Shown here one piece after another: positions 1-64,000 of a DNA stretch of 64,000 nt. Both the position numbers and the translations under genes were made by a program. The DNA is taken from positions 372,001 through 436,000 of the forward strand of contig JAGBEH010000007.1 in NCBI GenBank assembly GCA_017937125.1, written 5' to 3'. The stretch is from Alistipes sp. GTDB lineage: Bacteria > Bacteroidota > Bacteroidia > Bacteroidales > Rikenellaceae. Every line of letters starts with the position of its first letter. The first letter of the stretch is position 1. The notes beneath the pieces were generated by a model, which saw nothing but the letters and a program-made list of their open reading frames with translations, had not been told where the DNA came from and did no database searches.

Positions 1-228
1 AGTCCGATAATATCGTTCAATGTCGAGGGCGTACACCATTACGACCTCGGTATGATACTCGACAAAACGGGCATAGCCGTACGGACGGGGCAACATTGTG
101 CCGAGCCCGTTATGACGCATTACGGCGTAAGCGGTATGTGCCGTGCTTCGTTTGCGATATACAATACCGAACGCGAAATCGACGCTCTGGTCAAGGGGGT
201 CGTACGGGCGGTTCGGATGCTTAAATAA
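1..228 (+). CDS. sufS: SufS-type cysteine desulfurase, C-terminal part (5' end outside window)
   Basis: Frame 1 is open from the first base to a TAA ending at 228 and gives the last 75 residues of a class-V aminotransferase-fold protein. The segment RTGQHCAEPVM carries the active-site cysteine loop of SufS/CsdA cysteine desulfurases, and the following GVSGMCRASFAIYNT matches the conserved C-terminal region of the family. These PLP enzymes remove sulfur from cysteine and pass it to the SUF iron-sulfur cluster machinery in the cytoplasm. The PLP-lysine domain lies upstream of the window, so full length cannot be judged. The 16-base gap to tmk suggests co-transcription. Confidence 0.9.
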   Translation, partial: SPIISFNVEGVHHYDLGMILDKTGIAVRTGQHCAEPVMTHYGVSGMCRASFAIYNTEREIDALVKGVVRAVRMLK

Positions 229-244
229 AGAAGAACAGAGAATC

Positions 245-925
245 ATGTTTATTGTGCTCGAAGGGCTTGACGGAGCCGGAAAATCGACCCAGATCCGTAA
301 ATTGAGAGATATGTTCCTCGCGAGGGGCGTCGAGAGCGAGTATGTCCATTTCCCGCGATTCGATGCACCCGTGTACGGCGAACTCATAGCGCGTTTCTTG
401 CGCGGAGAATTCGGCGGTGTAGAGCAGGTGGATCCCTATATAGTGGCTCTCCTGTTTGCTGGCGACCGTTGCGATGCGGCGAATATGATTCGCGGTTGGC
501 TCGATGAGGGCAAGGTGGTGATTGCCGACAGATATGTCTATTCGAATATAGGTTATCAGTGCGCCAAACTTGCCGATGCTGCCGAAAGGGCGAAGCTGCG
601 CGGTTGGATTCTCGACCTCGAATTCGTCCGCAACCGTATTCCCGTGCCAGACATATCGCTGTTTCTGGATGTCCCGTTCGAATTCACCGAACGCAAACTG
701 ACCGAGACCCGTGAGGGCGAGGACCGTTCCTATCTCAACGGCAGCAGGGATATTCACGAGGCATCGTTGTCTCTCCAGCAGGCCGTCCGCCGCGTATATC
801 TCGAAACGGCTGCGGAGACCGATAACCTTGTCGTCGTGGATTGCGGCGACGAGAACGGCAGGATGGATACGCCTGAGGGCATATTCGCGAAAATAGAACA
901 AGCCATAACCCGAACTTACAAATGA
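245..925 (+). CDS. tmk: Thymidylate kinase (dTMP kinase)
   Basis: 226 residues, a normal length for Tmk. It phosphorylates dTMP to dTDP in the cytoplasm for DNA synthesis. Visible motifs are the N-terminal P-loop GLDGAGKST (about residues 7-15), the DRY-type motif in VVIADRYVYSNIGYQ, which binds the nucleotide monophosphate, and a LID-like segment around EGEDRSYLNG. An in-frame ATG at 143 exists, but it lies inside the upstream sufS gene and precedes non-conserved sequence. The ATG at 245 starts exactly at the conserved MFIVLEGLDG and is preferred. The stop overlaps the next start in an ATGA arrangement, so the two genes are probably translationally coupled. Confidence 0.93.
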   Translation: MFIVLEGLDGAGKSTQIRKLRDMFLARGVESEYVHFPRFDAPVYGELIARFLRGEFGGVEQVDPYIVALLFAGDRCDAANMIRGWLDEGKVVIADRYVYSNIGYQCAKLADAAERAKLRGWILDLEFVRNRIPVPDISLFLDVPFEFTERKLTETREGEDRSYLNGSRDIHEASLSLQQAVRRVYLETAAETDNLVVVDCGDENGRMDTPEGIFAKIEQAITRTYK

Positions 926-2061
926 CTAAAAGTTTAAGACAGCGCAGAGCTTTCAAGTTATTTTCCCACGTATGCCGTATGACATTGGGCGCGGTTTTCA
1001 TCTTTTCGGGATTCGTCAAATCGGTAGATCCCTGGGGTACGGCGCTCAAGGTCAATGAATATCTGTCCATATACGGTCTGGAATGCCTGCTGCCCGCCAG
1101 TATGGTTTTTTCCATATGGCTGTGCGGTGCCGAGCTGATGATGGGGCTTATGCTCACATTCAAGGTGCGCATACGGCTCATATCGATTTTCGCCGTAGTG
1201 TCGATGATATTTTTCACGCTGCTCACGTTCTTGAGCGCGACGTGGCTGCCTGTCGAGGACTGCGGGTGTTTCGGCGACGCGCTCAAATTGTCGCCTTGGG
1301 CTACGTTCTTCAAGAATCTGGCACTGCTGCCGCTCTCCGTCGTCATCTGGTGGCGTTACAGACCCGACAGAATATTCGCATTTTCTAAACTCGAAATATT
1401 TCTTACCTGTTTGTTCTTTTCCGTCGGTATGGGGGTGGGGACATATTGCTACCTGCATTTGCCGTTGATAGACTTTCTGCCTTACCGTATCGGCGTGAAT
1501 ATTCATAATGAGATAGAGCGCTCGGCGCGGGAGAAGAACGTGGAGGAGGTCGTTGTCGTGTGCCGCAACAGACGGTCGGGCAGGATCAAGGAGTTCGACC
1601 TCAAGGACCGCGAATGGCAGAATACGAAGAAATGGGAGTGGATGGACACGAAGATCGCGACGGAGGACGAGACCGATGCCGTTGTCGTTAGGCCGATGAT
1701 AAGTGAGTTCTCTTTGCGCGATGTCGAAGGCGATGCCACGCAGCTCGTTACCTCGATGAAGGGGCGTGTGTATATGTTGTGCGTGACGAATTTCTCGGCC
1801 ATCGGAGAACGATGCGAAAGACGTATGCGCGGCATTGTGGAACGTGCCGAACGCGAAGGGGCGGCCGTAGTGTGCCTTACTCCCGAATTCCTGCCCGAGG
1901 TTACTTGGCGCTCGTTCGACGGCAGTGCGGCCGTAAGATGCTATAATATAGACGCTACGGTGCTTAAGACTATGTTGCGCGCATCGAACGGTATGATCGT
2001 CCTCGACGACGGCACCATTGTCGCGAAATCGAATTGCAGAGATATACCATTAAATAATTGA
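922..2061 (+). CDS. MauE/DoxX-type membrane protein with thioredoxin-like C-terminal domain
   Basis: 379 residues. The first half has about four hydrophobic helices and the motif DCGCFGD, typical of MauE/DoxX-family inner-membrane proteins annotated in Bacteroides as the BT_3928 family. Members of the wider superfamily are linked to disulfide or quinone redox chemistry. The second half (about residues 250-379) is soluble and reads like a thioredoxin or peroxiredoxin fold (strand-helix pattern around VYMLCVTNF and AAVVCLTPE). It lacks a clear CxxC pair, so a thiol oxidoreductase role is uncertain. The start overlaps the tmk stop by four bases, and the stop at 2061 nearly abuts the AsmA-like gene. 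The exact substrate is unknown. Confidence 0.7.
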   Translation: MTKSLRQRRAFKLFSHVCRMTLGAVFIFSGFVKSVDPWGTALKVNEYLSIYGLECLLPASMVFSIWLCGAELMMGLMLTFKVRIRLISIFAVVSMIFFTLLTFLSATWLPVEDCGCFGDALKLSPWATFFKNLALLPLSVVIWWRYRPDRIFAFSKLEIFLTCLFFSVGMGVGTYCYLHLPLIDFLPYRIGVNIHNEIERSAREKNVEEVVVVCRNRRSGRIKEFDLKDREWQNTKKWEWMDTKIATEDETDAVVVRPMISEFSLRDVEGDATQLVTSMKGRVYMLCVTNFSAIGERCERRMRGIVERAEREGAAVVCLTPEFLPEVTWRSFDGSAAVRCYNIDATVLKTMLRASNGMIVLDDGTIVAKSNCRDIPLNN

Positions 2062-2065
2062 TGAA

Positions 2066-4765
2066 ATGAAAACTTTTCTGAAAATCACAGGTATCGTAAT
2101 TGCCGTTTTGCTTGCGGCGGTAATAATCATCCCGATGGCTTTGAAGCCCAAAATCGGTGAGATAGTGAAATACGAGGCGAATAAGATGCTCGAGGCTCGT
2201 CTCGATTTCGACAAACTCGACTTGAGCCTTATCCGACATTTCCCGCATGCTTCGGTCGAACTCAAGGGGCTGACGCTGGTCGGCACGGAGCGCTTCGAGG
2301 GCGACACCATAGTCGCCGCCAATCGTATTTCGGTCGTCGTAGACCTTATGTCGCTGTTCGGCGATTCAGGGTACGAAGTGACCAAACTCCTGCTCGACAG
2401 GCCTGCGATTTATGCTCGTAAGACTGCTGACGGGGCGGTTAATTGGGACGTTATGAAATCTGCGGATGATGCCGAACCCGAGCCCGAGCCCGAAGAGGAG
2501 GAGAACGATACTCCTTCGTCGTTCAGGTTGCAGATCCGCGATTTCCGCATTTCGGATGCGGCGGTTTCGTATGCCGACGATTCTACCGGAATGTACTTCG
2601 CTGCACGTCCGCTCGATTTGCGCCTGCGCGGCGATATGTCGGCTTCGCAGACAGACCTCGATGTCGCGTTGTCGCTCGGAGGAATGAATTTTACGACGGG
2701 CGATGTGAAATTGGTCAATAACGCGGAGTTCGAACTCAAGGCCGTTGTAGCCGCTGATTTTGCGAACGGACGTTATACATTGTCCGACAATACATTGCGT
2801 CTGAATGCCGTTAAGCTCGGCATCGACGGCTGGGTACAGACGGGCGACGATGCACTGAGTATGGATATCGCGATGAACAGCTCGAAAGTGGCTTTCAAGG
2901 ATATTCTGTCGATGATTCCCGCATTCTATACCAAGGATTTCAAGGACCTTGCGGCTTCGGGGAATCTGGTGCTCGGGGCGTGGGCCAAGGGCGAAATGAA
3001 AGGCGACAAACTGCCTGCATTCGGGTTGAAACTCGAAGTGGCGGACGGCAGTTTCAAATATGCTGCCCTTCCCAAGTCGGTGGATAACATAAATATCATA
3101 GCATCGGTAGCCAATGACGGAGGTACCCTCGACGATACGAAAGCAGACGTATCCGAGTTTACGTTGTCCGTGGCCGGAAATTCATTGTCGGCGACGCTTT
3201 CGGCCGCAAGACCTGTAAGCGATCTGCAATTCAAGGCCACTGCCGACGGCGTCGTCGATTTGGGTGCCGTCAGGGATGTGTATCCGTTGGGCGAGGATGT
3301 GGATCTTGCAGGTAAAATAACGGTCGATCTGGGGGTTGCCGGACGTATGTCCGACATAGAGAAGCAGCGTTACGAGTCGATAGCCGCTTCGGGAATGATC
3401 GGTATCGAAGGCGTGACCGTCGCGCTTAAGGGGATGCCCGATGTGAAAATCGGACATATGACGGCTGTCGTATCGCCCAAGGCTATGGAGCTGCGCCGAT
3501 GCGATGTTACTGTCGGTGCGAGCGATCTCTCCGCAACGGGCAGTTTGTCCGATTACATTGGCTATTTCCTGCGCGGCGATACGTTGAAGGGTTCCTTGAA
3601 ACTGAATTCTAAACTGTTGGACGTAAACGAACTGCTTGCAATGATGCCTGCCGACGACGGTGAAGCTGCTGCCGACGGCGGGACTGCTGCCGAAAACGGC
3701 GGAGCGGATGAACCGATGGCGGTTGTGGAGGTACCGAAAAATCTCAAGCTCTCGCTTGCGGTCGATATGTCCGAAATACTCTTCCGGCAGATGACGCTCA
3801 GGAATTTCGTAGGCCGTATGGGCGTTGCGGACGGCACCGTTTCCATCGACAAACTGGCCGTCGATGCATTCGGCGGCAAAATGTCCGCTTCGGGGCGTTA
3901 TTCCACGGCGGCAAATCCCGAATCTCCGAAACTGGGTCTGGTGCTCGATATCGACAAGGCCAAGTTCGGCGAGACCTTCCGCCAGTTGGATATGGTCCGT
4001 CAGATAGTCCCCGTTTTCGAAAAGACTGGCGGCGATTATTCTATGAAGATGACTATGGCCACCTCCCTCACCTCGGAAATGGGTGTCGATTTCGACTCTT
4101 TCAATGCTTCGGGCGTAATCCGTTCCGAGAATATCGAAGTGAGCAACATCGCTGCGCTGGATGCTCTTGCCAAGGCGCTGAACGATGACAGACTGCGCGA
4201 TATTTCGGCCAAGGACGTGAAAATCTCGTTTACGGTGAAGAACGGGCGTGTTACCACTGCGCCGTTCGACATCAGGATGGGCAATGTCTCGATGAACCTT
4301 TCGGGGTCTACGGGGCTCGACCAGACCATAGATTATGTCGGCAAGGTTACTTTGCCCGAGAAGGCGGGCGGAGGTATACTCAATACCGTAAACGTGAATA
4401 TCGGCGGCACGTTCACGGCTCCCAAGGTAGGCATAGACGTTAAAGAGGCTGCGAAGGAGGCCGTGACCAACATCGTCAATCAGCAGGTGCAGAAACTTAC
4501 GGGGAGCGCCGACTTGAACGAGGAGTTCGAGAAACAGGCTGCGAAATTGCGCGAAGAGGCCGACAAGGCGGGCAGGCGTCTTGTGGAGGAGGCTGAGAAG
4601 CAGCGCGGCAACCTTATCGATAAGGCGTCGGGAACATTCGGCAAAATCGCGGCGGAAAAGAGCGGCGATGCACTCGTCAAGGCTGCGGAGAAGCAGGCGG
4701 AGAAACTTAAGGCCGAAGCCGAGGCGCAGATCGAGAAATTGCGCAGCGGAATGTCTGCAAAATAG
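2066..4765 (+). CDS. AsmA family envelope protein
   Basis: 899 residues with one N-terminal transmembrane segment (about residues 5-27), then a long beta-rich periplasmic region of repeating amphipathic strands. This is the layout of AsmA/TamB-like proteins, which assist outer-membrane assembly or lipid movement across the periplasm. An acidic low-complexity stretch near residue 135 (EPEPEPEEEEND) and a Glu/Ala-rich stretch near residues 528-545 interrupt the strands. The AsmA-like C-terminal region with VNIGGTFTAPKVGIDV is followed by a charged helix rich in Lys, Glu and Ala (about 800-899), probably a coiled coil. It starts four bases after the preceding stop. A hairpin with a T-run follows at 4821-4855. 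Confidence 0.8.
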   Translation: MKTFLKITGIVIAVLLAAVIIIPMALKPKIGEIVKYEANKMLEARLDFDKLDLSLIRHFPHASVELKGLTLVGTERFEGDTIVAANRISVVVDLMSLFGDSGYEVTKLLLDRPAIYARKTADGAVNWDVMKSADDAEPEPEPEEEENDTPSSFRLQIRDFRISDAAVSYADDSTGMYFAARPLDLRLRGDMSASQTDLDVALSLGGMNFTTGDVKLVNNAEFELKAVVAADFANGRYTLSDNTLRLNAVKLGIDGWVQTGDDALSMDIAMNSSKVAFKDILSMIPAFYTKDFKDLAASGNLVLGAWAKGEMKGDKLPAFGLKLEVADGSFKYAALPKSVDNINIIASVANDGGTLDDTKADVSEFTLSVAGNSLSATLSAARPVSDLQFKATADGVVDLGAVRDVYPLGEDVDLAGKITVDLGVAGRMSDIEKQRYESIAASGMIGIEGVTVALKGMPDVKIGHMTAVVSPKAMELRRCDVTVGASDLSATGSLSDYIGYFLRGDTLKGSLKLNSKLLDVNELLAMMPADDGEAAADGGTAAENGGADEPMAVVEVPKNLKLSLAVDMSEILFRQMTLRNFVGRMGVADGTVSIDKLAVDAFGGKMSASGRYSTAANPESPKLGLVLDIDKAKFGETFRQLDMVRQIVPVFEKTGGDYSMKMTMATSLTSEMGVDFDSFNASGVIRSENIEVSNIAALDALAKALNDDRLRDISAKDVKISFTVKNGRVTTAPFDIRMGNVSMNLSGSTGLDQTIDYVGKVTLPEKAGGGILNTVNVNIGGTFTAPKVGIDVKEAAKEAVTNIVNQQVQKLTGSADLNEEFEKQAAKLREEADKAGRRLVEEAEKQRGNLIDKASGTFGKIAAEKSGDALVKAAEKQAEKLKAEAEAQIEKLRSGMSAK

Positions 4766-4820
4766 GGCATACTTATATTGTATAAGGTCGTCGGCCGCAT
4801 CGACCGATGACTCGGGTATA

Positions 4821-4855
4821 AAAATTGACTTTCATTGTTGAAAGTCAATTTTTTT
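4821..4855 (+). terminator. Hairpin plus T-run abutting the next start codon
   Basis: A perfect 13-bp stem (4821-4833 with 4840-4852), 6-nt loop and a run of seven T ending at 4855. The ATG of the RND adaptor gene begins at 4856. The shape is that of an intrinsic terminator for the tmk-AsmA unit, but its placement also means the 5' end of the efflux gene would be base-paired in any read-through RNA. See findings. Confidence 0.7.
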
Positions 4856-5887
4856 ATGCGCCTTCTGTTGTCGCTTTCTATGTTGTTGCTTCTTTGTGCG
4901 TGCGGAAATACCTCTCGCACCGAGACCGAACGCCCGCGCAGCGTCAAGGCGGTGACGGCTTCGTCGTTGCGTTATATCGACAAGGATTTCGCCGGTATGG
5001 CTACGGCCGACGACGCCACGAACCTCGCATTCAAAATATCGGGGCAGGTGCTTCGTGTAGACGTCTCGAAAGGCGATGCCGTCATACGCGGGGATTTGCT
5101 TGCCGTGCTCGACCCGCGGGACGTGGAGTTGCAGGTTTCCGCCAATCGCTCGGGATTCGAGGAGGCTCGGTCGCGGGTAGAACGTATGAAACGGCTGCTC
5201 GAACATCAGGCGGTGTCGCGTCAGGAGTACGAGTCGGCGCAAACGCAGTTCTCGCAGGCGCGGGCGAGATATGAAAATGCACTCGACCTGCTCAACGATA
5301 CCAAATTGCGTGCCCCGTTCTCGGGAGTTATCGAACGTACGTATGTCGATGCTTTCGAGCGCGTGAACGCGGGGCAGAGTATTCTGCGTCTCGTAAATCC
5401 CGTCAGCACGACCGTCGGGTTCACCGTTCCCGAAAGCGGGCTGTCGCAGGTGGCGGAGACAGGTACCGCGTTCAGCGTCGAGTTCGACAACTATCGCGGT
5501 GTCAGGTTCGATGCCGTATTGAAGGACTTGGTGCGTACGTCGTCCGATGCCTCCGGATTTCCCGTATCGCTGCGCATAGATAATCCCGATCCCGGGAAGT
5601 ACGGTATATCGCCGGGTATGTCATGTGTCGTCACCGTGCGTGTGGAGGATGATATGCCCGATGTCGTCGCCCTTCCGCTGTCGGCCATATATGCTCCGTC
5701 GCGCGGCGGCGAGTATGTGTGGGTGATAGGCGACGACGGCCGCGTCGAATTGCGCGGTGTCGCGCTCGGCGAGATTTTCGGGCGGGATATGGTCGTCGTG
5801 GACAGCGGCGTCGAACCCGGTGAAAAGGTCGTGACCGCAGGCGTTTATCGGCTCCGCGAAGGCGAACGGGTACGCATAATCGAATAA
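4856..5887 (+). CDS. RND efflux periplasmic adaptor (membrane fusion lipoprotein)
   Basis: 343 residues. The N-terminus MRLLLSLSMLLLLCACGN is a lipoprotein signal with cysteine at about residue 17. The body shows the HlyD/AcrA plan: a biotinyl-lipoyl-like half motif (LAFKISGQVLRVDVSKGDAV), an alpha-helical hairpin (about 80-125, EEARSRVERMKRLLEHQAVSRQEYESAQTQ in sense), the second lipoyl half (LRAPFSGVIERTYVDAFERVNAGQ) and a beta-barrel/membrane-proximal C-terminus. It links the inner-membrane pump to the outer-membrane channel. A TTG codon at 4835 would give a slightly longer protein but lies inside the hairpin loop, so the ATG at 4856 is chosen. It is the first gene of a tight three-gene efflux operon. 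Confidence 0.9.
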   Translation: MRLLLSLSMLLLLCACGNTSRTETERPRSVKAVTASSLRYIDKDFAGMATADDATNLAFKISGQVLRVDVSKGDAVIRGDLLAVLDPRDVELQVSANRSGFEEARSRVERMKRLLEHQAVSRQEYESAQTQFSQARARYENALDLLNDTKLRAPFSGVIERTYVDAFERVNAGQSILRLVNPVSTTVGFTVPESGLSQVAETGTAFSVEFDNYRGVRFDAVLKDLVRTSSDASGFPVSLRIDNPDPGKYGISPGMSCVVTVRVEDDMPDVVALPLSAIYAPSRGGEYVWVIGDDGRVELRGVALGEIFGRDMVVVDSGVEPGEKVVTAGVYRLREGERVRIIE

Positions 5888-5899
5888 AATCCCGAACCG

Positions 5900-8800
5900 A
5901 TGAATATCCCCGAATACTCGTTGCGCAATGTCAAGGTCATAGGATTCTTCCTCGCCGTGCTGCTTGTCGGCGGAGTGTGGGGATTTATACGTATGGGCAA
6001 GAAGGAGGATTCCACGTTCATAATAAAAACCGCGGCTATTGCCGTCACCTATCCCGGGGCTACGCCGCTTGAGGTGGAGCAGCTTATCACCGAGCCTGTC
6101 GAACGCGAGGTACAGTCTATGCGCTCGATATACAAAATCACCTCCGACTCGTATTTCGGCCGTTCGCGTATTATGGTCGAACTCGATCCTGCCGTCTCTC
6201 CGTCCGATATCCCGCAGTTGTGGGATGAATTGCGCCGTCGGGTCTCGGATGCCGCCGCACGGCTGCCCGACGGGGTGACGGACGTTACCGTCAATGACGA
6301 TTTCGGAGACGTCTACGGTATCTATTACGGATTGTCGGGCGACATAGGGTATTCGTGGGACGAACTGCGCGATTGGGCGCAGCTTATCAAAACACGGTTG
6401 CTGACGGTCGGCGGCGTTCGGAAAGTCGTGCTTTACGGAGAGCAAACGCCCGTAGTGAATGTATACATCTCGTTGGGTATGCTGGCGAACTTCGCCATAC
6501 GTCCTGAAACGATCATCGAAACCATCGGCCAGCAGAATAAAATCGTCGATTCGGGAGAGAAGGTGGCGGGAGTTATGGAGGTGAGGATCCTCGAGGGCAG
6601 CGCCTACAAGACTTTGGACGACATACGCAACCAGTTGCTGATGTCGTCCGACGGCAAACAGTACCGTTTGGGCGATGTGGCGCGGGTGGAGCTCGAATAT
6701 CTTAATCCGCCGTTGTCGATAATGCGCGTAAACGGCGAGCGCGCCATAGGCATAGGCATCTCCACCGAACCGAAGAGCGATGTGGTGCGTGTCGGGGACG
6801 ATGTGGATCGTATGTTGAAGTCCGTAGAACGCGATATGCCCGTCGGCCTGACGCTTACGGCGTTATATCCCGAAAACCGTATCGCGCGCGAGGCCAATTA
6901 CGATTTCCTTATCAATTTGGCCGAATCGGTGGCCATAGTTATCGTAATCATAATGCTCGTTATGGGGTTGCGCTCGGGCATCGTCGTCGGCAGCTCTCTG
7001 CTCTTTTCCATTGGCGGAACTATGCTCTTTATGCAGCTTATCGGCGAAGGGCTCAACCGCACGTCGCTCGCAGGGTTCATAATCGCTATGGGTATGTTGG
7101 TCGATAATGCCATAGTCGTTACGGACAATGCACGCAACGATATGGCTCGCGGCATTCCGCGGCGCGACGCCCTCATCCGCGGCGCCGATGCCCCGAAATG
7201 GGGACTGCTGGGGGCTACGCTGATAGCCGTTTTCTCGTTCCTGCCGTTGTATCTCGCTCCGTCATCGGTGGCCGAGATAGTCAAACCGCTGTTCGTCGTC
7301 ATATCCTTGTCGCTGTCTCTCAGCTGGATACTCGCTCTGACACAGACGCCCGTGTTCGGAAATATGTTGCTTACTCCGCCGAAAGCGGGCGGAGCGGCCG
7401 ACAACGCGGCCGAGCGTCTTTTCGACGGCATACTGTCGTTTATGTTGCGTCACAGGGTTTCGGTCATAGCCGTTACGGTCGTTATGTTCGCCGCCTCCGT
7501 ATTCATAATGGGCATTATGCCTCAGAATTTCTTCCCTACGCTCGATAAACCCTATTTCCGCGCAGATGTGATCCTGCCCGAAGGGTATAACATAAATGCT
7601 ACGGATCGCGACCTGTCCGTTATGGCGTCGTGGCTGCGCGAACAGCCCGAGGTTAAGTGCGTGTCGTTTACCGCGGGCGGCACTCCGCCGCGTTATTATC
7701 TGGCCAGCAGCAGTGTTTCGGAACGTCCGAATTTCGGGAATATGCTTATAGAACTGCACTCTTCGAAACAGACGGCCGAGGTCAAACGCCGATTCGCCGA
7801 ATATGCGGACGCGAACTTCCCGAACGTGTGGTTGAGGGCATCGCTGTTCGCACTCTCTCCCGTGCCCGATGCGACTGTCGAACTCGGGTTCATCGGCGAC
7901 AATATAGATACCTTGCAGCGTCTCGTTTCGCAGGTCGAGGACATTATGTGGAGGAACGACGGCTGCGAGAACATCCGCAACAGCTGGGGGAACAGGCGCC
8001 CTGCGTGGCTGCCGTCCTATTCCCAGATGAAAGGCCAGCGGATAGGCGTAAGCCGCGGCCGTATGGCTCAGGGCATAACCATAGCCACGACAGGGTATAC
8101 TCTCGGCGAATACCGCCGCGGAGACAGATTTATGCCGATATTGCTCAAGGATGCCGAGACGGACGATTACAATCTGACGAACTTGCAGGCTTTGCCCGTA
8201 TTTTCACGCAGCGGCAAGGCCTATTCCATAGAGCAGACGGTGGATGAGTTCCGTTTCGGATTCGAACGGGGCGTCGTCAAACGGTACGACCGCAGGCGTG
8301 TGATGAAGGCGCAGTGCGATCCTGCGGAGGGTGTCAATTCCGACCGTCTGTTTACCGCATTGCGCGATTCGGTGTTGCGCTGCATCGCCGTCCCCGACGA
8401 TTATGAGTTCAAGGTATTCGGGGAGAAGGAGACGCAGGCCGAATCGAATGCAGCTTTGGCCAAGAACCTGCCGACGGCGCTGCTGCTCATATTCATAACG
8501 CTGCTTCTGCTGTTCGGGGCTTATAAACAGCCGATAATAATTTTATCGATGATCCCTCTCATATTCATAGGCGTGGTAACGGGTTTGGCCGTTTTCGGCA
8601 AGAATTTCGACTTCTTTTCGATGCTCGGGCTTCTGGGGCTTGTCGGAATGAATATCAAGAATGCGGTAATACTCGTCGATCGCATAGATGCCGAACGTGC
8701 CGTCGGCGGAGATGCCGCCGATGCGTTGAAACGTGCCGTGCGCAGCCGTATCGTGCCCGTAACCGTAGCCTCGGGAACGACGATACTCGGAATGCTGCCG

Positions 8801-8935
8801 CTGCTTTTCGACTCGATGTTCGGAGGTATGTCGGCGACGATTATGGGCGGGCTGTTCATCGCCACGTTCCTTACTATATTCATCCTGCCCGTTACGTATG
8901 CGCTGTTTTACGGTATCAGGGCAAAATCGGTTTAG
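5900..8935 (+). CDS. RND family efflux pump, inner-membrane permease
   Basis: 1011 residues, standard for the AcrB/hydrophobe-amphiphile RND family. One N-terminal helix is followed by a large periplasmic loop starting with VTYPGATPLEVEQLITEPVEREVQ, a helix cluster near residues 335-475 containing the proton-relay region GMLVDNAIVVTDN, a second periplasmic loop, and a C-terminal helix cluster with GMNIKNAVILVDRI. This is a proton-driven exporter of small molecules. It sits 12 bases after the adaptor gene and 2 bases before the outer-membrane factor gene, completing a tripartite pump. The substrate (drug, bile acid or other) cannot be read from sequence. Confidence 0.92.
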   Translation: MNIPEYSLRNVKVIGFFLAVLLVGGVWGFIRMGKKEDSTFIIKTAAIAVTYPGATPLEVEQLITEPVEREVQSMRSIYKITSDSYFGRSRIMVELDPAVSPSDIPQLWDELRRRVSDAAARLPDGVTDVTVNDDFGDVYGIYYGLSGDIGYSWDELRDWAQLIKTRLLTVGGVRKVVLYGEQTPVVNVYISLGMLANFAIRPETIIETIGQQNKIVDSGEKVAGVMEVRILEGSAYKTLDDIRNQLLMSSDGKQYRLGDVARVELEYLNPPLSIMRVNGERAIGIGISTEPKSDVVRVGDDVDRMLKSVERDMPVGLTLTALYPENRIAREANYDFLINLAESVAIVIVIIMLVMGLRSGIVVGSSLLFSIGGTMLFMQLIGEGLNRTSLAGFIIAMGMLVDNAIVVTDNARNDMARGIPRRDALIRGADAPKWGLLGATLIAVFSFLPLYLAPSSVAEIVKPLFVVISLSLSLSWILALTQTPVFGNMLLTPPKAGGAADNAAERLFDGILSFMLRHRVSVIAVTVVMFAASVFIMGIMPQNFFPTLDKPYFRADVILPEGYNINATDRDLSVMASWLREQPEVKCVSFTAGGTPPRYYLASSSVSERPNFGNMLIELHSSKQTAEVKRRFAEYADANFPNVWLRASLFALSPVPDATVELGFIGDNIDTLQRLVSQVEDIMWRNDGCENIRNSWGNRRPAWLPSYSQMKGQRIGVSRGRMAQGITIATTGYTLGEYRRGDRFMPILLKDAETDDYNLTNLQALPVFSRSGKAYSIEQTVDEFRFGFERGVVKRYDRRRVMKAQCDPAEGVNSDRLFTALRDSVLRCIAVPDDYEFKVFGEKETQAESNAALAKNLPTALLLIFITLLLLFGAYKQPIIILSMIPLIFIGVVTGLAVFGKNFDFFSMLGLLGLVGMNIKNAVILVDRIDAERAVGGDAADALKRAVRSRIVPVTVASGTTILGMLPLLFDSMFGGMSATIMGGLFIATFLTIFILPVTYALFYGIRAKSV

Positions 8936-8937
8936 AT

Positions 8938-10179
8938 ATGCGCAGTGTCATATTATTTGCAGTCCTTTTATCCGTCTGCGGCAATGTCTCGGGGCAAGTG
9001 TCGGCGGAAGAGTATCGCGCGGAGGTTCTGGCCTACAGCCATAGCCTCAAAATCAGCAGGGCCGAGAGCGAGGCCGCCCGTTACGAGAAGGCGAAGGCCA
9101 AAACGGGATTCCTGCCGTCGCTCGATGCCGCAGGCCGCTTTACGGCCCGTTTCCGCCATACGGACGGTGTCAAGCGGTGGAATTTCGCAGTCGAACCGCA
9201 GATCATACAGGTCATATACGGAGGCGGCAGCGTACGCGCGTCGTATCGTTCGGCATCGCTCGGGTACGACATAGCGTTGTGCGAGGAGGAGTTCACGCTG
9301 CTCGATGTCGGATATGCCGCCGATTATGCCTACTGGACGCTGTCGGCATCGGAGATTTATCTCGCGTCTATGCGCCGATATGTGGGGATAATACGTTCGT
9401 TGAAGGAGGTCGTGGACCGCCGTTTCGCGGAGGGTTATATCGCCAAAGGCGATGTGTTGCAGATAGAGACGCGCCTGAGCGAGGCGGAGTATGAACTGAC
9501 GACCGCCGAACGTAATCGCGCTGTCGCCCTGCATAATTTCAATATATTGCGCGGAAAGGATTCCGTCGAGGAGACGGTGCTCGCCGATACGATTCTCGAT
9601 TCGGTCGCATTGCCTGTCAGGGTTCCGTTCGAGACGGTTGTTGCACGACGTCCCGATTATGCGGCTTCGTCCTTGCGCCGCGAGCAGTCGGAAGCCGCTA
9701 TGCGTATCGTGCGGTCGGCCTATAATCCGCAGTTGAGTGCGGGAGTGAACGGTACGTGGGCGCCGTATGCGCCGAACAGAACGGGCGAAACGGTTATCGA
9801 CGGTGCGGTATTCGTGCAGTTGAGCGTGCCGATATTCCATTGGGGCGAGCGCCATCGGGCGGTAAATGCCGCGCGGGCGGGCATCGAACGGAGCGAATCG
9901 GCGCAACGGCAGCTTTACGACGACATATTGCGGGAGGAGATTAACGGCTGGACGGCCGTGACGGAGAGTCGGTCGCAGGTCGAAGCGTCGTCGCGAAGCC
10001 TGCGTGCCGCGGGCGAGAACCTTTCTATCAGCACCTATTCCTACGGCGAAGGCGTCGCGACGATACTCGACGTGTTGCAGGCGCAGTTGAGCTGGCTGCA
10101 ACTTTACACCAACTCCATCACCGCGCATTACAACTATGCGGTGGCGGTGTCAGCGTACAGAAGGATTACGGCTCGTTAA
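8938..10179 (+). CDS. TolC-like outer-membrane efflux channel
   Basis: 413 residues, typical of the TolC/OEP family. A signal peptide is visible at the start (MRSVILFAVLLSVCGNVSGQ), followed by two internally similar alpha-helical halves with strands near residues 60-100 and 250-310, and the C-terminal helix with YSYGEGVATILDVLQAQ, a common OEP pattern. It forms the outer-membrane exit duct of the RND pump encoded just upstream. The start follows the pump stop after two bases. The gene ends in a 4-base tail-to-tail overlap with the minus-strand osmC-like gene (10176-10179). Confidence 0.9.
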   Translation: MRSVILFAVLLSVCGNVSGQVSAEEYRAEVLAYSHSLKISRAESEAARYEKAKAKTGFLPSLDAAGRFTARFRHTDGVKRWNFAVEPQIIQVIYGGGSVRASYRSASLGYDIALCEEEFTLLDVGYAADYAYWTLSASEIYLASMRRYVGIIRSLKEVVDRRFAEGYIAKGDVLQIETRLSEAEYELTTAERNRAVALHNFNILRGKDSVEETVLADTILDSVALPVRVPFETVVARRPDYAASSLRREQSEAAMRIVRSAYNPQLSAGVNGTWAPYAPNRTGETVIDGAVFVQLSVPIFHWGERHRAVNAARAGIERSESAQRQLYDDILREEINGWTAVTESRSQVEASSRSLRAAGENLSISTYSYGEGVATILDVLQAQLSWLQLYTNSITAHYNYAVAVSAYRRITAR

Positions 10180-10583
10180 ACTTTCGCCGTCTCGGTGCTG
10201 ACGACCGATATTTCATCGCTTACGGGCGCTATGCGGCGTAGCATCTGCAAGGTGCCGCAATACTTGTCGTTGGCCAGTTTTATGGCCCTGCCCGCCTTTC
10301 CATGCTCGGCGATCGTACGGCATTCGAGGTTGTAGACTATTCGGAACGAACGGAAAACGCTTTGTGCCGTTACCGTGTCGGTGTCGAGGTTGCCCGACAT
10401 CTCTATTTCCAGATTCACTGGGGAGATGCGCTCCTTTTCCAGTATGGTCATAACGGTCTTGCCCGCGCATTGTGCGGCCGCATAGACCAACAACTCTTTG
10501 GGGTTGAGCGAATCGGCCTTTTTGCCGCCCGTGAGTTCGAATTCCGCCTTGTCGGTGTGTCTGATGTTTACTTTTACTTCCAT
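10176..10583 (-). CDS. OsmC/Ohr family protein
   Basis: 135 residues, the expected size of an OsmC-like protein. The sequence contains the family pattern NPKELLVYAAAQCAGKTVM, with the conserved cysteine at about residue 39, and a downstream conserved region with a second cysteine (NDKYCGTLQML). OsmC/Ohr proteins are cytoplasmic thiol peroxidases acting on organic hydroperoxides; the two cysteines fit this, but the subfamily is not certain. It is transcribed towards the efflux operon and diverges from the acyltransferase gene across about 100 bases. No clear -7 box was seen on its own strand. Confidence 0.8.
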   Translation of the reverse strand: MEVKVNIRHTDKAEFELTGGKKADSLNPKELLVYAAAQCAGKTVMTILEKERISPVNLEIEMSGNLDTDTVTAQSVFRSFRIVYNLECRTIAEHGKAGRAIKLANDKYCGTLQMLRRIAPVSDEISVVSTETAKV

Positions 10584-10653
10584 AGTGCAATGCTTTTGGT
10601 TTGACTTTGTCTGTCGGGCAAAAACCGTTCCCTAAAATATCCGATTTTTTGGT

Positions 10654-10661
10654 TATCTTTG
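10654..10661 (+). promoter_or_regulatory. Bacteroidetes -7 promoter box
   Basis: TATCTTTG is a perfect match to the Bacteroidetes sigma-ABfr -7 consensus TAnnTTTG. It lies 26 bases upstream of the chosen ATG at 10688, which supports that start over the TTG at 10601. No good -33 TTTG at the usual spacing was seen. Confidence 0.6.
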
Positions 10662-10687
10662 TTGCCGCTAACCTTAAACCCTTCTTT

Positions 10688-11821
10688 ATGAAACCTGAAA
10701 CCGAGCGTCTGGCGTGGATCGACCTGCTGCGTGTCGCAGCTTGTTTTATGGTAGTTTTTTCCCATTGCTGCGACCCGTTCGTGGCTCAGTTCGATGCCGA
10801 CAGGGCCTCGTTCCTTACGGGCACCTTTCTCGGCAGCCTCGTAAGACCGTGCGTACCGCTGTTCGTGATGATGACGGGCGTATTGCTTCTGCCGACGGGA
10901 ATGTCCGCGGGCGAGTTCTATCGCCGCCGAATAGGCCGTATCGCCATACCGTTGGTCTTCTGGTCCGTAGCTCTGCCGTTGATGTTCTTTCTGTACTTCG
11001 GGGTGTTGCATCCCTATACGGCCAATCCTGCCGTTGATGTCGCGAATCATACGTGGGCGGCTACATTCCCGAAACTGTGGACTTTCATCTTCAACTTCAC
11101 GTTCGATACCACGCCGCTGTGGTATCTTTATATGCTCGTCGGATTGTATCTGATAATGCCTGTCTTGAGTTCGTGGCTCGAACACGCCGAAAAGCGCGAT
11201 ATACGTACGTTTCTTATCGTATGGGGCATATCGCTGTTCCTGCCCTATGTGCAGCTGCTCGCTCCGTCGGCGGGATATGCCGGCAATTACGGGAATATGG
11301 GCATATACGGCGTCTGCGACTGGAATGTATACGGAATGTTCTACTATGTGTCGGGATTCGTCGGATATGTCGTACTGGCCTATTACCTGCAAAAATATCC
11401 GTCGGGACGGAGTCGGCGCAGGACATTTGCGACAGCCGTACCCGTATTTGCGGCGGGATATCTGATAACGGCGTTCGGATATGTCTTCCTCCAAAGTCTC
11501 TTCCCTGGAAATTACGCCTATCTGGAGATCATATGGTATTTTACGGGCATCAATGTGTTTATGATGACCGTACCGATGTTCGCCGTTGCCGTAAAATCGA
11601 AGATACGGCCGCGTGCGTGGCTTAAAAAACTGGCCGATGCGTCTTTCGGCATATATCTGTGCCATTTCATATTCGTAGAGATCGCTTACGACGTTTTCGA
11701 CATCGCAGCGCTGCCTTATGCAGTGCGCATAGTGTGTATGGCCGTTACGGCATTCGCCGTAAGTTTCCTGCTCGTGAGAATATTGTCGTCGGCTAAAATT
11801 ACGCGCAGGCTCGTCGCCTGA
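10688..11821 (+). CDS. Acyltransferase family 3 membrane protein
   Basis: 377 residues with about ten hydrophobic helices. The N-terminus ERLAWIDLLRVAACFMVVFSH is the signature of acyltransferase-3/OafA-type proteins (R in helix 1 and a conserved His), and helix pairs continue to the C-terminus. Members transfer acyl groups to surface polysaccharides, LPS sugars or peptidoglycan across the inner membrane. The chosen start follows a -7 promoter box by about 26 bases; the in-frame TTG at 10601 lies upstream of that promoter and is rejected. No polysaccharide genes flank it, so the acceptor is unknown. Confidence 0.85.
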   Translation: MKPETERLAWIDLLRVAACFMVVFSHCCDPFVAQFDADRASFLTGTFLGSLVRPCVPLFVMMTGVLLLPTGMSAGEFYRRRIGRIAIPLVFWSVALPLMFFLYFGVLHPYTANPAVDVANHTWAATFPKLWTFIFNFTFDTTPLWYLYMLVGLYLIMPVLSSWLEHAEKRDIRTFLIVWGISLFLPYVQLLAPSAGYAGNYGNMGIYGVCDWNVYGMFYYVSGFVGYVVLAYYLQKYPSGRSRRRTFATAVPVFAAGYLITAFGYVFLQSLFPGNYAYLEIIWYFTGINVFMMTVPMFAVAVKSKIRPRAWLKKLADASFGIYLCHFIFVEIAYDVFDIAALPYAVRIVCMAVTAFAVSFLLVRILSSAKITRRLVA

Positions 11822-11991
11822 CAATCAGGGCCGAAATACCTGCCTGCATTTTCCGACCGCCTGCGGCGCTGCGATGGACATATCTGCGCCTTTTCGGCCT
11901 CGGATGCACCCGTCTGCCCGCACCCTTTTGCCCGAGACCCGCTGCGGGAAAATATTTCGGTGCGGAGATACTGCCGTCCGCAAAAAAACGT

Positions 11992-11999
11992 TATATTTG
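11992..11999 (+). promoter_or_regulatory. Bacteroidetes -7 promoter box
   Basis: TATATTTG, a perfect TAnnTTTG match, 21 bases before the ATG at 12021. Its position shows that the in-frame ATG at 11874 lies upstream of the transcription start and is not used. Confidence 0.65.
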
Positions 12000-12020
12000 T
12001 GCGGTATAATTCGGGTTATT

Positions 12021-15002
12021 ATGCGGAGATGGTTTGTCATAGTCTTGTTTGCGTTGTCCGCGGTCTGGGAGGCCTGCGCGATGAGGCCGTCCGAGCTCGG
12101 AGCGGCGATGAAGCGCGGCGAGGAGCTTTTCGAGCGGGGGCGTTGGAGCGATGCTCGCAGCCAGTTCATCAAAGTGCGTGAGGCATTGCCTATTACGGAA
12201 CGTCGGCTGAAGGTCAAGATAGATTACTATCTGGCTATGTGCGCCGTCGAACTCGGCCAGTCGGACATCGAGAAGCGCCTGCTGGATTATATGGATGAGT
12301 ATGCGGGCTCGGTCTACCACAATGACATACGTTTCGCTTTGGCGTCGTACTATTGTACGCGCGGCGAGTACGGCAAGGCGCGCGACGAGTTCGCGGATGT
12401 CGATTACAGGGTGTTGAGCCCCGTGCAGCGCGAGAAATACGACATCCGTATGGGATATGTCGAGTTCCTCGACGGCAATTACGATGCGGCGTACGGTTAT
12501 TTCGGGAAAATAGGCGCCGCAAGTCCGTATTACGACCATGCGGTCTATTATAAGGCATATATCGATTACACGCGCGGAAACTATACCGCATCGAAAGCGA
12601 TGTTCGCTTCGCTCGCCTCGAGCGAGGCTTACGGCGCAGTGGTGCCGTACTATTTGTTGCAGATCGAGTATAAGGAGGGCAACTATCCGTATGTGATAAA
12701 GACGGGCAATGAACTGCTCGGGAAATCATCCGCCTCGCAACGGACGGATTTGCTGCGTATTATGGCCGAGTCGCATTTCCGTATGAACAATTATCGGAAA
12801 TCGCTGGATATGATTCGCGCATTCGGGAAATCGGGCGGCGCGATGGGGCGCGAGGAGAATTACATTCTCGGATATTCGCTCTACCGCACGGCGAATTACC
12901 GCGAAGCGCAGGCCGCGTTGCAAAAGGTGTGCGGTGCCGACGATGCCCTGACGCAGAATGCGTCGTACCATTTGGCGGACTGCTATCTGAAATCGGGCGA
13001 TAAGGTTATGGCGAGTCGCGCTTTTGCGATGGCATCGAATGACAGATTCGATGCGAAAATCGCCGAGGACGCTCTTTTCAACTACGGGAAACTGCAATAC
13101 GATTTGGGCGGCGGCACGTTCAACGAGGCCGTGAATGTACTGACGCGCTATATAGAGAAATATCCGTCATCGAAGCGTCAGATCGAGGCACGCGAACTGC
13201 TTATTGCGGCCTATTTCAATTCGCGCAATTACGAGAATGCCTACAATGCCATCAAGGCTTTCCCCGAACCCGACAGCAACATAAAGGCCGCATTGCAGAA
13301 GATCACGTATTTCCGTGCATTGGAGGCTTATATGCAGGGCGACCTCGACCGCGCCCAACGGCTGCTGGAAGAGTCGGTGGCTGTCGGCATAAGTCCGAAA
13401 TACGGTGCGCTGGGCGTATTCTGGCTCGGTGAAATCGCATACGGCCGCGGAGACTACGATACGGCGGCTGAGAAATACCGTTATTATCTCGATCGTGCGC
13501 CGCAATCGGAACGCGAGTATAAAATGGCGCTGTACAATCTCGGATATGCGTATTTTTCGCTCGGGAATATGCCGGGCGCCAAACATAATTTCACGGCTTT
13601 CCTCGACAGGTATCGCACGGCGGACAAATATCGTGCGGATGCTCTCAACAGACGCGGGGATGCGGAATATTCGATGCGCGAGTTCGCGGCTGCCGCCGAC
13701 AGTTATGCCAAATCGGCGGCAATAGGTACTATCGAGCGTTATTATGCCCAGTATCAACGTGCCATAGCACTCGGAATACTCGGTAAAACGGGTCAGAAAA
13801 TCGATGCGCTGAAGTCTATCGTGGATGCCGACCGCGGTGATTACGTGGACGATGCCGCTTATGAGCTCGGGCGTACTTACATCGCTCAGGAGCAGTACCG
13901 CAACGGTGCCGATGTGCTCGAGCCTTTCGTCGAGAACTATCCCGGTTCGCGATATTACACTGCGGCATTGCTCGATTTGGGGCTGGCGCATTTCAATCTC
14001 GGCAATATGCGCCGTTCGCTGGACTGTTACGATATGGTTATTGCCAAAGACCCCCAATCGTCGGATGCGAAAGATGCTTTGCGCGGGATGCGCGAGATAT
14101 ATGTGTCGTCGGGCGATGTGGATGCCTATTTCGATTATGCGTCCAAAGCCGGTGTGGAGTGCGATCTGAGCAATATGACGCGGGATTCGTTGTCGTTCGA
14201 AGCCGCGCAGAAACTGTATGTGGCGGGCAGGACGAATGAAGCGGTTAAATTGCTCGAGAACTATGCGGCGAATTTCCCGAAAGGGTATTATACCAATGAC
14301 GTACTGTTCTATTTGAGCGACTGCTATCTGAAGTCCGACCGTACCGACGATGCCGTTTCTATGCTTATCGCCTTGTCGGACCGTCCCGCAAGCCAATATA
14401 CGGAGCGTGTGCTGGACAAGCTTTCGCAACTTACCTTCGAGCAGGGACGATACGAGGATGCCGCGCGGGCCTACAGGAAATTATACGATGTCGAAACCCT
14501 GCCGCAGGCGCGCAGCGATGCTATGACGGGATATGTGCGTTCCGTGAGGGCCTACGGAGATGACGATGCCGTAATTTCTATGGCCGACGACGTCATCGCC
14601 CGCGATGATTCGGGCGAAACGGCTCTCCGCGAAGCCAAATACGCCAAGGCCAAAATCCTTCTTAAACGGGGTAATGAGGCTGCGGCTGTGAAGATATGCC
14701 GTGATTTGAGTACGGATGTCCGTTATGTCGAAGGTGCCGAGGCTGCATATACGGTTATCGACAGCGAATATCGGGCGGGCAATGCGGACAAGGCCGAAAA
14801 GTTGATTTATGATTTTGCCGACAGGAATACTCCGCATTCGTACTGGCTGGGCAAGGCGTTCATACTGTTGGGCGATATTTATCGTTCGCGCGACGATATG
14901 TTCCAGGCGCGTGCGACGTATCAAAGCATCGTAGACGGATATTCGCCTGCCGATGACGGTATAGTGGATGAGGCGAAAGAACGGATCGGTAAACTTAATT
15001 AG
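12021..15002 (+). CDS. Large secreted TPR-repeat protein
   Basis: 993 residues. MRRWFVIVLFALSAVWEACA is a signal peptide, followed almost to the end by tandem tetratricopeptide-like helices (repeats such as ALYNLGYAYFSLGNMPGAKHNFTAFLDRY and YYTAALLDLGLAHFNLGNMRRSL, each about 34 residues). The frequent G-Y/N-Y and AxxxLGxxxYxxGxYxxA spacing fits TPR/Sel1 or YbgF-like periplasmic scaffolds. It probably acts in the periplasm as a protein-interaction platform. A 12-base gap links it to the outer-membrane barrel gene, an arrangement that suggests a functional pair. The molecular role is not known from sequence. Confidence 0.82.
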   Translation: MRRWFVIVLFALSAVWEACAMRPSELGAAMKRGEELFERGRWSDARSQFIKVREALPITERRLKVKIDYYLAMCAVELGQSDIEKRLLDYMDEYAGSVYHNDIRFALASYYCTRGEYGKARDEFADVDYRVLSPVQREKYDIRMGYVEFLDGNYDAAYGYFGKIGAASPYYDHAVYYKAYIDYTRGNYTASKAMFASLASSEAYGAVVPYYLLQIEYKEGNYPYVIKTGNELLGKSSASQRTDLLRIMAESHFRMNNYRKSLDMIRAFGKSGGAMGREENYILGYSLYRTANYREAQAALQKVCGADDALTQNASYHLADCYLKSGDKVMASRAFAMASNDRFDAKIAEDALFNYGKLQYDLGGGTFNEAVNVLTRYIEKYPSSKRQIEARELLIAAYFNSRNYENAYNAIKAFPEPDSNIKAALQKITYFRALEAYMQGDLDRAQRLLEESVAVGISPKYGALGVFWLGEIAYGRGDYDTAAEKYRYYLDRAPQSEREYKMALYNLGYAYFSLGNMPGAKHNFTAFLDRYRTADKYRADALNRRGDAEYSMREFAAAADSYAKSAAIGTIERYYAQYQRAIALGILGKTGQKIDALKSIVDADRGDYVDDAAYELGRTYIAQEQYRNGADVLEPFVENYPGSRYYTAALLDLGLAHFNLGNMRRSLDCYDMVIAKDPQSSDAKDALRGMREIYVSSGDVDAYFDYASKAGVECDLSNMTRDSLSFEAAQKLYVAGRTNEAVKLLENYAANFPKGYYTNDVLFYLSDCYLKSDRTDDAVSMLIALSDRPASQYTERVLDKLSQLTFEQGRYEDAARAYRKLYDVETLPQARSDAMTGYVRSVRAYGDDDAVISMADDVIARDDSGETALREAKYAKAKILLKRGNEAAAVKICRDLSTDVRYVEGAEAAYTVIDSEYRAGNADKAEKLIYDFADRNTPHSYWLGKAFILLGDIYRSRDDMFQARATYQSIVDGYSPADDGIVDEAKERIGKLN

Positions 15003-15013
15003 CGGAGGGAAGT

Positions 15014-16678
15014 ATGATCAGAAAGATTGCTGTTTCGGTATCTTGCATATTGTCTGCGGCGGTGTCGTACGCGCAGGTGAACAAGCAGGTGGAGGTGACC
15101 AAGGCATATGTGCCCGAAGTTTCGGAGGCGATGAAACTGCCCGTTGCGCCCGATATGGCCGACACGGTGAAGATGCGCCCTGAAATAGATTGCAGTATCA
15201 CTCCGCTGATGTATCCTACGGATCTGGCTACGCATCGGTTCCGTCCCGCGACGGTGACATATTGGGAGTTCAACCGCCCGACGTCCTTTTATCTGAAGCT
15301 GGGCGCGGGGTATCCCGTAAATACCGTAGGCGATTTTTATGCATCCGTGCATGATGCACGGGTGGGCTATATTGCCGGATATGCCAACCACAGGGGGCAG
15401 TTCGGCGATATGAAAAACTATTTCGGGAAGTGGCGCGACGCACTTCAGGCCCGGACACGCGTAGGTGTCGCCGGCGGGGTGTACTGGGGCAAACATATGT
15501 TCGAGGGCGATGTGAATTATTACTCCTCGATACATAACAGGTATGCCGGCACCGACGACGGCCCCGATCCGAAATCGGATTTCGAGAACGTCTCGCTGAA
15601 ATTGCGTCTGGGCGATGATTTCGTCGATCTGAGCCGTGTGAATTTCGATGTGGGCGTACATAGCAATTATTTTAATGACAAGTCGGACTGGCAAGCCTCC
15701 GACCTGAATCTGCAACAGGCCGATTTCGGTGTCGATGCTCGTGTCGCGCGCAGTTTCGACCGCCATTATGCCGAACTGTCGGCAGGGTACGACGGCTATC
15801 TCGGCATCAAGGATCTGAAGGCATACAGCGACCATATCATCCGTGTCGGCGCCCGATACGGTTATACGTCGAACCTTCTGAAAATCGCTGTCGGCGCCGA
15901 TTATTATCACGACCGCATCTCCACGCGCGCGAAAAAATCGAACTATGTCATCCCTTATGCCAAATTGTCGCTGAACATAAGCCGCAGCGATGCCATAGTG
16001 CCGTTTGTCGAACTTAACGGGCAGCTCCGCAACAACAGCTACCGGGCTTTGACCGAAAGCAATCCCTATGTCGGGTTCTTCGACCGTGAGCTGTCGCTGC
16101 CCAATACCGTTCAGTACAAGGTCAGCTTCGGTATCTCGGGGCGTCTGGCGCAGGAGCGGCTGGCATATCGTTTCTATGCGGATATGTCGTTCTACGAGAA
16201 CAGCATCTATTGGTATAACTATGATATTATATGGCTGCGGGCGACTGCGGCGCGCCAGAATATAATGTCGCTCAATTTGGAACTGGATTACAAGCCTGTC
16301 AATCAGTTCGCGATGTCGTTGGGCGTGCACGGGTATCTTTATACGGATTTTGCAGACGTATGTAACGGCAAGGCTCCCGTCGATGGCTTCCTCAAACTGC
16401 GGTATATGCACCGCAAATTCTCGGTCGGGGTTTCGGCTGCCGTGCGCGGAGAGGCCGCGTGGACCAGCTTTGTGCATATCGGCAACGACAAGCTGCTGAA
16501 GGACAAGCTTACGGTGCCGTTTTATGCCGATTTGGGCGTCGAAGCCGAGTGGTATGCCACCGAAAAACTGTCGGTTTTTCTCGAAGGCAGCAATCTCGCG
16601 AATATGAATATGTACAGGTGGGCGTTCTATCGCGAGCAGGGCATCCGCTTTACCGCCGGCGTGAAATTCAGTTTCTGA
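15014..16678 (+). CDS. Putative outer-membrane beta-barrel protein
   Basis: 554 residues. A signal peptide (MIRKIAVSVSCILSAAVSYA) precedes a short plug-like N-terminal segment with EVTKAYVPEVSEAMKLPVAPDMADTV in sense, then alternating aromatic and polar strands to a C-terminus ending in TAGVKFSF, which has the terminal phenylalanine typical of barrel substrates of the BAM machine. It resembles the barrels without a full TonB plug found after large TPR genes in Bacteroidales. Function is unknown; a transport or assembly role with the upstream TPR protein is an inference. A weak hairpin follows at 16700-16734. Confidence 0.68.
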   Translation: MIRKIAVSVSCILSAAVSYAQVNKQVEVTKAYVPEVSEAMKLPVAPDMADTVKMRPEIDCSITPLMYPTDLATHRFRPATVTYWEFNRPTSFYLKLGAGYPVNTVGDFYASVHDARVGYIAGYANHRGQFGDMKNYFGKWRDALQARTRVGVAGGVYWGKHMFEGDVNYYSSIHNRYAGTDDGPDPKSDFENVSLKLRLGDDFVDLSRVNFDVGVHSNYFNDKSDWQASDLNLQQADFGVDARVARSFDRHYAELSAGYDGYLGIKDLKAYSDHIIRVGARYGYTSNLLKIAVGADYYHDRISTRAKKSNYVIPYAKLSLNISRSDAIVPFVELNGQLRNNSYRALTESNPYVGFFDRELSLPNTVQYKVSFGISGRLAQERLAYRFYADMSFYENSIYWYNYDIIWLRATAARQNIMSLNLELDYKPVNQFAMSLGVHGYLYTDFADVCNGKAPVDGFLKLRYMHRKFSVGVSAAVRGEAAWTSFVHIGNDKLLKDKLTVPFYADLGVEAEWYATEKLSVFLEGSNLANMNMYRWAFYREQGIRFTAGVKFSF

Positions 16679-16699
16679 CAGCGGTAATATCCGATTTAC

Positions 16700-16734
16700 G
16701 CTCGGGAAGATCTTTTTATGGGAGCTTCCCGAGC
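16700..16734 (+). terminator. Possible weak terminator hairpin
   Basis: A 10-bp stem (16700-16709 with 16725-16734) and a 15-nt loop, followed by a short AT-rich stretch rather than a true T-run. It lies between the barrel gene and the ribosomal protein operon, where transcription should stop. Confidence 0.45.
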
Positions 16735-16795
16735 ATTTTATATGTATCGGTAGAACTTTTTTATCGACGCGATACCATATATGAAAAATTTTTTG

Positions 16796-16803
16796 TATCT
16801 TTG
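16796..16803 (+). promoter_or_regulatory. Promoter -7 box of the rplM operon
   Basis: TATCTTTG, a perfect TAnnTTTG match, 62 bases upstream of the GTG start of rplM. It is the only good box between the upstream hairpin and the ribosomal genes. Confidence 0.65.
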
Positions 16804-16865
16804 CGCACCCGCAAAGTGCGGGGTTGGATTACAATAAATTAACAAGTATTAAAAACGTAAAGAAA

Positions 16866-17321
16866 GTGGATTCGTTAAGCTACAAAACTATCTCGGCGAA
16901 TGCAGCGACGGTCGAAAAGGAGTGGGTCGTCATCGATGCAACGAACGAGGTATTGGGTCGCCTTTCTTCGCAGGTCGCAAAGATTTTGCGCGGAAAGCAC
17001 AAGCCGAGTTACACTCCCCACGTCGATTGCGGTGACTATGTGATAGTCATCAATGCCGACAAGGTGAAACTCACAGGAAAGAAAATGACCGACAAGGTCT
17101 ATGTACGTCACACGGGTTATCCCGGTGGTCAGCGTTTCGCTACTCCCGCCGACTACCTCGCGAAGAAACCTCAGTTCGTTATCGAGGAGGCGGTTCGCGG
17201 TATGCTCCCCAAGACGAGACTGGGCGATGCCATCTTCAAGAATCTGAAGGTGTATGCAGGCGCGGAACATCCCCACGTCGCTCAGAACCCCAAGACTGTT
17301 AAATTAAACGAGATTAAGTAA
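16866..17321 (+). CDS. rplM: 50S ribosomal protein L13 (GTG start)
   Basis: 151 residues. It shows the L13 hallmarks EWVVIDATNEVLGRLSSQVA, HVDCGDYVIVINADKVKLTGKK, RHTGYPGG, the conserved RGMLPKTRLG and VYAGAEHPH. L13 binds 23S rRNA early in large-subunit assembly. The start chosen is GTG at 16866, giving MDSLSYKTISANAATV, which matches how Bacteroidetes L13 proteins begin; an ATG at 16824 would add 14 unconserved residues. An A-rich stretch (TAAAGAAA) sits just upstream, as usual for weak Shine-Dalgarno use in this phylum. It is followed after five bases by rpsI. Confidence 0.95.
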   Translation: MDSLSYKTISANAATVEKEWVVIDATNEVLGRLSSQVAKILRGKHKPSYTPHVDCGDYVIVINADKVKLTGKKMTDKVYVRHTGYPGGQRFATPADYLAKKPQFVIEEAVRGMLPKTRLGDAIFKNLKVYAGAEHPHVAQNPKTVKLNEIK

Positions 17322-17326
17322 AGATT

Positions 17327-17713
17327 ATGGAAGTTGTAAACACCGTCGGTCGCCGTAAGGCAGCTGTGGCTCGCGTATTCGTGAAGCCGGGTAAGGGTCA
17401 GATTACAATCAACCGCAAGGAGCTCGATGTCTATTTCCCTCTGGAGATTCTCCGCTACGAGGTTAAACAGCCGCTGCTGGTAACCGAGACGGCCGAGAGC
17501 TACGACGTCACCATCAACCTCGATGGCGGCGGCATCAAGGGACAGGCAGAGGCAGCACGTATGGGTATCGCTCGCGCACTGTGCGAGATCAACGCCGAGT
17601 ATCGTCCCGTTCTGAAGAAGAACGGCTTCCTTACCCGCGACCCGCGTGAGGTTGAGCGTAAGAAGCCCGGTCAGCCCGGAGCACGTCGCAAGTTCCAGTT
17701 CAGCAAGCGTTAA
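17327..17713 (+). CDS. rpsI: 30S ribosomal protein S9
   Basis: 128 residues. Family features are VGRRKAAVARV at the N-terminus, GQITINRKELDVYFP, the GGGIKGQAEAARMGIARAL region and the basic C-terminal tail ending KFQFSKR, which reaches the decoding centre near the P-site tRNA. The L13-S9 gene order is conserved across bacteria, and here the genes are five bases apart. A 179-base gap to rpsB (17714-17892) shows no gene and no TAnnTTTG box, so the downstream genes may share the rplM promoter. Confidence 0.96.
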   Translation: MEVVNTVGRRKAAVARVFVKPGKGQITINRKELDVYFPLEILRYEVKQPLLVTETAESYDVTINLDGGGIKGQAEAARMGIARALCEINAEYRPVLKKNGFLTRDPREVERKKPGQPGARRKFQFSKR

Positions 17714-17892
17714 TCGTTTCGGACCGGATTTTCGGCAAAGCACGACTGGGGTTTCAAATCGGCGAGACTGCCTTTTCGGGTATTACTTATCGGTTGCCCC
17801 GTCGCGGAAAACCTTACGGATCGACAAGGTCACTACCGTGAGGTTGACGTAAAGAGGATTAAAATTAAAAACAAAAAACAAAGACTTGAAAA

Positions 17893-18750
17893 ATGTCACG
17901 TACAGATTTTAATACATTATTGGAGGCCGGCGTTCATTTCGGACACTTGAAGCGCAAGTGGAATCCCAAAATGGCTCCGTATATCTTTATGGAGAAGAAC
18001 GGCATCCATATCATCGACCTTTACAAGACCGTTGTAAAGCTGGATGAGGCTGCCGCAGCACTCAAGCAGATCGCAAAGAGCGGTCGTCGCGTGCTGTTCG
18101 TAGCTACGAAAAAACAGGCTAAGGAGATCGTTGCCGAAAAGGTGTCGGCAGTAGGCATGCCTTACGTTACGGAGCGTTGGGCAGGCGGTATGCTGACGAA
18201 CTTCCCCACCATACGAAAGGCCGTCAAGAAGATGACCACCATCGACAAGATGACAAATGACGGTACTTTCGATAACTTCTCGAAGCGCGAGAAGTTGCAG
18301 ATCGCACGCCAGCGTGCGAAACTCGAAAAGAACCTCGGTTCCATCGCAGACCTTACACGTCTTCCCGCAGCGCTGTTCGTCGTGGACGTTCAGAAAGAGG
18401 CGAACGCCGTTAAGGAGGCCAACAGACTGAACATCCCCGTGTTCGCTATGGTAGATACTTGTTGTGATCCAACCAACATCGATTACGTTATACCTGCGAA
18501 CGACGATGCTACGAAGTCTATCGCCGCTATCCTCGACACCGTTTGCGCGGCTATCGCCGAAGGTGCCGAAGAGCGTAAGCTCGAAAAGGAGAAGGAGGCT
18601 CTCGAGGCTGAAGCCAATACCGAGGCTGCGCCTGCGAAGAAAGAGGCCAAACCCCGCATCAAGAAGGCCGTAAAGGCTTCCGTAGATGCCGAGGAGGCTG
18701 CCGTTGCCGAAGTTATAGCAGCAACTGAGGCTGAAGGGGACGCAGAGTAA
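17893..18750 (+). CDS. rpsB: 30S ribosomal protein S2
   Basis: 285 residues. It has the S2 signatures LLEAGVHFGHLKRKWNPKMAPYIF, RWAGGMLTNFPTI and VDTCCDPTNIDYVIPANDDA. The core ends near residue 230, and the protein then carries a charged Ala/Glu/Lys-rich tail of about 55 residues, longer than in E. coli and probably disordered. S2 joins the small subunit late in assembly and bridges head and body. It is 29 bases upstream of tsf, the classic rpsB-tsf pair. Confidence 0.96.
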   Translation: MSRTDFNTLLEAGVHFGHLKRKWNPKMAPYIFMEKNGIHIIDLYKTVVKLDEAAAALKQIAKSGRRVLFVATKKQAKEIVAEKVSAVGMPYVTERWAGGMLTNFPTIRKAVKKMTTIDKMTNDGTFDNFSKREKLQIARQRAKLEKNLGSIADLTRLPAALFVVDVQKEANAVKEANRLNIPVFAMVDTCCDPTNIDYVIPANDDATKSIAAILDTVCAAIAEGAEERKLEKEKEALEAEANTEAAPAKKEAKPRIKKAVKASVDAEEAAVAEVIAATEAEGDAE

Positions 18751-18779
18751 TTAATTATCTAAAAGAAAGGAAAACATTT

Positions 18780-19610
18780 ATGGAAATCAAAGCTGCTGAT
18801 GTAATGAAACTCCGCAAGATGACCGGAGCGGGTATGATGGATTGCAAGAAGGCTCTTATCGAGGCTGAAGGCGATTTCGACCGTGCAAAGGACATCATTC
18901 GCGAGAAGGGTAAACTCGTCGTAAGCAAGCGTGCCGATCGCACCGCTTCGGAGGGTGTAGTCGTAACCAAAATCGCAGGTGGCAAGGCTTATCTGCTCTG
19001 CCTCGCTTGCGAGACGGACTTCGTGGCTCAGAATGCCGAGTTCGGTGCTTCCGCCAATGCGATTCTCGAAATCGCCGTGGCTGCCGATGCCGCCGACCGC
19101 GATGCGCTTCTGGCCGTAAAGAATGCCGAGGGACACACCGTCGAGGAGATGGTTATCGAGAAATCGGGACAGACGGGCGAGAAGGTGGAGCTGGCTTATT
19201 ACGGCCGTATCGAGGCTCCCTATTGCAATGCATACGTCCATTTCAACAAGAAGCTCGGTACTATTCTCGGTTTCAACAAGGAGGTATCCGAAGAGGTTGC
19301 CCACACCGTCGCTATGCAGGCTACGGCTATGGCTCCTATCGCTATCGACGTCGATGACTGCCCCGCAGACGTTGTCGCTCACGAGCGTCAAATCGCAGTC
19401 GAGGCTATGAAGCAGGATCCGAAGAACGCCAACAAGCCCGATGCCATTCTGGAGAAGATCGCAGAAGGAAAGATGCGCAAGTTCTATGAGGAGAACACGC
19501 TTTTGAACCAGGCTCTCGTAGGCGAGAAGATCTCGATCCGCGAGTACATTCAGAACTCCGATAAAGAGGCTACCGTCGTTGCTTACAAGCGTTTCGCTTT
19601 GGAAGCGTAG
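18780..19610 (+). CDS. tsf: Translation elongation factor Ts
   Basis: 276 residues, normal for EF-Ts. It is the nucleotide exchange factor for EF-Tu. The N-terminal UBA-like helix KLRKMTGAGMMDCKKALIEAEGDFDRA and the core motif CETDFVAQN, which contacts EF-Tu, are clear. It ends the ribosomal operon, and a strong intrinsic terminator follows 17 bases after the stop. Confidence 0.96.
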   Translation: MEIKAADVMKLRKMTGAGMMDCKKALIEAEGDFDRAKDIIREKGKLVVSKRADRTASEGVVVTKIAGGKAYLLCLACETDFVAQNAEFGASANAILEIAVAADAADRDALLAVKNAEGHTVEEMVIEKSGQTGEKVELAYYGRIEAPYCNAYVHFNKKLGTILGFNKEVSEEVAHTVAMQATAMAPIAIDVDDCPADVVAHERQIAVEAMKQDPKNANKPDAILEKIAEGKMRKFYEENTLLNQALVGEKISIREYIQNSDKEATVVAYKRFALEA

Positions 19611-19627
19611 ACTTGAAACAATACCGA

Positions 19628-19661
19628 CAAAGCCCGCTGTTTGCAGCGGGCTTTGTTTTTT
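19628..19661 (+). terminator. Intrinsic terminator of the rplM-rpsI-rpsB-tsf operon
   Basis: A perfect 12-bp GC-rich stem (19628-19639 with 19644-19655) closes on a TTTG tetraloop and is followed by six T (19656-19661). No T-run exists for the minus strand, so it works for tsf and not clearly for the converging S26-like operon. Confidence 0.9.
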
Positions 19662-19799
19662 GTAAGGCAATTATACGCTATTTACACCGATTTTATCTGC
19701 CTTATCTTCTTTGCCATTCGGCTTCTCCCGAAGACTTGAGGCGTCTGCGTGCAGATTGCTAAGCGGTCCGGAAACTGCTCCGATGGCATTCGGCGGCAC

Positions 19800-20249
19800 T
19801 TATCTTATGCCTGACCTCCACAGTATCCCCAATATGCACCTGCGGATAAATTGCGGCATTGCAACCCAGATCGCAGATGCCGTGCGCCAGCGGCTTGATG
19901 TGCAGCGTATGACATTGCCGTCGGGACGTATTATGCCGTTTACGATTGCTACGACGTCGCGGATGTCGCAATGCTCGAATTTACGATAATTACCGTCCCC
20001 TGCAAGTGTCAGTCTGTCTCCGCTGCGTGCTATTATGCGGTGCATAACGTGATGCCCGCGGTAGCGGAAAAGTACGATGTCGCCTTTGCGGACCGAATCC
20101 GCATCGCAGGGCGACAACTGTACTCTTGTCCTGCCGTCTCGTATGAACGGACGCATACTGTGCCCTTTGACGCGCATAACGACATTCTGCCCGTCTGCTA
20201 TCATCTCCTCGACCTGAGCGAAGAATATGTCGTTGTCCAATATCTTCAT
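19800..20249 (-). CDS. S24/S26 family signal-peptidase-like protein (Ser/His type)
   Basis: 149 residues. GHSMRPFI (Ser at about residue 31) is the nucleophile motif of S24/S26 peptidases. VRKGDIVLFRYRGHHVMHRIIA places His70 where bacterial type I signal peptidases have lysine, and LAGDGN supplies the aspartate region. This resembles the ER-type/SipW Ser-His signal peptidases. No membrane anchor is seen, so it may act in the cytoplasm or use partners. The start chosen (20249) gives MKILDNDIFFAQVEEMI; a longer frame upstream overlaps the HPr-kinase-like gene. It is the last gene of an ABC-HprK-S26 operon, and a precursor-cleaving role is an inference. Confidence 0.75.
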   Translation of the reverse strand: MKILDNDIFFAQVEEMIADGQNVVMRVKGHSMRPFIRDGRTRVQLSPCDADSVRKGDIVLFRYRGHHVMHRIIARSGDRLTLAGDGNYRKFEHCDIRDVVAIVNGIIRPDGNVIRCTSSRWRTASAIWVAMPQFIRRCILGILWRSGIR

Positions 20250-20257
20250 CGGAACTG

Positions 20258-21157
20258 TTATGATATTCCGAAAACGGTTCGGTACGACAGTTCCGCCGCA
20301 TCGGCATCGGGCAGGCATTCGAGGTGGTAAACGGGTACGCAGCCCAAGACGTCGGACAGGGTGTCGCATATGTTGTCCTGGAGGTTGCCGTCATAGGCGA
20401 ATGCGGGCGGACACGAGGGTAGGAGCGCTCCGAGTGCATCTATTATGCCGAGTTTGCGTATCTTGTTGTGTGGTGCCTGACTTAAGCGTACTATGCCCTT
20501 TATCGGGAAATCGCGGTTTACGTAGCAGGGGGTCTTTCCGCTCCACGCCGAACCGAAAGCCGTCGGTATGCCGTCTACGCATTTTATTACGGGGCTGTCG
20601 TCGTTGAGCAGTTTCGCCCCTTCGATGTTCTCTCTCCACAGGCGTGTGTGGGTGCTTTTGCCGGTTCCCGATTCGCCGAGGAACATTACAGCGCCGCCGT
20701 CCTTGACTATGACGGACGAGTGTACGGCTATGGCGTGCAGCGGATTGACTGCCACACCGAACATCATCCACAGCCCGAAGCGCAGCAGCGATATGTCCGG
20801 TTTCTCGCTGACTGCTATGTTGCTGTATACCTTGATCGAGCCGAACTCTTTGATGAATACCGTGTCGCGGTCGGATCCATAATAGCCCTGAGGGCGCATA
20901 TAGAAGAGATAACCGTTGTCGTAACGGCAAAAGAAGCAGTCGTGCGCGGCATCCTCGAACTCGAATTCGTGCAGCACCGTCGCCGTGAAATCCTCTGTGC
21001 GTATGGGGCAGTCGGAGTGCAACTCCATTATCGGCGAACTTGCAGCGTCAAATTCGGCTTCGAACGGCCTGAATCCGCGTAATCCTATCTCGGCAAGGTC
21101 TGCGTAGGGGTCGCAGACGCGCAGCCTGAATCCTGCGATGATATAATCTTTACTCAT
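20258..21157 (-). CDS. HPr kinase/phosphorylase-like P-loop protein
   Basis: 299 residues. The C-terminal half carries a P-loop GESGTGKST (about 161-169), preceded by an HprK-like histidine in AIAVHSSVI (H146) and followed by LLNDDSPVI (D186-D187), the pattern of HPr Ser kinases and related PEPCK-fold kinases. The N-terminal ~130 residues differ from true HprK, and no HPr gene is nearby. HprK homologues of this type occur in lasso-peptide and other RiPP clusters, where some phosphorylate a precursor peptide; that comparison is family knowledge, and the role here is inferred. The start overlaps the ABC gene's stop by 8 bases, and S26 follows after 8 bases. Confidence 0.75.
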   Translation of the reverse strand: MSKDYIIAGFRLRVCDPYADLAEIGLRGFRPFEAEFDAASSPIMELHSDCPIRTEDFTATVLHEFEFEDAAHDCFFCRYDNGYLFYMRPQGYYGSDRDTVFIKEFGSIKVYSNIAVSEKPDISLLRFGLWMMFGVAVNPLHAIAVHSSVIVKDGGAVMFLGESGTGKSTHTRLWRENIEGAKLLNDDSPVIKCVDGIPTAFGSAWSGKTPCYVNRDFPIKGIVRLSQAPHNKIRKLGIIDALGALLPSCPPAFAYDGNLQDNICDTLSDVLGCVPVYHLECLPDADAAELSYRTVFGIS

Positions 21158-22856
21158 AATCGTCTATGTCTATTATGCGGTCGCACCAGTCGAGCGAACT
21201 GTCGCGGTGTGCGATTATCACTATCGTCAAATCCTTGTTCGACTGCGACAGCTCTTCGATAGCCTCGTTGATATTCCGTTCCGTGGCATTGTCCAAAGAG
21301 GAGGTCGCTTCGTCGAAGAACAGTATGTCCGCCTGCTTGTAGAGCGCACGGGCTATGCCTATACGCTGGCGCTGTCCTCCCGAGAGCCTGCTGCCGCATT
21401 CTCCTACGCGCGTGTCGGCACCGTTCGGCAGCGAATCGGTGAATGCGCGAAGGTCGGCCATATCTATGGCTTTGTCGGCCGATGCGCGGTCTATCTTGTC
21501 GGGGCGTACGCCCAGTGCTATGTTGTCTATTATAGTCCCGTCCGTCAGGAATATGTTTTGAGACACATATCCTATGGTATTCTGCCATTTGCGCCTGTTC
21601 TCGGCCGACAGCCGTTCGCCGTCGATGTATATCGCGCCTTCGGTCGGCTCGTAAAGTCCGAGCAGCAGATTGAAAAGCGTTGTTTTGCCCGAGCCAGAAC
21701 GGCCGCGGATCCCTAACCGTTCGCCCTTGGCAATTTTAATCGACAAGTTGCGCAGAACGGGGGCGGAACCGTCGTCGAAACGGAACGTAAGCCCTTCCGT
21801 CGCTATCTCTTTGCGGAAATCGAAACGTTCGTCGGAAATCTCGACCGCCGTATCGGTCTCGTCTATGCGGGCGTCGCGGATTATGGGAATCGTGAATCCG
21901 TTGTACCTCAATGACGACCACGCGCTCATAATATTGCGTACGGACGGCATAAGGCGCAGAGCCGCGACGGCGAATACGCCGAAAAGGATCTTCATACGGT
22001 TGCCCTCGATGCCGAGATTTATTATTACCATAACGGCCATTCCGACCGCCAGACCTATTTCGGTGAACATTTGCGGCAGGATGGAGATGGTCGCATTTCT
22101 GGCTCTCATCTTTATCACCTCCTCCATCGTCCGGTCGAAACGTTCGAGCATCTGCGGGAAAGCGTTGCTGATTTCGATGTCCGAGTATCCTCGATACGTA
22201 TCGGCGACATTGCGTGCTTTGGCCCTTTGCGCACGGTTCTCGGCCTCGCCGTAATCATTCAGCCTGCCTTTTACCATACGGATATAGAGCCATATCGACG
22301 GGAGGAATATGGCGATTACGAGCACGGCCGCCGTGATGTCGTAGAATGCCAGCGCAACGAACAGCAGCAGGAAAAGCGTCGTTTCGCTGATTATTGTCGC
22401 GGCAGGACGCAGTATCCCGGCCACGAATGTCAGGCATATTGCGTTTACGTTGCGCGAGAGTACCGCCGAATTGCTGCTTTTGATGAATTGCAGCCCGCGG
22501 TTGTGGTAATCGATGTATAACCTGCGCGACAAATATCCGTAGAGCGAATACGTATAGTCGCGTTCCGCTCTGTACAGCAGCAGATTTATGAGACATTTCA
22601 ATGCGATTACGGCGATTACGGCCACGCATACGGCCGCTATGAACCATTTCTCGTCGGGAATGCCGCTCAGAACGTACAGCCGATTGAGGTACGGGTTCGT
22701 CGAGACGCTGTCGGTGTCGAGTATCAGCAGGAGTACGGGCAACAGCATAGCAAGCCCGACGAAATTGAGTATCGCACGCATAAATATGGTCACGACCACC
22801 CAAATGCCTCTGCGTCGGAATGACTGCGGGATTATGTCCGATACGGAAAAGTTCAT
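21150..22856 (-). CDS. ABC exporter, fused membrane and ATPase domains
   Basis: 568 residues. The first ~320 form an ABC type-1 exporter membrane domain (about six helices, including the pairs near 20-48, 72-95 and 155-195). The ATPase domain has Walker A GRSGSGKTT (385-393), signature LSGGQRQR (491), Walker B ILFFDEATSSLD (511) and the H-loop IIAHR (H550). No C39 peptidase domain is fused. Substrates of such half-exporters include lipids, peptides and glycoconjugates. The ATG at 22856 is used; a GTG one codon upstream is possible. The -7 box lies only a few bases before the start, so the mRNA may be leaderless. It heads the operon with the HprK-like and S26-like genes. Confidence 0.88.
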   Translation of the reverse strand: MNFSVSDIIPQSFRRRGIWVVVTIFMRAILNFVGLAMLLPVLLLILDTDSVSTNPYLNRLYVLSGIPDEKWFIAAVCVAVIAVIALKCLINLLLYRAERDYTYSLYGYLSRRLYIDYHNRGLQFIKSSNSAVLSRNVNAICLTFVAGILRPAATIISETTLFLLLFVALAFYDITAAVLVIAIFLPSIWLYIRMVKGRLNDYGEAENRAQRAKARNVADTYRGYSDIEISNAFPQMLERFDRTMEEVIKMRARNATISILPQMFTEIGLAVGMAVMVIINLGIEGNRMKILFGVFAVAALRLMPSVRNIMSAWSSLRYNGFTIPIIRDARIDETDTAVEISDERFDFRKEIATEGLTFRFDDGSAPVLRNLSIKIAKGERLGIRGRSGSGKTTLFNLLLGLYEPTEGAIYIDGERLSAENRRKWQNTIGYVSQNIFLTDGTIIDNIALGVRPDKIDRASADKAIDMADLRAFTDSLPNGADTRVGECGSRLSGGQRQRIGIARALYKQADILFFDEATSSLDNATERNINEAIEELSQSNKDLTIVIIAHRDSSLDWCDRIIDIDDYE

Positions 22857-22860
22857 CACA

Positions 22861-22868
22861 CAAAGATA
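22861..22868 (-). promoter_or_regulatory. -7 promoter box for the ABC-HprK-S26 operon
   Basis: Read on the minus strand, this is TATCTTTG, a perfect TAnnTTTG box. The ATG of the ABC gene begins 5 bases downstream, so transcription would start at or very near the initiation codon. Confidence 0.6.
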
Positions 22869-22877
22869 CCGACTTTT

Positions 22878-22909
22878 TTTGAAAATCGGAGGTTTATTGC
22901 GTACATTTG
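22878..22909 (+). promoter_or_regulatory. Promoter (-33 and -7) of the DUF6377-type regulator
   Basis: TTTG at 22878-22881 and TACATTTG at 22902-22909 are separated by 20 bases, matching the Bacteroidetes -33/-7 pattern. The expected transcript start lies about 15 bases before the TTG start at 22932. The promoter is divergent from, and interleaved with, that of the ABC operon. Confidence 0.7.
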
Positions 22910-22931
22910 CATTATACGAAAGATTTTACTC

Positions 22932-24566
22932 TTGAAACGTCGTTTATACATATGCCTCTGCCTGCTGGGGTCGCTTGCGACGGGTTGCGCATCCCGTTCG
23001 GACGGCAATGCCGAATTGCTGCACTGTCTCGATAGGGCTGTCGATGAACGCAGGGAATGGGATGAAGCCAAGGAGCGCCGCATCGGCGTTTTGCGCGAGC
23101 GTCTTTCTTCGGCGGACGGCGACAGCCGAATCGTAATCCTGCTCGATCTGTGCGATGAATATTTCTATTATCGCGTAGATTCCGCCCGCCATTATGCCGT
23201 GCTGCTCGAAACTGCGGCGAAACGCTGCGGCGACAGGGCGTTGCTCGACAGGGCGCGTTTGCGCACAGCCTTGTTTTATAACGGTCTGGGACGGTCCGAC
23301 GATTCGTACGGCGAACTTGACAAGATAGATGCGGAACGGTTGTCCGCACGTGATGCGGGGGCGTACGTGGCGTTGAAATCGTCGTTGTTGGGCAAGTTCG
23401 TGAAGTCGGCGGGTAATAAATCCTTGCGCGACAGTTGCGAAGCGGCGATGAATGCTTTCAACCGACAGCGAACCCGCTTTTTCGACCCGTCGAGTGCGGA
23501 ATATATGTGGTACGGAGCCCTCGATTTGGAGCGCGAGGGAAAGCGCGATACGGCGTTCAGGTTGATTATGCGGGCATACGATACGGCCGAGGACAGCCAT
23601 TCGCGCGCGAAAATAGCGTCGGCGGCTTTTAATATGGCGGAGGGCGATATGCGCGAGAGGATGCTGATACTGTCCGCCATCGATGATTTCCGCGCTTCGG
23701 TCAAGGAGTACACCTCGCTGCCCAAACTCGCCGAGATACTTTTCGAACGCGGGGATGTCGAGCGTGCCAACCGATATATGCGCTGCACTATGGAGGATGT
23801 GCTGTTTTGCAACCACAACAGCCGTATGGTACAGTATGCGGGGTCGAACGAGGCCATAAGCGCCGCATTTTCCGAGGCCCTGACGTCGCGCCGTCGCATT
23901 ATGATTGCGATGATAATCGTCGTGAGCCTTTTTGCCGCGGCGATAATGTGGGCGCTCCGGTGGGCATTGCGCCAGAAACGGAAGATAGAGCGGATGAACG
24001 CCGATCTGATAAGCGTGAACGAGGTTATTCGCGGACGCAATGCCGAACTGCTCGAACTCAACGAGCGGCTGAAAGAGGTGAACGTCCGACTTACGGACGC
24101 CAACAGGATAAAGGAGCAGTACGTGTGTCACTATATGGACTTGTGTTCGTCCTACATCGCCAAGCTCGACGACTACCGCCGTTCGTTGAATAAGACCGCA
24201 AACGCTTCGGGCGCGGATGCTGTCCTTAAGGAACTACGCACCCCGCGTCTGGCGGAAAAGGAGTGGCGCGAGTTCTATAAAATCTTCGATGCGACATTTC
24301 TCGACATATTCCCTAATTTCATCGAGCGCGTCAATGAACTGTTGGTCGCGGACGAGCGTTTCGTACAGAAATCGGCGGGTGTCCTGAATACGGAGCTGCG
24401 TATTTTGGCCGTTATCAGGCTCGGTATTACCGACAGCGTGAAAATAGCCTATTTCCTGAACTGTTCGCTCTCCACGATTTATAATTATCGCACCAAAATG
24501 CGTAATGCGGCAGCGGGAAATCGCGACGATTTCGAAACCAGAGTGCAGTCCATCTCTGTCGAGTAA
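22932..24566 (+). CDS. DUF6377-type membrane-anchored transcriptional regulator (TTG start)
   Basis: 544 residues. MKRRLYICLCLLGSLATGC reads as a lipoprotein signal, though such signals in this family may instead be plain export signals. An alpha-helical TPR-like region (about 30-310) is followed by one transmembrane segment (about 316-337), a coiled coil (about 340-400) and a C-terminal domain with NTELRILAVIRLGITDSVKIAYFLNCSLSTIYNYRTKMR in sense, a LuxR-like helix-turn-helix. Such proteins sense a periplasmic signal and regulate nearby nutrient-use genes in Bacteroidota. There is no in-frame ATG near the signal peptide, and the promoter at 22878-22909 supports the TTG at 22932. GH31 downstream is the nearest candidate target. 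Confidence 0.72.
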   Translation: MKRRLYICLCLLGSLATGCASRSDGNAELLHCLDRAVDERREWDEAKERRIGVLRERLSSADGDSRIVILLDLCDEYFYYRVDSARHYAVLLETAAKRCGDRALLDRARLRTALFYNGLGRSDDSYGELDKIDAERLSARDAGAYVALKSSLLGKFVKSAGNKSLRDSCEAAMNAFNRQRTRFFDPSSAEYMWYGALDLEREGKRDTAFRLIMRAYDTAEDSHSRAKIASAAFNMAEGDMRERMLILSAIDDFRASVKEYTSLPKLAEILFERGDVERANRYMRCTMEDVLFCNHNSRMVQYAGSNEAISAAFSEALTSRRRIMIAMIIVVSLFAAAIMWALRWALRQKRKIERMNADLISVNEVIRGRNAELLELNERLKEVNVRLTDANRIKEQYVCHYMDLCSSYIAKLDDYRRSLNKTANASGADAVLKELRTPRLAEKEWREFYKIFDATFLDIFPNFIERVNELLVADERFVQKSAGVLNTELRILAVIRLGITDSVKIAYFLNCSLSTIYNYRTKMRNAAAGNRDDFETRVQSISVE

Positions 24567-24582
24567 CTACAAAACCGCCGAT

Positions 24583-24590
24583 ATCTTTGT
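24583..24590 (+). promoter_or_regulatory. Possible distal -7 box upstream of GH31
   Basis: TATCTTTG, perfect TAnnTTTG, 134 bases before the GH31 ATG. No clear -33 element. It may be an alternative start to the box at 24677. Confidence 0.4.
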
Positions 24591-24676
24591 TGCTTATATT
24601 GTTGGTATGCAGTATGTTGCGCTTCGACGGCCGCTACATTCTCGGCGGGAGCGCGCGAAGGAACGGATTTTACGTC

Positions 24677-24684
24677 TAAATTTG
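24677..24684 (+). promoter_or_regulatory. -7 promoter box of GH31
   Basis: TAAATTTG, a perfect TAnnTTTG match, 40 bases before the ATG at 24724. The lack of a good -33 element suggests activator-dependent expression, which would fit the regulator encoded upstream. Confidence 0.5.
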
Positions 24685-24723
24685 TATAGCGGAAAAGCTG
24701 AATTTAACCTAAATTTATAATCT

Positions 24724-27354
24724 ATGGAATTGAAAAAACTTATGTTGGGCATCGCCGCCGCAACCGTCGTCGGGTTGCCGTCGGTTTTCGCCCGTGACAG
24801 ACAGGACGATCCGAAAGCGGATGACCGTGCCGTAGTGGTTGCGGGGAATGCCCGTTTTACGGTGCTTACGCCTCAGCTTATACGTATGGAGTGGAGCGAG
24901 GACGGGAAGTTCGAAGATCGTGCGACGCTGACTTTCGTAAATCGTAAATTGCCCGTTCCCGAATTTTCGGTGCGCAACAATCGTTCGAAAACGGTGATTA
25001 AAACGGCCGATGTTACGCTTACGTATGTAAATAACGGCAAGTTCTCGCCCGAGAACCTTAAGGCCGAGTTCATACTCAACGGCAAGAAAGTCGTTTGGAA
25101 ATACGGCGATGAGGATACGGAAAATCTTATGGGTACGACACGTACGCTCGACCGTTGCGACGGATGGAAACTCGGCAAGGAGCCTATGGAGAAAGGCTTG
25201 CTGTCGCGTTCGGGATGGAGCATCGTGGACGAATCGAAACGCCATATCTTCGCCGATACCGATTCGCATTGGGAGAAATGGGTCGAAAGCCGTTCGGATG
25301 CGGACCGTCTCGACCTCTATCTGTTCGCATACGGCCACGATTATATGAAAGCTATGGGTGATTACGTGAAGGTCGCGGGGCGTATACCTCTGCCCCCGAA
25401 GTATGTTTTCGGCTATTGGTGGAGCCGTTACTGGCAGTATTCGGACAACGAACTCGTCGATCTTATGAATATTATGAAGAGTCTCGATATTCCGATCGAT
25501 GTGCTGATTGTCGATATGGACTGGCACGAGACGTGGTCGCTGCGCCGCAAGGACGCTCCCAAGGACGAGTACGGCCAGCGTATCGGATGGACTGGATATA
25601 CGTGGAAAAAGCAGCTGTTCCCCTCGCCGTCCAATTTCCTGTCGTGGTGTCACAACAATAAACTCAAGACCTCGCTCAACCTTCATCCCGCATCGGGCAT
25701 CGAACCTTTCGAGGAGCCTTACGAACGCTTTACTAAGGCCTACGGCTGGCAGGAAAAGGGTAAGGGCGTGCCTTTCCGCATCGACGAACAGAAGTGGGCG
25801 GACTGTTATTTCGACACGGTGCTCGGCCCGATGGAGAAGGACGGCGTCGATTTCTGGTGGCTCGACTGGCAGCAGTGGCTCGACAGCAAGTACACGAAGG
25901 GGTTGAGCAACACGTTCTGGCTCAATTACACCTTCTTCAAGCATATGGACGAAGCGGGCGACGAGCGTCCGTTGATCTATCATCGTTGGGGCGGGCTCGG
26001 TTCGCATCGCTATCAGGTCGGTTTCTCGGGCGATACGCGTACGTCGTGGGAGACGCTCGGGTTCCTTCCGTGGTTCACGGCCACCGCATCCAATGTCGGC
26101 TACGGCTATTGGGGACACGATATCGGCGGTCATATGTTCCGCAAGGGCGACAATACTACCGATCCCGAACTCTATACCCGATGGTTGCAGTACGGCGTGT
26201 TCACCCCCATCTTCAAAACGCATTGTACGAAAGACCGCCGTATCGAGCGCCGCATATGGCAGTTCCCCGAGCATATGTTCTATATGCGCGATGCCATACG
26301 TTTGCGCTATGACCTGGCACCTTATATATATAATGCCGCGCGTCAGGCGTACGATACGGGAGTGTCGATTTGCCGTCCGATGTATTATTACTATCCCGAA
26401 GCCGACGAGGCTTACGATATGAAGGAGCAGTTTATGTTCGGCGACGACATCCTCGCGACGGCCGTAGCGGCTCCCGCGGACAAGACTACGGGACTTGCCC
26501 CGCGTGTGATGTGGTTCCCCGAGGGACAGTGGTTCGACTGCGCGAGCGGTGCTATGATCGACGGCGGCAAGGTCGATACCCTCTATTATACCATAGGCGA
26601 AAATCCCTATTTCGTGCGTGCGGGGTCGATTATTCCGAAAAATCCGTCTACGGTCGAAAATCTTCAGGACGAGTGCAATACTCTGGTTCTGGAGGTAATC
26701 GCGGGCGGTAACGGCGAGACGACTTTGTATGAAGACGACGGAAAGGCCAAAGATTATGCGACGGTTTATGCTACGACGAAGATAACGAAGACGGTAGACG
26801 GCAATAAGATCCGTGTAAAGATCTCGCCGCGTGAAGGCGGCTATGCCGATGCGGCCGAAAAACGCGCTTACGAATTGCGTTTCCCCGCGCATTTCCCGCC
26901 ACGCAGGGTTACGGTGAACGGCTCGGAACTCGTCTATTCCCGTTTCCCGTCGGCAGGCGAGTGGGGTTATGACGGATATACGCTCGCGCCGGTCGTGTAT
27001 GTGGGCGATGTCGATAATTCCGAGGGTTGCGTCGTGGAACTCGAATTCGACGATACGGCAATGGCACAGCAGCCGCGCCTGTATGGCAAGCAGGGCGTAT
27101 TCCGCCGTTGCGTGGTACTGACGCCCGAGTTCAAGGAGGAGTATGCCAAGTGCTACGACGCATACGCGATGCTGCCGTCCGAGTATCTCAATGTATCGCA
27201 GGCTCCGAATTTCATAATGGAGTATCCGTCCGAGATAGTCAAGTGGCTCGACAGATACGATGCCGATATAAATAATGTAGTACCCGCTATCGAGAAGATA
27301 AACGGTATGAATCCCGCATTCGTGTCGCGTATTCGGGCGCAGATCGTGCGGTAA
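24724..27354 (+). CDS. Secreted glycoside hydrolase family 31 (alpha-glucosidase/alpha-xylosidase type)
   Basis: 876 residues. A Sec signal (MELKKLMLGIAAATVVGLPSVFA) precedes the N-terminal beta-sandwich of GH31, the (beta/alpha)8 barrel and C-terminal beta domains. The nucleophile motif VDFWWLDWQQW gives Asp at about 381, and GFSGDTRTSWETL gives the acid/base Asp near 437. HDIGGHMF is also a GH31 hallmark. GH31 enzymes release alpha-linked glucose, xylose or related sugars by a retaining mechanism; substrate preference cannot be fixed from motifs. The enzyme is probably periplasmic or outer-membrane located. It stands alone after the regulator, with its own promoter and terminator. The last ~40 residues beyond the usual end have no assigned role. 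Confidence 0.88.
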   Translation: MELKKLMLGIAAATVVGLPSVFARDRQDDPKADDRAVVVAGNARFTVLTPQLIRMEWSEDGKFEDRATLTFVNRKLPVPEFSVRNNRSKTVIKTADVTLTYVNNGKFSPENLKAEFILNGKKVVWKYGDEDTENLMGTTRTLDRCDGWKLGKEPMEKGLLSRSGWSIVDESKRHIFADTDSHWEKWVESRSDADRLDLYLFAYGHDYMKAMGDYVKVAGRIPLPPKYVFGYWWSRYWQYSDNELVDLMNIMKSLDIPIDVLIVDMDWHETWSLRRKDAPKDEYGQRIGWTGYTWKKQLFPSPSNFLSWCHNNKLKTSLNLHPASGIEPFEEPYERFTKAYGWQEKGKGVPFRIDEQKWADCYFDTVLGPMEKDGVDFWWLDWQQWLDSKYTKGLSNTFWLNYTFFKHMDEAGDERPLIYHRWGGLGSHRYQVGFSGDTRTSWETLGFLPWFTATASNVGYGYWGHDIGGHMFRKGDNTTDPELYTRWLQYGVFTPIFKTHCTKDRRIERRIWQFPEHMFYMRDAIRLRYDLAPYIYNAARQAYDTGVSICRPMYYYYPEADEAYDMKEQFMFGDDILATAVAAPADKTTGLAPRVMWFPEGQWFDCASGAMIDGGKVDTLYYTIGENPYFVRAGSIIPKNPSTVENLQDECNTLVLEVIAGGNGETTLYEDDGKAKDYATVYATTKITKTVDGNKIRVKISPREGGYADAAEKRAYELRFPAHFPPRRVTVNGSELVYSRFPSAGEWGYDGYTLAPVVYVGDVDNSEGCVVELEFDDTAMAQQPRLYGKQGVFRRCVVLTPEFKEEYAKCYDAYAMLPSEYLNVSQAPNFIMEYPSEIVKWLDRYDADINNVVPAIEKINGMNPAFVSRIRAQIVR

Positions 27355-27382
27355 ACGGCGATTTACGCATCGGTTTCTATAA

Positions 27383-27420
27383 GGGACCGCCTTTCTTCGG
27401 GGAGGGCGGTCCCGTTTTTT
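27383..27420 (+). terminator. Intrinsic terminator of GH31
   Basis: A 9-bp GC-rich stem (27383-27391 with 27405-27413), then GTTTTTT. It starts 29 bases after the GH31 stop. Confidence 0.88.
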
Positions 27421-27849
27421 GTCTGTTTCGGATGAGCGATGAAAAACATCCGTTATGAATTTTTGATGATATTGTCATTTCACTTTTTTGTCGTGAAAAT
27501 TTGTTTTTTGATATTTTATTTGTACTTTCGTACATAATTTAATCGCCATATGGCGCGATTGGCCTACGATTACGAAACGAAACGATTCAATTAAAACGAC
27601 GATGATGGCAGATCTTTTATGCTGGTTATTTGAGGATTATTCGTTCCGAGCCCATAGAATTACGGGTCTCGTAGGCAAAAATCCCCCCCCCCTCGGATCT
27701 GAGGATTCGATAGCGTATAACATACTGTATATCAGATATTTACACGAGTATATAATGCCCGTTTGCGGCATTGTGTACTCGTGTTTTCGTATTGTACCCC
27801 GTTTCGGGGGTCGTATGTTCGTTCGAACAAACCTAAAACTTTCATATTT
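27421..27849 (+). other. Long intergenic/leader region with C10 tract
   Basis: Between the GH31 terminator and the first gene of locus 1. It contains the promoter, a 12-bp palindrome, a run of ten C (27683-27692) and a possible small ORF (separate entry). The GC content is visibly lower than in the neighbouring genes. No RNA gene was recognised. Confidence 0.7.
27500..27530 (+). promoter_or_regulatory. Promoter of SusCD locus 1
   Basis: TTTG at 27500-27503 (-33) is separated by 19 bases from TACTTTCG at 27523-27530, a one-mismatch TAnnTTTG -7 box. The leader to the first lipoprotein gene would be about 310 bases. A 12-bp perfect palindrome (CGCCATATGGCG) lies at 27544-27555, just after the expected start, and could be an operator or RNA hairpin. 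Confidence 0.6.
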
Positions 27850-27853
27850 ATGA
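27602..27853 (+). CDS. Possible 83-codon leader ORF containing a C10 tract
   Basis: An open frame starting at ATG 27602 (or 27605) after A-rich sequence. It reads through the C10 tract as KNPPPLG and ends at TGA 27851-27853, which overlaps the ATG (27850) of the lipoprotein gene as ATGA. The peptide has no signal, no recognisable domain and a mixed hydrophobic/basic composition. One extra or one missing C leads to a stop within about ten codons. It could be a chance ORF. The overlap with the next start and the homopolymer make a translationally coupled, slippage-controlled leader worth testing. Confidence 0.3.
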   Translation: MMADLLCWLFEDYSFRAHRITGLVGKNPPPLGSEDSIAYNILYIRYLHEYIMPVCGIVYSCFRIVPRFGGRMFVRTNLKLSYL

Positions 27854-30387
27854 TTCTGACTTTACCTAAATCATTGCGATTTTTCTCGTATGCCGCAGTC
27901 GTGCTGTCTACGGTTTTGTGTTGTGCGTGCAGCAAGGGCGGCGATGATCTTCCCGATCCGAATGATAAACCCGATCCGGATCCCGATGATAAATATGAGG
28001 ATATAAAGGTCGTAGACGGCAAGGTGCGCTTCTATTTGAGCGAAGCCGAAGATGCCGCCCGCAGAATTATGGGGATTCCCGCACATAAGTGGGATGCGGG
28101 CGATATAGTCGCGGTAAACGGCAAATCCTACGCTATCGAGACGGATGATAAGGGTAACAAATATGTCGAAGTGACGGCGTCGGGTTCGGGCTCTTATAAT
28201 GCCAACCTGACGGTCGCGGCTTCGAAAAAGTGGTACGGAGCTTCCGTTTACGCCGACCTGAAAATCCCGTACTCCCAATTCTGGTCGAAGACGGCGGCAT
28301 CGATGGACAGCTATCCGATGTTTGCGATGTACAGCAAGGAGACGGGCAACAAATTGGTGTTCAACGATTGCTTCGCCGTTTTGGATGTCGCGCTGACCGG
28401 CTCGGCCAAAATCGTTTCGGTAAAGGTGGAAAACCTTGCGGGGAAGGCTTTGGCGGGTTTTGCCAACTACAACTCCGCACGCGGTACGGTGAACATAACC
28501 AAAGGTTTGGATTTCGCCGTTCTGAACTGCACGGACGACGGTAAGTACGTGGCGTTGAAAAGTTCTGCGCCATCGCATTTCTGCCTGCCTATAGCGCCTG
28601 CGAATTATTCGGACGGGCTGCGCATTACCGTGTGCGATGCTGACCACCGTGCTATGGTTCATACGGTTCCTGCCGCGCAACTCGTAGCGGGCAAGCATTT
28701 TACCGTCGAACTGAAATATGCGCCCGACAGCGATCTCGTATTCTTCGAGTCGTTCGATAATTTCGTTTGGGGCGGAAATATTATGGGCGGCTCCTCTTCG
28801 ATAGGGTTTGCTCCGAACGATGCGAAGGTTGCGTGGGATACGGGCATCGACCGCGACGGGTATGCCGATTCGTATGCGGAGGTGTCCTGCGATGTTGCGG
28901 GTACGGGATTCCTGCAATCGAACGATTGGGCTAAGGATGTCAGCGGCAAAACCGTTGCCACCTCCCACGTCGTTACCGATTCTTACGTCACGAGCCGCAA
29001 TCTCGGCGACTGGACATATATGTTCCGCGTACAGGAGTATCAGGGCTGCGTGACCGTGGGCGGAGCTACGACGACGCGCGGCATTATGCAGACGGGCAAT
29101 CTGGCCAATATCGACGGTATGCGCCCCGTGAAGATCTCTTTCGACTATTGTCCCCAAAGCGGTGCTACGGACAATATGTTGTTCGAGGTGCTCAACGGAG
29201 GTTTCATCGAGACCGTGACGCTGAACGGCCGTCCCGTCGAACTGAACGACAATAATTCCGGATACAAAGCTAACGGCTCGCTGTATGTGGCTGACAGGAA
29301 TGCCGTCAGGATTCCGTCGAGCGACATTGCCGCCAAAGAGTGGAACAGAGTGGAGGTTACCGTCCGTAACGCGACCGACGGGACGATGCTGTATTGGGCG
29401 GGCAATGATGCGCTGACGGCAGGCAAACACGGTTTTTATGTGGATAATGTCGAAGTGCGCGTAATTGGTGAACCGTATGTGCGCCCCGCAAATACTCTCC
29501 GCGTGCTTTACTGGAACATCCAGAACGGTATGTGGTCGGACCAGCACAACAACTACGACAATTTCGTGAAGTGGGTGAAGAAATATAATCCCGATGTCTG
29601 CGTATGGTGCGAATCCGAAACGATCTACAAGGACCATACCGATGCGTCGCAGTCGGCTTCATTGAGATTCCTGCCCGCAGGATGGGGCTCGCTTGCAGCC
29701 CGTTACGGCCATTCGTACGCGGCTACGGGCGGAGACCGCGACAACTATTCGCAGACGATAACTTCCAGATATCCTATCGAAACCCTGCTTAAGATAACCG
29801 ATTCGGATGTGGCGGGCAAGCCCATTTCGCACGGCGCTGCCATTCAGCAGGTGAATGTCAATGGCAAACTCATCAATGTCGTGACCCTTCATATGTGGCC
29901 GCAGGCCTATGCATACGGCGTTACGGGCGAAGCGAACCGCAACGAAAGCGCGAGCAGGAAAGAGGGCGATTATTATCGCGAGTTCGAGATAAAGTACATT
30001 ATAAAGGAGACTATCAATAATTCCAAATATGCGGCACAGCAGGATTGGCTGATGATGGGCGACTTCAACTCCCGTTCGAGGCTCGACGAATGGTACTACA
30101 ATTACGGCGATCTGAACGATACGCGCTATCTGGTGCATAACCATATTCTCGACAATACGGATATGGTGGATATTATCGCCACCTATTATCCCGGATGCTT
30201 CATCACCTCTACGTACGGAACGGCGCGCATAGACTTTATGTACGCTTCGCCCTCGATGTACGGGACGATAGAGAATACCGTGACCGTGATGGACAAGTGG
30301 ACGACGGCCAAGCAGAGCCCGTATGTCTCCAATTTCTACGATCCGTCGGATCACCGTCCGATTTTAACCGACTTCAACCTGAAATAG
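27850..30387 (+). CDS. Fimbrillin-like/beta-sandwich/EEP nuclease-phosphatase fusion lipoprotein
   Basis: 845 residues. The lipoprotein signal (MILTLPKSLRFFSYAAVVLSTVLCCAC) is followed by an Asp/Pro linker (DPNDKPDPDPDD), a fimbrillin-like domain (about 45-290, with YPMFAMYSKETGNKLVF and the VLDVALTG strand pattern), a beta-sandwich (about 290-545, starting LVFFESFDNFVWGG) and a C-terminal EEP domain (547-845). EEP metal and catalytic residues are visible: WNIQNGMW, E588 in VCVWCES, D738-F-N740 in MMGDFNSRS, RIDFMY and D834-H835 in SDHRP. EEP enzymes cleave phosphodiesters or phosphomonoesters, as DNase I, sphingomyelinases and inositol phosphatases do. The usual Gln before the Glu is Cys. 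Surface location at the head of SusCD locus 1 is inferred. The ATG at 27850 is chosen because it begins the signal. Confidence 0.78.
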   Translation: MILTLPKSLRFFSYAAVVLSTVLCCACSKGGDDLPDPNDKPDPDPDDKYEDIKVVDGKVRFYLSEAEDAARRIMGIPAHKWDAGDIVAVNGKSYAIETDDKGNKYVEVTASGSGSYNANLTVAASKKWYGASVYADLKIPYSQFWSKTAASMDSYPMFAMYSKETGNKLVFNDCFAVLDVALTGSAKIVSVKVENLAGKALAGFANYNSARGTVNITKGLDFAVLNCTDDGKYVALKSSAPSHFCLPIAPANYSDGLRITVCDADHRAMVHTVPAAQLVAGKHFTVELKYAPDSDLVFFESFDNFVWGGNIMGGSSSIGFAPNDAKVAWDTGIDRDGYADSYAEVSCDVAGTGFLQSNDWAKDVSGKTVATSHVVTDSYVTSRNLGDWTYMFRVQEYQGCVTVGGATTTRGIMQTGNLANIDGMRPVKISFDYCPQSGATDNMLFEVLNGGFIETVTLNGRPVELNDNNSGYKANGSLYVADRNAVRIPSSDIAAKEWNRVEVTVRNATDGTMLYWAGNDALTAGKHGFYVDNVEVRVIGEPYVRPANTLRVLYWNIQNGMWSDQHNNYDNFVKWVKKYNPDVCVWCESETIYKDHTDASQSASLRFLPAGWGSLAARYGHSYAATGGDRDNYSQTITSRYPIETLLKITDSDVAGKPISHGAAIQQVNVNGKLINVVTLHMWPQAYAYGVTGEANRNESASRKEGDYYREFEIKYIIKETINNSKYAAQQDWLMMGDFNSRSRLDEWYYNYGDLNDTRYLVHNHILDNTDMVDIIATYYPGCFITSTYGTARIDFMYASPSMYGTIENTVTVMDKWTTAKQSPYVSNFYDPSDHRPILTDFNLK

Positions 30388-30391
30388 AATT

Positions 30392-31378
30392 ATGAAAAAC
30401 TTCAGATCCCTGATAGCTGTTGCGGCGTCGGCCGTAGCTCTCGTCGCATTGGCGCTGACACTCGAAAGTGCAAAACATCCGAAAGACACCCTGCGTCTGC
30501 TGTATTGGAATATCCAGAACGGCATGTGGGACGGTCAGGAGGATAACTACGACCGTTTCACGGATTGGGTGAAGGCACAGAATCCCGACGTATGCGTCTG
30601 GTGCGAGGCCAAATCCATATACAAGACGGGTACGGGTGAAAAAGCCGCTCCCGAAGATAATTATCTGCCCGATCATTGGGGCGAACTGGCAGCTCGTTAC
30701 GGCCATAAATATTGGTACAAAGGCGGCCAGCGCGACAATTATCCGCAGGTCATAACCTCGAAATATCCGATAGAGAACGTTGCGCGTATAATCGGAGAGA
30801 AGCCCGACAGCATTGTGTCGCACGGTGCCGGATGGGCCTATATCGAGAAAAACGGCCGCAGAATCAATATCGTAACGCTCCACACGTGGCCACAGGCCTA
30901 TGCGTTCAATGTCGCACGCGAACAGCGCGAGCAAAGCCGCAGGGAGCACGGCGGCGACCTCTATCGCCGTTTGGAGATAGAGTATATCTGCCGTCATACG
31001 ATTCTCACCGAACAGGATGCCGCGAACCAGATGTGGATGATGATGGGGGATTTCAATTCGCGGTCGGTGAAAGATAACTGGGTATACAAGTTTCCCGAGG
31101 ACGATACCCGTCTGTCAGTTAGCCGGTACGTGCTCGAGAATACTCCTTATATCGACATTATCGCCGAGCGCAACCCCAACAATTTTTACTCTTCGACCGG
31201 CGGTAAGTCGCGTATCGATTTCGTGTACTGCACCAAACCGCTCTATGACAGGATTACGGATGCCCGTATAGTCGATGATGCCTATACGAGACCTGTTCGC
31301 GATGCAAAGAAGATTTCGAATTTCTACCATCCGTCGGACCATCTGCCTATCATCGTGGATTTCGATTTGACCGAATAA
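30392..31378 (+). CDS. Secreted EEP family phosphodiesterase/phosphatase
   Basis: 328 residues, an EEP domain almost alone after an N-terminal export or anchor segment (about residues 6-27; no lipobox cysteine). It is closely similar to the EEP half of the preceding gene: LLYWNIQNGMWDGQEDNYDRF in sense, E72 in VCVWCEA, D220-F-N222 in MMGDFNSRS, RIDFVY and D316-H317 in SDHLP. It probably arose by duplication. It starts four bases after the previous stop. Nuclease, sphingomyelinase-like and sugar-phosphatase activities all remain possible. Confidence 0.8.
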   Translation: MKNFRSLIAVAASAVALVALALTLESAKHPKDTLRLLYWNIQNGMWDGQEDNYDRFTDWVKAQNPDVCVWCEAKSIYKTGTGEKAAPEDNYLPDHWGELAARYGHKYWYKGGQRDNYPQVITSKYPIENVARIIGEKPDSIVSHGAGWAYIEKNGRRINIVTLHTWPQAYAFNVAREQREQSRREHGGDLYRRLEIEYICRHTILTEQDAANQMWMMMGDFNSRSVKDNWVYKFPEDDTRLSVSRYVLENTPYIDIIAERNPNNFYSSTGGKSRIDFVYCTKPLYDRITDARIVDDAYTRPVRDAKKISNFYHPSDHLPIIVDFDLTE

Positions 31379-31417
31379 CACCAAATAACACCAACTAACC
31401 TTTTTATCAATTCAATT

Positions 31418-32572
31418 ATGAAAAAAACATTATTGATTAAGAGTTTCGTGCAATTCTCGCGAGGCTTGGTCTGCGTCGCCCTGACAGTGGCTGCCGCGAC
31501 TTCGGCCGTATCGTGCGAAGAGCACTCCAACTCCGAACGTAACGAGTCGATCGTGGTCTATGCGGACCTGGTCGAGCGAGAGCCTGTCGATGCCGTATGC
31601 GTCGATGCCAAGGGCGGTATCGCTCAGCTCTACGTAAAATCCAATGTCGATTTCACGGCGTCTTGGGAAGATGCCGATACTTCGCCTTGGATAACTGTTA
31701 CGGATTACTCCGCGAAAGATCCCGCAACGGGATATCGCGTGGTGACCCTGAAAGTCAAACCTCGTCACACAACGACGTGCTACTACACTCGCAGAACGGG
31801 TATGTTGATTCTTTCGGCCGTAAACGGCGGTTTGAACTACAACAAGTATGTGTCTGTGCATCAGGGTGCGACGGCGCGTGTCAGCTGGGATTTCGCGTCG
31901 CTGAAATACGGAAAGACCGATCCGCGCTTTACCGATGGCGAAACCTCTATCGATAATTGGACGGCGGCACAGAAAGCCTACGGTTTTACCTCTACGGTTA
32001 TCCCCGGCGAGACGGTGGCCCATTGCTATGGCAAGAACGGGTATCTCAAGCTCGGCGACGACAAGGGGCACGGAGCGGATCTCATTTCGCCGTTTACGTC
32101 CGACCTGCGTTACGATTCGCTGCTTATGGTCGCATTCCGTGCGGTTGCGTATACCGATCACGTCACGGGGAAGAAAGATGCCAACAAGATTACGGTAAGT
32201 GTGCTCGGCGGAGGTGTTATCGCCGATTTTGCCGAAGAAGGTAAGACTTCGATCGAACTGGAGGCCCCGTATTACGATGTGCAGAGCGATGAATTCCCCG
32301 ACAATATGTGGAAGAAAACCGATTTCCTGGTCTTCGTGAAAAGCACCAAAACCAATCCCATTACGGTAAATACGCAGGTGCGTATTACGTGCGGTTCGCT
32401 CTCGACGGCTTCGACAGAAAACAACCGCATATTTATCGATAACTTCTACATACGTCGTCTCACTGAAATCGACCAGCCTTATTTCGAGGAAAACGGCGGC
32501 AGCGGGAAAGACAATATTCTCGGCTCCGTCATTTACGACGATGCTGTCGATGATAATGTCGATGTGCAGTAG
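31418..32572 (+). CDS. BACON-type surface lipoprotein
   Basis: 384 residues with a lipoprotein signal ending TSAVSCEE (Cys at about 34). Residues ~45-150 resemble a BACON or Ig-like domain (FTASWEDADTSPWITVTDY, then a strand ending YNKYVSVHQGA). The C-terminal ~230 residues form a beta-sandwich-like region (YGKNGYLKLGDDKG; NRIFIDNFYIRRL) similar in style to carbohydrate-binding or choice-of-anchor domains. BACON domains bind glycans or mucin or act as spacers. It sits directly before SusC, like the 235-residue BACON lipoprotein near the start of locus 2. It probably helps bind or position substrate on the surface. No catalytic motif was seen. Confidence 0.65.
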   Translation: MKKTLLIKSFVQFSRGLVCVALTVAAATSAVSCEEHSNSERNESIVVYADLVEREPVDAVCVDAKGGIAQLYVKSNVDFTASWEDADTSPWITVTDYSAKDPATGYRVVTLKVKPRHTTTCYYTRRTGMLILSAVNGGLNYNKYVSVHQGATARVSWDFASLKYGKTDPRFTDGETSIDNWTAAQKAYGFTSTVIPGETVAHCYGKNGYLKLGDDKGHGADLISPFTSDLRYDSLLMVAFRAVAYTDHVTGKKDANKITVSVLGGGVIADFAEEGKTSIELEAPYYDVQSDEFPDNMWKKTDFLVFVKSTKTNPITVNTQVRITCGSLSTASTENNRIFIDNFYIRRLTEIDQPYFEENGGSGKDNILGSVIYDDAVDDNVDVQ

Positions 32573-32614
32573 GCGGATGTGTACAACAAGTTGTTTTACC
32601 TAAAAAGACTAATA

Positions 32615-35600
32615 ATGAATAAACTTTCTCACAAATTGAGCGCATCTGTCAAAGCGGTTCTGCCGATAGCGTTTTTAATGCTGCTTGCGACATTTGCGGT
32701 TCCGGTTGCGGCTCAGGCGCAAGAGCATCCCGTGACCGGTACGGTTCTCGATCCCGACGGCAACCCGCTGAACGGAGCTACGGTAGCGGTGCTTAAGACT
32801 GCCAAGGGAACCATTACTGACGCCAACGGTAAATTTACCGTAAGCGCAAAATCGACCGACGAACTCGAATTCTCATATTTAGGATATAAAACTCAGACGG
32901 TGGCTGTCGGGTCGCGTACCAATATCTCCGTTAAAATGGAGAACGATTCCTCGACCAGCATCGACGATGTCGTTGTCATCGGTTACGGTTCGGTGGCCAA
33001 GAAGGACCTTACTGGTTCGGTCGCCAGCGTCAAGATGAACGATATCAAGGATGTCCCCGTGACTTCGGTCGATAATGCGTTGCAGGGACGTATCGCAGGT
33101 GCCGACTTTATGTCTACGAGCGGTGAGCCCGGTTCTACGACTACCATTCGTATCCGCGGTACGCGTTCTATCAACGCATCCAACGAGCCTTTGATCGTAG
33201 TAGACGGTGTGATGGATGCCATTCACGACTTGAACGACATCAACTCGGACGATATTGCCGCGATTTCGGTCCTTAAGGATGCTTCTTCGACGGCGATCTA
33301 CGGTTCGCGAGGCGCCAACGGTGTAATCCTCATTACCACCAAGCAGGGTTTGGGTGTCAAGGACAAGGTGAACATCACGTTCAAAACCGACCTCGGCTTC
33401 TCGCAACTGCCGCGTCACCTCGACATTATGAATGCTTCCGAGTTCGCGCAGTATCGCAACGATCTGGCCTATTTCGGCAGCGATGCCAATCATCCCGACA
33501 TCGGTCCCGACACTCCTCTTTCGGGTGCCATTTATAAGGACCCGTTCGCTTTGGGCAAGGGTACCAACTGGATCGATGAGATTACCCGCACGGCGATGTA
33601 TCAGAACTATGCGCTTTCGCTTTCGGGCAACAGCGCGAAATCGTCGTACTACGCTTCGTTCTCGTACAACGAAACGGAAGGTATCATTCAGGACAGCGGC
33701 CAGAAGCGTTTTACGGGCCGTATCAACCTCGACCGTCAGTTGTTCAAGTGGCTGAAAGTAGGCTACAAGGGTTCGTATACTTGGCGTCATAACGACCAGA
33801 ACAAGGCCTCGATCGGCGGTACGGCTTGGTATTCGGCTGCACAGTATCTGTCTCCTATGATGAAGCCTAACGACAATTACAACCCGTTGGGAACTGCCGG
33901 CCAGACCATCAACACCCCGCGTGCCTTGATCGACCTGAATACCTATTATCTCGAGCGTCATTCTACGAATCACGCCTTTACGGTGAAAATCGAACCCATA
34001 AAGGATTTCGTCATCAACAGTACGTTCTCGTACTACCTCTATCAGCGCCATACTTATCGCTACTATCCCGGTACGCTTCCCAAGAAGACTCCGAGCGAAG
34101 GCGGTGAGGCTTACCGTGCGGAATGGGACGAACATTCGTTCTCGTCCGAGACCACTGTCGGCTACAAACTCAAGAAGAAGGACCACTCGTTCGATATTCT
34201 GGGCGGTTTCTCGGCATACGGTTTCGGCTCGCACAACTTCACGCTGGCCGGTTCGGGATATATGGACGATGCCGTTATGTGGAACAATATGAATGCCGTA
34301 TTGGACAAGGAAACATACAGCGCAGGTACATCTTACTCGCCGAAGACCAAGATGTCGGTATATGCCCGTGCCAACTATAACTACAAGTCGCGTTATTATC
34401 TGACGGTTACGGGACGTTACGACGGTGCGTCGAACTTTGCGGACAATTACAAGTGGGCATTCTTCCCCTCTGCTGCCGTAAAGTGGAATATCGCCAACGA
34501 AAGCTTTATGAAAGACGTCAAATGGATCGACGACCTTTCGATTCGTCTGAGTGCGGGTCTTACGGGTAATGATGCCATCTCGGTCTATCAGTCGCTTGCC
34601 GCTATGTCTTCGACTACGGGCGGTTACCTGTTCGACGAGTCGCAGCCCGTGGCGTTCTACCGCAGCCGTTTGGATTCGCCGGAACTTACTTGGGAGAAGA
34701 CCGCTGCGTACAATGCGGCTATCGACTGGTCTATGTTCAAGGGTCGCCTGAATATTACGGCCGAAGCATATATGTCGAAAACCACCGACCTTCTGATGTC
34801 GCTCTACGTTGCCCAGCAGACGGGTTATAACACCCGCCTCACCAACATCGGTTCGACTTCGAACAAGGGTATCGAGCTTTCTATCGAGAGCCGTAATATC
34901 GTGAAACCCAAGTTCCAGTGGTCTACGACCTTGACCTTGTCGCACAACAAACAGAAAGTCGAGGACATAGGTTCCGAGGAGTTCATCTCCGCATATAACT
35001 CGCCCGGTAACAACAGCTATATGATGTACGGTTACGTCAAGGGTTATCCGCTCAACTCGCTGTGGGGATTCAAGTACGGCGGTACGTGGAAGAATGCGGA
35101 CGAGCGTGCGGAAAACAATGTGACCAAAACGTATGCCACTACGACCAACACCGACGGTGCTCCGCGTTACTACGATATCAACCACGACGGCAAACTCGAC
35201 CGTCAGGACCTGATTTATCAGGGTAATGCCGACCCGTATCTCTACGGAGGTTTCCAGAATACGTTCCATCTCTACGGTTTCAAGCTGAGCATTTATTTCA
35301 ACTACTCGCTCGGCGGCAAGATCTACAACTTCTCGGAGTTCTATATGGCCGGTTCCATATTCTCGAACCAGTACAGATATATGGCCAATGCATGGCATCC
35401 CGTTCGAAATCCGAACTCGAATATCCCGCGTGCCGGCGGTAAGACCGATGCCGCGCTTCCGAGCGACTTTATGATCCACGATGCTTCGTATCTGCGCCTT
35501 AAGAACATTACGCTCGCATACACGTTCGACCTTCGCAAGAAGTGCTCGTGGTTGCGCGACATAACTTTGAGCGTATCGGGCGAGAACCTCTATCTGTGGA

Positions 35601-35725
35601 AAAAGTATAACGGTTTCGACCCCGATGTCTCCAGTGAAGGAACATCGTCCACCCTGCGCCGTATGGACTTGGGTGCTTATCCGAAACCTCGTACCGTTAT
35701 TTTCAGCCTTCAGATAAGATACTAA
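32615..35725 (+). CDS. susC: SusC/RagA family TonB-dependent outer-membrane transporter (locus 1)
   Basis: 1036 residues. The signal peptide (MNKLSHKLSASVKAVLPIAFLMLLATFAVPVAAQA) leads into a carboxypeptidase-D regulatory-like domain (VTGTVLDPDGNPLNGATV, about 40-115). The SusC plug follows (DDVVVIGYGSVAKKDLTGSV; ALQGRIAGADFMSTSGEPG; IRIRGTRSINASNEPLIVVDG; VLKDASSTAIYGSRGANGVILITT), then a 22-strand barrel ending RTVIFSLQIRY. It imports a bound ligand across the outer membrane using TonB energy, with SusD as a lid. There is no N-terminal STN signalling domain. The ATG at 32615 is preferred; GTG 32579 would add 12 residues. It is a close paralogue of the SusC at 54183. Confidence 0.95.
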   Translation: MNKLSHKLSASVKAVLPIAFLMLLATFAVPVAAQAQEHPVTGTVLDPDGNPLNGATVAVLKTAKGTITDANGKFTVSAKSTDELEFSYLGYKTQTVAVGSRTNISVKMENDSSTSIDDVVVIGYGSVAKKDLTGSVASVKMNDIKDVPVTSVDNALQGRIAGADFMSTSGEPGSTTTIRIRGTRSINASNEPLIVVDGVMDAIHDLNDINSDDIAAISVLKDASSTAIYGSRGANGVILITTKQGLGVKDKVNITFKTDLGFSQLPRHLDIMNASEFAQYRNDLAYFGSDANHPDIGPDTPLSGAIYKDPFALGKGTNWIDEITRTAMYQNYALSLSGNSAKSSYYASFSYNETEGIIQDSGQKRFTGRINLDRQLFKWLKVGYKGSYTWRHNDQNKASIGGTAWYSAAQYLSPMMKPNDNYNPLGTAGQTINTPRALIDLNTYYLERHSTNHAFTVKIEPIKDFVINSTFSYYLYQRHTYRYYPGTLPKKTPSEGGEAYRAEWDEHSFSSETTVGYKLKKKDHSFDILGGFSAYGFGSHNFTLAGSGYMDDAVMWNNMNAVLDKETYSAGTSYSPKTKMSVYARANYNYKSRYYLTVTGRYDGASNFADNYKWAFFPSAAVKWNIANESFMKDVKWIDDLSIRLSAGLTGNDAISVYQSLAAMSSTTGGYLFDESQPVAFYRSRLDSPELTWEKTAAYNAAIDWSMFKGRLNITAEAYMSKTTDLLMSLYVAQQTGYNTRLTNIGSTSNKGIELSIESRNIVKPKFQWSTTLTLSHNKQKVEDIGSEEFISAYNSPGNNSYMMYGYVKGYPLNSLWGFKYGGTWKNADERAENNVTKTYATTTNTDGAPRYYDINHDGKLDRQDLIYQGNADPYLYGGFQNTFHLYGFKLSIYFNYSLGGKIYNFSEFYMAGSIFSNQYRYMANAWHPVRNPNSNIPRAGGKTDAALPSDFMIHDASYLRLKNITLAYTFDLRKKCSWLRDITLSVSGENLYLWKKYNGFDPDVSSEGTSSTLRRMDLGAYPKPRTVIFSLQIRY

Positions 35726-35739
35726 CTTTTATAATTACA

Positions 35740-37263
35740 ATGACAATGAAAATCAAACATATTTTATATGCGGCCGTAATGGCGGCGATGTCGTTCCAAT
35801 CGTGTTCGTTGGACGAGGATACGTCGTCGTTGTCTACTCCGGATCATTTCTTCCGTAAGTATTCCGAGTGCCAGTCGGTAGTCAATGGTTGTTATATTCC
35901 GATCAAGTCGATCTATAATTATACGTATATGCTCGCAACGGAATGCGTTACCGACATCGCATATTGTCCGTCGGGTACTCTCGACGCGAGTGTGGATATT
36001 ACTCCTGCCGTGCCTCGTTTCGGTGCGACCGTATGGCAGCAGGGCTATCTCGGCGTTCAGCGTTGCAACTTCGCCGTTAACGGTATCGAGCGCGCCTATA
36101 AAAATGAGGTGCTTAACGATGACCAGTATCATCAGCTGCTTTGCGAGGCCAAGACTCTCCGTGCATTCTTCTACTACACGCTGACCTGCTTCTTCGGCGA
36201 TGTACCATTCTATTTCGACGACGTTACCGACAATGCCGTGCTGCAAAGGATTCAGGTTCTTCCCCGTATGAGCGCCGTCGAGACCCGCGCGAAGCTGATC
36301 GAGGACTTGCAGTCGATCGCTCCTCTGGCTCCGCAGACCCGTACGTCCGACAATGAAGGAGACCGCTTGGGTGCATCCTGCGCCTATATGCTCATCGCCA
36401 AGATGGCTATGTGGAACAAGGAGTGGGATACGGCTCTGGATGCCTTGAAGGAGATAGAAAAGATCTACGGCGATTTCAAACAGTACGATTATGTCGAGAA
36501 TGTCCTGTTCCGTAACAAGAACACTCCCGAATCGATTATGGAGGTGCAGCATATTTACGTACAGGGCGGTTTGAGCTATACCTCGAACGTGGCTTGCATC
36601 TGCACGCCGACCCGTGCCGCCAACTCGTGCATCTATGACGGCGTGGAAATCCCCGAACTGGGCGACCAGGCGACGACGTGGGCGGCAATGCGTCCCAACG
36701 TGTATTTCTGCCAGGGTCTTCAGTCGAAGATGGGCAAGGATATTCGCGCTCATTATAATATGGCGTGGTCGTATGACGGCAAAGAGTTCAAAAATGTCAA
36801 TTCACGTCCTTGGATGGGTCCCAAATTCTGGTGTCCCAATATGCAGACCTCAGCCGACGGCAATAACAACAAGGTGTTCCGTTATGCCGATGCTCTGCTG
36901 ATGATGGCGGAGTGCTATTACGAGAAAGAGGAGTACGAGACGGCGGTTACGTATCTCAATATGACGCGCAATCGTGCGCAGCTGCCTGACTATGTGTTCC
37001 GTACGGCTCCGCGTCTTCAGGACGAAATCCGCAACGAACGCGCCCGCGAGCTTATCGGCGAGTTCCAGCGCAAGTTCGACCTCGTACGTTGGGGCATATG
37101 GTACGATGCGGTTACGGCCAACAGCGACTATCCGTATCTTCAGCTGAATACGGCCAACAGCCGTATCAAGCCCTGCCACCGCTATTATCCCATACCCGAT
37201 ATGCAGGTTTCCTATTCGAAGAATAACCTCGACAATAAGGAGTATACGGCTTACGGCTTGTAA
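35740..37263 (+). CDS. susD: SusD/RagB family surface lipoprotein (locus 1)
   Basis: 507 residues. A lipoprotein signal ending SFQSC (Cys near 22) is followed by the helical TPR-containing SusD fold: LRAFFYYTLTCFFGDVPFYFDD and the C-terminal pattern DEIRNERARELIGEFQRKFDLVRWG, ending with YYPIPDMQVSYSKNNLDNKEYTAYGL in sense. It binds the substrate above its SusC partner, 14 bases upstream. Either ATG (35740 or 35746) could be used. It aligns throughout with the SusD at 57309, but sequence between the shared motifs differs, so ligands may differ. Confidence 0.94.
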   Translation: MTMKIKHILYAAVMAAMSFQSCSLDEDTSSLSTPDHFFRKYSECQSVVNGCYIPIKSIYNYTYMLATECVTDIAYCPSGTLDASVDITPAVPRFGATVWQQGYLGVQRCNFAVNGIERAYKNEVLNDDQYHQLLCEAKTLRAFFYYTLTCFFGDVPFYFDDVTDNAVLQRIQVLPRMSAVETRAKLIEDLQSIAPLAPQTRTSDNEGDRLGASCAYMLIAKMAMWNKEWDTALDALKEIEKIYGDFKQYDYVENVLFRNKNTPESIMEVQHIYVQGGLSYTSNVACICTPTRAANSCIYDGVEIPELGDQATTWAAMRPNVYFCQGLQSKMGKDIRAHYNMAWSYDGKEFKNVNSRPWMGPKFWCPNMQTSADGNNNKVFRYADALLMMAECYYEKEEYETAVTYLNMTRNRAQLPDYVFRTAPRLQDEIRNERARELIGEFQRKFDLVRWGIWYDAVTANSDYPYLQLNTANSRIKPCHRYYPIPDMQVSYSKNNLDNKEYTAYGL

Positions 37264-37283
37264 TAATTCGAAACAGTCAGATT

Positions 37284-39878
37284 ATGAAAACAATATTCAA
37301 TAAACAGAAAAGATCGATCGTCGGTGTGACGGTAGCGTTGCTGGCATTCGCGGCCGCCATTACCGGTTGTCAGAAAGATTTCGAGCTGGATCTGCCGCTG
37401 GCGGTTTCGTCGCGCAATCTGTCTCTGACGAAAGAGGCCGGTTCCACTCACGTGCTGGTATATTCCAACGGCGAGTGGACGGCGCATCTCACGCGCAATG
37501 TGAAGTGGGCGTCTATCAACAAGCAGGAGGGATACGGGAACCATGAAATAGTCTTCTCGTATTCGGCCAACTACGGTATTTCGCGCAAGGTCGGTGTGGT
37601 TTTCTCGAAAGGAGGACTCCGCGATACGGTTATGTTCACTCAGGCGGGTGCGGTTACCGAGCCGTCGCTCGTGTTCACTAAACCGGCCGTTACGTTGCTT
37701 AAGTCATCGTCGGCCGTGAAGTCGGCGATCTCCACGAACCTGCGTTACAGCATCGATGATATGGAGGCTACCGTTACCTATTACGATGAGAACGATATGC
37801 CTAACGACCCCGTCAAGGTCGTCACCCGTGCCGATGCCGAAGGCGAAGAGGGCGGTGAAGAAGGCGGCGGCGAGGAGGAGACTCCCGTGGCACAGCCCGT
37901 AGACCCGTGGATTTCGGATGTCGTAATCACCAGAAGCGCCGTTACGTTCGCTGTATCGGAGAACGCGACAGGGTTCCCGCGCCGCGCCGATCTGAATGTC
38001 TTTATAGAAGACGCCGACGGCAAGGTTACCAATTCTACGCTGTCGATTACGCAGGGCATCGCCGATCCCGTGTTCAGACTCGACGAGAGCGAGGTTACGT
38101 ACGAGGGCTATGCTCAGGATTGCGTAGTAGCCGCTACGAACAATAATATCGAGCCTTATGCCGACAAGGTGCTGTACGAAGTGGTATACGAGGGCGGCGA
38201 ACCCGAAGAACCGTGGATCGCAAAACCCGCAATCACCTCGGACGGCCTTACGTTCAAACTCTTGAAGAACGACACGGAAGCTGCCCGTACGGCCGTTATC
38301 AAGCTGACGTACGCCGATGAACTCGGCAATGAGGTGGCGGCCGAGTGCAAGGTAGTGCAGAAGATGTATCCCGCGGCTGTCGATTTCGCTTCGGTTCGTG
38401 CTCTGGCACCCGGTGAGATTGCTCTCCAGCAGTATATCGAAGGTTTCGTCATCAGCGATGCGGCCAGTGCGAACATATGTTCGAGTCCGCAGACCGCACA
38501 GTTCGCGTTCGACCGTTCGGAGAACAAAAAGACCGCTTACATCGAAAGCGCGGATGCAAAGTACGGCTTTGCCTTGAAGTTCGCGACGTCGGACGATGCC
38601 AAACTTCTCGAACGTTATTCGAAGGTTAGAATCGCCATCAACGGCCTGACGCTCGAAAAGCACGAAAATCCCGATTATTACACGATCAAGGGTCTGACGG
38701 CAGCCAATATTCTGGAAGCGACTACGGCCGACGAGTTCAAGGTCCCCGTCAAGACCAAGACTATCGCCGAACTTACGGACGACGATATTTTCACGCTGGT
38801 GTCGGTTTCTAATCTGGAGGTTATGTGCAAGGACGGAGCGTATACCAATTCGACGGAGGGATACCTTTTCAAGGACGGACATTCACCGTGCGGTACGAGC
38901 AGTGCACCGCGTTACGATGTCGTGCCGCTGTTGTGCTACGATATGAACGGCGATGCGATAAGGATGCTTACCAACTGCGGCGTTTCTTGGCGTCGTACCG
39001 GTGCCGACCTCAAGTGGAACACGGTAGTTCCTCAGGGGGCGGGTACGTTCAAAGGCGTCGTAGTAGCGGATGACATTGTTACCGTACGTTACGGAAATAT
39101 CGGACGTTATCAGCTTCGCGCTATGACAGCGGAAGATATTGCCTTGAATGATGCTCCGTTCGCACAGACTATCGTCGAGTGGAACTGGAATAACCTTAAG
39201 ACCGACCTCGATCCGGAAATCGGTACGGGTACTATAAATAAGTACGGAGCTTCGCAGGCCGGTGCTGCCGATTTCAATAACCCGTATCATTGCAACGGCA
39301 AGACGGATGAAAAGAACGGTAACGGAACCAATCAGAAAGGTCTGGTAAACCTCGGCGGTCTCAGGTTGGACAATACATGGTGGGATTTCACCAAGAACGA
39401 GGGCAAGTATTTCGATATCGAGTTCTCGACGCAGGGTATCAGCGGTTCGAATATGACCTTCGGCATCGTGTGGGGTACCGGCGATATGGGCGGAACCAAT
39501 ATCAAGGCACCGTCGAACTGGAATCTGCTCTACTCGGTAGACGGCGGAGAATCGTTCCAGCCCGTTCCGAACAGCGATCCTGTCAAGTGCCGTTGCATCG
39601 TATGGTGGGATGATACGAAATCAGGCGGAGGAGCGACTCCCAACGATGCCGCTCCCGGTTTCACCGAGCACCTGCGCAAACTGCCTGCCGAATGCTTCGG
39701 CAAGGAGAAGGTAGTGTTGCGTTTGCAGGCTGCAAGCACAGTTACCAATATCAATCCGAAAGCCTCGTCCTCGAACTACAAGACGGCTTTGGCGTGCGAA
39801 AAGGGAAATATTACCTCTTCGACCACGGCGGCCAATCAGCAGGTTCGTATCGGTACGATTACGGTACGCTACAATTAG
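37284..39878 (+). CDS. BACON + DUF5689 surface lipoprotein (locus 1, first copy)
   Basis: 864 residues. Lipobox AAITGC (Cys near 29). Residues ~40-115 form a BACON domain (SNGEWTAHLTRNVKWASINKQ), followed by two more Ig-like repeats interrupted by a Glu/Gly-rich linker (EGEEGGEEGGGEEE). A DUF5689 region at about 366-615 contains YIEGFVISDAA, TAYIESADAKYGFALKF and YSKVRIAINGLTLEKHENPDYYTIKGL in sense, the strand order of an OB-fold. The C-terminal ~240 residues are a beta-sandwich ending ITVRYN. DUF5689 proteins are frequent next to SusCD and EEP genes; ligand binding is an inference. A strong hairpin follows at 39896. Confidence 0.75.
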   Translation: MKTIFNKQKRSIVGVTVALLAFAAAITGCQKDFELDLPLAVSSRNLSLTKEAGSTHVLVYSNGEWTAHLTRNVKWASINKQEGYGNHEIVFSYSANYGISRKVGVVFSKGGLRDTVMFTQAGAVTEPSLVFTKPAVTLLKSSSAVKSAISTNLRYSIDDMEATVTYYDENDMPNDPVKVVTRADAEGEEGGEEGGGEEETPVAQPVDPWISDVVITRSAVTFAVSENATGFPRRADLNVFIEDADGKVTNSTLSITQGIADPVFRLDESEVTYEGYAQDCVVAATNNNIEPYADKVLYEVVYEGGEPEEPWIAKPAITSDGLTFKLLKNDTEAARTAVIKLTYADELGNEVAAECKVVQKMYPAAVDFASVRALAPGEIALQQYIEGFVISDAASANICSSPQTAQFAFDRSENKKTAYIESADAKYGFALKFATSDDAKLLERYSKVRIAINGLTLEKHENPDYYTIKGLTAANILEATTADEFKVPVKTKTIAELTDDDIFTLVSVSNLEVMCKDGAYTNSTEGYLFKDGHSPCGTSSAPRYDVVPLLCYDMNGDAIRMLTNCGVSWRRTGADLKWNTVVPQGAGTFKGVVVADDIVTVRYGNIGRYQLRAMTAEDIALNDAPFAQTIVEWNWNNLKTDLDPEIGTGTINKYGASQAGAADFNNPYHCNGKTDEKNGNGTNQKGLVNLGGLRLDNTWWDFTKNEGKYFDIEFSTQGISGSNMTFGIVWGTGDMGGTNIKAPSNWNLLYSVDGGESFQPVPNSDPVKCRCIVWWDDTKSGGGATPNDAAPGFTEHLRKLPAECFGKEKVVLRLQAASTVTNINPKASSSNYKTALACEKGNITSSTTAANQQVRIGTITVRYN

Positions 39879-39895
39879 AACATATCGGTTCGGTT

Positions 39896-39922
39896 TGCGC
39901 AACGGGTGCTGCCCGTTGCGCA
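39896..39922 (+). other. Intercistronic hairpin without T-run
   Basis: An 11-bp perfect stem (39896-39906 with 39912-39922) with a 5-nt loop between two DUF5689 genes. No T-run follows, so it is more likely a processing, stability or attenuation element than a terminator. Confidence 0.6.
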
Positions 39923-39969
39923 GGCGGGACGGTAAAATAAAGAGTATTAACACATAATAACAGATTGAT

Positions 39970-42447
39970 ATGAACTATCGTAATTCGATATTCAAATTTT
40001 TAGGTCTTGCGGGGCTTACCGTCGGTGCCGTAACATGTACGGTGGACGATGCTCAGGATGTGCCTCTCGTCAAGTTGGGCGCATTGGAAAAGGAGTTCGT
40101 CGTGGAGGCCGATGCCAACGAGTTCGACATCAAGATCTATACCAACGGTGCCTATCATATCGAACGCACCAATACGGCTGAATGGTTGAATCTTACGTGC
40201 GGCGAGACAAAGAACGGCGCTGCTACCATCAAGGCCGAATGCGAATTCAACGGCGATTTCAAGCGTAAGGCGGGTGTCGTGCTTTGCTCCGATGTCGATG
40301 GTCGCCGCGATACGCTTTATGTTAAGCAGAAGGCGCTCGAAGACGCTAAAATCGTTTTCGGGAATGCGTCCATAACGGTTGCAGGTGCGGGCGGAGAGAC
40401 TACCGCCGATATCGAGACCAATATCCCGTTCGAGGATATTACAGTCGATGTCGAATATGCCAACGAGAAGTATGTCGATTGGATCAAGAAGCTCGAAATC
40501 TCGGATTCCGATACGTCGGACCGCGTGCTGACCATCGAGACCGACCCCAATGCCGAAGAGATGATACCTCGTACGGCTACGGTTTCGTTCTCGTTTACCG
40601 ACGGTTGGGATGAGACCGTTGCCGTCGAGTTCAACCTTTTGCAGCGTACGGCCAACGAAACCCTCGGCCGAGAGATAACGTTCGAGGAGTTCCGCAGGGA
40701 CTATGCGGTGAACAAAAATATCGACGATTACGTCCTGCTCGACGGTATAGTGGTCAGCAACAGCAAGAACCGCAATGCAGGCGAGAATCCGCAGACGACT
40801 ACCTCGGCGATAGACTACACGGTTTCGGACCGCACCGTCTACCTCGAATCTTTCGACGGCAAATACGGAATAGCGATATTGACCAAGTCGGCCGACGACA
40901 ATGTTTTCGAGCAGTACGACCACGTACAGCTCCTCATTCAGGGCGCCAAGGGCGTACTCGTCGAGAACCCCGATCGTTATGAATTGCAGAACGTGACGAA
41001 ATCTATGGTTACGTCGCGCATTGCAGGTTCGGCTTCGGATGTTCCCGTGAAGGTGAAGTATATCAGCCAGCTTGCCGATGACGACATTTACACTTATGTA
41101 ACTCTCAAGGACGTGGAGTTCCCCGTACGCAAGGGTGCGATTACTCCTGTAAACGAGGGCTATGCAATAGGCACTGGGGCACATCGTATCAGCAAATATC
41201 CGAGACTTTTCCGTGATATCAACGGCGATGCGATGTATATGATGACCAATACCAACTGCGCTTATCGCAGCGACGGTACGCGTCTTCCCTACGGTTCTGG
41301 CAATATTTCGGGCGTTATCGTTCACGAACGCTTTTCGCGTTTCGAATGGAGAAACGGCGCCGACCCCGCCGAGATGGAGGAGGATCTCACGCTCGGATTC
41401 ATAGGCCGCTATCAGATACGTCACCAGACCAAAGGCGATATTTGGGATAATATGAACGACAGCGTCGAAGACAGTTTCTCGGCTTTGCTGACCGAGTATC
41501 GTTACTGGAACCCCGATCTCGAAAACGAAGTGCAGAAGCCGACTTACGGAACCAATGGCTGGCTGACGCATACCTATCAGCCGAAGTACAGCGGCTCCGA
41601 AAGCAAGACTTATCTTATGGCTACTTACAATCAGCATATGTGGGGCGGCGGTACTTATCCTTATCTCGGACCTGTCGGCAACGGTCCGGATCGTCTGTTC
41701 GGAGCCAACTACGGCAACAAGAACGGTTGCGGTATCATTATCGATACGTCTAAGGAGAGCTGGAACCCGTTGATGGACAAACTGGTAAGCCGCAATCCCG
41801 ACGGAACGGTTGAGTGGTGCGGTCCGTATGCCGAAGATCCCAATGCTGCCAACGGCACGGGAGGATGGCCCGGCAATGATGCTATTAAGACAAATTCGGC
41901 TCAAATAAATTATAACGGTTCTACGAGTATGCGCGGTAAGGGTAATGCCTATGGTGGTACGTTTATGGCTTTCGCCAACCACTTCTGGTGGGATGACGAT
42001 ACGAATCGTCCTTATGCGTGGTTGATCAACTTCTCGACCGAAGGCATCGTCACTTCGCATATCTCGATGCAGATTTCGGTGATGAATACCCAGCAGACGT
42101 TCTATTCGCCCCGTTTCTGGTGTGCGGAATGGGCATTGACCGATTCGCAGGACGCACGCGACGATGCGCAATGGCATATGATCGGCGAATACACCATTCC
42201 CGACGTGTCGGTATGGGCCAATACGCTTTATTCGTCGATTACGGCATTCAAACATATCAATTTCGAACTGCCGCAGGAGATTCTCGGTCATGAGAACGTT
42301 TACATTCGTCTTCGTCCGACGAGCGACATATGCAGCGACGGATCGGATTACGCAAATGCACGGTTGGAAGACTGCGCCAAAGGCGCGGCACTGGCCGACC
42401 AGCACGCAAGTACCTTGGAGTATTTTGCAATAAGATACAACAAGTAA
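39970..42447 (+). CDS. BACON + DUF5689 surface lipoprotein (locus 1, second copy)
   Basis: 825 residues. The lipoprotein signal ends GAVTCTVDD (Cys near 18). One BACON-type domain (TNGAYHIERTNTAEWLNLTCGE) and a second Ig-like repeat lead into DUF5689 at about 236-495 (YVLLDGIVVSNSKNR; RTVYLESFDGKYGIAIL; YDHVQLLIQGAKGVLVENPDRYELQNV in sense). The C-terminal ~320 residues are a large beta-sandwich rich in Gly, Trp and Asn (PYLGPVGNGPDRLFGANYG) ending FAIRYNK. The long C-terminal domain matches that of the fourth copy at 61195. No catalytic residues are evident, and it is likely a ligand-binding surface protein. Confidence 0.74.
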   Translation: MNYRNSIFKFLGLAGLTVGAVTCTVDDAQDVPLVKLGALEKEFVVEADANEFDIKIYTNGAYHIERTNTAEWLNLTCGETKNGAATIKAECEFNGDFKRKAGVVLCSDVDGRRDTLYVKQKALEDAKIVFGNASITVAGAGGETTADIETNIPFEDITVDVEYANEKYVDWIKKLEISDSDTSDRVLTIETDPNAEEMIPRTATVSFSFTDGWDETVAVEFNLLQRTANETLGREITFEEFRRDYAVNKNIDDYVLLDGIVVSNSKNRNAGENPQTTTSAIDYTVSDRTVYLESFDGKYGIAILTKSADDNVFEQYDHVQLLIQGAKGVLVENPDRYELQNVTKSMVTSRIAGSASDVPVKVKYISQLADDDIYTYVTLKDVEFPVRKGAITPVNEGYAIGTGAHRISKYPRLFRDINGDAMYMMTNTNCAYRSDGTRLPYGSGNISGVIVHERFSRFEWRNGADPAEMEEDLTLGFIGRYQIRHQTKGDIWDNMNDSVEDSFSALLTEYRYWNPDLENEVQKPTYGTNGWLTHTYQPKYSGSESKTYLMATYNQHMWGGGTYPYLGPVGNGPDRLFGANYGNKNGCGIIIDTSKESWNPLMDKLVSRNPDGTVEWCGPYAEDPNAANGTGGWPGNDAIKTNSAQINYNGSTSMRGKGNAYGGTFMAFANHFWWDDDTNRPYAWLINFSTEGIVTSHISMQISVMNTQQTFYSPRFWCAEWALTDSQDARDDAQWHMIGEYTIPDVSVWANTLYSSITAFKHINFELPQEILGHENVYIRLRPTSDICSDGSDYANARLEDCAKGAALADQHASTLEYFAIRYNK

Positions 42448-42455
42448 GTAGGATG

Positions 42456-42479
42456 GATTGGATGATTGGATGATTGGAT
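42456..42479 (+). repeat. Three tandem copies of GATTGGAT
   Basis: Perfect 8-bp direct repeats at 42456-42463, 42464-42471 and 42472-42479, nine bases after the stop of the DUF5689 gene and directly before a strong hairpin. The unit is short enough for slippage. Confidence 0.85.
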
Positions 42480-42482
42480 GGT

Positions 42483-42518
42483 GATGAAGTCGTGGGATTC
42501 GGTTTCCACGACTTCATC
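42483..42518 (+). other. Intercistronic hairpin without T-run
   Basis: A 13-bp perfect stem (42483-42495 with 42506-42518). It is followed by CGAATTAAGG, not a T-run. It lies between the second DUF5689 gene and the EEP gene at 42557, where it could act as an RNA stability or processing site that changes expression of the distal genes. Confidence 0.65.
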
Positions 42519-42556
42519 CGAATTAAGGTCGTCCGATTTTCCGCAAGATCGTATCG

Positions 42557-43462
42557 ATGATGAAATGTAAGTTTTTGATATGCCTGGCTTTGTCGTGCTG
42601 TTTCGGAACCGCTGCGGCTCAGCGCGGTGCGGATTCCGCGGACCGCGATGCGGCATTGGAGAAGGCGGCGGCGAAAGCCGATTTGAAATTGATGTCGTTC
42701 AATATCCGATATTACAAGAAAGGCGCCGACGGCGATAACTGCTGGGCGAACCGCAGGGAAGGGGTGCTTGAGATGCTGCGTTCGGAAAATCCCGACATAA
42801 TAGGATTTCAGGAGCCGCACCGTCCGCAGGTAGACTACCTCAAGGTTCATCTGAGCGATTACGGTTGGGTGGATATGGGGCGCGATGCGGATACGGACAT
42901 CGACAGGAAGCCCGATGGCGGCGAACATCTGATGCTGATGTATCGCAAGTCGCGTTACATACTTCTCGACAGCGGCTTCTTCTGGCTGAGCGAGACGCCC
43001 GAGAAAGCGTCGCGCGGGTGGGATGCCATGTGCCGCAGGGTAACGGTATGGGGCAAGTTCCGCGACCGTAAGACAGGTAAGGAGTTTTACTATTTCGACA
43101 CGCATTTCGACCACGTGGGGCCGAGTGCCCGCAGGCACGAAGCCGAGATGATGGCGGCGAAAATGAAAGAGATAGCTGGCGACAGGGCTACGGTATTCGT
43201 CTCGGGCGATCTGAATACGACCTACGGCCACGACGCATTGTCCCCGCTGCGCGACTGGATGCAGGGCGCACGCGAAACGGCTCCCGTGACCGACGACCTG
43301 CCTTCATTCAACGACTGGGGTGCGCGGAATCTGTGGATAGACCACATATTCTACCGCCGTGCCAAAATATTGGGTTACAAAACCGTTATGAACTCCGAAC
43401 AGAAATACGGCGTGCCGTATCTGTCGGACCATAATCCCGTTTTTGCATTATTCAAATTGTAA
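42557..43462 (+). CDS. Secreted EEP family phosphatase/phosphodiesterase (CCR4-like group)
   Basis: 301 residues with a Sec signal (MMKCKFLICLALSCCFGTAAA). The EEP motifs are KLMSFNIRYYKKG, IIGFQEPHRPQ (canonical QE), YRKSRY, WLSETPEKASRGWDA, THFDHVGPSARRHEA, FVSGDLNTTYG and LSDHNPV. It differs clearly from the three WNIQNGMW-type EEP genes and resembles the EEP enzymes often found in Bacteroides polysaccharide loci. The product is likely periplasmic. Start ATG is 42557 or 42560. It follows a hairpin and tandem repeats, and is 6 bases upstream of the phosphoesterase gene. Confidence 0.82.
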   Translation: MMKCKFLICLALSCCFGTAAAQRGADSADRDAALEKAAAKADLKLMSFNIRYYKKGADGDNCWANRREGVLEMLRSENPDIIGFQEPHRPQVDYLKVHLSDYGWVDMGRDADTDIDRKPDGGEHLMLMYRKSRYILLDSGFFWLSETPEKASRGWDAMCRRVTVWGKFRDRKTGKEFYYFDTHFDHVGPSARRHEAEMMAAKMKEIAGDRATVFVSGDLNTTYGHDALSPLRDWMQGARETAPVTDDLPSFNDWGARNLWIDHIFYRRAKILGYKTVMNSEQKYGVPYLSDHNPVFALFKL

Positions 43463-43468
43463 GAAGAT

Positions 43469-45139
43469 ATGAAAAGGTTATTTATATTGCTCGCATTGGC
43501 TTCGGTTTTTGCTGTCGCGAATGTCGGATGCACGAAATCGGATGAGAAAGACCCGAACAAGCAGGAGCCGGTCGATCCCGATCCTCCGAAAGAGGATGAA
43601 ATCGATTGGTCGAAAGTCGATTCCAAAGCTACCGTCCGCGGCGTAGTGCGTTGCGAGGGTGTCGGCGTGCAGGGTGTGGTTGTTACGGACGGCGTGAATA
43701 TGACGCGTACGAACAAGCAGGGCGCTTACGGCTTGCGCACCTCATCGGCCAAATCCAACCTCGTATATTTGACGGTTCCGTCGGGCTATGAAGTTTCGTC
43801 CACGCACGGTTTCATACCGCTGTTCTACCGCAAGATTACTGCGGCGACGAGCGTGGATAAGGTACAGCAGTTCGATTTCACGCTCAAAAAGCGCAATAAC
43901 GACAACCATATTATGATAGTGTCGGCCGATATGCATATCCGCAACCGTTCGATGATATCTTCCACATCGGCGACGACTCCTTCGATATGCCCGCCCAAGG
44001 GCGAACTCGATTCGGTGACTTTCCGACGCACGTACCTCAAGTATTTGAGGGAGTATGTGAAGACCTTGCCTGCCGGCGTGCCCGTATACGGGTTGAATCT
44101 TGGCGATATGACGCAGGAGACCCACTGGACCAACAGCAAGTACAAAGCTACGCTGTCGAATTTCGTCACCGTGTGCGAAAGGGGCGGTATGCCTATCCAG
44201 ATGTTCCACTGCATCGGCAACCACGACCACGATATGGCGGTCAAGGATATAACGACCGACGACGATTCGCAGGCCGAACTGGCATATAACGCCGTATTCG
44301 GCCCAACGTACTATTCGTTCAACATAGGAAAGGTGCACTATGTCGTTCTGGACAATACGCAGTACCGCAATACGGGCGGAAACCGCTCTTACGACGTGCA
44401 TCTGAATACCCGCCAGATGGAATGGGCGCAGAAGGATGCGAACTATATGACGGCAGACGTCGAGCGTATAGTCATTGCTTGGCATTGCCCCGCATTCCGT
44501 CGTAATTCCGCCGCGTCTTCGCCGCAGCCGCTGGACAATGCGAACGATTTGTTGAATATTTACAAGGATAAGAATGTGCCCGTGACCATATTGTCGGGAC
44601 ATAACCACATAGCCGAAACCGTAACTCCGCGTGCGGATATGGATGTTACGGAGTATACGCATCCCTGCGTGTGCGGTGCGTGGTGGTTCTTCCCGCTGTG
44701 CCACGACGGTGCTCCCGCAACGTTTACCCGTTATGATTTTTCGGGCGGTGCTCTGACGAAACGTCAGAGCGTGAATTTCAACGACGAAAACGAACAGTAT
44801 TACCGTGTATACAATGCGGGGCAGACCAACGCTTCGGGCAAGGCGGTGATCCGCATAAATGTCTGGGACTGGCATACGTCGTGGAAGATAGAGTGTCGCG
44901 AAAACGGGGTTGTCGTACCCGCGTCGCAGATCCAGCGGATAAATACTTTCGACAAGCGTTACGGCGAGGTCCACGATGCCTGCGGCAATAAGATCGATAC
45001 ATTCGATTTCCTCAATAATTATTATACGGACCACATACTCGAATATACGCCGGTTACGCAGTCGGCCGACATACAGATTTCGGTGCTTGACGAGACCGGA
45101 ACGCAGCTGTTCGTTATCAATACGAAATTGCAGCAGTAG
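43469..45139 (+). CDS. Calcineurin-like metallophosphoesterase lipoprotein
   Basis: 556 residues. The lipoprotein signal ends ANVGCTKSD (Cys near 17), followed by an acidic linker. An N-terminal Ig-like domain (about 50-140, VRGVVRCEGVGVQGVVVTDGV in sense) precedes the metallophosphoesterase core: SADMHIRN (D-x-H), LNLGDMTQE (GD), GNHDHD, AWHCPAF and SGHNHIAE. A C-terminal beta domain follows. This three-part plan matches Bacteroidetes calcineurin-like phosphoesterases with accessory N and C domains. It would hydrolyse phosphomonoesters or diesters released by the EEP enzymes; substrate unknown. It is the last gene of locus 1, closed by the terminator at 45164. Confidence 0.88.
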   Translation: MKRLFILLALASVFAVANVGCTKSDEKDPNKQEPVDPDPPKEDEIDWSKVDSKATVRGVVRCEGVGVQGVVVTDGVNMTRTNKQGAYGLRTSSAKSNLVYLTVPSGYEVSSTHGFIPLFYRKITAATSVDKVQQFDFTLKKRNNDNHIMIVSADMHIRNRSMISSTSATTPSICPPKGELDSVTFRRTYLKYLREYVKTLPAGVPVYGLNLGDMTQETHWTNSKYKATLSNFVTVCERGGMPIQMFHCIGNHDHDMAVKDITTDDDSQAELAYNAVFGPTYYSFNIGKVHYVVLDNTQYRNTGGNRSYDVHLNTRQMEWAQKDANYMTADVERIVIAWHCPAFRRNSAASSPQPLDNANDLLNIYKDKNVPVTILSGHNHIAETVTPRADMDVTEYTHPCVCGAWWFFPLCHDGAPATFTRYDFSGGALTKRQSVNFNDENEQYYRVYNAGQTNASGKAVIRINVWDWHTSWKIECRENGVVVPASQIQRINTFDKRYGEVHDACGNKIDTFDFLNNYYTDHILEYTPVTQSADIQISVLDETGTQLFVINTKLQQ

Positions 45140-45163
45140 GGTGAGGCGATATTGCCGAGTGTG

Positions 45164-45195
45164 AACCGCGTGCTTTCTGAAAGCGCGCGGTTTTT
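45164..45195 (+). terminator. Intrinsic terminator of SusCD locus 1
   Basis: A 13-bp stem with one G-T pair (45164-45176 with 45180-45192), a 3-nt loop and a TTTTT run. It begins 25 bases after the last stop of locus 1, separating the two loci transcriptionally. Confidence 0.85.
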
Positions 45196-45459
45196 CTTTG
45201 CGGACGTTCGTTTCGGCGTCGGTGACGACGGAATGTCAGGATTTTGCGGCATAGGTGCTCGGCACTGTCGATCAGTGCAACGGGACCGCTTTGGGGAGTG
45301 CCTCCGATTCGGATGTTTTATGCAAAAATCAAACAAAAGTTGCATATGAATTTTTAATTACATATTTTTGTTGATAATAATTTACGTATTTGCCATTTAT
45401 TATATCCGACATAAATGTAAGAAACATCCTAATCAATCAACCAATCAAAACCAATCGGA
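45196..45459 (+). other. Intergenic region between the two SusCD loci
   Basis: It becomes AT-rich from about 45330 and contains the candidate promoter of locus 2. No gene or structured RNA was recognised. A CAATCAA-rich leader (45431-45455) precedes the first ATG. Confidence 0.6.
45340..45370 (+). promoter_or_regulatory. Promoter of SusCD locus 2
   Basis: A TTG at 45340-45342 (-33 like) and TATTTTTG at 45363-45370 (perfect TAnnTTTG) with 20 bases between. The leader would be about 80 bases. Confidence 0.55.
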
Positions 45460-48400
45460 ATGAAAAAATTTTACTGTTTGCTGGGTTGTGTTTGTCTGGC
45501 GGTCTCCCTTGTCTCGTGCAAGGAAGATGCACCGGTAGAACCCGATCCATCGGATGGGGTTGGCGGGCGGACGGTGCTGACGGCTGTCGTCGAGCATCTC
45601 GAAATTACCCCCCCCCAATCGGGTGATTCGGCCTCTCAATCTGTTGCAGATGAGGGCAGTGATTCATCCGATGACGGGCATCGTGTTTGGACCAAGGCCG
45701 ACAAGATCGGCGTTTTCGGTTCGCAGGGCGGTGCCAATGCCAAGTACACGCTCTATAATGAGAGCGACGGCGAGGCTTCGGGCAAGTTTTACGGACCCGA
45801 AGTGCGCGGAGATGTCTATGCATACTATCCGTATGCCGAAAATGTTACGATGGACGGCTCGAAGGTCGCGCTCGGATTTCCGGCGGAGCAGACCTATGAT
45901 GCCGATGTCGTAAAGCAGTTTCGGGAGAATACGGAGTTGTTCATAGCCAAATCGACGGACGGGAATCTGGAGTTCCTCCATCCGCTCGGTTGCCTCGGCG
46001 TAGGCATCAAAGGCGGCATTTCCGTGAAGTCGGTTACCTTGTCGAGCGGTTCGCATCCGTTGGCAGGTACCATAGGTCTCGATTTCGCTGACGATTTCGA
46101 GGCGTCGTCCGTTACGGGGTCGCTGCGCAGCGTCAAACTGGTGCTCGAACAGCCCGTTACCGTCGATATGGAGGTGCCGACGGTATTCTATCTGATGATT
46201 CCTCCCGCCGTTTACGACGATTTGACTGTGTCGGTGGAGACTGCAGACGGCTCGTTCAGCAAATCCGTCGTCGGCGAGTTCGTTGTCGAGCGCATATCTA
46301 TGCTCGATATAGAACAGTCGGTGGGTAATACGACCGTTGTCGCCGAATTCGATGCGTTGGAGCTCGACGGGCAGTCGGACAACGGCGCGCGTGTCTGGAA
46401 AGACAATGCCGTATTCGGCATTTTCTCCGACGATATCGTGAATTCGCAATATACGATTATGTCGGGCGAGGCCGGAAAATCTTCGGCGACGTTTGTCGGC
46501 GTGGAGTCGGATGGCGATATAATAGCCTATTATCCTTATACGCCGAATGCCGTGCTCAAGGATGATATTCTTACATTGCCTGTCGCGTCTACTCAGACCT
46601 ACAATGCCGACCTGCTGTCGCATTTCAAGGAAAATACGCCTTTTATGGTGGCTGCGGCCGCTCCCGAAGAGAAGATCGTATTCAAGTATCTGTCGGGCGT
46701 ACTCGGCATTAAGGTCAAGGCCGACTGCAATGTCAAATCGGTAGTCGTGACCCGCAAGTCGGGCGGGCTTTCGGGCAATTTCAATGTCGATACTTCCGCC
46801 GATCTGGCTATGAGCCCGTCGGCAACGGGTTCGCGCAATATGATTACGCTGAATTGCGGCGACGGCGTCGCCACTACGACAGCAGACCCGACGGTATTCT
46901 ATGTGCTCGTTCCTCCCGCCGTTTACGACGACCTTTCGGTGAAGGTAACGACGACTTCGGGAGATACGTTGTTCGCGACGATCGACCGCCCGTGCGATAT
47001 TCCCCGTCTGTCCGTAACCGATCTGGGCAAGGATGTGGCGTATATCACCGTCTCGGTAGACATCGACCCCGAGGCTGCTGCCAATAAGGGCGGCAAGTGC
47101 GAATGGGCCGCCGATGACGAGATCATAGTTTACGACTCGGCGTCCTCGTCCGTCAAGAAAGCTACGCTGCTTTCCGGTGCAGGAACGGCAAACGGCGTCT
47201 TCAAGGTATCCAACAGCTCCGTGGAGGATGTTTATGAATGGGTCGCATATGCACCGTCGGTGGCCTTCCTTAATGAAGCGCTCTCTTTCGCATCGCAGTA
47301 TTCCGCGACGATACGCGGCGGTGAAGGTTCTTACGGTACGGGTATGACACCGCTGTTCGCCCGTAATAACGGCTCTGGATTCCGCGCCAAGAGTATGATG
47401 GGATGTATGGCCGTGCGTGTCAAGGGCAATGTTACCGTCACGGGCATTACCGTGAAGAACGGTTCGCTCAACATCGCATCCGACAATAAGGTGCAGGTAG
47501 AGCTGGCGTCGGCCGATACCGCCGTGCCCGTAACGACACTCGCATCCGCTTCGTTCCAGACCACATATATTTATCTGTCGTCCGAAGAAGGGGTGCCCGT
47601 TTCATCGTCCGACTATACTACTTTCTATGTGAATGTCCCTGCGGGCATCGACTGGAATGCGTTGCAAATCGGTGTCGTGACCACCGAAGGCTCTTTCGTC
47701 AAGACCGTAAGCGCGTGCGACGCCGTCAATGCCAATGCCGCGCCCGTAACGGTTGCGGAGATCGATTTCGATGCTGTCAGGACTGCTGCCGCGACGGCTA
47801 TCGACCTGTCTGCGAACGGACACTATGCCAACAGCTATATAGTCGAACCCAATGGCCTTTCGCGTTATTATTCATTCGACCTCAAGCACGTGGACGGTAC
47901 GGATACCGCCAATCCGCGTGTTCCGGGTCGTTTCGTATATTCGCAAATGGTGTGGGCTACCGCCTACGATCTGGTTTACGACCTCTGGTTCGACAGCGCA
48001 GCGGGCAAGATATGCTTCAAATACGACGGACAACGGAGGGGCAATGCCAAAATCGCCGTTACCGATGCGAAATACGATATAGGTTGGGTGTACCACATCT
48101 GGTGCACCGACAAACCAAAGGATATTCACGTCCATAACAATCTCACGATGAATGACGGTCAGGGCGTGCATTATTATTGGATGGACCGCAATATCGGCGC
48201 TACGTATGCTCCGTTTACCAAGAGCGAGTGCGTCAATATTTCGGCTGAAAATGCCGTCGCCGCCTGCGGTTTCCAGTTCCAGTTCGGCAATTTGAACGGA
48301 TACCCCGGAGTCGAGTCCATCTCCGCCGCGACCAAAAACGAAGGGTCCAACTTCGCGAATCGCAAGAATTACGTGATTTACGGTTTTTCGCAATATGTAC

Positions 48401-49005
48401 AGTCCGCGTTCAAGGTATCGACCGTGCTGAAATCTTCGGCCGACGATGCTATGCGCTATCCGAACTATGTCTATGCCGAGAAGGGCCGATGGCTGACCTC
48501 GAACATAGAGTGCAACGGATACAAGACTACGGATGCCGCCTGCCTGTGGTGGACGACCAACAACGAGCCTCTGAAAATCGACAAGAAGTCCAAATACGAC
48601 CCGTGTCCTTACGGGTATGTGATTCCCAACCAGTCGATGCTCTATCACGCAGTCGAGCGCATCAACGGTACGGCTACCAAAAGAACGTTCACGGGTGTTT
48701 CGTCAGGCGTGGACGGTGTCTGGTACGGAGCTTATTCCGAGGATAACGACGGCAACTATTGGTGGTTCCCTGCGTCGGGATACGGTGCGGCGAAACTCGG
48801 AAATGCGGGAGCGAGCACGTATATGTACGGCTCGCGCAACGGCAGTTCCAATCCGGTATCGCTCGATATTCCCGCTTATTGCGTTATGAGCATCAAGGAA
48901 AGCTGTCAGCCCGGTTGGAGTACTATGAACAATGTTGCGGCGGGGTCGTATGTTCCTACCAGCGGAGGTTACTCCATAAGATGCATACGCCATATTCAGG
49001 AGTGA
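45460..49005 (+). CDS. Giant fimbrillin-repeat lipoprotein with FISUMP-like C-terminus, C9 tract in frame
   Basis: 1181 residues. The lipoprotein signal ends VSLVSCKED (Cys near 21). Three fimbrillin-like repeats follow (about 30-285, 285-525, 530-770), each with RVW-type openings, an IGVFG or FGIFS strand, YYPY, a YDADVV/YNADLL motif and a TVFY-PPAVYDDL closing segment. The C-terminal ~390 residues contain WMDRNIGATY, DPCPYGYVIP and a final SIRCIRHIQE, the pattern of FISUMP-type domains. Fimbrillin-like proteins form or cap surface fimbriae or act as adhesins. A run of nine C (45608-45616) lies at codons 50-52; +1 C stops after three codons and -1 C after about 100. It is the first gene of locus 2. 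Confidence 0.8.
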   Translation: MKKFYCLLGCVCLAVSLVSCKEDAPVEPDPSDGVGGRTVLTAVVEHLEITPPQSGDSASQSVADEGSDSSDDGHRVWTKADKIGVFGSQGGANAKYTLYNESDGEASGKFYGPEVRGDVYAYYPYAENVTMDGSKVALGFPAEQTYDADVVKQFRENTELFIAKSTDGNLEFLHPLGCLGVGIKGGISVKSVTLSSGSHPLAGTIGLDFADDFEASSVTGSLRSVKLVLEQPVTVDMEVPTVFYLMIPPAVYDDLTVSVETADGSFSKSVVGEFVVERISMLDIEQSVGNTTVVAEFDALELDGQSDNGARVWKDNAVFGIFSDDIVNSQYTIMSGEAGKSSATFVGVESDGDIIAYYPYTPNAVLKDDILTLPVASTQTYNADLLSHFKENTPFMVAAAAPEEKIVFKYLSGVLGIKVKADCNVKSVVVTRKSGGLSGNFNVDTSADLAMSPSATGSRNMITLNCGDGVATTTADPTVFYVLVPPAVYDDLSVKVTTTSGDTLFATIDRPCDIPRLSVTDLGKDVAYITVSVDIDPEAAANKGGKCEWAADDEIIVYDSASSSVKKATLLSGAGTANGVFKVSNSSVEDVYEWVAYAPSVAFLNEALSFASQYSATIRGGEGSYGTGMTPLFARNNGSGFRAKSMMGCMAVRVKGNVTVTGITVKNGSLNIASDNKVQVELASADTAVPVTTLASASFQTTYIYLSSEEGVPVSSSDYTTFYVNVPAGIDWNALQIGVVTTEGSFVKTVSACDAVNANAAPVTVAEIDFDAVRTAAATAIDLSANGHYANSYIVEPNGLSRYYSFDLKHVDGTDTANPRVPGRFVYSQMVWATAYDLVYDLWFDSAAGKICFKYDGQRRGNAKIAVTDAKYDIGWVYHIWCTDKPKDIHVHNNLTMNDGQGVHYYWMDRNIGATYAPFTKSECVNISAENAVAACGFQFQFGNLNGYPGVESISAATKNEGSNFANRKNYVIYGFSQYVQSAFKVSTVLKSSADDAMRYPNYVYAEKGRWLTSNIECNGYKTTDAACLWWTTNNEPLKIDKKSKYDPCPYGYVIPNQSMLYHAVERINGTATKRTFTGVSSGVDGVWYGAYSEDNDGNYWWFPASGYGAAKLGNAGASTYMYGSRNGSSNPVSLDIPAYCVMSIKESCQPGWSTMNNVAAGSYVPTSGGYSIRCIRHIQE
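45608..45616 (+). repeat. C9 homopolymer inside a surface lipoprotein gene
   Basis: Nine consecutive C in codons 50-52 of the fimbrillin-like gene. Either one-base change shifts to a frame that ends early, so this is a candidate slipped-strand ON/OFF switch; the sequence shown is ON. Confidence 0.8.
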
Positions 49006-49029
49006 TGAAACCATAAATCGAAATCAGAG

Positions 49030-52000
49030 ATGAAAAATATATTTTATTCAATCGGCCTGGCCGTTTTGAGTCTGACGGCGGTATGCTGTTCCGACGACAA
49101 GACGGACGATCCGAAGGTCGTTCCGACAGTGGACGGCATAACGATGTTGTCGGCCCGCGTCGAGGCGCTCGCTATCGACGATAACGGTACGACCCGTTCC
49201 GAGGCGCAGCCGCGCGTGTGGGATGCCGATGCGCGTGTCGGCGTGTTCGGCTCGGAACTCGGCGATAACACGGAGTATAAACTTTTCAGCAGCTACGGAG
49301 GCGCCGAAGAAGGTGTATTTTACGGCGATGAGGTGCAGGGTGTGCTCCATATATACTATCCTTATAATGAAGATTGCGTACGCGACGGCTCGAAGATCGT
49401 CGTTGCGCTTCCCGAATCGCAGAAATACGACGCCGATTTCGGCATACAGCTGTCGGCATACAAGCCCGCAATGGTGGCTGCCGCTACGACGAGTGCGGTG
49501 GAGTTCCGCTATGTTGTCGGTGCGATAGGCGTGCAGGTTCAGGGCGGTTCCGTGGTTAAGCGTATCACCGTGCAGAGCGGCAAATCGGCTCTTGCGGGCG
49601 ATATATCCGTTGATTTCGCACGTAATTTCGAAGTCGGTGCCGTGGAGACGTCTGCCAAAGAGATAGTCCTCGATTGCGGCGACGGCGCTGCGACATCCGT
49701 CAGCCGACCCACGACATTCTTCATACTCGTTCCCGCCGGAACTTACGACGACCTGACGGTTACGGTCGAAACCGACGGCGACGAATTTTCCAAAACCCTC
49801 GACGGTGCGTTTACGGTCAATCGGCTGACGGCTGTCGATACGTCCAACCCGATGGGCAATGCCACGATAGTCGCCGAGTTCGACGTGCTGGAAATCGCGG
49901 GACAAAGCTACGATGCGCAGACGTGGCCTGCGGGTGCCGTATTAGGAGTCTTCGGTGACGGGCTCGACAATGCGAAGTATGTCATCGCCGAAGAAGAGAT
50001 CGGAAAGAAAGCGGCCGTATTTGCAGGCAAGGAATTGAGCGGCGAGGCTTGGGCGTACTATCCCTGGTCCAATCTCGCCAAGAAGCAGGGCGACGTGATG
50101 ACAGTCTTCATCTCATCGGAGCAGACTTACGATAAGGACATTATGAAGCAGTTCGCTGAGAATGCACCGTTTATGCTTGCGAAAGTAGCCGACGGCGAAA
50201 ACATCAGATTCAAGTATCTGAACGGCGCCCTCGGAATTCGCGTCAAGGCCGACTGTCGGATTGCCCGCATAGATATAACCGCGGAGGACGGCGTTGCGCT
50301 TTCGGGTATGGTGAATGTCGATCTCGCCGACGATTATGCCGTGACAGCTACCGAAGGGTCGAAGAACACTTTGACGCTGAATTGCGGCGAGGAAGGCATC
50401 GTAGCGACATACGACGAGCCTACGACGTTGTTCGTTATGCTGCCTGCGGGAACATACGACAATTTGGCCGTTTCGGTAACCTCGGTAGACGGTTCGGTGG
50501 TGCGCGATGTCATTCGCAATCCGGTAGAGGTGCGGCGTCTCGAATTTAACGAATCGGCCGACGATATCTCGTATTCGGTGATAGACGTGTCGCTCGAACA
50601 GGTCTCAATAGCCGTGAAGAAGAGTTGGTCGGAGTCGGATGCCGTCATATTCTACGATGCTGACAATCACGATGTTTCGGTCGGTAGCATATTCCGCGGC
50701 ATCGGCGTGGGAAGCGCTAAAGCCACATTTACCACTCCGAGCGAGAACGTTTACGGCGTATATCTGCCTTCGGCGGATCCTAAGGACATTTCGGTAAAAG
50801 AGAACGTGGTTTCGTTCGCTTTGCCCGCCGTGCAGGCTTACGACGCTTCGGGAGCGATTGCGGCTATGCCTATGGCAGGTAAGGTCAAAGACGGCGTAGT
50901 GGAGCTTAAGAACCTGTGCAGCGTGATTTCCCTGAACCTGTCGGGCGATGTCTCGGTAAGCAAAATCGTCGTCAAGAGCGCGTCCAAGAAACTGTCGGGA
51001 ACTTGCAATGTGGATATGTCTTACGAGGAAGCGCCTGCTGCCGTTATGGCATCTTCGGCTTCCGACAACGTGACGGTAGACTGCGGCGAAGGCTTCGATC
51101 TCGGCGCGGGTGCACGCAAAGTCAATGTCGTATTGCCTCCCGCAACCTATGGCGATGACGATCTGCGCATAGATGTATATACGAATCTGGGCGTTTATCG
51201 CGATATGCGTACTGCCTGCGTGCTCGAAAGGGCCGCAATGTCGGATGCGGCGGTGGCCGTTCCGCAGCCCGTGGACCTTACCGCCGGCAATGCGTTTGCC
51301 AACTGCTTCATACTCGAAGAACGCGGCTGGTACAGTTTTGCCGCCAAAACACGCGGAGGTTATACGTCGGTAGGTTCGGAAAATATGCTCAATGCCAATA
51401 CTGCGGCTTACGTATTGTTCGAACTCAATTCCGAGATGGTGTCGGGCGCTACCTACCTGCCCGAACGGGAAATCATAACTTTCAACTATGACGGCAGCAT
51501 CGGCAATGCGGGTATCTGTATAGCCGATTCGAAAGACAATATCCAGTGGACGTGGACATTGTGGTGCCCGGGCGAGGAGGTTAAAGAGATCTCGATGGGC
51601 GAATACAAGTTCCTCGACCGCAATATCGGTGCGGGTCTGATACCGAAAAGCGCGGCAGAAGCGAAAGGCTGGAGCGATTTGCAGTTCCTGCGCGCGGCGG
51701 GTATGATCTTCGAGATGGGACGCCCGACGCCTTTCCCCGGTGCCGACCGTTTCGAGGAGGAGGTGTTTGCCACACGTATGGGGCAGGCATCCAATACCGC
51801 ATCCACGAAGTATCGTTTCCCGAGTGCAGGCAAGCTCACCAACGGACAGAAATTCCAGTGCGGTGTCGGCAAGGTGGTCGCAACGTCCGATCTCGGTGTG
51901 AAGGATCCTTTGTATTATTTCATATTGAAGAATGTCTCTCCCGATCCGCAGCGTTATTGGAGCAATGATTTCAAACTGGACACGAGTGCCGATTCTTATC

Positions 52001-52401
52001 CGTGGAATTACAGCATCGCTGCGCATATGCAGTACGATCCGTGCCCTGCGGGTTATAAACTGCCCTCGGTCGCCGTTATGAAAGGTGCATTGTCCGCTTA
52101 TACGTGGTCGAATGTCGTATCTGCCGATATGACGCATCCCGACGGTCTGTACTCCGAGACGGACGGAGAGTTCCGTTATATCCCCGGCGGCGGTTATCGT
52201 CAGGGATACGGTCTGTTCTTACCGTTCAAAGGCGCGAGCGGCAGTACCAAACATACCAGTTGTCATTTCCTCTGTTCGACTTTGTCCAACGGTGCCGACG
52301 ATCATAACCGTGCCTACATCGGCGTTACGGGATCTCACAGTACAGGGTCTTCGAAATGGGAGACTGGCAACGGTGCACAGGTAAGATGCGTCAAGGAATA
52401 A
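49030..52401 (+). CDS. Second giant fimbrillin-repeat lipoprotein with FISUMP-like C-terminus
   Basis: 1123 residues, a paralogue of the preceding gene. The signal ends LTAVCCSDD. Three fimbrillin-like repeats carry PRVWDADARVGVFG, YYPYNEDC, PTTFFILVPAGTYDDL, and in repeat two WPAGAVLGVFGDG and YYPWSNL. The C-terminal region contains FLDRNIGAGLIP, DPCPAGYKLPS and the final QVRCVKE, again FISUMP-like. It lacks the C9 tract, so its expression should not switch by that route. It starts 24 bases after the first copy. Both are probably surface exposed and may bind substrate or form a fibre next to the SusCD complex. Confidence 0.8.
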   Translation: MKNIFYSIGLAVLSLTAVCCSDDKTDDPKVVPTVDGITMLSARVEALAIDDNGTTRSEAQPRVWDADARVGVFGSELGDNTEYKLFSSYGGAEEGVFYGDEVQGVLHIYYPYNEDCVRDGSKIVVALPESQKYDADFGIQLSAYKPAMVAAATTSAVEFRYVVGAIGVQVQGGSVVKRITVQSGKSALAGDISVDFARNFEVGAVETSAKEIVLDCGDGAATSVSRPTTFFILVPAGTYDDLTVTVETDGDEFSKTLDGAFTVNRLTAVDTSNPMGNATIVAEFDVLEIAGQSYDAQTWPAGAVLGVFGDGLDNAKYVIAEEEIGKKAAVFAGKELSGEAWAYYPWSNLAKKQGDVMTVFISSEQTYDKDIMKQFAENAPFMLAKVADGENIRFKYLNGALGIRVKADCRIARIDITAEDGVALSGMVNVDLADDYAVTATEGSKNTLTLNCGEEGIVATYDEPTTLFVMLPAGTYDNLAVSVTSVDGSVVRDVIRNPVEVRRLEFNESADDISYSVIDVSLEQVSIAVKKSWSESDAVIFYDADNHDVSVGSIFRGIGVGSAKATFTTPSENVYGVYLPSADPKDISVKENVVSFALPAVQAYDASGAIAAMPMAGKVKDGVVELKNLCSVISLNLSGDVSVSKIVVKSASKKLSGTCNVDMSYEEAPAAVMASSASDNVTVDCGEGFDLGAGARKVNVVLPPATYGDDDLRIDVYTNLGVYRDMRTACVLERAAMSDAAVAVPQPVDLTAGNAFANCFILEERGWYSFAAKTRGGYTSVGSENMLNANTAAYVLFELNSEMVSGATYLPEREIITFNYDGSIGNAGICIADSKDNIQWTWTLWCPGEEVKEISMGEYKFLDRNIGAGLIPKSAAEAKGWSDLQFLRAAGMIFEMGRPTPFPGADRFEEEVFATRMGQASNTASTKYRFPSAGKLTNGQKFQCGVGKVVATSDLGVKDPLYYFILKNVSPDPQRYWSNDFKLDTSADSYPWNYSIAAHMQYDPCPAGYKLPSVAVMKGALSAYTWSNVVSADMTHPDGLYSETDGEFRYIPGGGYRQGYGLFLPFKGASGSTKHTSCHFLCSTLSNGADDHNRAYIGVTGSHSTGSSKWETGNGAQVRCVKE

Positions 52402-52430
52402 ATTGTAACGAAGAAAACAGAAATAAAACT

Positions 52431-53138
52431 ATGAAAAAATATATATACCTGACTCTTGCCGCCTTACTTTCGACGGGACTGTTGTCCTGCACGAAGGAGG
52501 AGACCGTCGTCGAAACGCAAAATACGGTGGAAGAGATAACGGTAACGGCGGATGAAGGCCAAAAATCCGTACTGGTGCGTACTTCGGGCCGATGGAATGT
52601 CGCGATAGAAGATGCCGATGCCGACTGGATCTCGCTGGTCGGCTCGACCTCGGGAGCAGGCGAGGGTGCTTTTACGTTCGCTTACGACGCCAACAGACCT
52701 ACTTCCGTTTCGCGCGGATTGCGCCGTGCGGCGCACGTGGTGGTGACTACGGGCGATATGTTCACATCGAAAACCATTGTCGTGAAACAGGCAGGTGTCG
52801 CGCCGACGCTGTTCTTCCGTCAGGAACTCGTCGAACTGACATCCGATGCGCAGGAGGTGTGCCGTCTGCCGCTCGATTCGAACCTTTCGTACAAGGATGC
52901 GGAGTCTTTCCGCTTCGGCGTCGTTTCGCCGCAGGGAACCGACTGGCTTTCGAACTTCGGAGTGAGCAAAGACCTCTCGTCGATAACCTTCTCCTGCACG
53001 GAAAATACTACGGGACAGGCGCGCGTGGCGTCCGTATCGGTTAATTACGTGGATGCGTGGGGGCAGATATTGGTGTCTACGTGCGGCGTTCAACAGGGTG
53101 TTCCCGCAACAGACGAAGGAGAGCCCGATGTCGAATAA
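52431..53138 (+). CDS. BACON domain surface lipoprotein
   Basis: 235 residues. The start at 52431 gives MKKYIYLTLAALLSTGLLSCTKEE with the lipobox LLSC (Cys near 20). Two Ig/BACON-like domains follow: VRTSGRWNVAIEDADADWISLVG in sense, ending IVVKQAG (about 30-120), then a second with a C-terminal STCGVQQG strand (about 125-225). The longer upstream frame overlaps the fimbrillin-like gene's end and is not used. It is probably a binding or spacer protein, and lies 23 bases before the EEP gene. Confidence 0.7.
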   Translation: MKKYIYLTLAALLSTGLLSCTKEETVVETQNTVEEITVTADEGQKSVLVRTSGRWNVAIEDADADWISLVGSTSGAGEGAFTFAYDANRPTSVSRGLRRAAHVVVTTGDMFTSKTIVVKQAGVAPTLFFRQELVELTSDAQEVCRLPLDSNLSYKDAESFRFGVVSPQGTDWLSNFGVSKDLSSITFSCTENTTGQARVASVSVNYVDAWGQILVSTCGVQQGVPATDEGEPDVE

Positions 53139-53161
53139 CCCATAATGAAAAACGTATAACT

Positions 53162-54154
53162 ATGAAAAACATATATTTATCGATAAAAGGCGCCGTTCTG
53201 TGCTCGGCGGTCGCAGCGATGTTTTTGGCTGCGGGTTGCGAGAAGACCGAGTACAAGTACGTTTCGGGGGATACGCCTCTCGACGTCGAGTACGACAACA
53301 AGGTCTCTTCGGAGAAGATTCGCCTTATAAGCTTCAATATTCAGAACGGAATGTGGGCCGACCAGCGAAACGGTTACGACAATTTCGTGAAATGGGTTGC
53401 CGAATACGATCCCGACATTTGTTGCTTTCAGGAGGCATCGTCGATATATACGGACGATGCGTCGGCAAGTGCGAGCAGAAACAAACGTTATCTGCCGTAT
53501 AAATACCAGAATTTCGTTCCTTCTACCACTCTCGATGAGGAGCCGACGGGATGGATTGAACTGGCTGCCCGCTGGGGTCACGAGTATGTGGTCCTCGGTG
53601 CGCATCAGGATAATTTCCCCGTGGTATTCACGTCGAAATTCCCGATAGAGTGCGTACAGAAACTCAACGGTACGGAACTTTCCCACGGCGGCGTACACGT
53701 GAAAATCAAGGGAATCAACCTTATCGGTTTGCATCTTTGGCCGCAAAAGTACGCCAAGGGCGAGGCTACGACGGGAACGGGCGGAAACGCCTATCGTCTG
53801 AGCGAGATACAGACTATGCTGAGCCGCACCATCAATAACAGTGAATACTACACCGAGAAGAGGTGGCTGATGATGGGCGATTTCAACTCGGGATTCACGT
53901 CGGCCGTGACGAAGGAGATGAATGCCAATTCGTTCTCGGACATACTCGTCGAAAATCACAATTACGGCGGTTCGCGCATCGACTACATCTATGCGACGGA
54001 CGAAATGTTGCGTTACGTGGTCCGCTCGGAGATAATAAGGGACGGGTTCGCCCATTCCGAGCAGTTGCCCGGATATGACGGACAAACCTGGTGGAAATAT
54101 TCGGATCACTATCCGTTGATGGTCGATTTCGAGATATTTGCCGAAGAGGAATAG
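53162..54154 (+). CDS. EEP family phosphodiesterase/phosphatase lipoprotein (locus 2)
   Basis: 330 residues. The lipoprotein signal ends MFLAAGCEK (Cys near 22). The EEP core aligns with the EEP proteins at 27850 and 30392: ISFNIQNGMWADQRNGYDNFVKWV in sense, ICCFQEASSIY (E91, here with the canonical Gln), D240-F-N242 in MMGDFNSGF, RIDYIYA and D315-H316 in SDHYP. It is likely surface or periplasmic. In locus 2 the fimbrillin-like and EEP parts are separate genes, while locus 1 has them fused. It starts 23 bases after the BACON gene and 28 before SusC. Confidence 0.82.
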   Translation: MKNIYLSIKGAVLCSAVAAMFLAAGCEKTEYKYVSGDTPLDVEYDNKVSSEKIRLISFNIQNGMWADQRNGYDNFVKWVAEYDPDICCFQEASSIYTDDASASASRNKRYLPYKYQNFVPSTTLDEEPTGWIELAARWGHEYVVLGAHQDNFPVVFTSKFPIECVQKLNGTELSHGGVHVKIKGINLIGLHLWPQKYAKGEATTGTGGNAYRLSEIQTMLSRTINNSEYYTEKRWLMMGDFNSGFTSAVTKEMNANSFSDILVENHNYGGSRIDYIYATDEMLRYVVRSEIIRDGFAHSEQLPGYDGQTWWKYSDHYPLMVDFEIFAEEE

Positions 54155-54182
54155 TTAATCAGCAATAAAATCCTATAAGTAA

Positions 54183-57100
54183 ATGAAAGATATGATAAAA
54201 TATACAGCGGTATCGGGGCGCCTGCGTTCGGCATTGGGAATGCTGGCGGTTGTGATTGCCGTTTTGATGCAGGCTCCGGTCGCTTTCGCCCAAAGCGAAA
54301 TCATTACCGTGAAGGGTAATGTGAAGGATGCAAGCGGTCAGCCTATGGTCGGAGCCACGGTGTTCGTGGTGAACGGTCAGGCGGGAACTACTACCGACGT
54401 GAACGGTAATTATACTATCAAGGTCGCTGCGAACGGCACGCTCGAATACCAGTTTCTGGGTTATGCGTCGCAGCAGATAAAGGTGAATAACCGTACCAAT
54501 ATCAATGTCAAACTCGAGCAGGACAATATAGCCATAGAGGAGGTAGTGGCCGTAGGATATGCCACGATGGCCAAGACCGACCTGACGGGTTCTATTACGA
54601 ATGTCAAAATGTCGGATGTGAAGGATGCGCCCGTTATGTCTATCGACCAGGCATTGCAGGGACGTATCGCCGGTGCGGATATTATGTCTACGACCGGTGA
54701 GCCGGGTGCGGCCACTTCGATCCGTATTCGCGGTACGCGTTCGATTACGGCATCTAACGAGCCGCTTATCGTGGTGGATGACGTTATCGATGCGGTCAGC
54801 GACCTGAGCGACATAAACCCTGCCGACGTGCAGTCCATATCGGTGCTGAAAGATGCGTCGTCTACCGCTATTTACGGAGCCCGCGGCTCTAACGGCGTCA
54901 TTATCGTGACTACCAACAAGGGACGCGAGGGCAAACCGTCCATAACGTTCAAGGCCGATGTCGGTTTCTCGCAGCTGCCCCGCGGTTTGGACATTATGAA
55001 TGCCACCGAGTTCGCCCAGTATCGCAACGACGTATATTATTTCCTCAACAATTACGGGGAGAAGCCCGAAGAGGATTATCGTTACATCGATCCTGCGGCT
55101 ATGGGCAAGGGCACCGACTGGGTCAAGGCCATTACCCGCACGGGAATGTACCAGAATTACAACCTGTCGGTTTCCGGCGGCGACAAGAAGAGCAAATACT
55201 TCGCATCGTTCGGTTATCACAACAACGACGGTATCGTTATCAATTCCGGCGTGCAGCGTTATACGGGGCGTCTGAATGTGGACCGCCAGCTGTTCAAGTG
55301 GCTGAAACTCGGCGCCAATACGAGTTACGAGTATCGCGACAACAACAACAATAAGACGGCGATAGGCGGCACGGGATGGTACAATGCAGCGATATACCTC
55401 AACCCTATGCTCGATAAGCGGGCCGTAATCAATGACTTGTGGGGTACAGGTTTCGACGGCGGCCAGCCGTTCGACAGCCCGTATATACGCGGTAATATCG
55501 TAACCAATACCACGACGCGAAAGATGCTCAACATATCTCCGTATGTCGAGATCAAGCCTTGGCGTTATCTGACCATCAAGTCGCGCTTCTCGTATTACAG
55601 CTTCCAGCGTCATTCCTACCAGTTCTCGCCGAAGTCATTGCCTACGTATCAGGCATCGCAGAGGGGCGGTACGGCATACCGTGCCGAAACGGATGAGACG
55701 AAGCTGACGAACGAAAACACCATTTCGTTCAAGAAAATGTTCAACAAGATTCACTATGTCGAGGCTATGGTCGGCTTTACGGCCGAAACGTTCAAGCAGC
55801 ATAACCTGACGGCCAACGGTACGGGTTATCTCGATGACAATGTGAAGTGGAACAATATGAACGCCATTCCCGACAAGAGAAACCTTACGGTTACTACCTC
55901 GCTGAACGAGCGTACGCGTATGTCGGGTATTATGCGACTCTATTACAACTGCAAGCGCCGCTATTATTTCACCTTTACGGCACGTTATGACGGTTCGTCT
56001 ACTTTTGCAAAGAACAATAAGTGGGGATTCTTCCCTTCGGGTGCATTCAAGTGGATGATCAGCAAGGAGCGTTTTATGGTCAATGCCGATTGGCTCGACG
56101 AATTGGCGTTGCGTTTGAGCGCGGGTCTGTCGGGTAACGATGCAATATCTTACTACCGTTCGCTCGCGGCTTTGGGCAATACGACCGGAGGTTTCCTCTT
56201 CGGCTCCGACCAGCCCGTGGCATTCTATCCGTCGCGTCTGGCGTCGGACAACCTTACGTGGGAAAAGACGGCGATGTACAATGCCGCCGTCGATTTCGCG
56301 ATTCTGAACCGCCGTCTCGAGTTTACGCTCGAAGCGTACTACGCCCGTACCACCGACCTTCTGCTGTCGGTGCAGCTGGCATCGCATACCGGTTTCACAT
56401 CGCGTTACGCCAATCTGGGCAAGACGGAAAACAAGGGTGTCGAATTCAGCATAACGAGCCGGAATATCGTGAAACCCAAATTCTCGTGGACCACTACGTT
56501 CACGATCTCTCACAACAAGCAGAAAGTGCTCGACATCGGAACCGACGAATATGTTGCGGCATACAGCTCTCCGACCAACAACTCGTATATGATGTACGGT
56601 TACGTGAAGGGGTATCCCCTGAATGCGTTGTGGGGCTTCAAGCACGCGGGCGTATGGCATAATGACGATGAGATAGCTCGCAACAACCACACCAAGGCTT
56701 ACGTTTCGACGAGTGCAAGTACATATCGCCAGGGCTACTCGCGCTATGTGGATGTAAACCACGACGGTGTGCTGAACAGCGACGACCTCGTGTATCTCGG
56801 ATCCGCAGACCCGATCGTTCACGGCGGTTTGCAGAATACGTTCAATATCGGCAAGTTGAAGATCGGTATCTATTTCAACTACTCAGTCGGCGGTAAGATA
56901 TACAACCTCACGGAGTTGTGGATGGGTAACGGCTCTCCTTCGACGAACCAGTACCGTTATATGCTCAATGCATGGCATCCGGTACGTAATCCGAACTCGA
57001 ATATACCGCGGGCATACAGCGATGACCAGATCGCATCGGACCGTATGTTGCACGATGCTTCGTTTATACGTCTTAAGAACGTATCTATCGGTTATACGTT

Positions 57101-57299
57101 CGATTTGCGCAAGTATACGAAGGTAATCCGCGACATTACCGTCAGCGCCAGCGGCGAGAACCTTTATTTGTGGAAGAATTACAACGGTTTCGACCCCGAC
57201 GTATCCACCAACAGCAGCGGATCGACGATTCGTCGTATGGATAACGGCGCGTATCCCAAACCGCGTACGATTATTTTCAGTGTCCAAATTCGCTACTAA
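54183..57299 (+). CDS. susC: SusC/RagA family TonB-dependent outer-membrane transporter (locus 2)
   Basis: 1038 residues. A signal ending APVAFAQ is followed by a carboxypeptidase-D-like domain (VKGNVKDASGQPMVGATVF) and the plug (EEVVAVGYATMAKTDLTGSI; ALQGRIAGADIMSTTGEPG; IRIRGTRSITASNEPLIVVDD; VLKDASSTAIYGARGSNGVIIVTT). The barrel ends PKPRTIIFSVQIRY. It is closely similar to the SusC at 32615 over its whole length, including the plug and final strands, so the two loci share a common origin. It imports the ligand with the SusD encoded 9 bases downstream. ATG 54183 or 54192 may be the start. Confidence 0.95.
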   Translation: MKDMIKYTAVSGRLRSALGMLAVVIAVLMQAPVAFAQSEIITVKGNVKDASGQPMVGATVFVVNGQAGTTTDVNGNYTIKVAANGTLEYQFLGYASQQIKVNNRTNINVKLEQDNIAIEEVVAVGYATMAKTDLTGSITNVKMSDVKDAPVMSIDQALQGRIAGADIMSTTGEPGAATSIRIRGTRSITASNEPLIVVDDVIDAVSDLSDINPADVQSISVLKDASSTAIYGARGSNGVIIVTTNKGREGKPSITFKADVGFSQLPRGLDIMNATEFAQYRNDVYYFLNNYGEKPEEDYRYIDPAAMGKGTDWVKAITRTGMYQNYNLSVSGGDKKSKYFASFGYHNNDGIVINSGVQRYTGRLNVDRQLFKWLKLGANTSYEYRDNNNNKTAIGGTGWYNAAIYLNPMLDKRAVINDLWGTGFDGGQPFDSPYIRGNIVTNTTTRKMLNISPYVEIKPWRYLTIKSRFSYYSFQRHSYQFSPKSLPTYQASQRGGTAYRAETDETKLTNENTISFKKMFNKIHYVEAMVGFTAETFKQHNLTANGTGYLDDNVKWNNMNAIPDKRNLTVTTSLNERTRMSGIMRLYYNCKRRYYFTFTARYDGSSTFAKNNKWGFFPSGAFKWMISKERFMVNADWLDELALRLSAGLSGNDAISYYRSLAALGNTTGGFLFGSDQPVAFYPSRLASDNLTWEKTAMYNAAVDFAILNRRLEFTLEAYYARTTDLLLSVQLASHTGFTSRYANLGKTENKGVEFSITSRNIVKPKFSWTTTFTISHNKQKVLDIGTDEYVAAYSSPTNNSYMMYGYVKGYPLNALWGFKHAGVWHNDDEIARNNHTKAYVSTSASTYRQGYSRYVDVNHDGVLNSDDLVYLGSADPIVHGGLQNTFNIGKLKIGIYFNYSVGGKIYNLTELWMGNGSPSTNQYRYMLNAWHPVRNPNSNIPRAYSDDQIASDRMLHDASFIRLKNVSIGYTFDLRKYTKVIRDITVSASGENLYLWKNYNGFDPDVSTNSSGSTIRRMDNGAYPKPRTIIFSVQIRY

Positions 57300-57308
57300 C
57301 GTTTAAGT

Positions 57309-58994
57309 ATGATGATTATGAAAAATAATATATTGAATATTTTCGGCAGACTGTGGGTCGTTGCCGCAGGTGCGGCGATCGTCACCTCCTGCAGTCTCGA
57401 GGAGGATATGAAATCGAACTATGCGCCCGACAATTTCTATCGCGACGCCGCCGAGTGCGAGGCCGGCTTAAACGGGTGCTACATACCTCAGCGTTCGATC
57501 TTCAACGGTACGTATATGCTCGTTACCGAGGCCCCGTCGGACATTATGTACATCAACTCGGGTACGTATGACGCGATTCTCGATATTTCTCCCGCCAATC
57601 CGCGTTTCGGAAATACGATGTGGAACAACGGCTATCTCGGCGTTATGCGCAGCAACTGTATTATCGCCGCTATAGACCGTGTAAACCTCCCCGATAGCGA
57701 AAAGGTGCCTTTGTACACCGAGGGACTGATTCTCCGCGCATTCTATTATTGGGTGCTGACTTGCAATTTCGGCGACGTCCCGTTCTATACCGACGAGATT
57801 ATGACTACCGCCGACCAGCTCCGCATAGCCAAACTGCCGCGTATGTCGGCAGTGGATACCCGCCGCTATTGTTTCGAGGAGCTCGAAAAGTGGCTGCCCA
57901 ATGAATATAACGTCCAGCAGCGTACGTTCGAAGACGGAACAGAGTACCGTATGGGCGTAGCCGTGGGGTATATGGTGGCTGCCAAACTGGCGATGTGGAA
58001 TGCCAGCGCCGAGAGACTGAATCCCGATGCGCAGACCTTCAAAAAGGAACATCCCTATCACAAGCCTTATGAAGGTGCCGAGTACTGGTGGCGCAAGGCT
58101 CTCGATATGCTCGACCATCTGGAGGCGATTTACGGCGATTTGCAGCAGTACCCCGTTTCGGACATACCTTTCAGCCGCAAATTCACTCCCGAATCGATCT
58201 GGGAAAACTCGAATATATACGACGAGCAGGGGCTGGCCGTTACGACGAACGTGGCCTGCTTCTATACTCCTACGCGTAAGAGTTCCGAAGGAACCGATGC
58301 GGGTTTCGGCCGCGATGCTATTTACGACGGCATAGAGATTCCGAATTTGGGTGCCTATGCCCGTACCTATACGGCATTCCGTCCGAACACTTATTTCTAC
58401 CAGCAGTTGCAGCCGTTCACGAACCGTAACGACAAACGTCAGTTTATCAATATGGCGTGGGGTTGGGACACCGCAGCGGATACGGCAGATCCCGACAGTC
58501 CGGGATTCAAGTTCTTCAACGGTCCCAAAAGCGAAACGGGACGTCCGTGGATGGGACGCAAATTCTGGTGTCCCGGTATGCGCAACACTTCCGACGGCAA
58601 TAACCATAAGATATTCCGTTATGCCGGGGCTGTGTTGATGCAGGCCGAATGCTGGCTGATGCTCGGCGACAAGAACAAATCCGCCGATTACCTTAACAAG
58701 GTCAGGGCGCGTGCCGGTTTGGGTCCCGTTTCTCCTTCGAATTATCGCAATACGGCCGCTTTTATGACGGAGATACAGAAAGAGTGCGGCCGCGAGCTTA
58801 TCGGCGAATTCCAGCGCAAGCACGATCTGGTACGTTGGGGTATATTCTATCAGAGCGTACTCGACAACAACAATCTGCAAAAGGTTCGCGACAATATTCT
58901 GCCGTGTCACGAGTATTATCCGATTCCCGACCGACAGGTGTCGTATTCGGGCGGTGCTCTCGACAATAAGGCTTATGCCGAATATGGTATGTAA
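57309..58994 (+). CDS. susD: SusD/RagB family surface lipoprotein (locus 2)
   Basis: 561 residues. A lipoprotein signal ending AAIVTSC (Cys near 28) leads into a SusD helical fold with LILRAFYYWVLTCNFGDVPFYTDE in sense, FWCPGMRNTSDGNNHKIFRYAGAVLMQAE and the C-terminal QKECGRELIGEFQRKHDLVRWG pattern, ending YYPIPDRQVSYSGG and DNKAYAEYGM. It is about 54 residues longer than the SusD of locus 1, with extra sequence between the motifs, so the ligand pocket may differ. Starts at 57309 and 57318 are both possible. Confidence 0.94.
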   Translation: MMIMKNNILNIFGRLWVVAAGAAIVTSCSLEEDMKSNYAPDNFYRDAAECEAGLNGCYIPQRSIFNGTYMLVTEAPSDIMYINSGTYDAILDISPANPRFGNTMWNNGYLGVMRSNCIIAAIDRVNLPDSEKVPLYTEGLILRAFYYWVLTCNFGDVPFYTDEIMTTADQLRIAKLPRMSAVDTRRYCFEELEKWLPNEYNVQQRTFEDGTEYRMGVAVGYMVAAKLAMWNASAERLNPDAQTFKKEHPYHKPYEGAEYWWRKALDMLDHLEAIYGDLQQYPVSDIPFSRKFTPESIWENSNIYDEQGLAVTTNVACFYTPTRKSSEGTDAGFGRDAIYDGIEIPNLGAYARTYTAFRPNTYFYQQLQPFTNRNDKRQFINMAWGWDTAADTADPDSPGFKFFNGPKSETGRPWMGRKFWCPGMRNTSDGNNHKIFRYAGAVLMQAECWLMLGDKNKSADYLNKVRARAGLGPVSPSNYRNTAAFMTEIQKECGRELIGEFQRKHDLVRWGIFYQSVLDNNNLQKVRDNILPCHEYYPIPDRQVSYSGGALDNKAYAEYGM

Positions 58995-59014
58995 AACATC
59001 GAACGACTACAAAT

Positions 59015-61180
59015 ATGAAACAGATAACATATAAAATAATGGAGAAATTCAGCCGTGCGGCAATGGCTTTGATGCTGGTATCCGCATCGCTGCTGGCTTC
59101 CTGTGAAGACAAGGCGTTCGAGCCGTCTTTGAGCCTGAGTGTAAACAACAAGATTATCAGGCTGGAAAACAAGGCGAGCGAGACTCCCATATCCATCTAT
59201 TCCACCGGCGACTGGAACGTACGTCTCGTTCCCGAAGTCGATTGGGCTTCGCTCGACAGAACGAGCGGTAGCGGCTCGCAGCAGGTATGGCTGACATATC
59301 AGTCGAACCCGCAGTCCGTGCGTCGTGTCACTCTGGTGGTTACGAAAGGCGGCGAGAGGCGTGAAATCCTCATCGAGCAGACGGGAGATGCCGTCGCATT
59401 CCGTTTCAAGCTCGACGGCCGCGAAATGACCTTCGAGAAATCGAAATCCACCTGCTACCTTACTTTTGCCACGAACATCCCGAAAGATCAGTTCGAAACG
59501 GTTACCGTGCGCGATATGCAGTATGTCGATGGTACTGACGGGTGGTTGTCCAATATCCGGATAGAAAATCGGGTTCTGGCATTCGACGTTACCGAAAACG
59601 ATACGGGCGCTCCGCGTTCGGCCACTATTACGGCAGTGTATATCGACAAGTACGATAACGACGCCGAATACGAAACGACGGCCAAAGTGACGCAGACGAC
59701 CACTTCGTCCGTAGGCATCACTGTCGATGAGCTGATTTCCCAATACGTACAGGCCGAGGCTGCGGGTCTGGTCGATGAAGACGGCAACTGGACGATCACT
59801 ACCGATCAGGAATCGGGCATCAAGGTCGTGGGCTATGCCATAAGCGACAGCGAGGGTCAGAATACCGCGACCAACAGGGAGAACAAATGGCAGGGCTCGG
59901 GCTATCCTTCGATGTCCAACGAGGTGAACGGTCAGACGGCATATATCCAGAATGCCGACGGCAGCAAGGGTATCCGACTGCTGATGAGCGGCGCTTCGGA
60001 CAATATCGTAACCCGTCTTTCCGAGGTGAACGTACGTGTGGACGGCCTTACGATGATGCGCGAGGAGAATCCTGCCCGATATACCATCAAGAACATTCCG
60101 GTGTACAACGTGGTCGGGCTTTCCGAGGCTTCGGCTTCGAATATTCCCGTCAAGGAGAAGTATATCGGCGAATTGACGGATGAGGATGTCTATACGTATG
60201 TTACGTTGAAGGATGTCGAGTTCACATACAAGCAAAGTTCGTTCTTCTGTACGAATAACGGTTATGCGGGTATGTGCGACATTTATCCCGTGAATGTCCG
60301 TGACATTAACGGCGACAAGTTGTATATGTACGTGAATCACGCTTGTACGTGGGCGCGTAACGGAGAGGTCATACCTCAGGGCTCGGGCAAGTTGAGCGGC
60401 GTCATTACCCACGAAGTGTCGGACCGCTTCGGCATAGACGGTTATATGGGACGATACAGCATCCGTCCTTACGACAAGACCGACTTGCAGGTTTCGGCCG
60501 ATCCCGATTCACGATATGCTACTATCGTTGAATGGAACTGGGATAACCTGGCGATGGACAAGACGGCGGACAATCGTATCCGTCCGATAGTCGGCAGCGG
60601 CTATCTGTATCACGACAGGCACGACGCGTTCGCTCCCGAACTCAAGAACAATTTCAACGAGCTGGTAGCCGACGCGACGATGAAGGGCGCAAAGGCCAAT
60701 GCCGCCTGCCGCTTTACGACCGAATGGGTGGATGCTTCGAAAAATATGTACGGAGTGAACGCCGAGTTCTCGACTGCGGGCATTACGGGACGCAATATGG
60801 CAGTTACCTTCTCGGGATATGCCGGAGACCAGAGTGCGAACGGTTCGGGTATCGTAGTCCCGTCGTACTGGCTGATTAAGTACTCTTTTGACGGGGAGAC
60901 CTATACGGATGTTCCCGACAGCCGTTTCGTCCTGCATCCGTTCGTATGCTGGCACGAGAGATGTCCCTATTTCGCAACATACGGCCTGCACGAATATTCG
61001 GTCAATCTGCCTGCGGAACTGTTCGGTCGTGACAAGGTCCTGCTCCGATTCGTCCCTGAGGACAACAGATGTACGACTTCCATCAATGTCGCAACCCCCG
61101 ATCCTGCGGGCGGGACATTGTCGTCGAGCACCAAATTGAGCGTAACATTCTCGGATGTGACGGTTAAGTATAACAAGTAA
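59015..61180 (+). CDS. BACON + DUF5689 surface lipoprotein (locus 2, first copy)
   Basis: 721 residues. The lipoprotein signal ends SASLLASCED (Cys near 30). A BACON domain (YSTGDWNVRLVPEVDWASLDRTSG) and a second Ig-like repeat precede DUF5689 at about 236-495 (VVGYAISDSEG; TAYIQNADGSKGIRLL; LSEVNVRVDGLTMMREENPARYTIKNI in sense), the OB-fold-like pattern with the conserved YIxxxDGxxGIRL segment. A C-terminal beta-sandwich of about 220 residues ends DVTVKYNK. It is the counterpart of the protein at 37284 but shorter. Start ATG is 59015; MEKFSRAAM at 59039 is possible. Confidence 0.75.
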   Translation: MKQITYKIMEKFSRAAMALMLVSASLLASCEDKAFEPSLSLSVNNKIIRLENKASETPISIYSTGDWNVRLVPEVDWASLDRTSGSGSQQVWLTYQSNPQSVRRVTLVVTKGGERREILIEQTGDAVAFRFKLDGREMTFEKSKSTCYLTFATNIPKDQFETVTVRDMQYVDGTDGWLSNIRIENRVLAFDVTENDTGAPRSATITAVYIDKYDNDAEYETTAKVTQTTTSSVGITVDELISQYVQAEAAGLVDEDGNWTITTDQESGIKVVGYAISDSEGQNTATNRENKWQGSGYPSMSNEVNGQTAYIQNADGSKGIRLLMSGASDNIVTRLSEVNVRVDGLTMMREENPARYTIKNIPVYNVVGLSEASASNIPVKEKYIGELTDEDVYTYVTLKDVEFTYKQSSFFCTNNGYAGMCDIYPVNVRDINGDKLYMYVNHACTWARNGEVIPQGSGKLSGVITHEVSDRFGIDGYMGRYSIRPYDKTDLQVSADPDSRYATIVEWNWDNLAMDKTADNRIRPIVGSGYLYHDRHDAFAPELKNNFNELVADATMKGAKANAACRFTTEWVDASKNMYGVNAEFSTAGITGRNMAVTFSGYAGDQSANGSGIVVPSYWLIKYSFDGETYTDVPDSRFVLHPFVCWHERCPYFATYGLHEYSVNLPAELFGRDKVLLRFVPEDNRCTTSINVATPDPAGGTLSSSTKLSVTFSDVTVKYNK

Positions 61181-61194
61181 AAGAAATCGCTATT

Positions 61195-63504
61195 ATGAAA
61201 TCATATAATTTGAAAACGGCGACGAAAAGGCTTCTGTTTATGGCGGGAGTCTCCCTGACATCGCTTTTCGTAACCTCGTGTGTCGTAGACGAGGACGATC
61301 ACGTATCGGACGTGGACCTCGGTGCGGCCGTACCCAATAAGGTGCTGACGTTGAAAGCCGAAGCCGGTACGGCGGATATAGAGGTATATTCGAACAAGAC
61401 ATATAAAGTGCGTTTGATTTCGGGCGAAGAGTGGGTGTCGCTGAAAAAGACGCCCTCGTCCGAGGCATCCGAAGAACTGATACTCGACGGCAACGGTAAG
61501 TTCACTATCGATTACGACCGTAATGCGCGTTTCCGCCGTATGGCTAAAATCGTGTTGGCTGCCGAAACGCGCCGCGACACCATCAGCATCCGTCAGGAGG
61601 GTGTTTTGTCCTCCGATATCAGTATTCCCGACTCGCGAATGTTCGTCGAGAAGACGGGCGGCAAAATGCGTACGAGATTCATCTCGAAAGTGGATTTCGC
61701 GGATGTCGCCATAGATGTGGAATATACGGATCTGAATGAGGTCGATTGGATTGCCGATTTCGAGCGCAACAATAACTACGTCGATTTTACGGTAGGCGAG
61801 AATCTCGGCAACAACATCTCCCGTAAGGCGCTCGTCACCTTCTCGTACAAGGACGGCTGGGGCGAAACGGTAAGCGATGTGCTGACTATTACCCAAAGCG
61901 GCCCCGACAGCGAGAACAGCGAAATCATCTCTTTCGAGGAGTTGCGTCAGTTGGAGGGGCTGGTCGATGAGAATATCGCTATCGAAGGCTATATAGTCAG
62001 CGATATTACTTACGGCAATGCGTCCGACAACCCGCATACGTCGAAAGTTACGATTGACTATACGCATACCAATCTGTGCGCTTATCTCGAAAGCCTCGAC
62101 GGAAGGTATGGCGTCCGTCTCGAGTTCAATACCGAGGACGACTATGTATTCAGCCGCTACGACAAGGTGCGATTGAATCTGCAAGGAACTACCGTGGTGA
62201 AAGAGGGCAGCTCCAATCCGAGCGATATGAATCCCGTACGTTACGCCATCAGCGACCTTACGTCCGAGAACGTGGCTACGATCGAGGGCGGCAGTATGTC
62301 GTGGCTGCCCGTCAAGGAGAAGCATTTCGGCGATCTTACGGATGACGATATGTATACGTATGTTACGCTGAAAGATTGCGAGTTCCCCGTACGTAAGGGT
62401 CCGCTTACCCCTATAAACGAAGGTTATGCTAAGGAGTATGCAGTGAACCGCATAAGCAAGTATCCGCTTCTTGTGCGCGACATAAACGGCAACTCGTTCT
62501 ATACGTTTACCAACATCACCTGTACGTATCGCCGTACGGGCGACCGGCTGCCGCAAGGCTCGGGCGACCTGTCGGGCGTCATCGTATTCGAATACTACGA
62601 CCGTTTCACGTGGGATGTGAATAAGTGCGATGAATACAGGGCTATGGGTTATGACGAGGACCAGATCTTCGATCTGGGCAATATAGGCCGTTACCAGATA
62701 CGCCATCAGTCGGCCGACGATATCAATATAGCCGACAATTTCAACGAGGGCTTCTCCGACATCGTATGCGAATTCAACTATTACAACCAGACACGTACGG
62801 ATGTGGAGAAGACCGTAAGCGAAGTGGGTGTTATGTCCGCATCGTATGGCGCGGGAACCCTGACGCATTCGAGCGCAACCTCCACTGCTACCGGAATATT
62901 GCCCACTCAGGAGTACAGCTACCTCGGTCCTGTCGGGAAGTCGAATCCGGGCAATGTAAACGGTACGGGTGTCGTCGATCGCAACGGCAATCGTGTCAGC
63001 GTTTCGCCGAATACGAACAACCAGACGAGCAATGCCGGAAAAGGATGGGTGGAATCTTCGGACGGTATGGCCTGGTATCACAATAAGTGGGTGAACGGTT
63101 CGTCGTTCCATTATTGGCTGATGTCGTTCTCGACATCGAAGGTAAGTGCCGGACGCCACCTCTCGTTGCAGATAAGCTGCTTGAACAAGAACCAGGGCAA
63201 GGCTCCGCGTTACTGGAACGTGGAGTGGTCTACCGACCGCACTAACTGGACGTTTATCGATTCGTATACTTGCCCCGATGTCGTTTTGTACGATTATACG
63301 ACTTATCACCAGTCGGCGGCATATAAGTATATAAATGTGGATCTGCCTGACGAAATGGCCAACCGCAGTGTCGTCTATATCCGCCTGATTCCGTCGAACG
63401 AACGTGCCGGAAATCCGAATTCGCCTTACTCGTACGATGACGGCGAGGTGGTGGACGGAGGTTACAACTCGCTTAACTATCTGGCCGTGCGCTATAACAA
63501 GTAA
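61195..63504 (+). CDS. BACON + DUF5689 surface lipoprotein (locus 2, second copy)
   Basis: 769 residues. The signal ends SLFVTSCVVDE (Cys near 29). A BACON-like domain (about 40-135) and a second Ig-like repeat precede DUF5689 at about 245-509 (NIAIEGYIVSDITYG; CAYLESLDGRYGVRLEF; YDKVRLNLQGTTVVKEG). The long C-terminal beta-sandwich contains YSYLGPVGKSNPGN and WLMSFSTSKVSAGRHLSLQISCL in sense and ends LAVRYNK. It aligns end to end with the protein at 39970, showing that each locus carries one short and one long DUF5689 protein. A hairpin follows at 63511. Confidence 0.75.
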   Translation: MKSYNLKTATKRLLFMAGVSLTSLFVTSCVVDEDDHVSDVDLGAAVPNKVLTLKAEAGTADIEVYSNKTYKVRLISGEEWVSLKKTPSSEASEELILDGNGKFTIDYDRNARFRRMAKIVLAAETRRDTISIRQEGVLSSDISIPDSRMFVEKTGGKMRTRFISKVDFADVAIDVEYTDLNEVDWIADFERNNNYVDFTVGENLGNNISRKALVTFSYKDGWGETVSDVLTITQSGPDSENSEIISFEELRQLEGLVDENIAIEGYIVSDITYGNASDNPHTSKVTIDYTHTNLCAYLESLDGRYGVRLEFNTEDDYVFSRYDKVRLNLQGTTVVKEGSSNPSDMNPVRYAISDLTSENVATIEGGSMSWLPVKEKHFGDLTDDDMYTYVTLKDCEFPVRKGPLTPINEGYAKEYAVNRISKYPLLVRDINGNSFYTFTNITCTYRRTGDRLPQGSGDLSGVIVFEYYDRFTWDVNKCDEYRAMGYDEDQIFDLGNIGRYQIRHQSADDINIADNFNEGFSDIVCEFNYYNQTRTDVEKTVSEVGVMSASYGAGTLTHSSATSTATGILPTQEYSYLGPVGKSNPGNVNGTGVVDRNGNRVSVSPNTNNQTSNAGKGWVESSDGMAWYHNKWVNGSSFHYWLMSFSTSKVSAGRHLSLQISCLNKNQGKAPRYWNVEWSTDRTNWTFIDSYTCPDVVLYDYTTYHQSAAYKYINVDLPDEMANRSVVYIRLIPSNERAGNPNSPYSYDDGEVVDGGYNSLNYLAVRYNK

Positions 63505-63510
63505 TTTACG

Positions 63511-63549
63511 GCGGTAGCCGTGAACCTTGCTGAAGTTTGCGGCTGCCGC
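63511..63549 (+). other. Intercistronic hairpin without T-run
   Basis: A 10-bp stem with one G-T pair (63511-63520 with 63540-63549) and a 19-nt loop, right after the long DUF5689 gene. It occupies the same relative position as the hairpin at 42483-42518 in locus 1. Confidence 0.5.
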
Positions 63550-63579
63550 GTATTTCGATACGAAAAAAATGATGAACCG

Positions 63580-64000
63580 ATGAAGAAAATTGTGTTGTGT
63601 GCAATCGCGTCGATTGCCGTATCTTTTGCCTCTGTCGATGCGCAGGTGGTCAAGTCATACGAAAAACCTGCGGAGGCGGAGTTCCGTTCTGCCGTGAAGA
63701 CATTGATGTACAAGACCAATGGCCACGACTTTACGCCCGAGCGCATTGCCGCTATGGATGTGGTGCAGCGAATGATGAATAATTTTACCACTACCGAGTG
63801 GAACTCGTATTGGGGCACGTGGGATTGGTATGAAGTAGATAATATGGAGCGTTTCGGCGTGCCTTACTATCTGCGGCAGTCGTTCGAGAAGATAAAGAAA
63901 GAAATCAAGAGCACGAAGGTCGAGAAGGGTTCGGTTGCGATATGGCACCTTTATAATATGGGGTACATAATCAAGACCCCGTCGCAGGTCCTCGGTATAG
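63580..64000 (+). CDS. Secreted protein, probably MBL-fold hydrolase (3' end outside window)
   Basis: 140 residues are visible before the window ends. MKKIVLCAIASIAVSFASVDAQ is a signal peptide. An alpha-helical stretch follows, and then VAIWHLYNMGYIIKTPSQVLGI, which looks like the first strands of a metallo-beta-lactamase-fold hydrolase in which the pattern leads into a metal-binding HxHxDH further on. That motif is not in the window, so the assignment is tentative. The position after the DUF5689 genes matches that of the EEP and calcineurin-like enzymes in locus 1, so a hydrolase would fit the context. Confidence 0.5.
   Translation, partial: MKKIVLCAIASIAVSFASVDAQVVKSYEKPAEAEFRSAVKTLMYKTNGHDFTPERIAAMDVVQRMMNNFTTTEWNSYWGTWDWYEVDNMERFGVPYYLRQSFEKIKKEIKSTKVEKGSVAIWHLYNMGYIIKTPSQVLGI

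Follow-up and report, generated by a model that had tools for sequence, protein, structure and literature searches.

Twin SusCD operons with phosphoesterase-family enzymes in Alistipes sp. and their candidate substrates

A SusCD system is generally taken to be a glycan importer. Two neighbouring operons in a 64-kb stretch of Alistipes sp. DNA (64,000 nucleotides in all; hereafter, the window) raise the question of what such a system takes up when its operon encodes phosphoesterase-family proteins and no recognisable glycanase. A preliminary description of the window had proposed twin adjacent SusCD loci with phosphodiesterase- and phosphatase-family enzymes, and this arrangement was confirmed by Pfam analysis of gene content.

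Gene content and layout of the two loci

Both loci are SusCD operons on the + strand. Locus 1 spans 27850-45139, and locus 2 spans 45460-64587, ending just outside the 64-kb window. In each, the gene for a SusC-type TonB-dependent transporter adjoins that for SusD by Pfam. The recognisable enzymes of the two loci together are four EEP-fold proteins, one MetallophosN/C protein, and one MBL-fold hydrolase; Pfam bore out the earlier counts of three EEPs in locus 1 and one in locus 2, as well as the calcineurin-like phosphoesterase and the possible MBL hydrolase. No GH, PL, CE, or sulfatase was found by Pfam inside either operon. The earlier claim that these families are absent therefore holds inside both operons, but it overlooked the genes that immediately flank the pair, GH31 on the upstream side and GH3 on the downstream side.

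Locus 1 (all genes +) begins with EEP1 (27850..30387), a lipoprotein in which an unassigned N-terminal region of ~550 residues precedes a C-terminal EEP domain (PF03372 at 553-801). EEP2 (30392..31378), recognised by Pfam and 50% identical to the EEP1 domain, has a signal-peptide-like N-terminus and no lipobox. BAC1 (31418..32572), a BACON-like lipoprotein with a lipobox, lies immediately 5' of the TonB-dependent transporter SusC1 (32579..35725 by Pfam, with an alternative ATG at 32615), which is followed by SusD1 (35740..37263; Pfam). The remaining genes encode D1a (37284..39878), a BACON + DUF5689 lipoprotein by Pfam and lipobox; D1b (39970..42447), a DUF5689 protein by Pfam that by eye is likely lipidated and was missed by the lipobox pattern; EEP3 (42557..43462), an EEP homologous to mannosyl-6-phosphatase; and MPE (43469..45139), a MetallophosN-Metallophos-MetallophosC protein by Pfam with motifs DxH, GD, GNHD, H, and GHNH.

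Locus 2 (all genes +) opens with FIM1 (45460..49005), a fimbrillin-like lipoprotein by Pfam (Mfa_like_1) and lipobox, and FIM2 (49030..52401), whose kinship to FIM1 was traced via orthologues in L003. Only half of the earlier assignment of two fimbrillin-like giants stood at the domain level, because FIM2 has no Mfa_like_1 match of its own, though it is related to FIM1. These are followed by BAC2 (52434..53138), a BACON lipoprotein; EEP4 (53162..54154), an EEP lipoprotein by Pfam and lipobox with complete catalytic residues by alignment; SusC2 (54183..57299; Pfam); SusD2 (57309..58994; Pfam); the DUF5689 proteins D2a (59015..61180) and D2b (61195..63504), both by Pfam; and an MBL-fold hydrolase (Lactamase_B_3; 63520 or 63580..64587, L001:1521-2588) with an HSHGD motif, the last 587 bases of which lie past the window.

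Each locus had also been credited with a BACON lipoprotein and a pair of BACON + DUF5689 proteins. At the Pfam cut-off of 25 bits, the BACON lipoprotein stands in locus 2 (BAC2, 28.2 bits) and falls short in locus 1 (BAC1, 18.1 bits). DUF5689 is above its Pfam cut-off in all four D proteins, and BACON only in D1a, with sub-threshold scores for D1b (14.0) and D2a (23.2) and none listed for D2b.

One terminator-like hairpin (27383..27413, +), a 14-pair stem with a T run after it, stands between GH31 and locus 1, and another (45163..45193, +) lies 3' of locus 1. The gap between the two loci is 320 bases, compared to 4 to 109 bases for the remaining gaps with the start codons as chosen. The second hairpin and this wide gap suggest that the loci are two separate transcription units. 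A sigma-70 scan of 27300-45600 gave no clear excess (26, compared to a mean of 19.8, sd 5.8), and the window contains no tRNA and no Rfam match at the gathering threshold. The flanking GH31 gene (24724..27354, +) is accompanied by a gene for a DUF6377 putative regulator (22932..24566, +; Pfam), and a second DUF6377 gene similarly sits beyond GH3 (L001:2760-4844, -), which is directly downstream of locus 2. DUF6377-like matches also occur immediately upstream of EEP1 in L019 and L022.

Conservation of the SusCD-phosphoesterase link

EEP- and/or MetallophosN-type genes were present in 23 of 25 neighbourhoods chosen through SusD, where genes were identified through their likeness to proteins of the window and in part also by Pfam. 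The two exceptions are L140, which has a sulfatase, and L142/L158, which has AP_endonuc_2 proteins and GH30. In a control over three genomes, whose entries include paralogues as well as orthologues and hence are not independent, an EEP or MetallophosN match was within 10 kb of 9/12 SusD genes of this subfamily, compared to 23/118 other SusD genes (Fisher p = 1.6e-4); the other 3/12 subfamily genes had no such match within that distance. Subfamily membership was set at E 1e-60 for two genomes and at E 1e-120 for the remaining one, and two sub-cut-off MetallophosN entries were dropped. Similar results were obtained for EEP alone (7/12 compared to 14/118, p = 5e-4) and after removal of the window's own two loci (7/10 compared to 23/118, p = 1.5e-3). 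The neighbourhood and control counts together argue against chance, and we conclude that the phosphoesterase link of this SusCD type is conserved. Locus 1 is also present in Alistipes montrealensis. A set of 80 EEP-derived loci was rejected as proof of linkage, since these loci had been found via EEP, and the SusD-based neighbourhoods were used instead.

Among the matches listed, no description of this gene set appears in the open-licence literature. The loci resemble SusCD PULs in their SusC/SusD pair, extra surface lipoproteins, operon layout, and surface-then-periplasm logic; in contrast, no GH, lyase, or carbohydrate esterase was recognised in the operons, and EEP, MetallophosN/C, and MBL-fold proteins are found instead. 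The excerpted account of Flavobacterium PUSI and PUSII describes a PusCD pair beside phosphodiesterases or a phosphomonoesterase rather than CAZymes (PMC8115612). By family membership, putative phosphomono- and phosphodiesterase genes adjoin SusCD here too, and the same excerpt assigns the PUSI enzyme Fjoh_4172 to pf00149 (PMC8115612), to which the MPE core also belongs. Unlike PusCD, the present loci have EEP and DUF5689/BACON proteins and gut Alistipes-type hosts, and the two are likened by gene content, not orthology. We conclude that these loci are a variant on the PUL/PusCD theme and that their EEPs include an uncharacterised clade. In a gut lineage, a conserved core operon whose sole recognisable enzyme belongs to a phosphoesterase family would carry the phosphate-related PusCD idea beyond Flavobacterium to gut bacteria of the Alistipes type, and these loci supply a defined set of candidate enzymes and SusD proteins.

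Catalytic residues and nearest relatives of the EEPs

The window's EEPs match PF03372 above cut-off and have the full catalytic set (N, E, H, D-N, D, and D-H). All eight catalytic positions of EEP1 are kept in 32/32 aligned homologues, the window included, and the set is complete in 22 of 24 aligned EEP1/2/4-type EEPs. The two incomplete EEPs belong to loci of the window's own genome: L097 also carries GH5 and SASA, and L099 carries SASA together with a BNR_2 match that falls narrowly short of the cut-off. The EEP of L148, the orthologue of that in L097, likewise lacks the full set. The first two sit where the window's loci have an intact EEP, in paralogous loci marked by acetylesterase, GH5, or BNR-like genes. 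EEP1, EEP2, EEP3, and MPE are under purifying selection, with dN/dS of 0.07 to 0.17, although most dS values were close to 1 or higher. For EEP3 one value was not computable, and two EEP2 comparisons were excluded because they match the EEP1 domain rather than an EEP2 orthologue.

The closest relative of EEP3 with a named activity, among the PDB matches listed, is a mannosyl-6-phosphatase, a sugar phosphomonoesterase (4c1r, E 1.3e-31; compare 1.1e-41 to 3g6s). The alignment to 4c1r spans residues 44-227, and FWLSETP, GWDA, and HxDHxG are common to both. The 4c1r enzyme belongs to a B. theta mannan PUL. The likeness to it is confined to EEP3, the operon here has no mannosidase, and at this E value the substrate of 4c1r cannot be transferred to EEP3. 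In B. theta, an EEP gene lies between GH92 and GH125 genes, according to an excerpt of PMC10434189. By contrast, for EEP1, EEP2, and EEP4, with motifs WNIQNGMW and LHxWPQ, sequence comparison gives no close relative of known structure: EEP4 has no PDB sequence match at E 0.01, and EEP2 has no mannosyl-6-phosphatase-type PDB match at E 1. Their weak similarities are to nucleases, in that EEP2 and EEP4 give sub-cut-off hits to exonuclease III models and the EEP1 profile weakly matches LINE-1 endonuclease in the PDB.

Candidate substrates

The preliminary description had proposed that a phosphoester polymer is captured, cut at the surface, and imported. The conserved phosphoesterase link, intact catalytic residues, and purifying selection speak for uptake of a phosphoester; a polymer such as nucleic acid was not supported as the substrate, given the sugar phosphomonoesterase relative of EEP3, the genes of relatives, and the GH31/GH3 bracket. 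Within the same SusD subfamily, GH20, GH2, GH36, GH30, BNR, SASA, or sulfatase genes lie beside or replace phosphoesterases, and BNR-EEP fusions occur in relatives. In three genomes the loci lie between GH31 and GH3; two relatives have just one of the two loci in this slot, either locus 1 or locus 2. Because of these genes, the bracket, and the resemblance of EEP3 to mannosyl-6-phosphatase, we tentatively favour the reading that both operons take up a phosphate-ester molecule, most likely a phosphate-decorated glycan or glycoconjugate, at a probability of roughly 0.45.

The lipobox and signal patterns would fit a first cut at the surface and a later one in the periplasm. The BACON, DUF5689, fimbrillin-like, and SusD lipoproteins would capture the substrate at the surface, where lipidated EEP1 and the MetallophosN enzyme (locus 1) or EEP4 (locus 2) would cut or trim the phosphoester outside the cell. 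The fragment would then be imported through SusC, and non-lipidated EEP2 and EEP3, the latter probably periplasmic, would complete dephosphorylation in the periplasm, perhaps together with the MBL-fold hydrolase. We infer location, step order, enzyme activities, and substrate class alike in this model.

Several observations run against this reading. Support for the glycan comes from relatives, flanks, and one of the four EEPs, and none from other genes inside the operons; GH31 is set apart by its own hairpin; and the weak nuclease similarity of EEP1/2/4, the broad substrate range of the EEP fold, and the 2/25 and 3/12 exceptions also count on this side.

The nuclease similarities, all weak, speak for scavenging of nucleic acids or nucleotides. 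EEP1 and EEP4 would then be surface nucleases and SusCD would import oligonucleotides, from which phosphate and nucleosides would be freed in the periplasm by EEP2, EEP3, and other phosphatases. An S1/P1 nuclease gene close to the end of a related locus in A. montrealensis (L152), between AP_endonuc_2 and DUF5689 proteins, is consistent with this, as is an excerpted report of Bacteroidota as DNA degraders (PMC8289736). A Riemerella DUF5689 protein is grouped with proteins essential for natural transformation, and an outer-membrane protein gene adjoins its gene, as here; however, the excerpt describes a competence gene pair and mentions no SusD or phosphoesterase partner (PMC8459023). A PDB profile search with DUF5689 gave nothing convincing (best E 0.29). 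The ExoIII-type similarity is generic and under curated cut-offs, and Pfam recognised no nucleoside or nucleobase gene in either operon. Because EEP3 is of the sugar-phosphatase type and relatives carry GH, BNR, SASA, and sulfatase genes, nucleic acid was demoted from the leading reading to an unlikely rival.

EEP-fold proteins act on a wide range of substrates, and neutral sphingomyelinases and inositol phosphatases belong to this fold. Foraging on phospholipids, sphingolipids, or inositol phosphates is therefore conceivable, with the EEPs acting like phospholipase C, sphingomyelinase, or inositol phosphatase and SusCD importing the head group. For EEP2 relatives located away from these loci, 69 of the 135 candidate neighbours from 37 loci were scanned, with short or doubtful frames excluded, and 4 of the 69 matched a type I phosphodiesterase, one of them placed in L062. 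The pooled Pfam scan of these neighbours pointed to no clear substrate among the best 25 of 95 families. The GH30, GH20, GH2, GH36, and BNR genes of relatives would also suit glycosphingolipids, but the identical set suits mucin-type glycans, and PDB sequence searches gave no sphingomyelinase or inositol phosphatase match. We consider a lipid substrate improbable.

The GH31/GH3 bracket could also mean that the loci are PULs of the ordinary kind, serving a neutral or sialylated glycan, with EEPs that are mainly accessory or binding proteins and with GH31, GH3, and others elsewhere as the true glycanases. Paralogous loci do retain a constrained EEP-fold lipoprotein that is catalytically incomplete (L097 compared to L148: dN 0.33, dS 2.43, with dS near saturation). 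However, catalytic residues are complete in the two loci of the window, and other examined stretches with locus-1 orthologues have no GH31 match, although some stop short of the far upstream region. Moreover, the extra enzyme genes next to the closest orthologues are of phosphoesterase types, and a PHP-domain gene follows MPE in L129, with a similar frame in L131. We consider an ordinary PUL quite unlikely.

A broader and somewhat doubtful possibility is a SusCD lineage that imports no plain glycan. EEP1, EEP2, and EEP4 would form an unassigned diesterase clade that works on either side of the outer membrane, its target being a phosphodiester-linked polymer or a lipid head group. The EEP slot of sister operons would have decayed to a catalytically dead, constrained binding protein, with other esterases and BNR-like proteins taking over, so that one chassis would have switched ester chemistries. 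Intact and dead EEP copies at one operon position offer a natural contrast through which the part played by catalysis could be tested directly.

Two adjacent SusCD operons and their relatives

The window (G000:C6:372001-436000 of a 2.16-Mb genome) contains locus 1 (27850-45139), in the order EEP1, EEP2, a BACON-like protein (BAC1), SusC, SusD, two DUF5689 proteins (D1a, D1b), EEP3, and a MetallophosN/C protein (MPE), and locus 2 (45460-64587), in the order two fimbrillin-like proteins (FIM1, FIM2), a BACON protein (BAC2), EEP4, SusC, SusD, two DUF5689 proteins (D2a, D2b), and an MBL-fold hydrolase. With the chosen start codons, intergenic gaps are 4 to 109 bases, save for 320 bases between the two loci, and positions 27383-27413 and 45163-45193 each carry a terminator-like hairpin. 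These gene orders bear out the preliminary description of two adjacent SusCD loci with EEP proteins. Its claim that GH, PL, CE, and sulfatase genes are absent holds inside both operons, where none was recognised; GH31 and GH3 occur only as flanks, with a DUF6377 gene and GH31 on the left and GH3 (minus strand) and DUF6377 on the right. The leader immediately ahead of EEP1 contains a further hairpin of 18 pairs (27742-27784), which also scored as terminator-like; it had no match in Rfam and may serve locus 1 as an attenuator or RNA element.

Both cassettes occupy the slot between DUF6377-GH31 and GH3 in the window genome. The same slot holds locus 1 alone in an uncultured Alistipes MAG (G010, L018/L085), and locus 2 alone, followed by the MBL gene, in Rikenellaceae MAG SIG169 (G001, L003/L156/L157). 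No GH31 match (E 1e-30) was found in the remaining stretches with locus-1 or locus-2 orthologues, some of which end short of the far upstream region; the cassette therefore does not always include GH31, although the two may still be functionally tied in this lineage. G423, labelled as the same genus, shares its SusD places with G004, the genome that contains L008; from this we infer that the window genome belongs to the genus-level group of Alistipes montrealensis.

An EEP-profile scan returned 403 related stretches, and gene orders were counted in the best 80. The order EEP1, BAC1, SusC1, SusD1, D1a, D1b was found in 21 of these 80 (D1b being cut by the stretch end) and the order BAC2, EEP4, SusC2, SusD2, D2a, D2b in 5; the source records are named Alistipes, Cryptobacteroides, Rikenellaceae, and unnamed Bacteroidales or Bacteroidia. 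Because the stretches were found through EEP, linkage is supported by the remaining gene order and not by the presence of EEP itself. L083, L084, L085, L129, and L131 also have the D1b-EEP3-MPE tail, and locus-2 orthologues L145, L146, and L150 end 3' with an MBL-type and an EEP2-type gene.

Several other arrangements were observed. In some rumen-type relatives, a convergent second EEP1-like protein of 1055-1097 aa lies downstream of locus 1 (L088:5054-8221, L092:9253-12420, L093:8863-12156), accompanied by fimbrillin-like genes; Pfam confirmed its EEP domain in L088 only. At L102:6469-12890 (G000:C4, about 419-426 kb), three EEP genes stand in tandem (frames of 516-806 aa, 38-43% to EEP2/EEP4), with no SusC- or SusD-like match in the surrounding 19-kb stretch. 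Immediately 5' of EEP2 relatives in L046, L052, L055, and L060 are a SusC-like frame and another of 511-514 aa, and DUF5689 relatives are absent beside them. The 511-514 aa frames are probably the four SusD matches of a pooled Pfam scan, and with them as putative SusD these sets would represent another type of SusCD that goes with this EEP clade.

Linkage of phosphoesterase-type genes to the SusD subfamily

A SusD1 search (E 1e-120) gave matches in 2/393 genomes of an order-wide sample and 16/268 of a family-wide sample, own genome included in each. All places from both searches made up 25 SusD neighbourhoods: 19 new stretches and six earlier ones (the window; L095/L096; L016+L083; L008+L084; L018+L085; L007). 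EEP- and/or MetallophosN-type genes lie close by in 23 of the 25, as called by similarity to the window's proteins (E 1e-4), with a Pfam scan for only a part. The exceptions are L140, where a sulfatase lies downstream and the SusC region spans two reading frames, and L142/L158, where a GH30 accompanies two AP_endonuc_2 proteins. Glycan enzymes also occur among the 23, namely GH36 (L133), GH20 and GH2 (L135), and GH20 (L147); L138 has frames resembling the L135 GH20/GH2 by similarity. BNR-EEP fusions were found in L141 and L144 (Pfam scan) and in L143 and L096 (by similarity). These fusions with a sialidase-like BNR domain (L141:17329-19431 and L144:744-2828, and by similarity those of L143 and L096) close SusCD operons that open with MetallophosN-type genes, and L129 has a PHP-domain gene 3' of MPE.

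In three genomes, EEP or MetallophosN lies within 10 kb of 9/12 SusD genes of the subfamily, compared to 23/118 other SusD genes (p = 1.6e-4); with the window's two loci removed, 7/10 of the subfamily retain it (p = 1.5e-3). The three misses are L097, which has a dead EEP, and L100 and L151, which have AP_endonuc_2 proteins. EEP-SusD adjacency is not unique to the subfamily, since an EEP match lies as close as about 2 kb to five of the 23 positive SusD genes outside it.

The general idea of SusCD with phosphoesterases is not new, because in the PusCD loci of Flavobacterium phosphodiesterases or a phosphatase accompany SusCD, and depletion of phosphate induces these loci (PMC8115612). The shared feature is SusCD beside phosphoesterase-type genes, and the gene set of the window comprises the EEP clade, DUF5689 pair, BACON, and MetallophosN. 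No description of this set was found in the literature searched.

Retention and loss of the EEP active site

All eight catalytic positions are invariant in 32/32 EEP1 homologues of full length (740 to 900 residues), and the full catalytic set is present in 22/24 rows of an EEP1/2/4-type alignment, a few of which are the same gene twice. The two failures are EEP-fold proteins immediately 5' of SusC in own-genome loci with locus-2 order, L097:3218-4078 (G000:C4, about 35.2 kb) and L099:5730-6620. Their His, GDFN motif, and SDH motif are altered, and their EEP Pfam matches fall below cut-off (19.1 and 22.7 versus 24.5 bits). Accessory genes are DUF5107/TPR, GH5, and SASA at L097, and SASA and a BNR_2 match just under cut-off at L099. 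The L097 orthologue in G010 (L148:14425-15288) has identical losses, with dN 0.33 versus dS 2.43 (dS near saturation); therefore, this EEP-fold lipoprotein has been retained between two species without activity. These dead lipoproteins of L097, L099, and L148 are possibly enzyme-derived binding proteins, a hint that the EEP fold can serve for binding too. We read the active site kept in the window loci and lost in L097/L148 as evidence that enzymatic function matters in the window.

Predicted location and candidate substrate

A lipobox pattern matched EEP1, EEP4, BAC1, BAC2, D1a, D2a, D2b, FIM1, FIM2, and SusD2. In SusD1, D1b, and MPE, which the pattern missed, a Cys after a hydrophobic stretch is apparent by eye. 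EEP2 had no match, and the match at an early Cys of EEP3 was read by eye as part of a putative type I signal peptide. EEP1, EEP4, and MPE would thus be at the surface and EEP2 and EEP3 periplasmic. The EEP1 domain shares 50% identity with EEP2, suggesting that one chemistry operates on either side of the membrane.

EEP3 matches PDB 3g6s, which has no named activity (E 1.1e-41), and 4c1r, a mannosyl-6-phosphatase (E 1.3e-31). With moderate confidence, our best single guess for the substrate is a phosphate-decorated glycan or glycoconjugate. Nucleic acid and phospholipid or inositol phosphate are possible alternatives. EEP1, EEP2, and EEP4 have no strong solved relative in PDB sequence searches (EEP4 none at E 0.01); EEP2 and EEP4 match ExoIII models below cut-off, and the EEP1 profile matches LINE-1 endonuclease at E 3e-5. 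In A. montrealensis, a related locus (L151/L152) carries an S1/P1 nuclease gene near its end (E 1.1e-27) and a protein weakly similar to the EEP1 N-terminal region, with an AP_endonuc_2 TIM barrel in place of EEP. Such proteins also occur in the window genome's C9 locus and in L158. C-terminal AP_endonuc_2/xylose-isomerase-like barrels are found at L100:3462-6146, L151:17043-19583, L158:6321-8819, and L158:1845-4469; the first three, which were compared, have weak N-terminal similarity to EEP1 (24-26%), as though one catalytic head had been swapped for another. The mix of EEP and AP_endonuc_2 heads, together with the S1/P1 nuclease, speaks for a chassis able to carry various enzyme heads.
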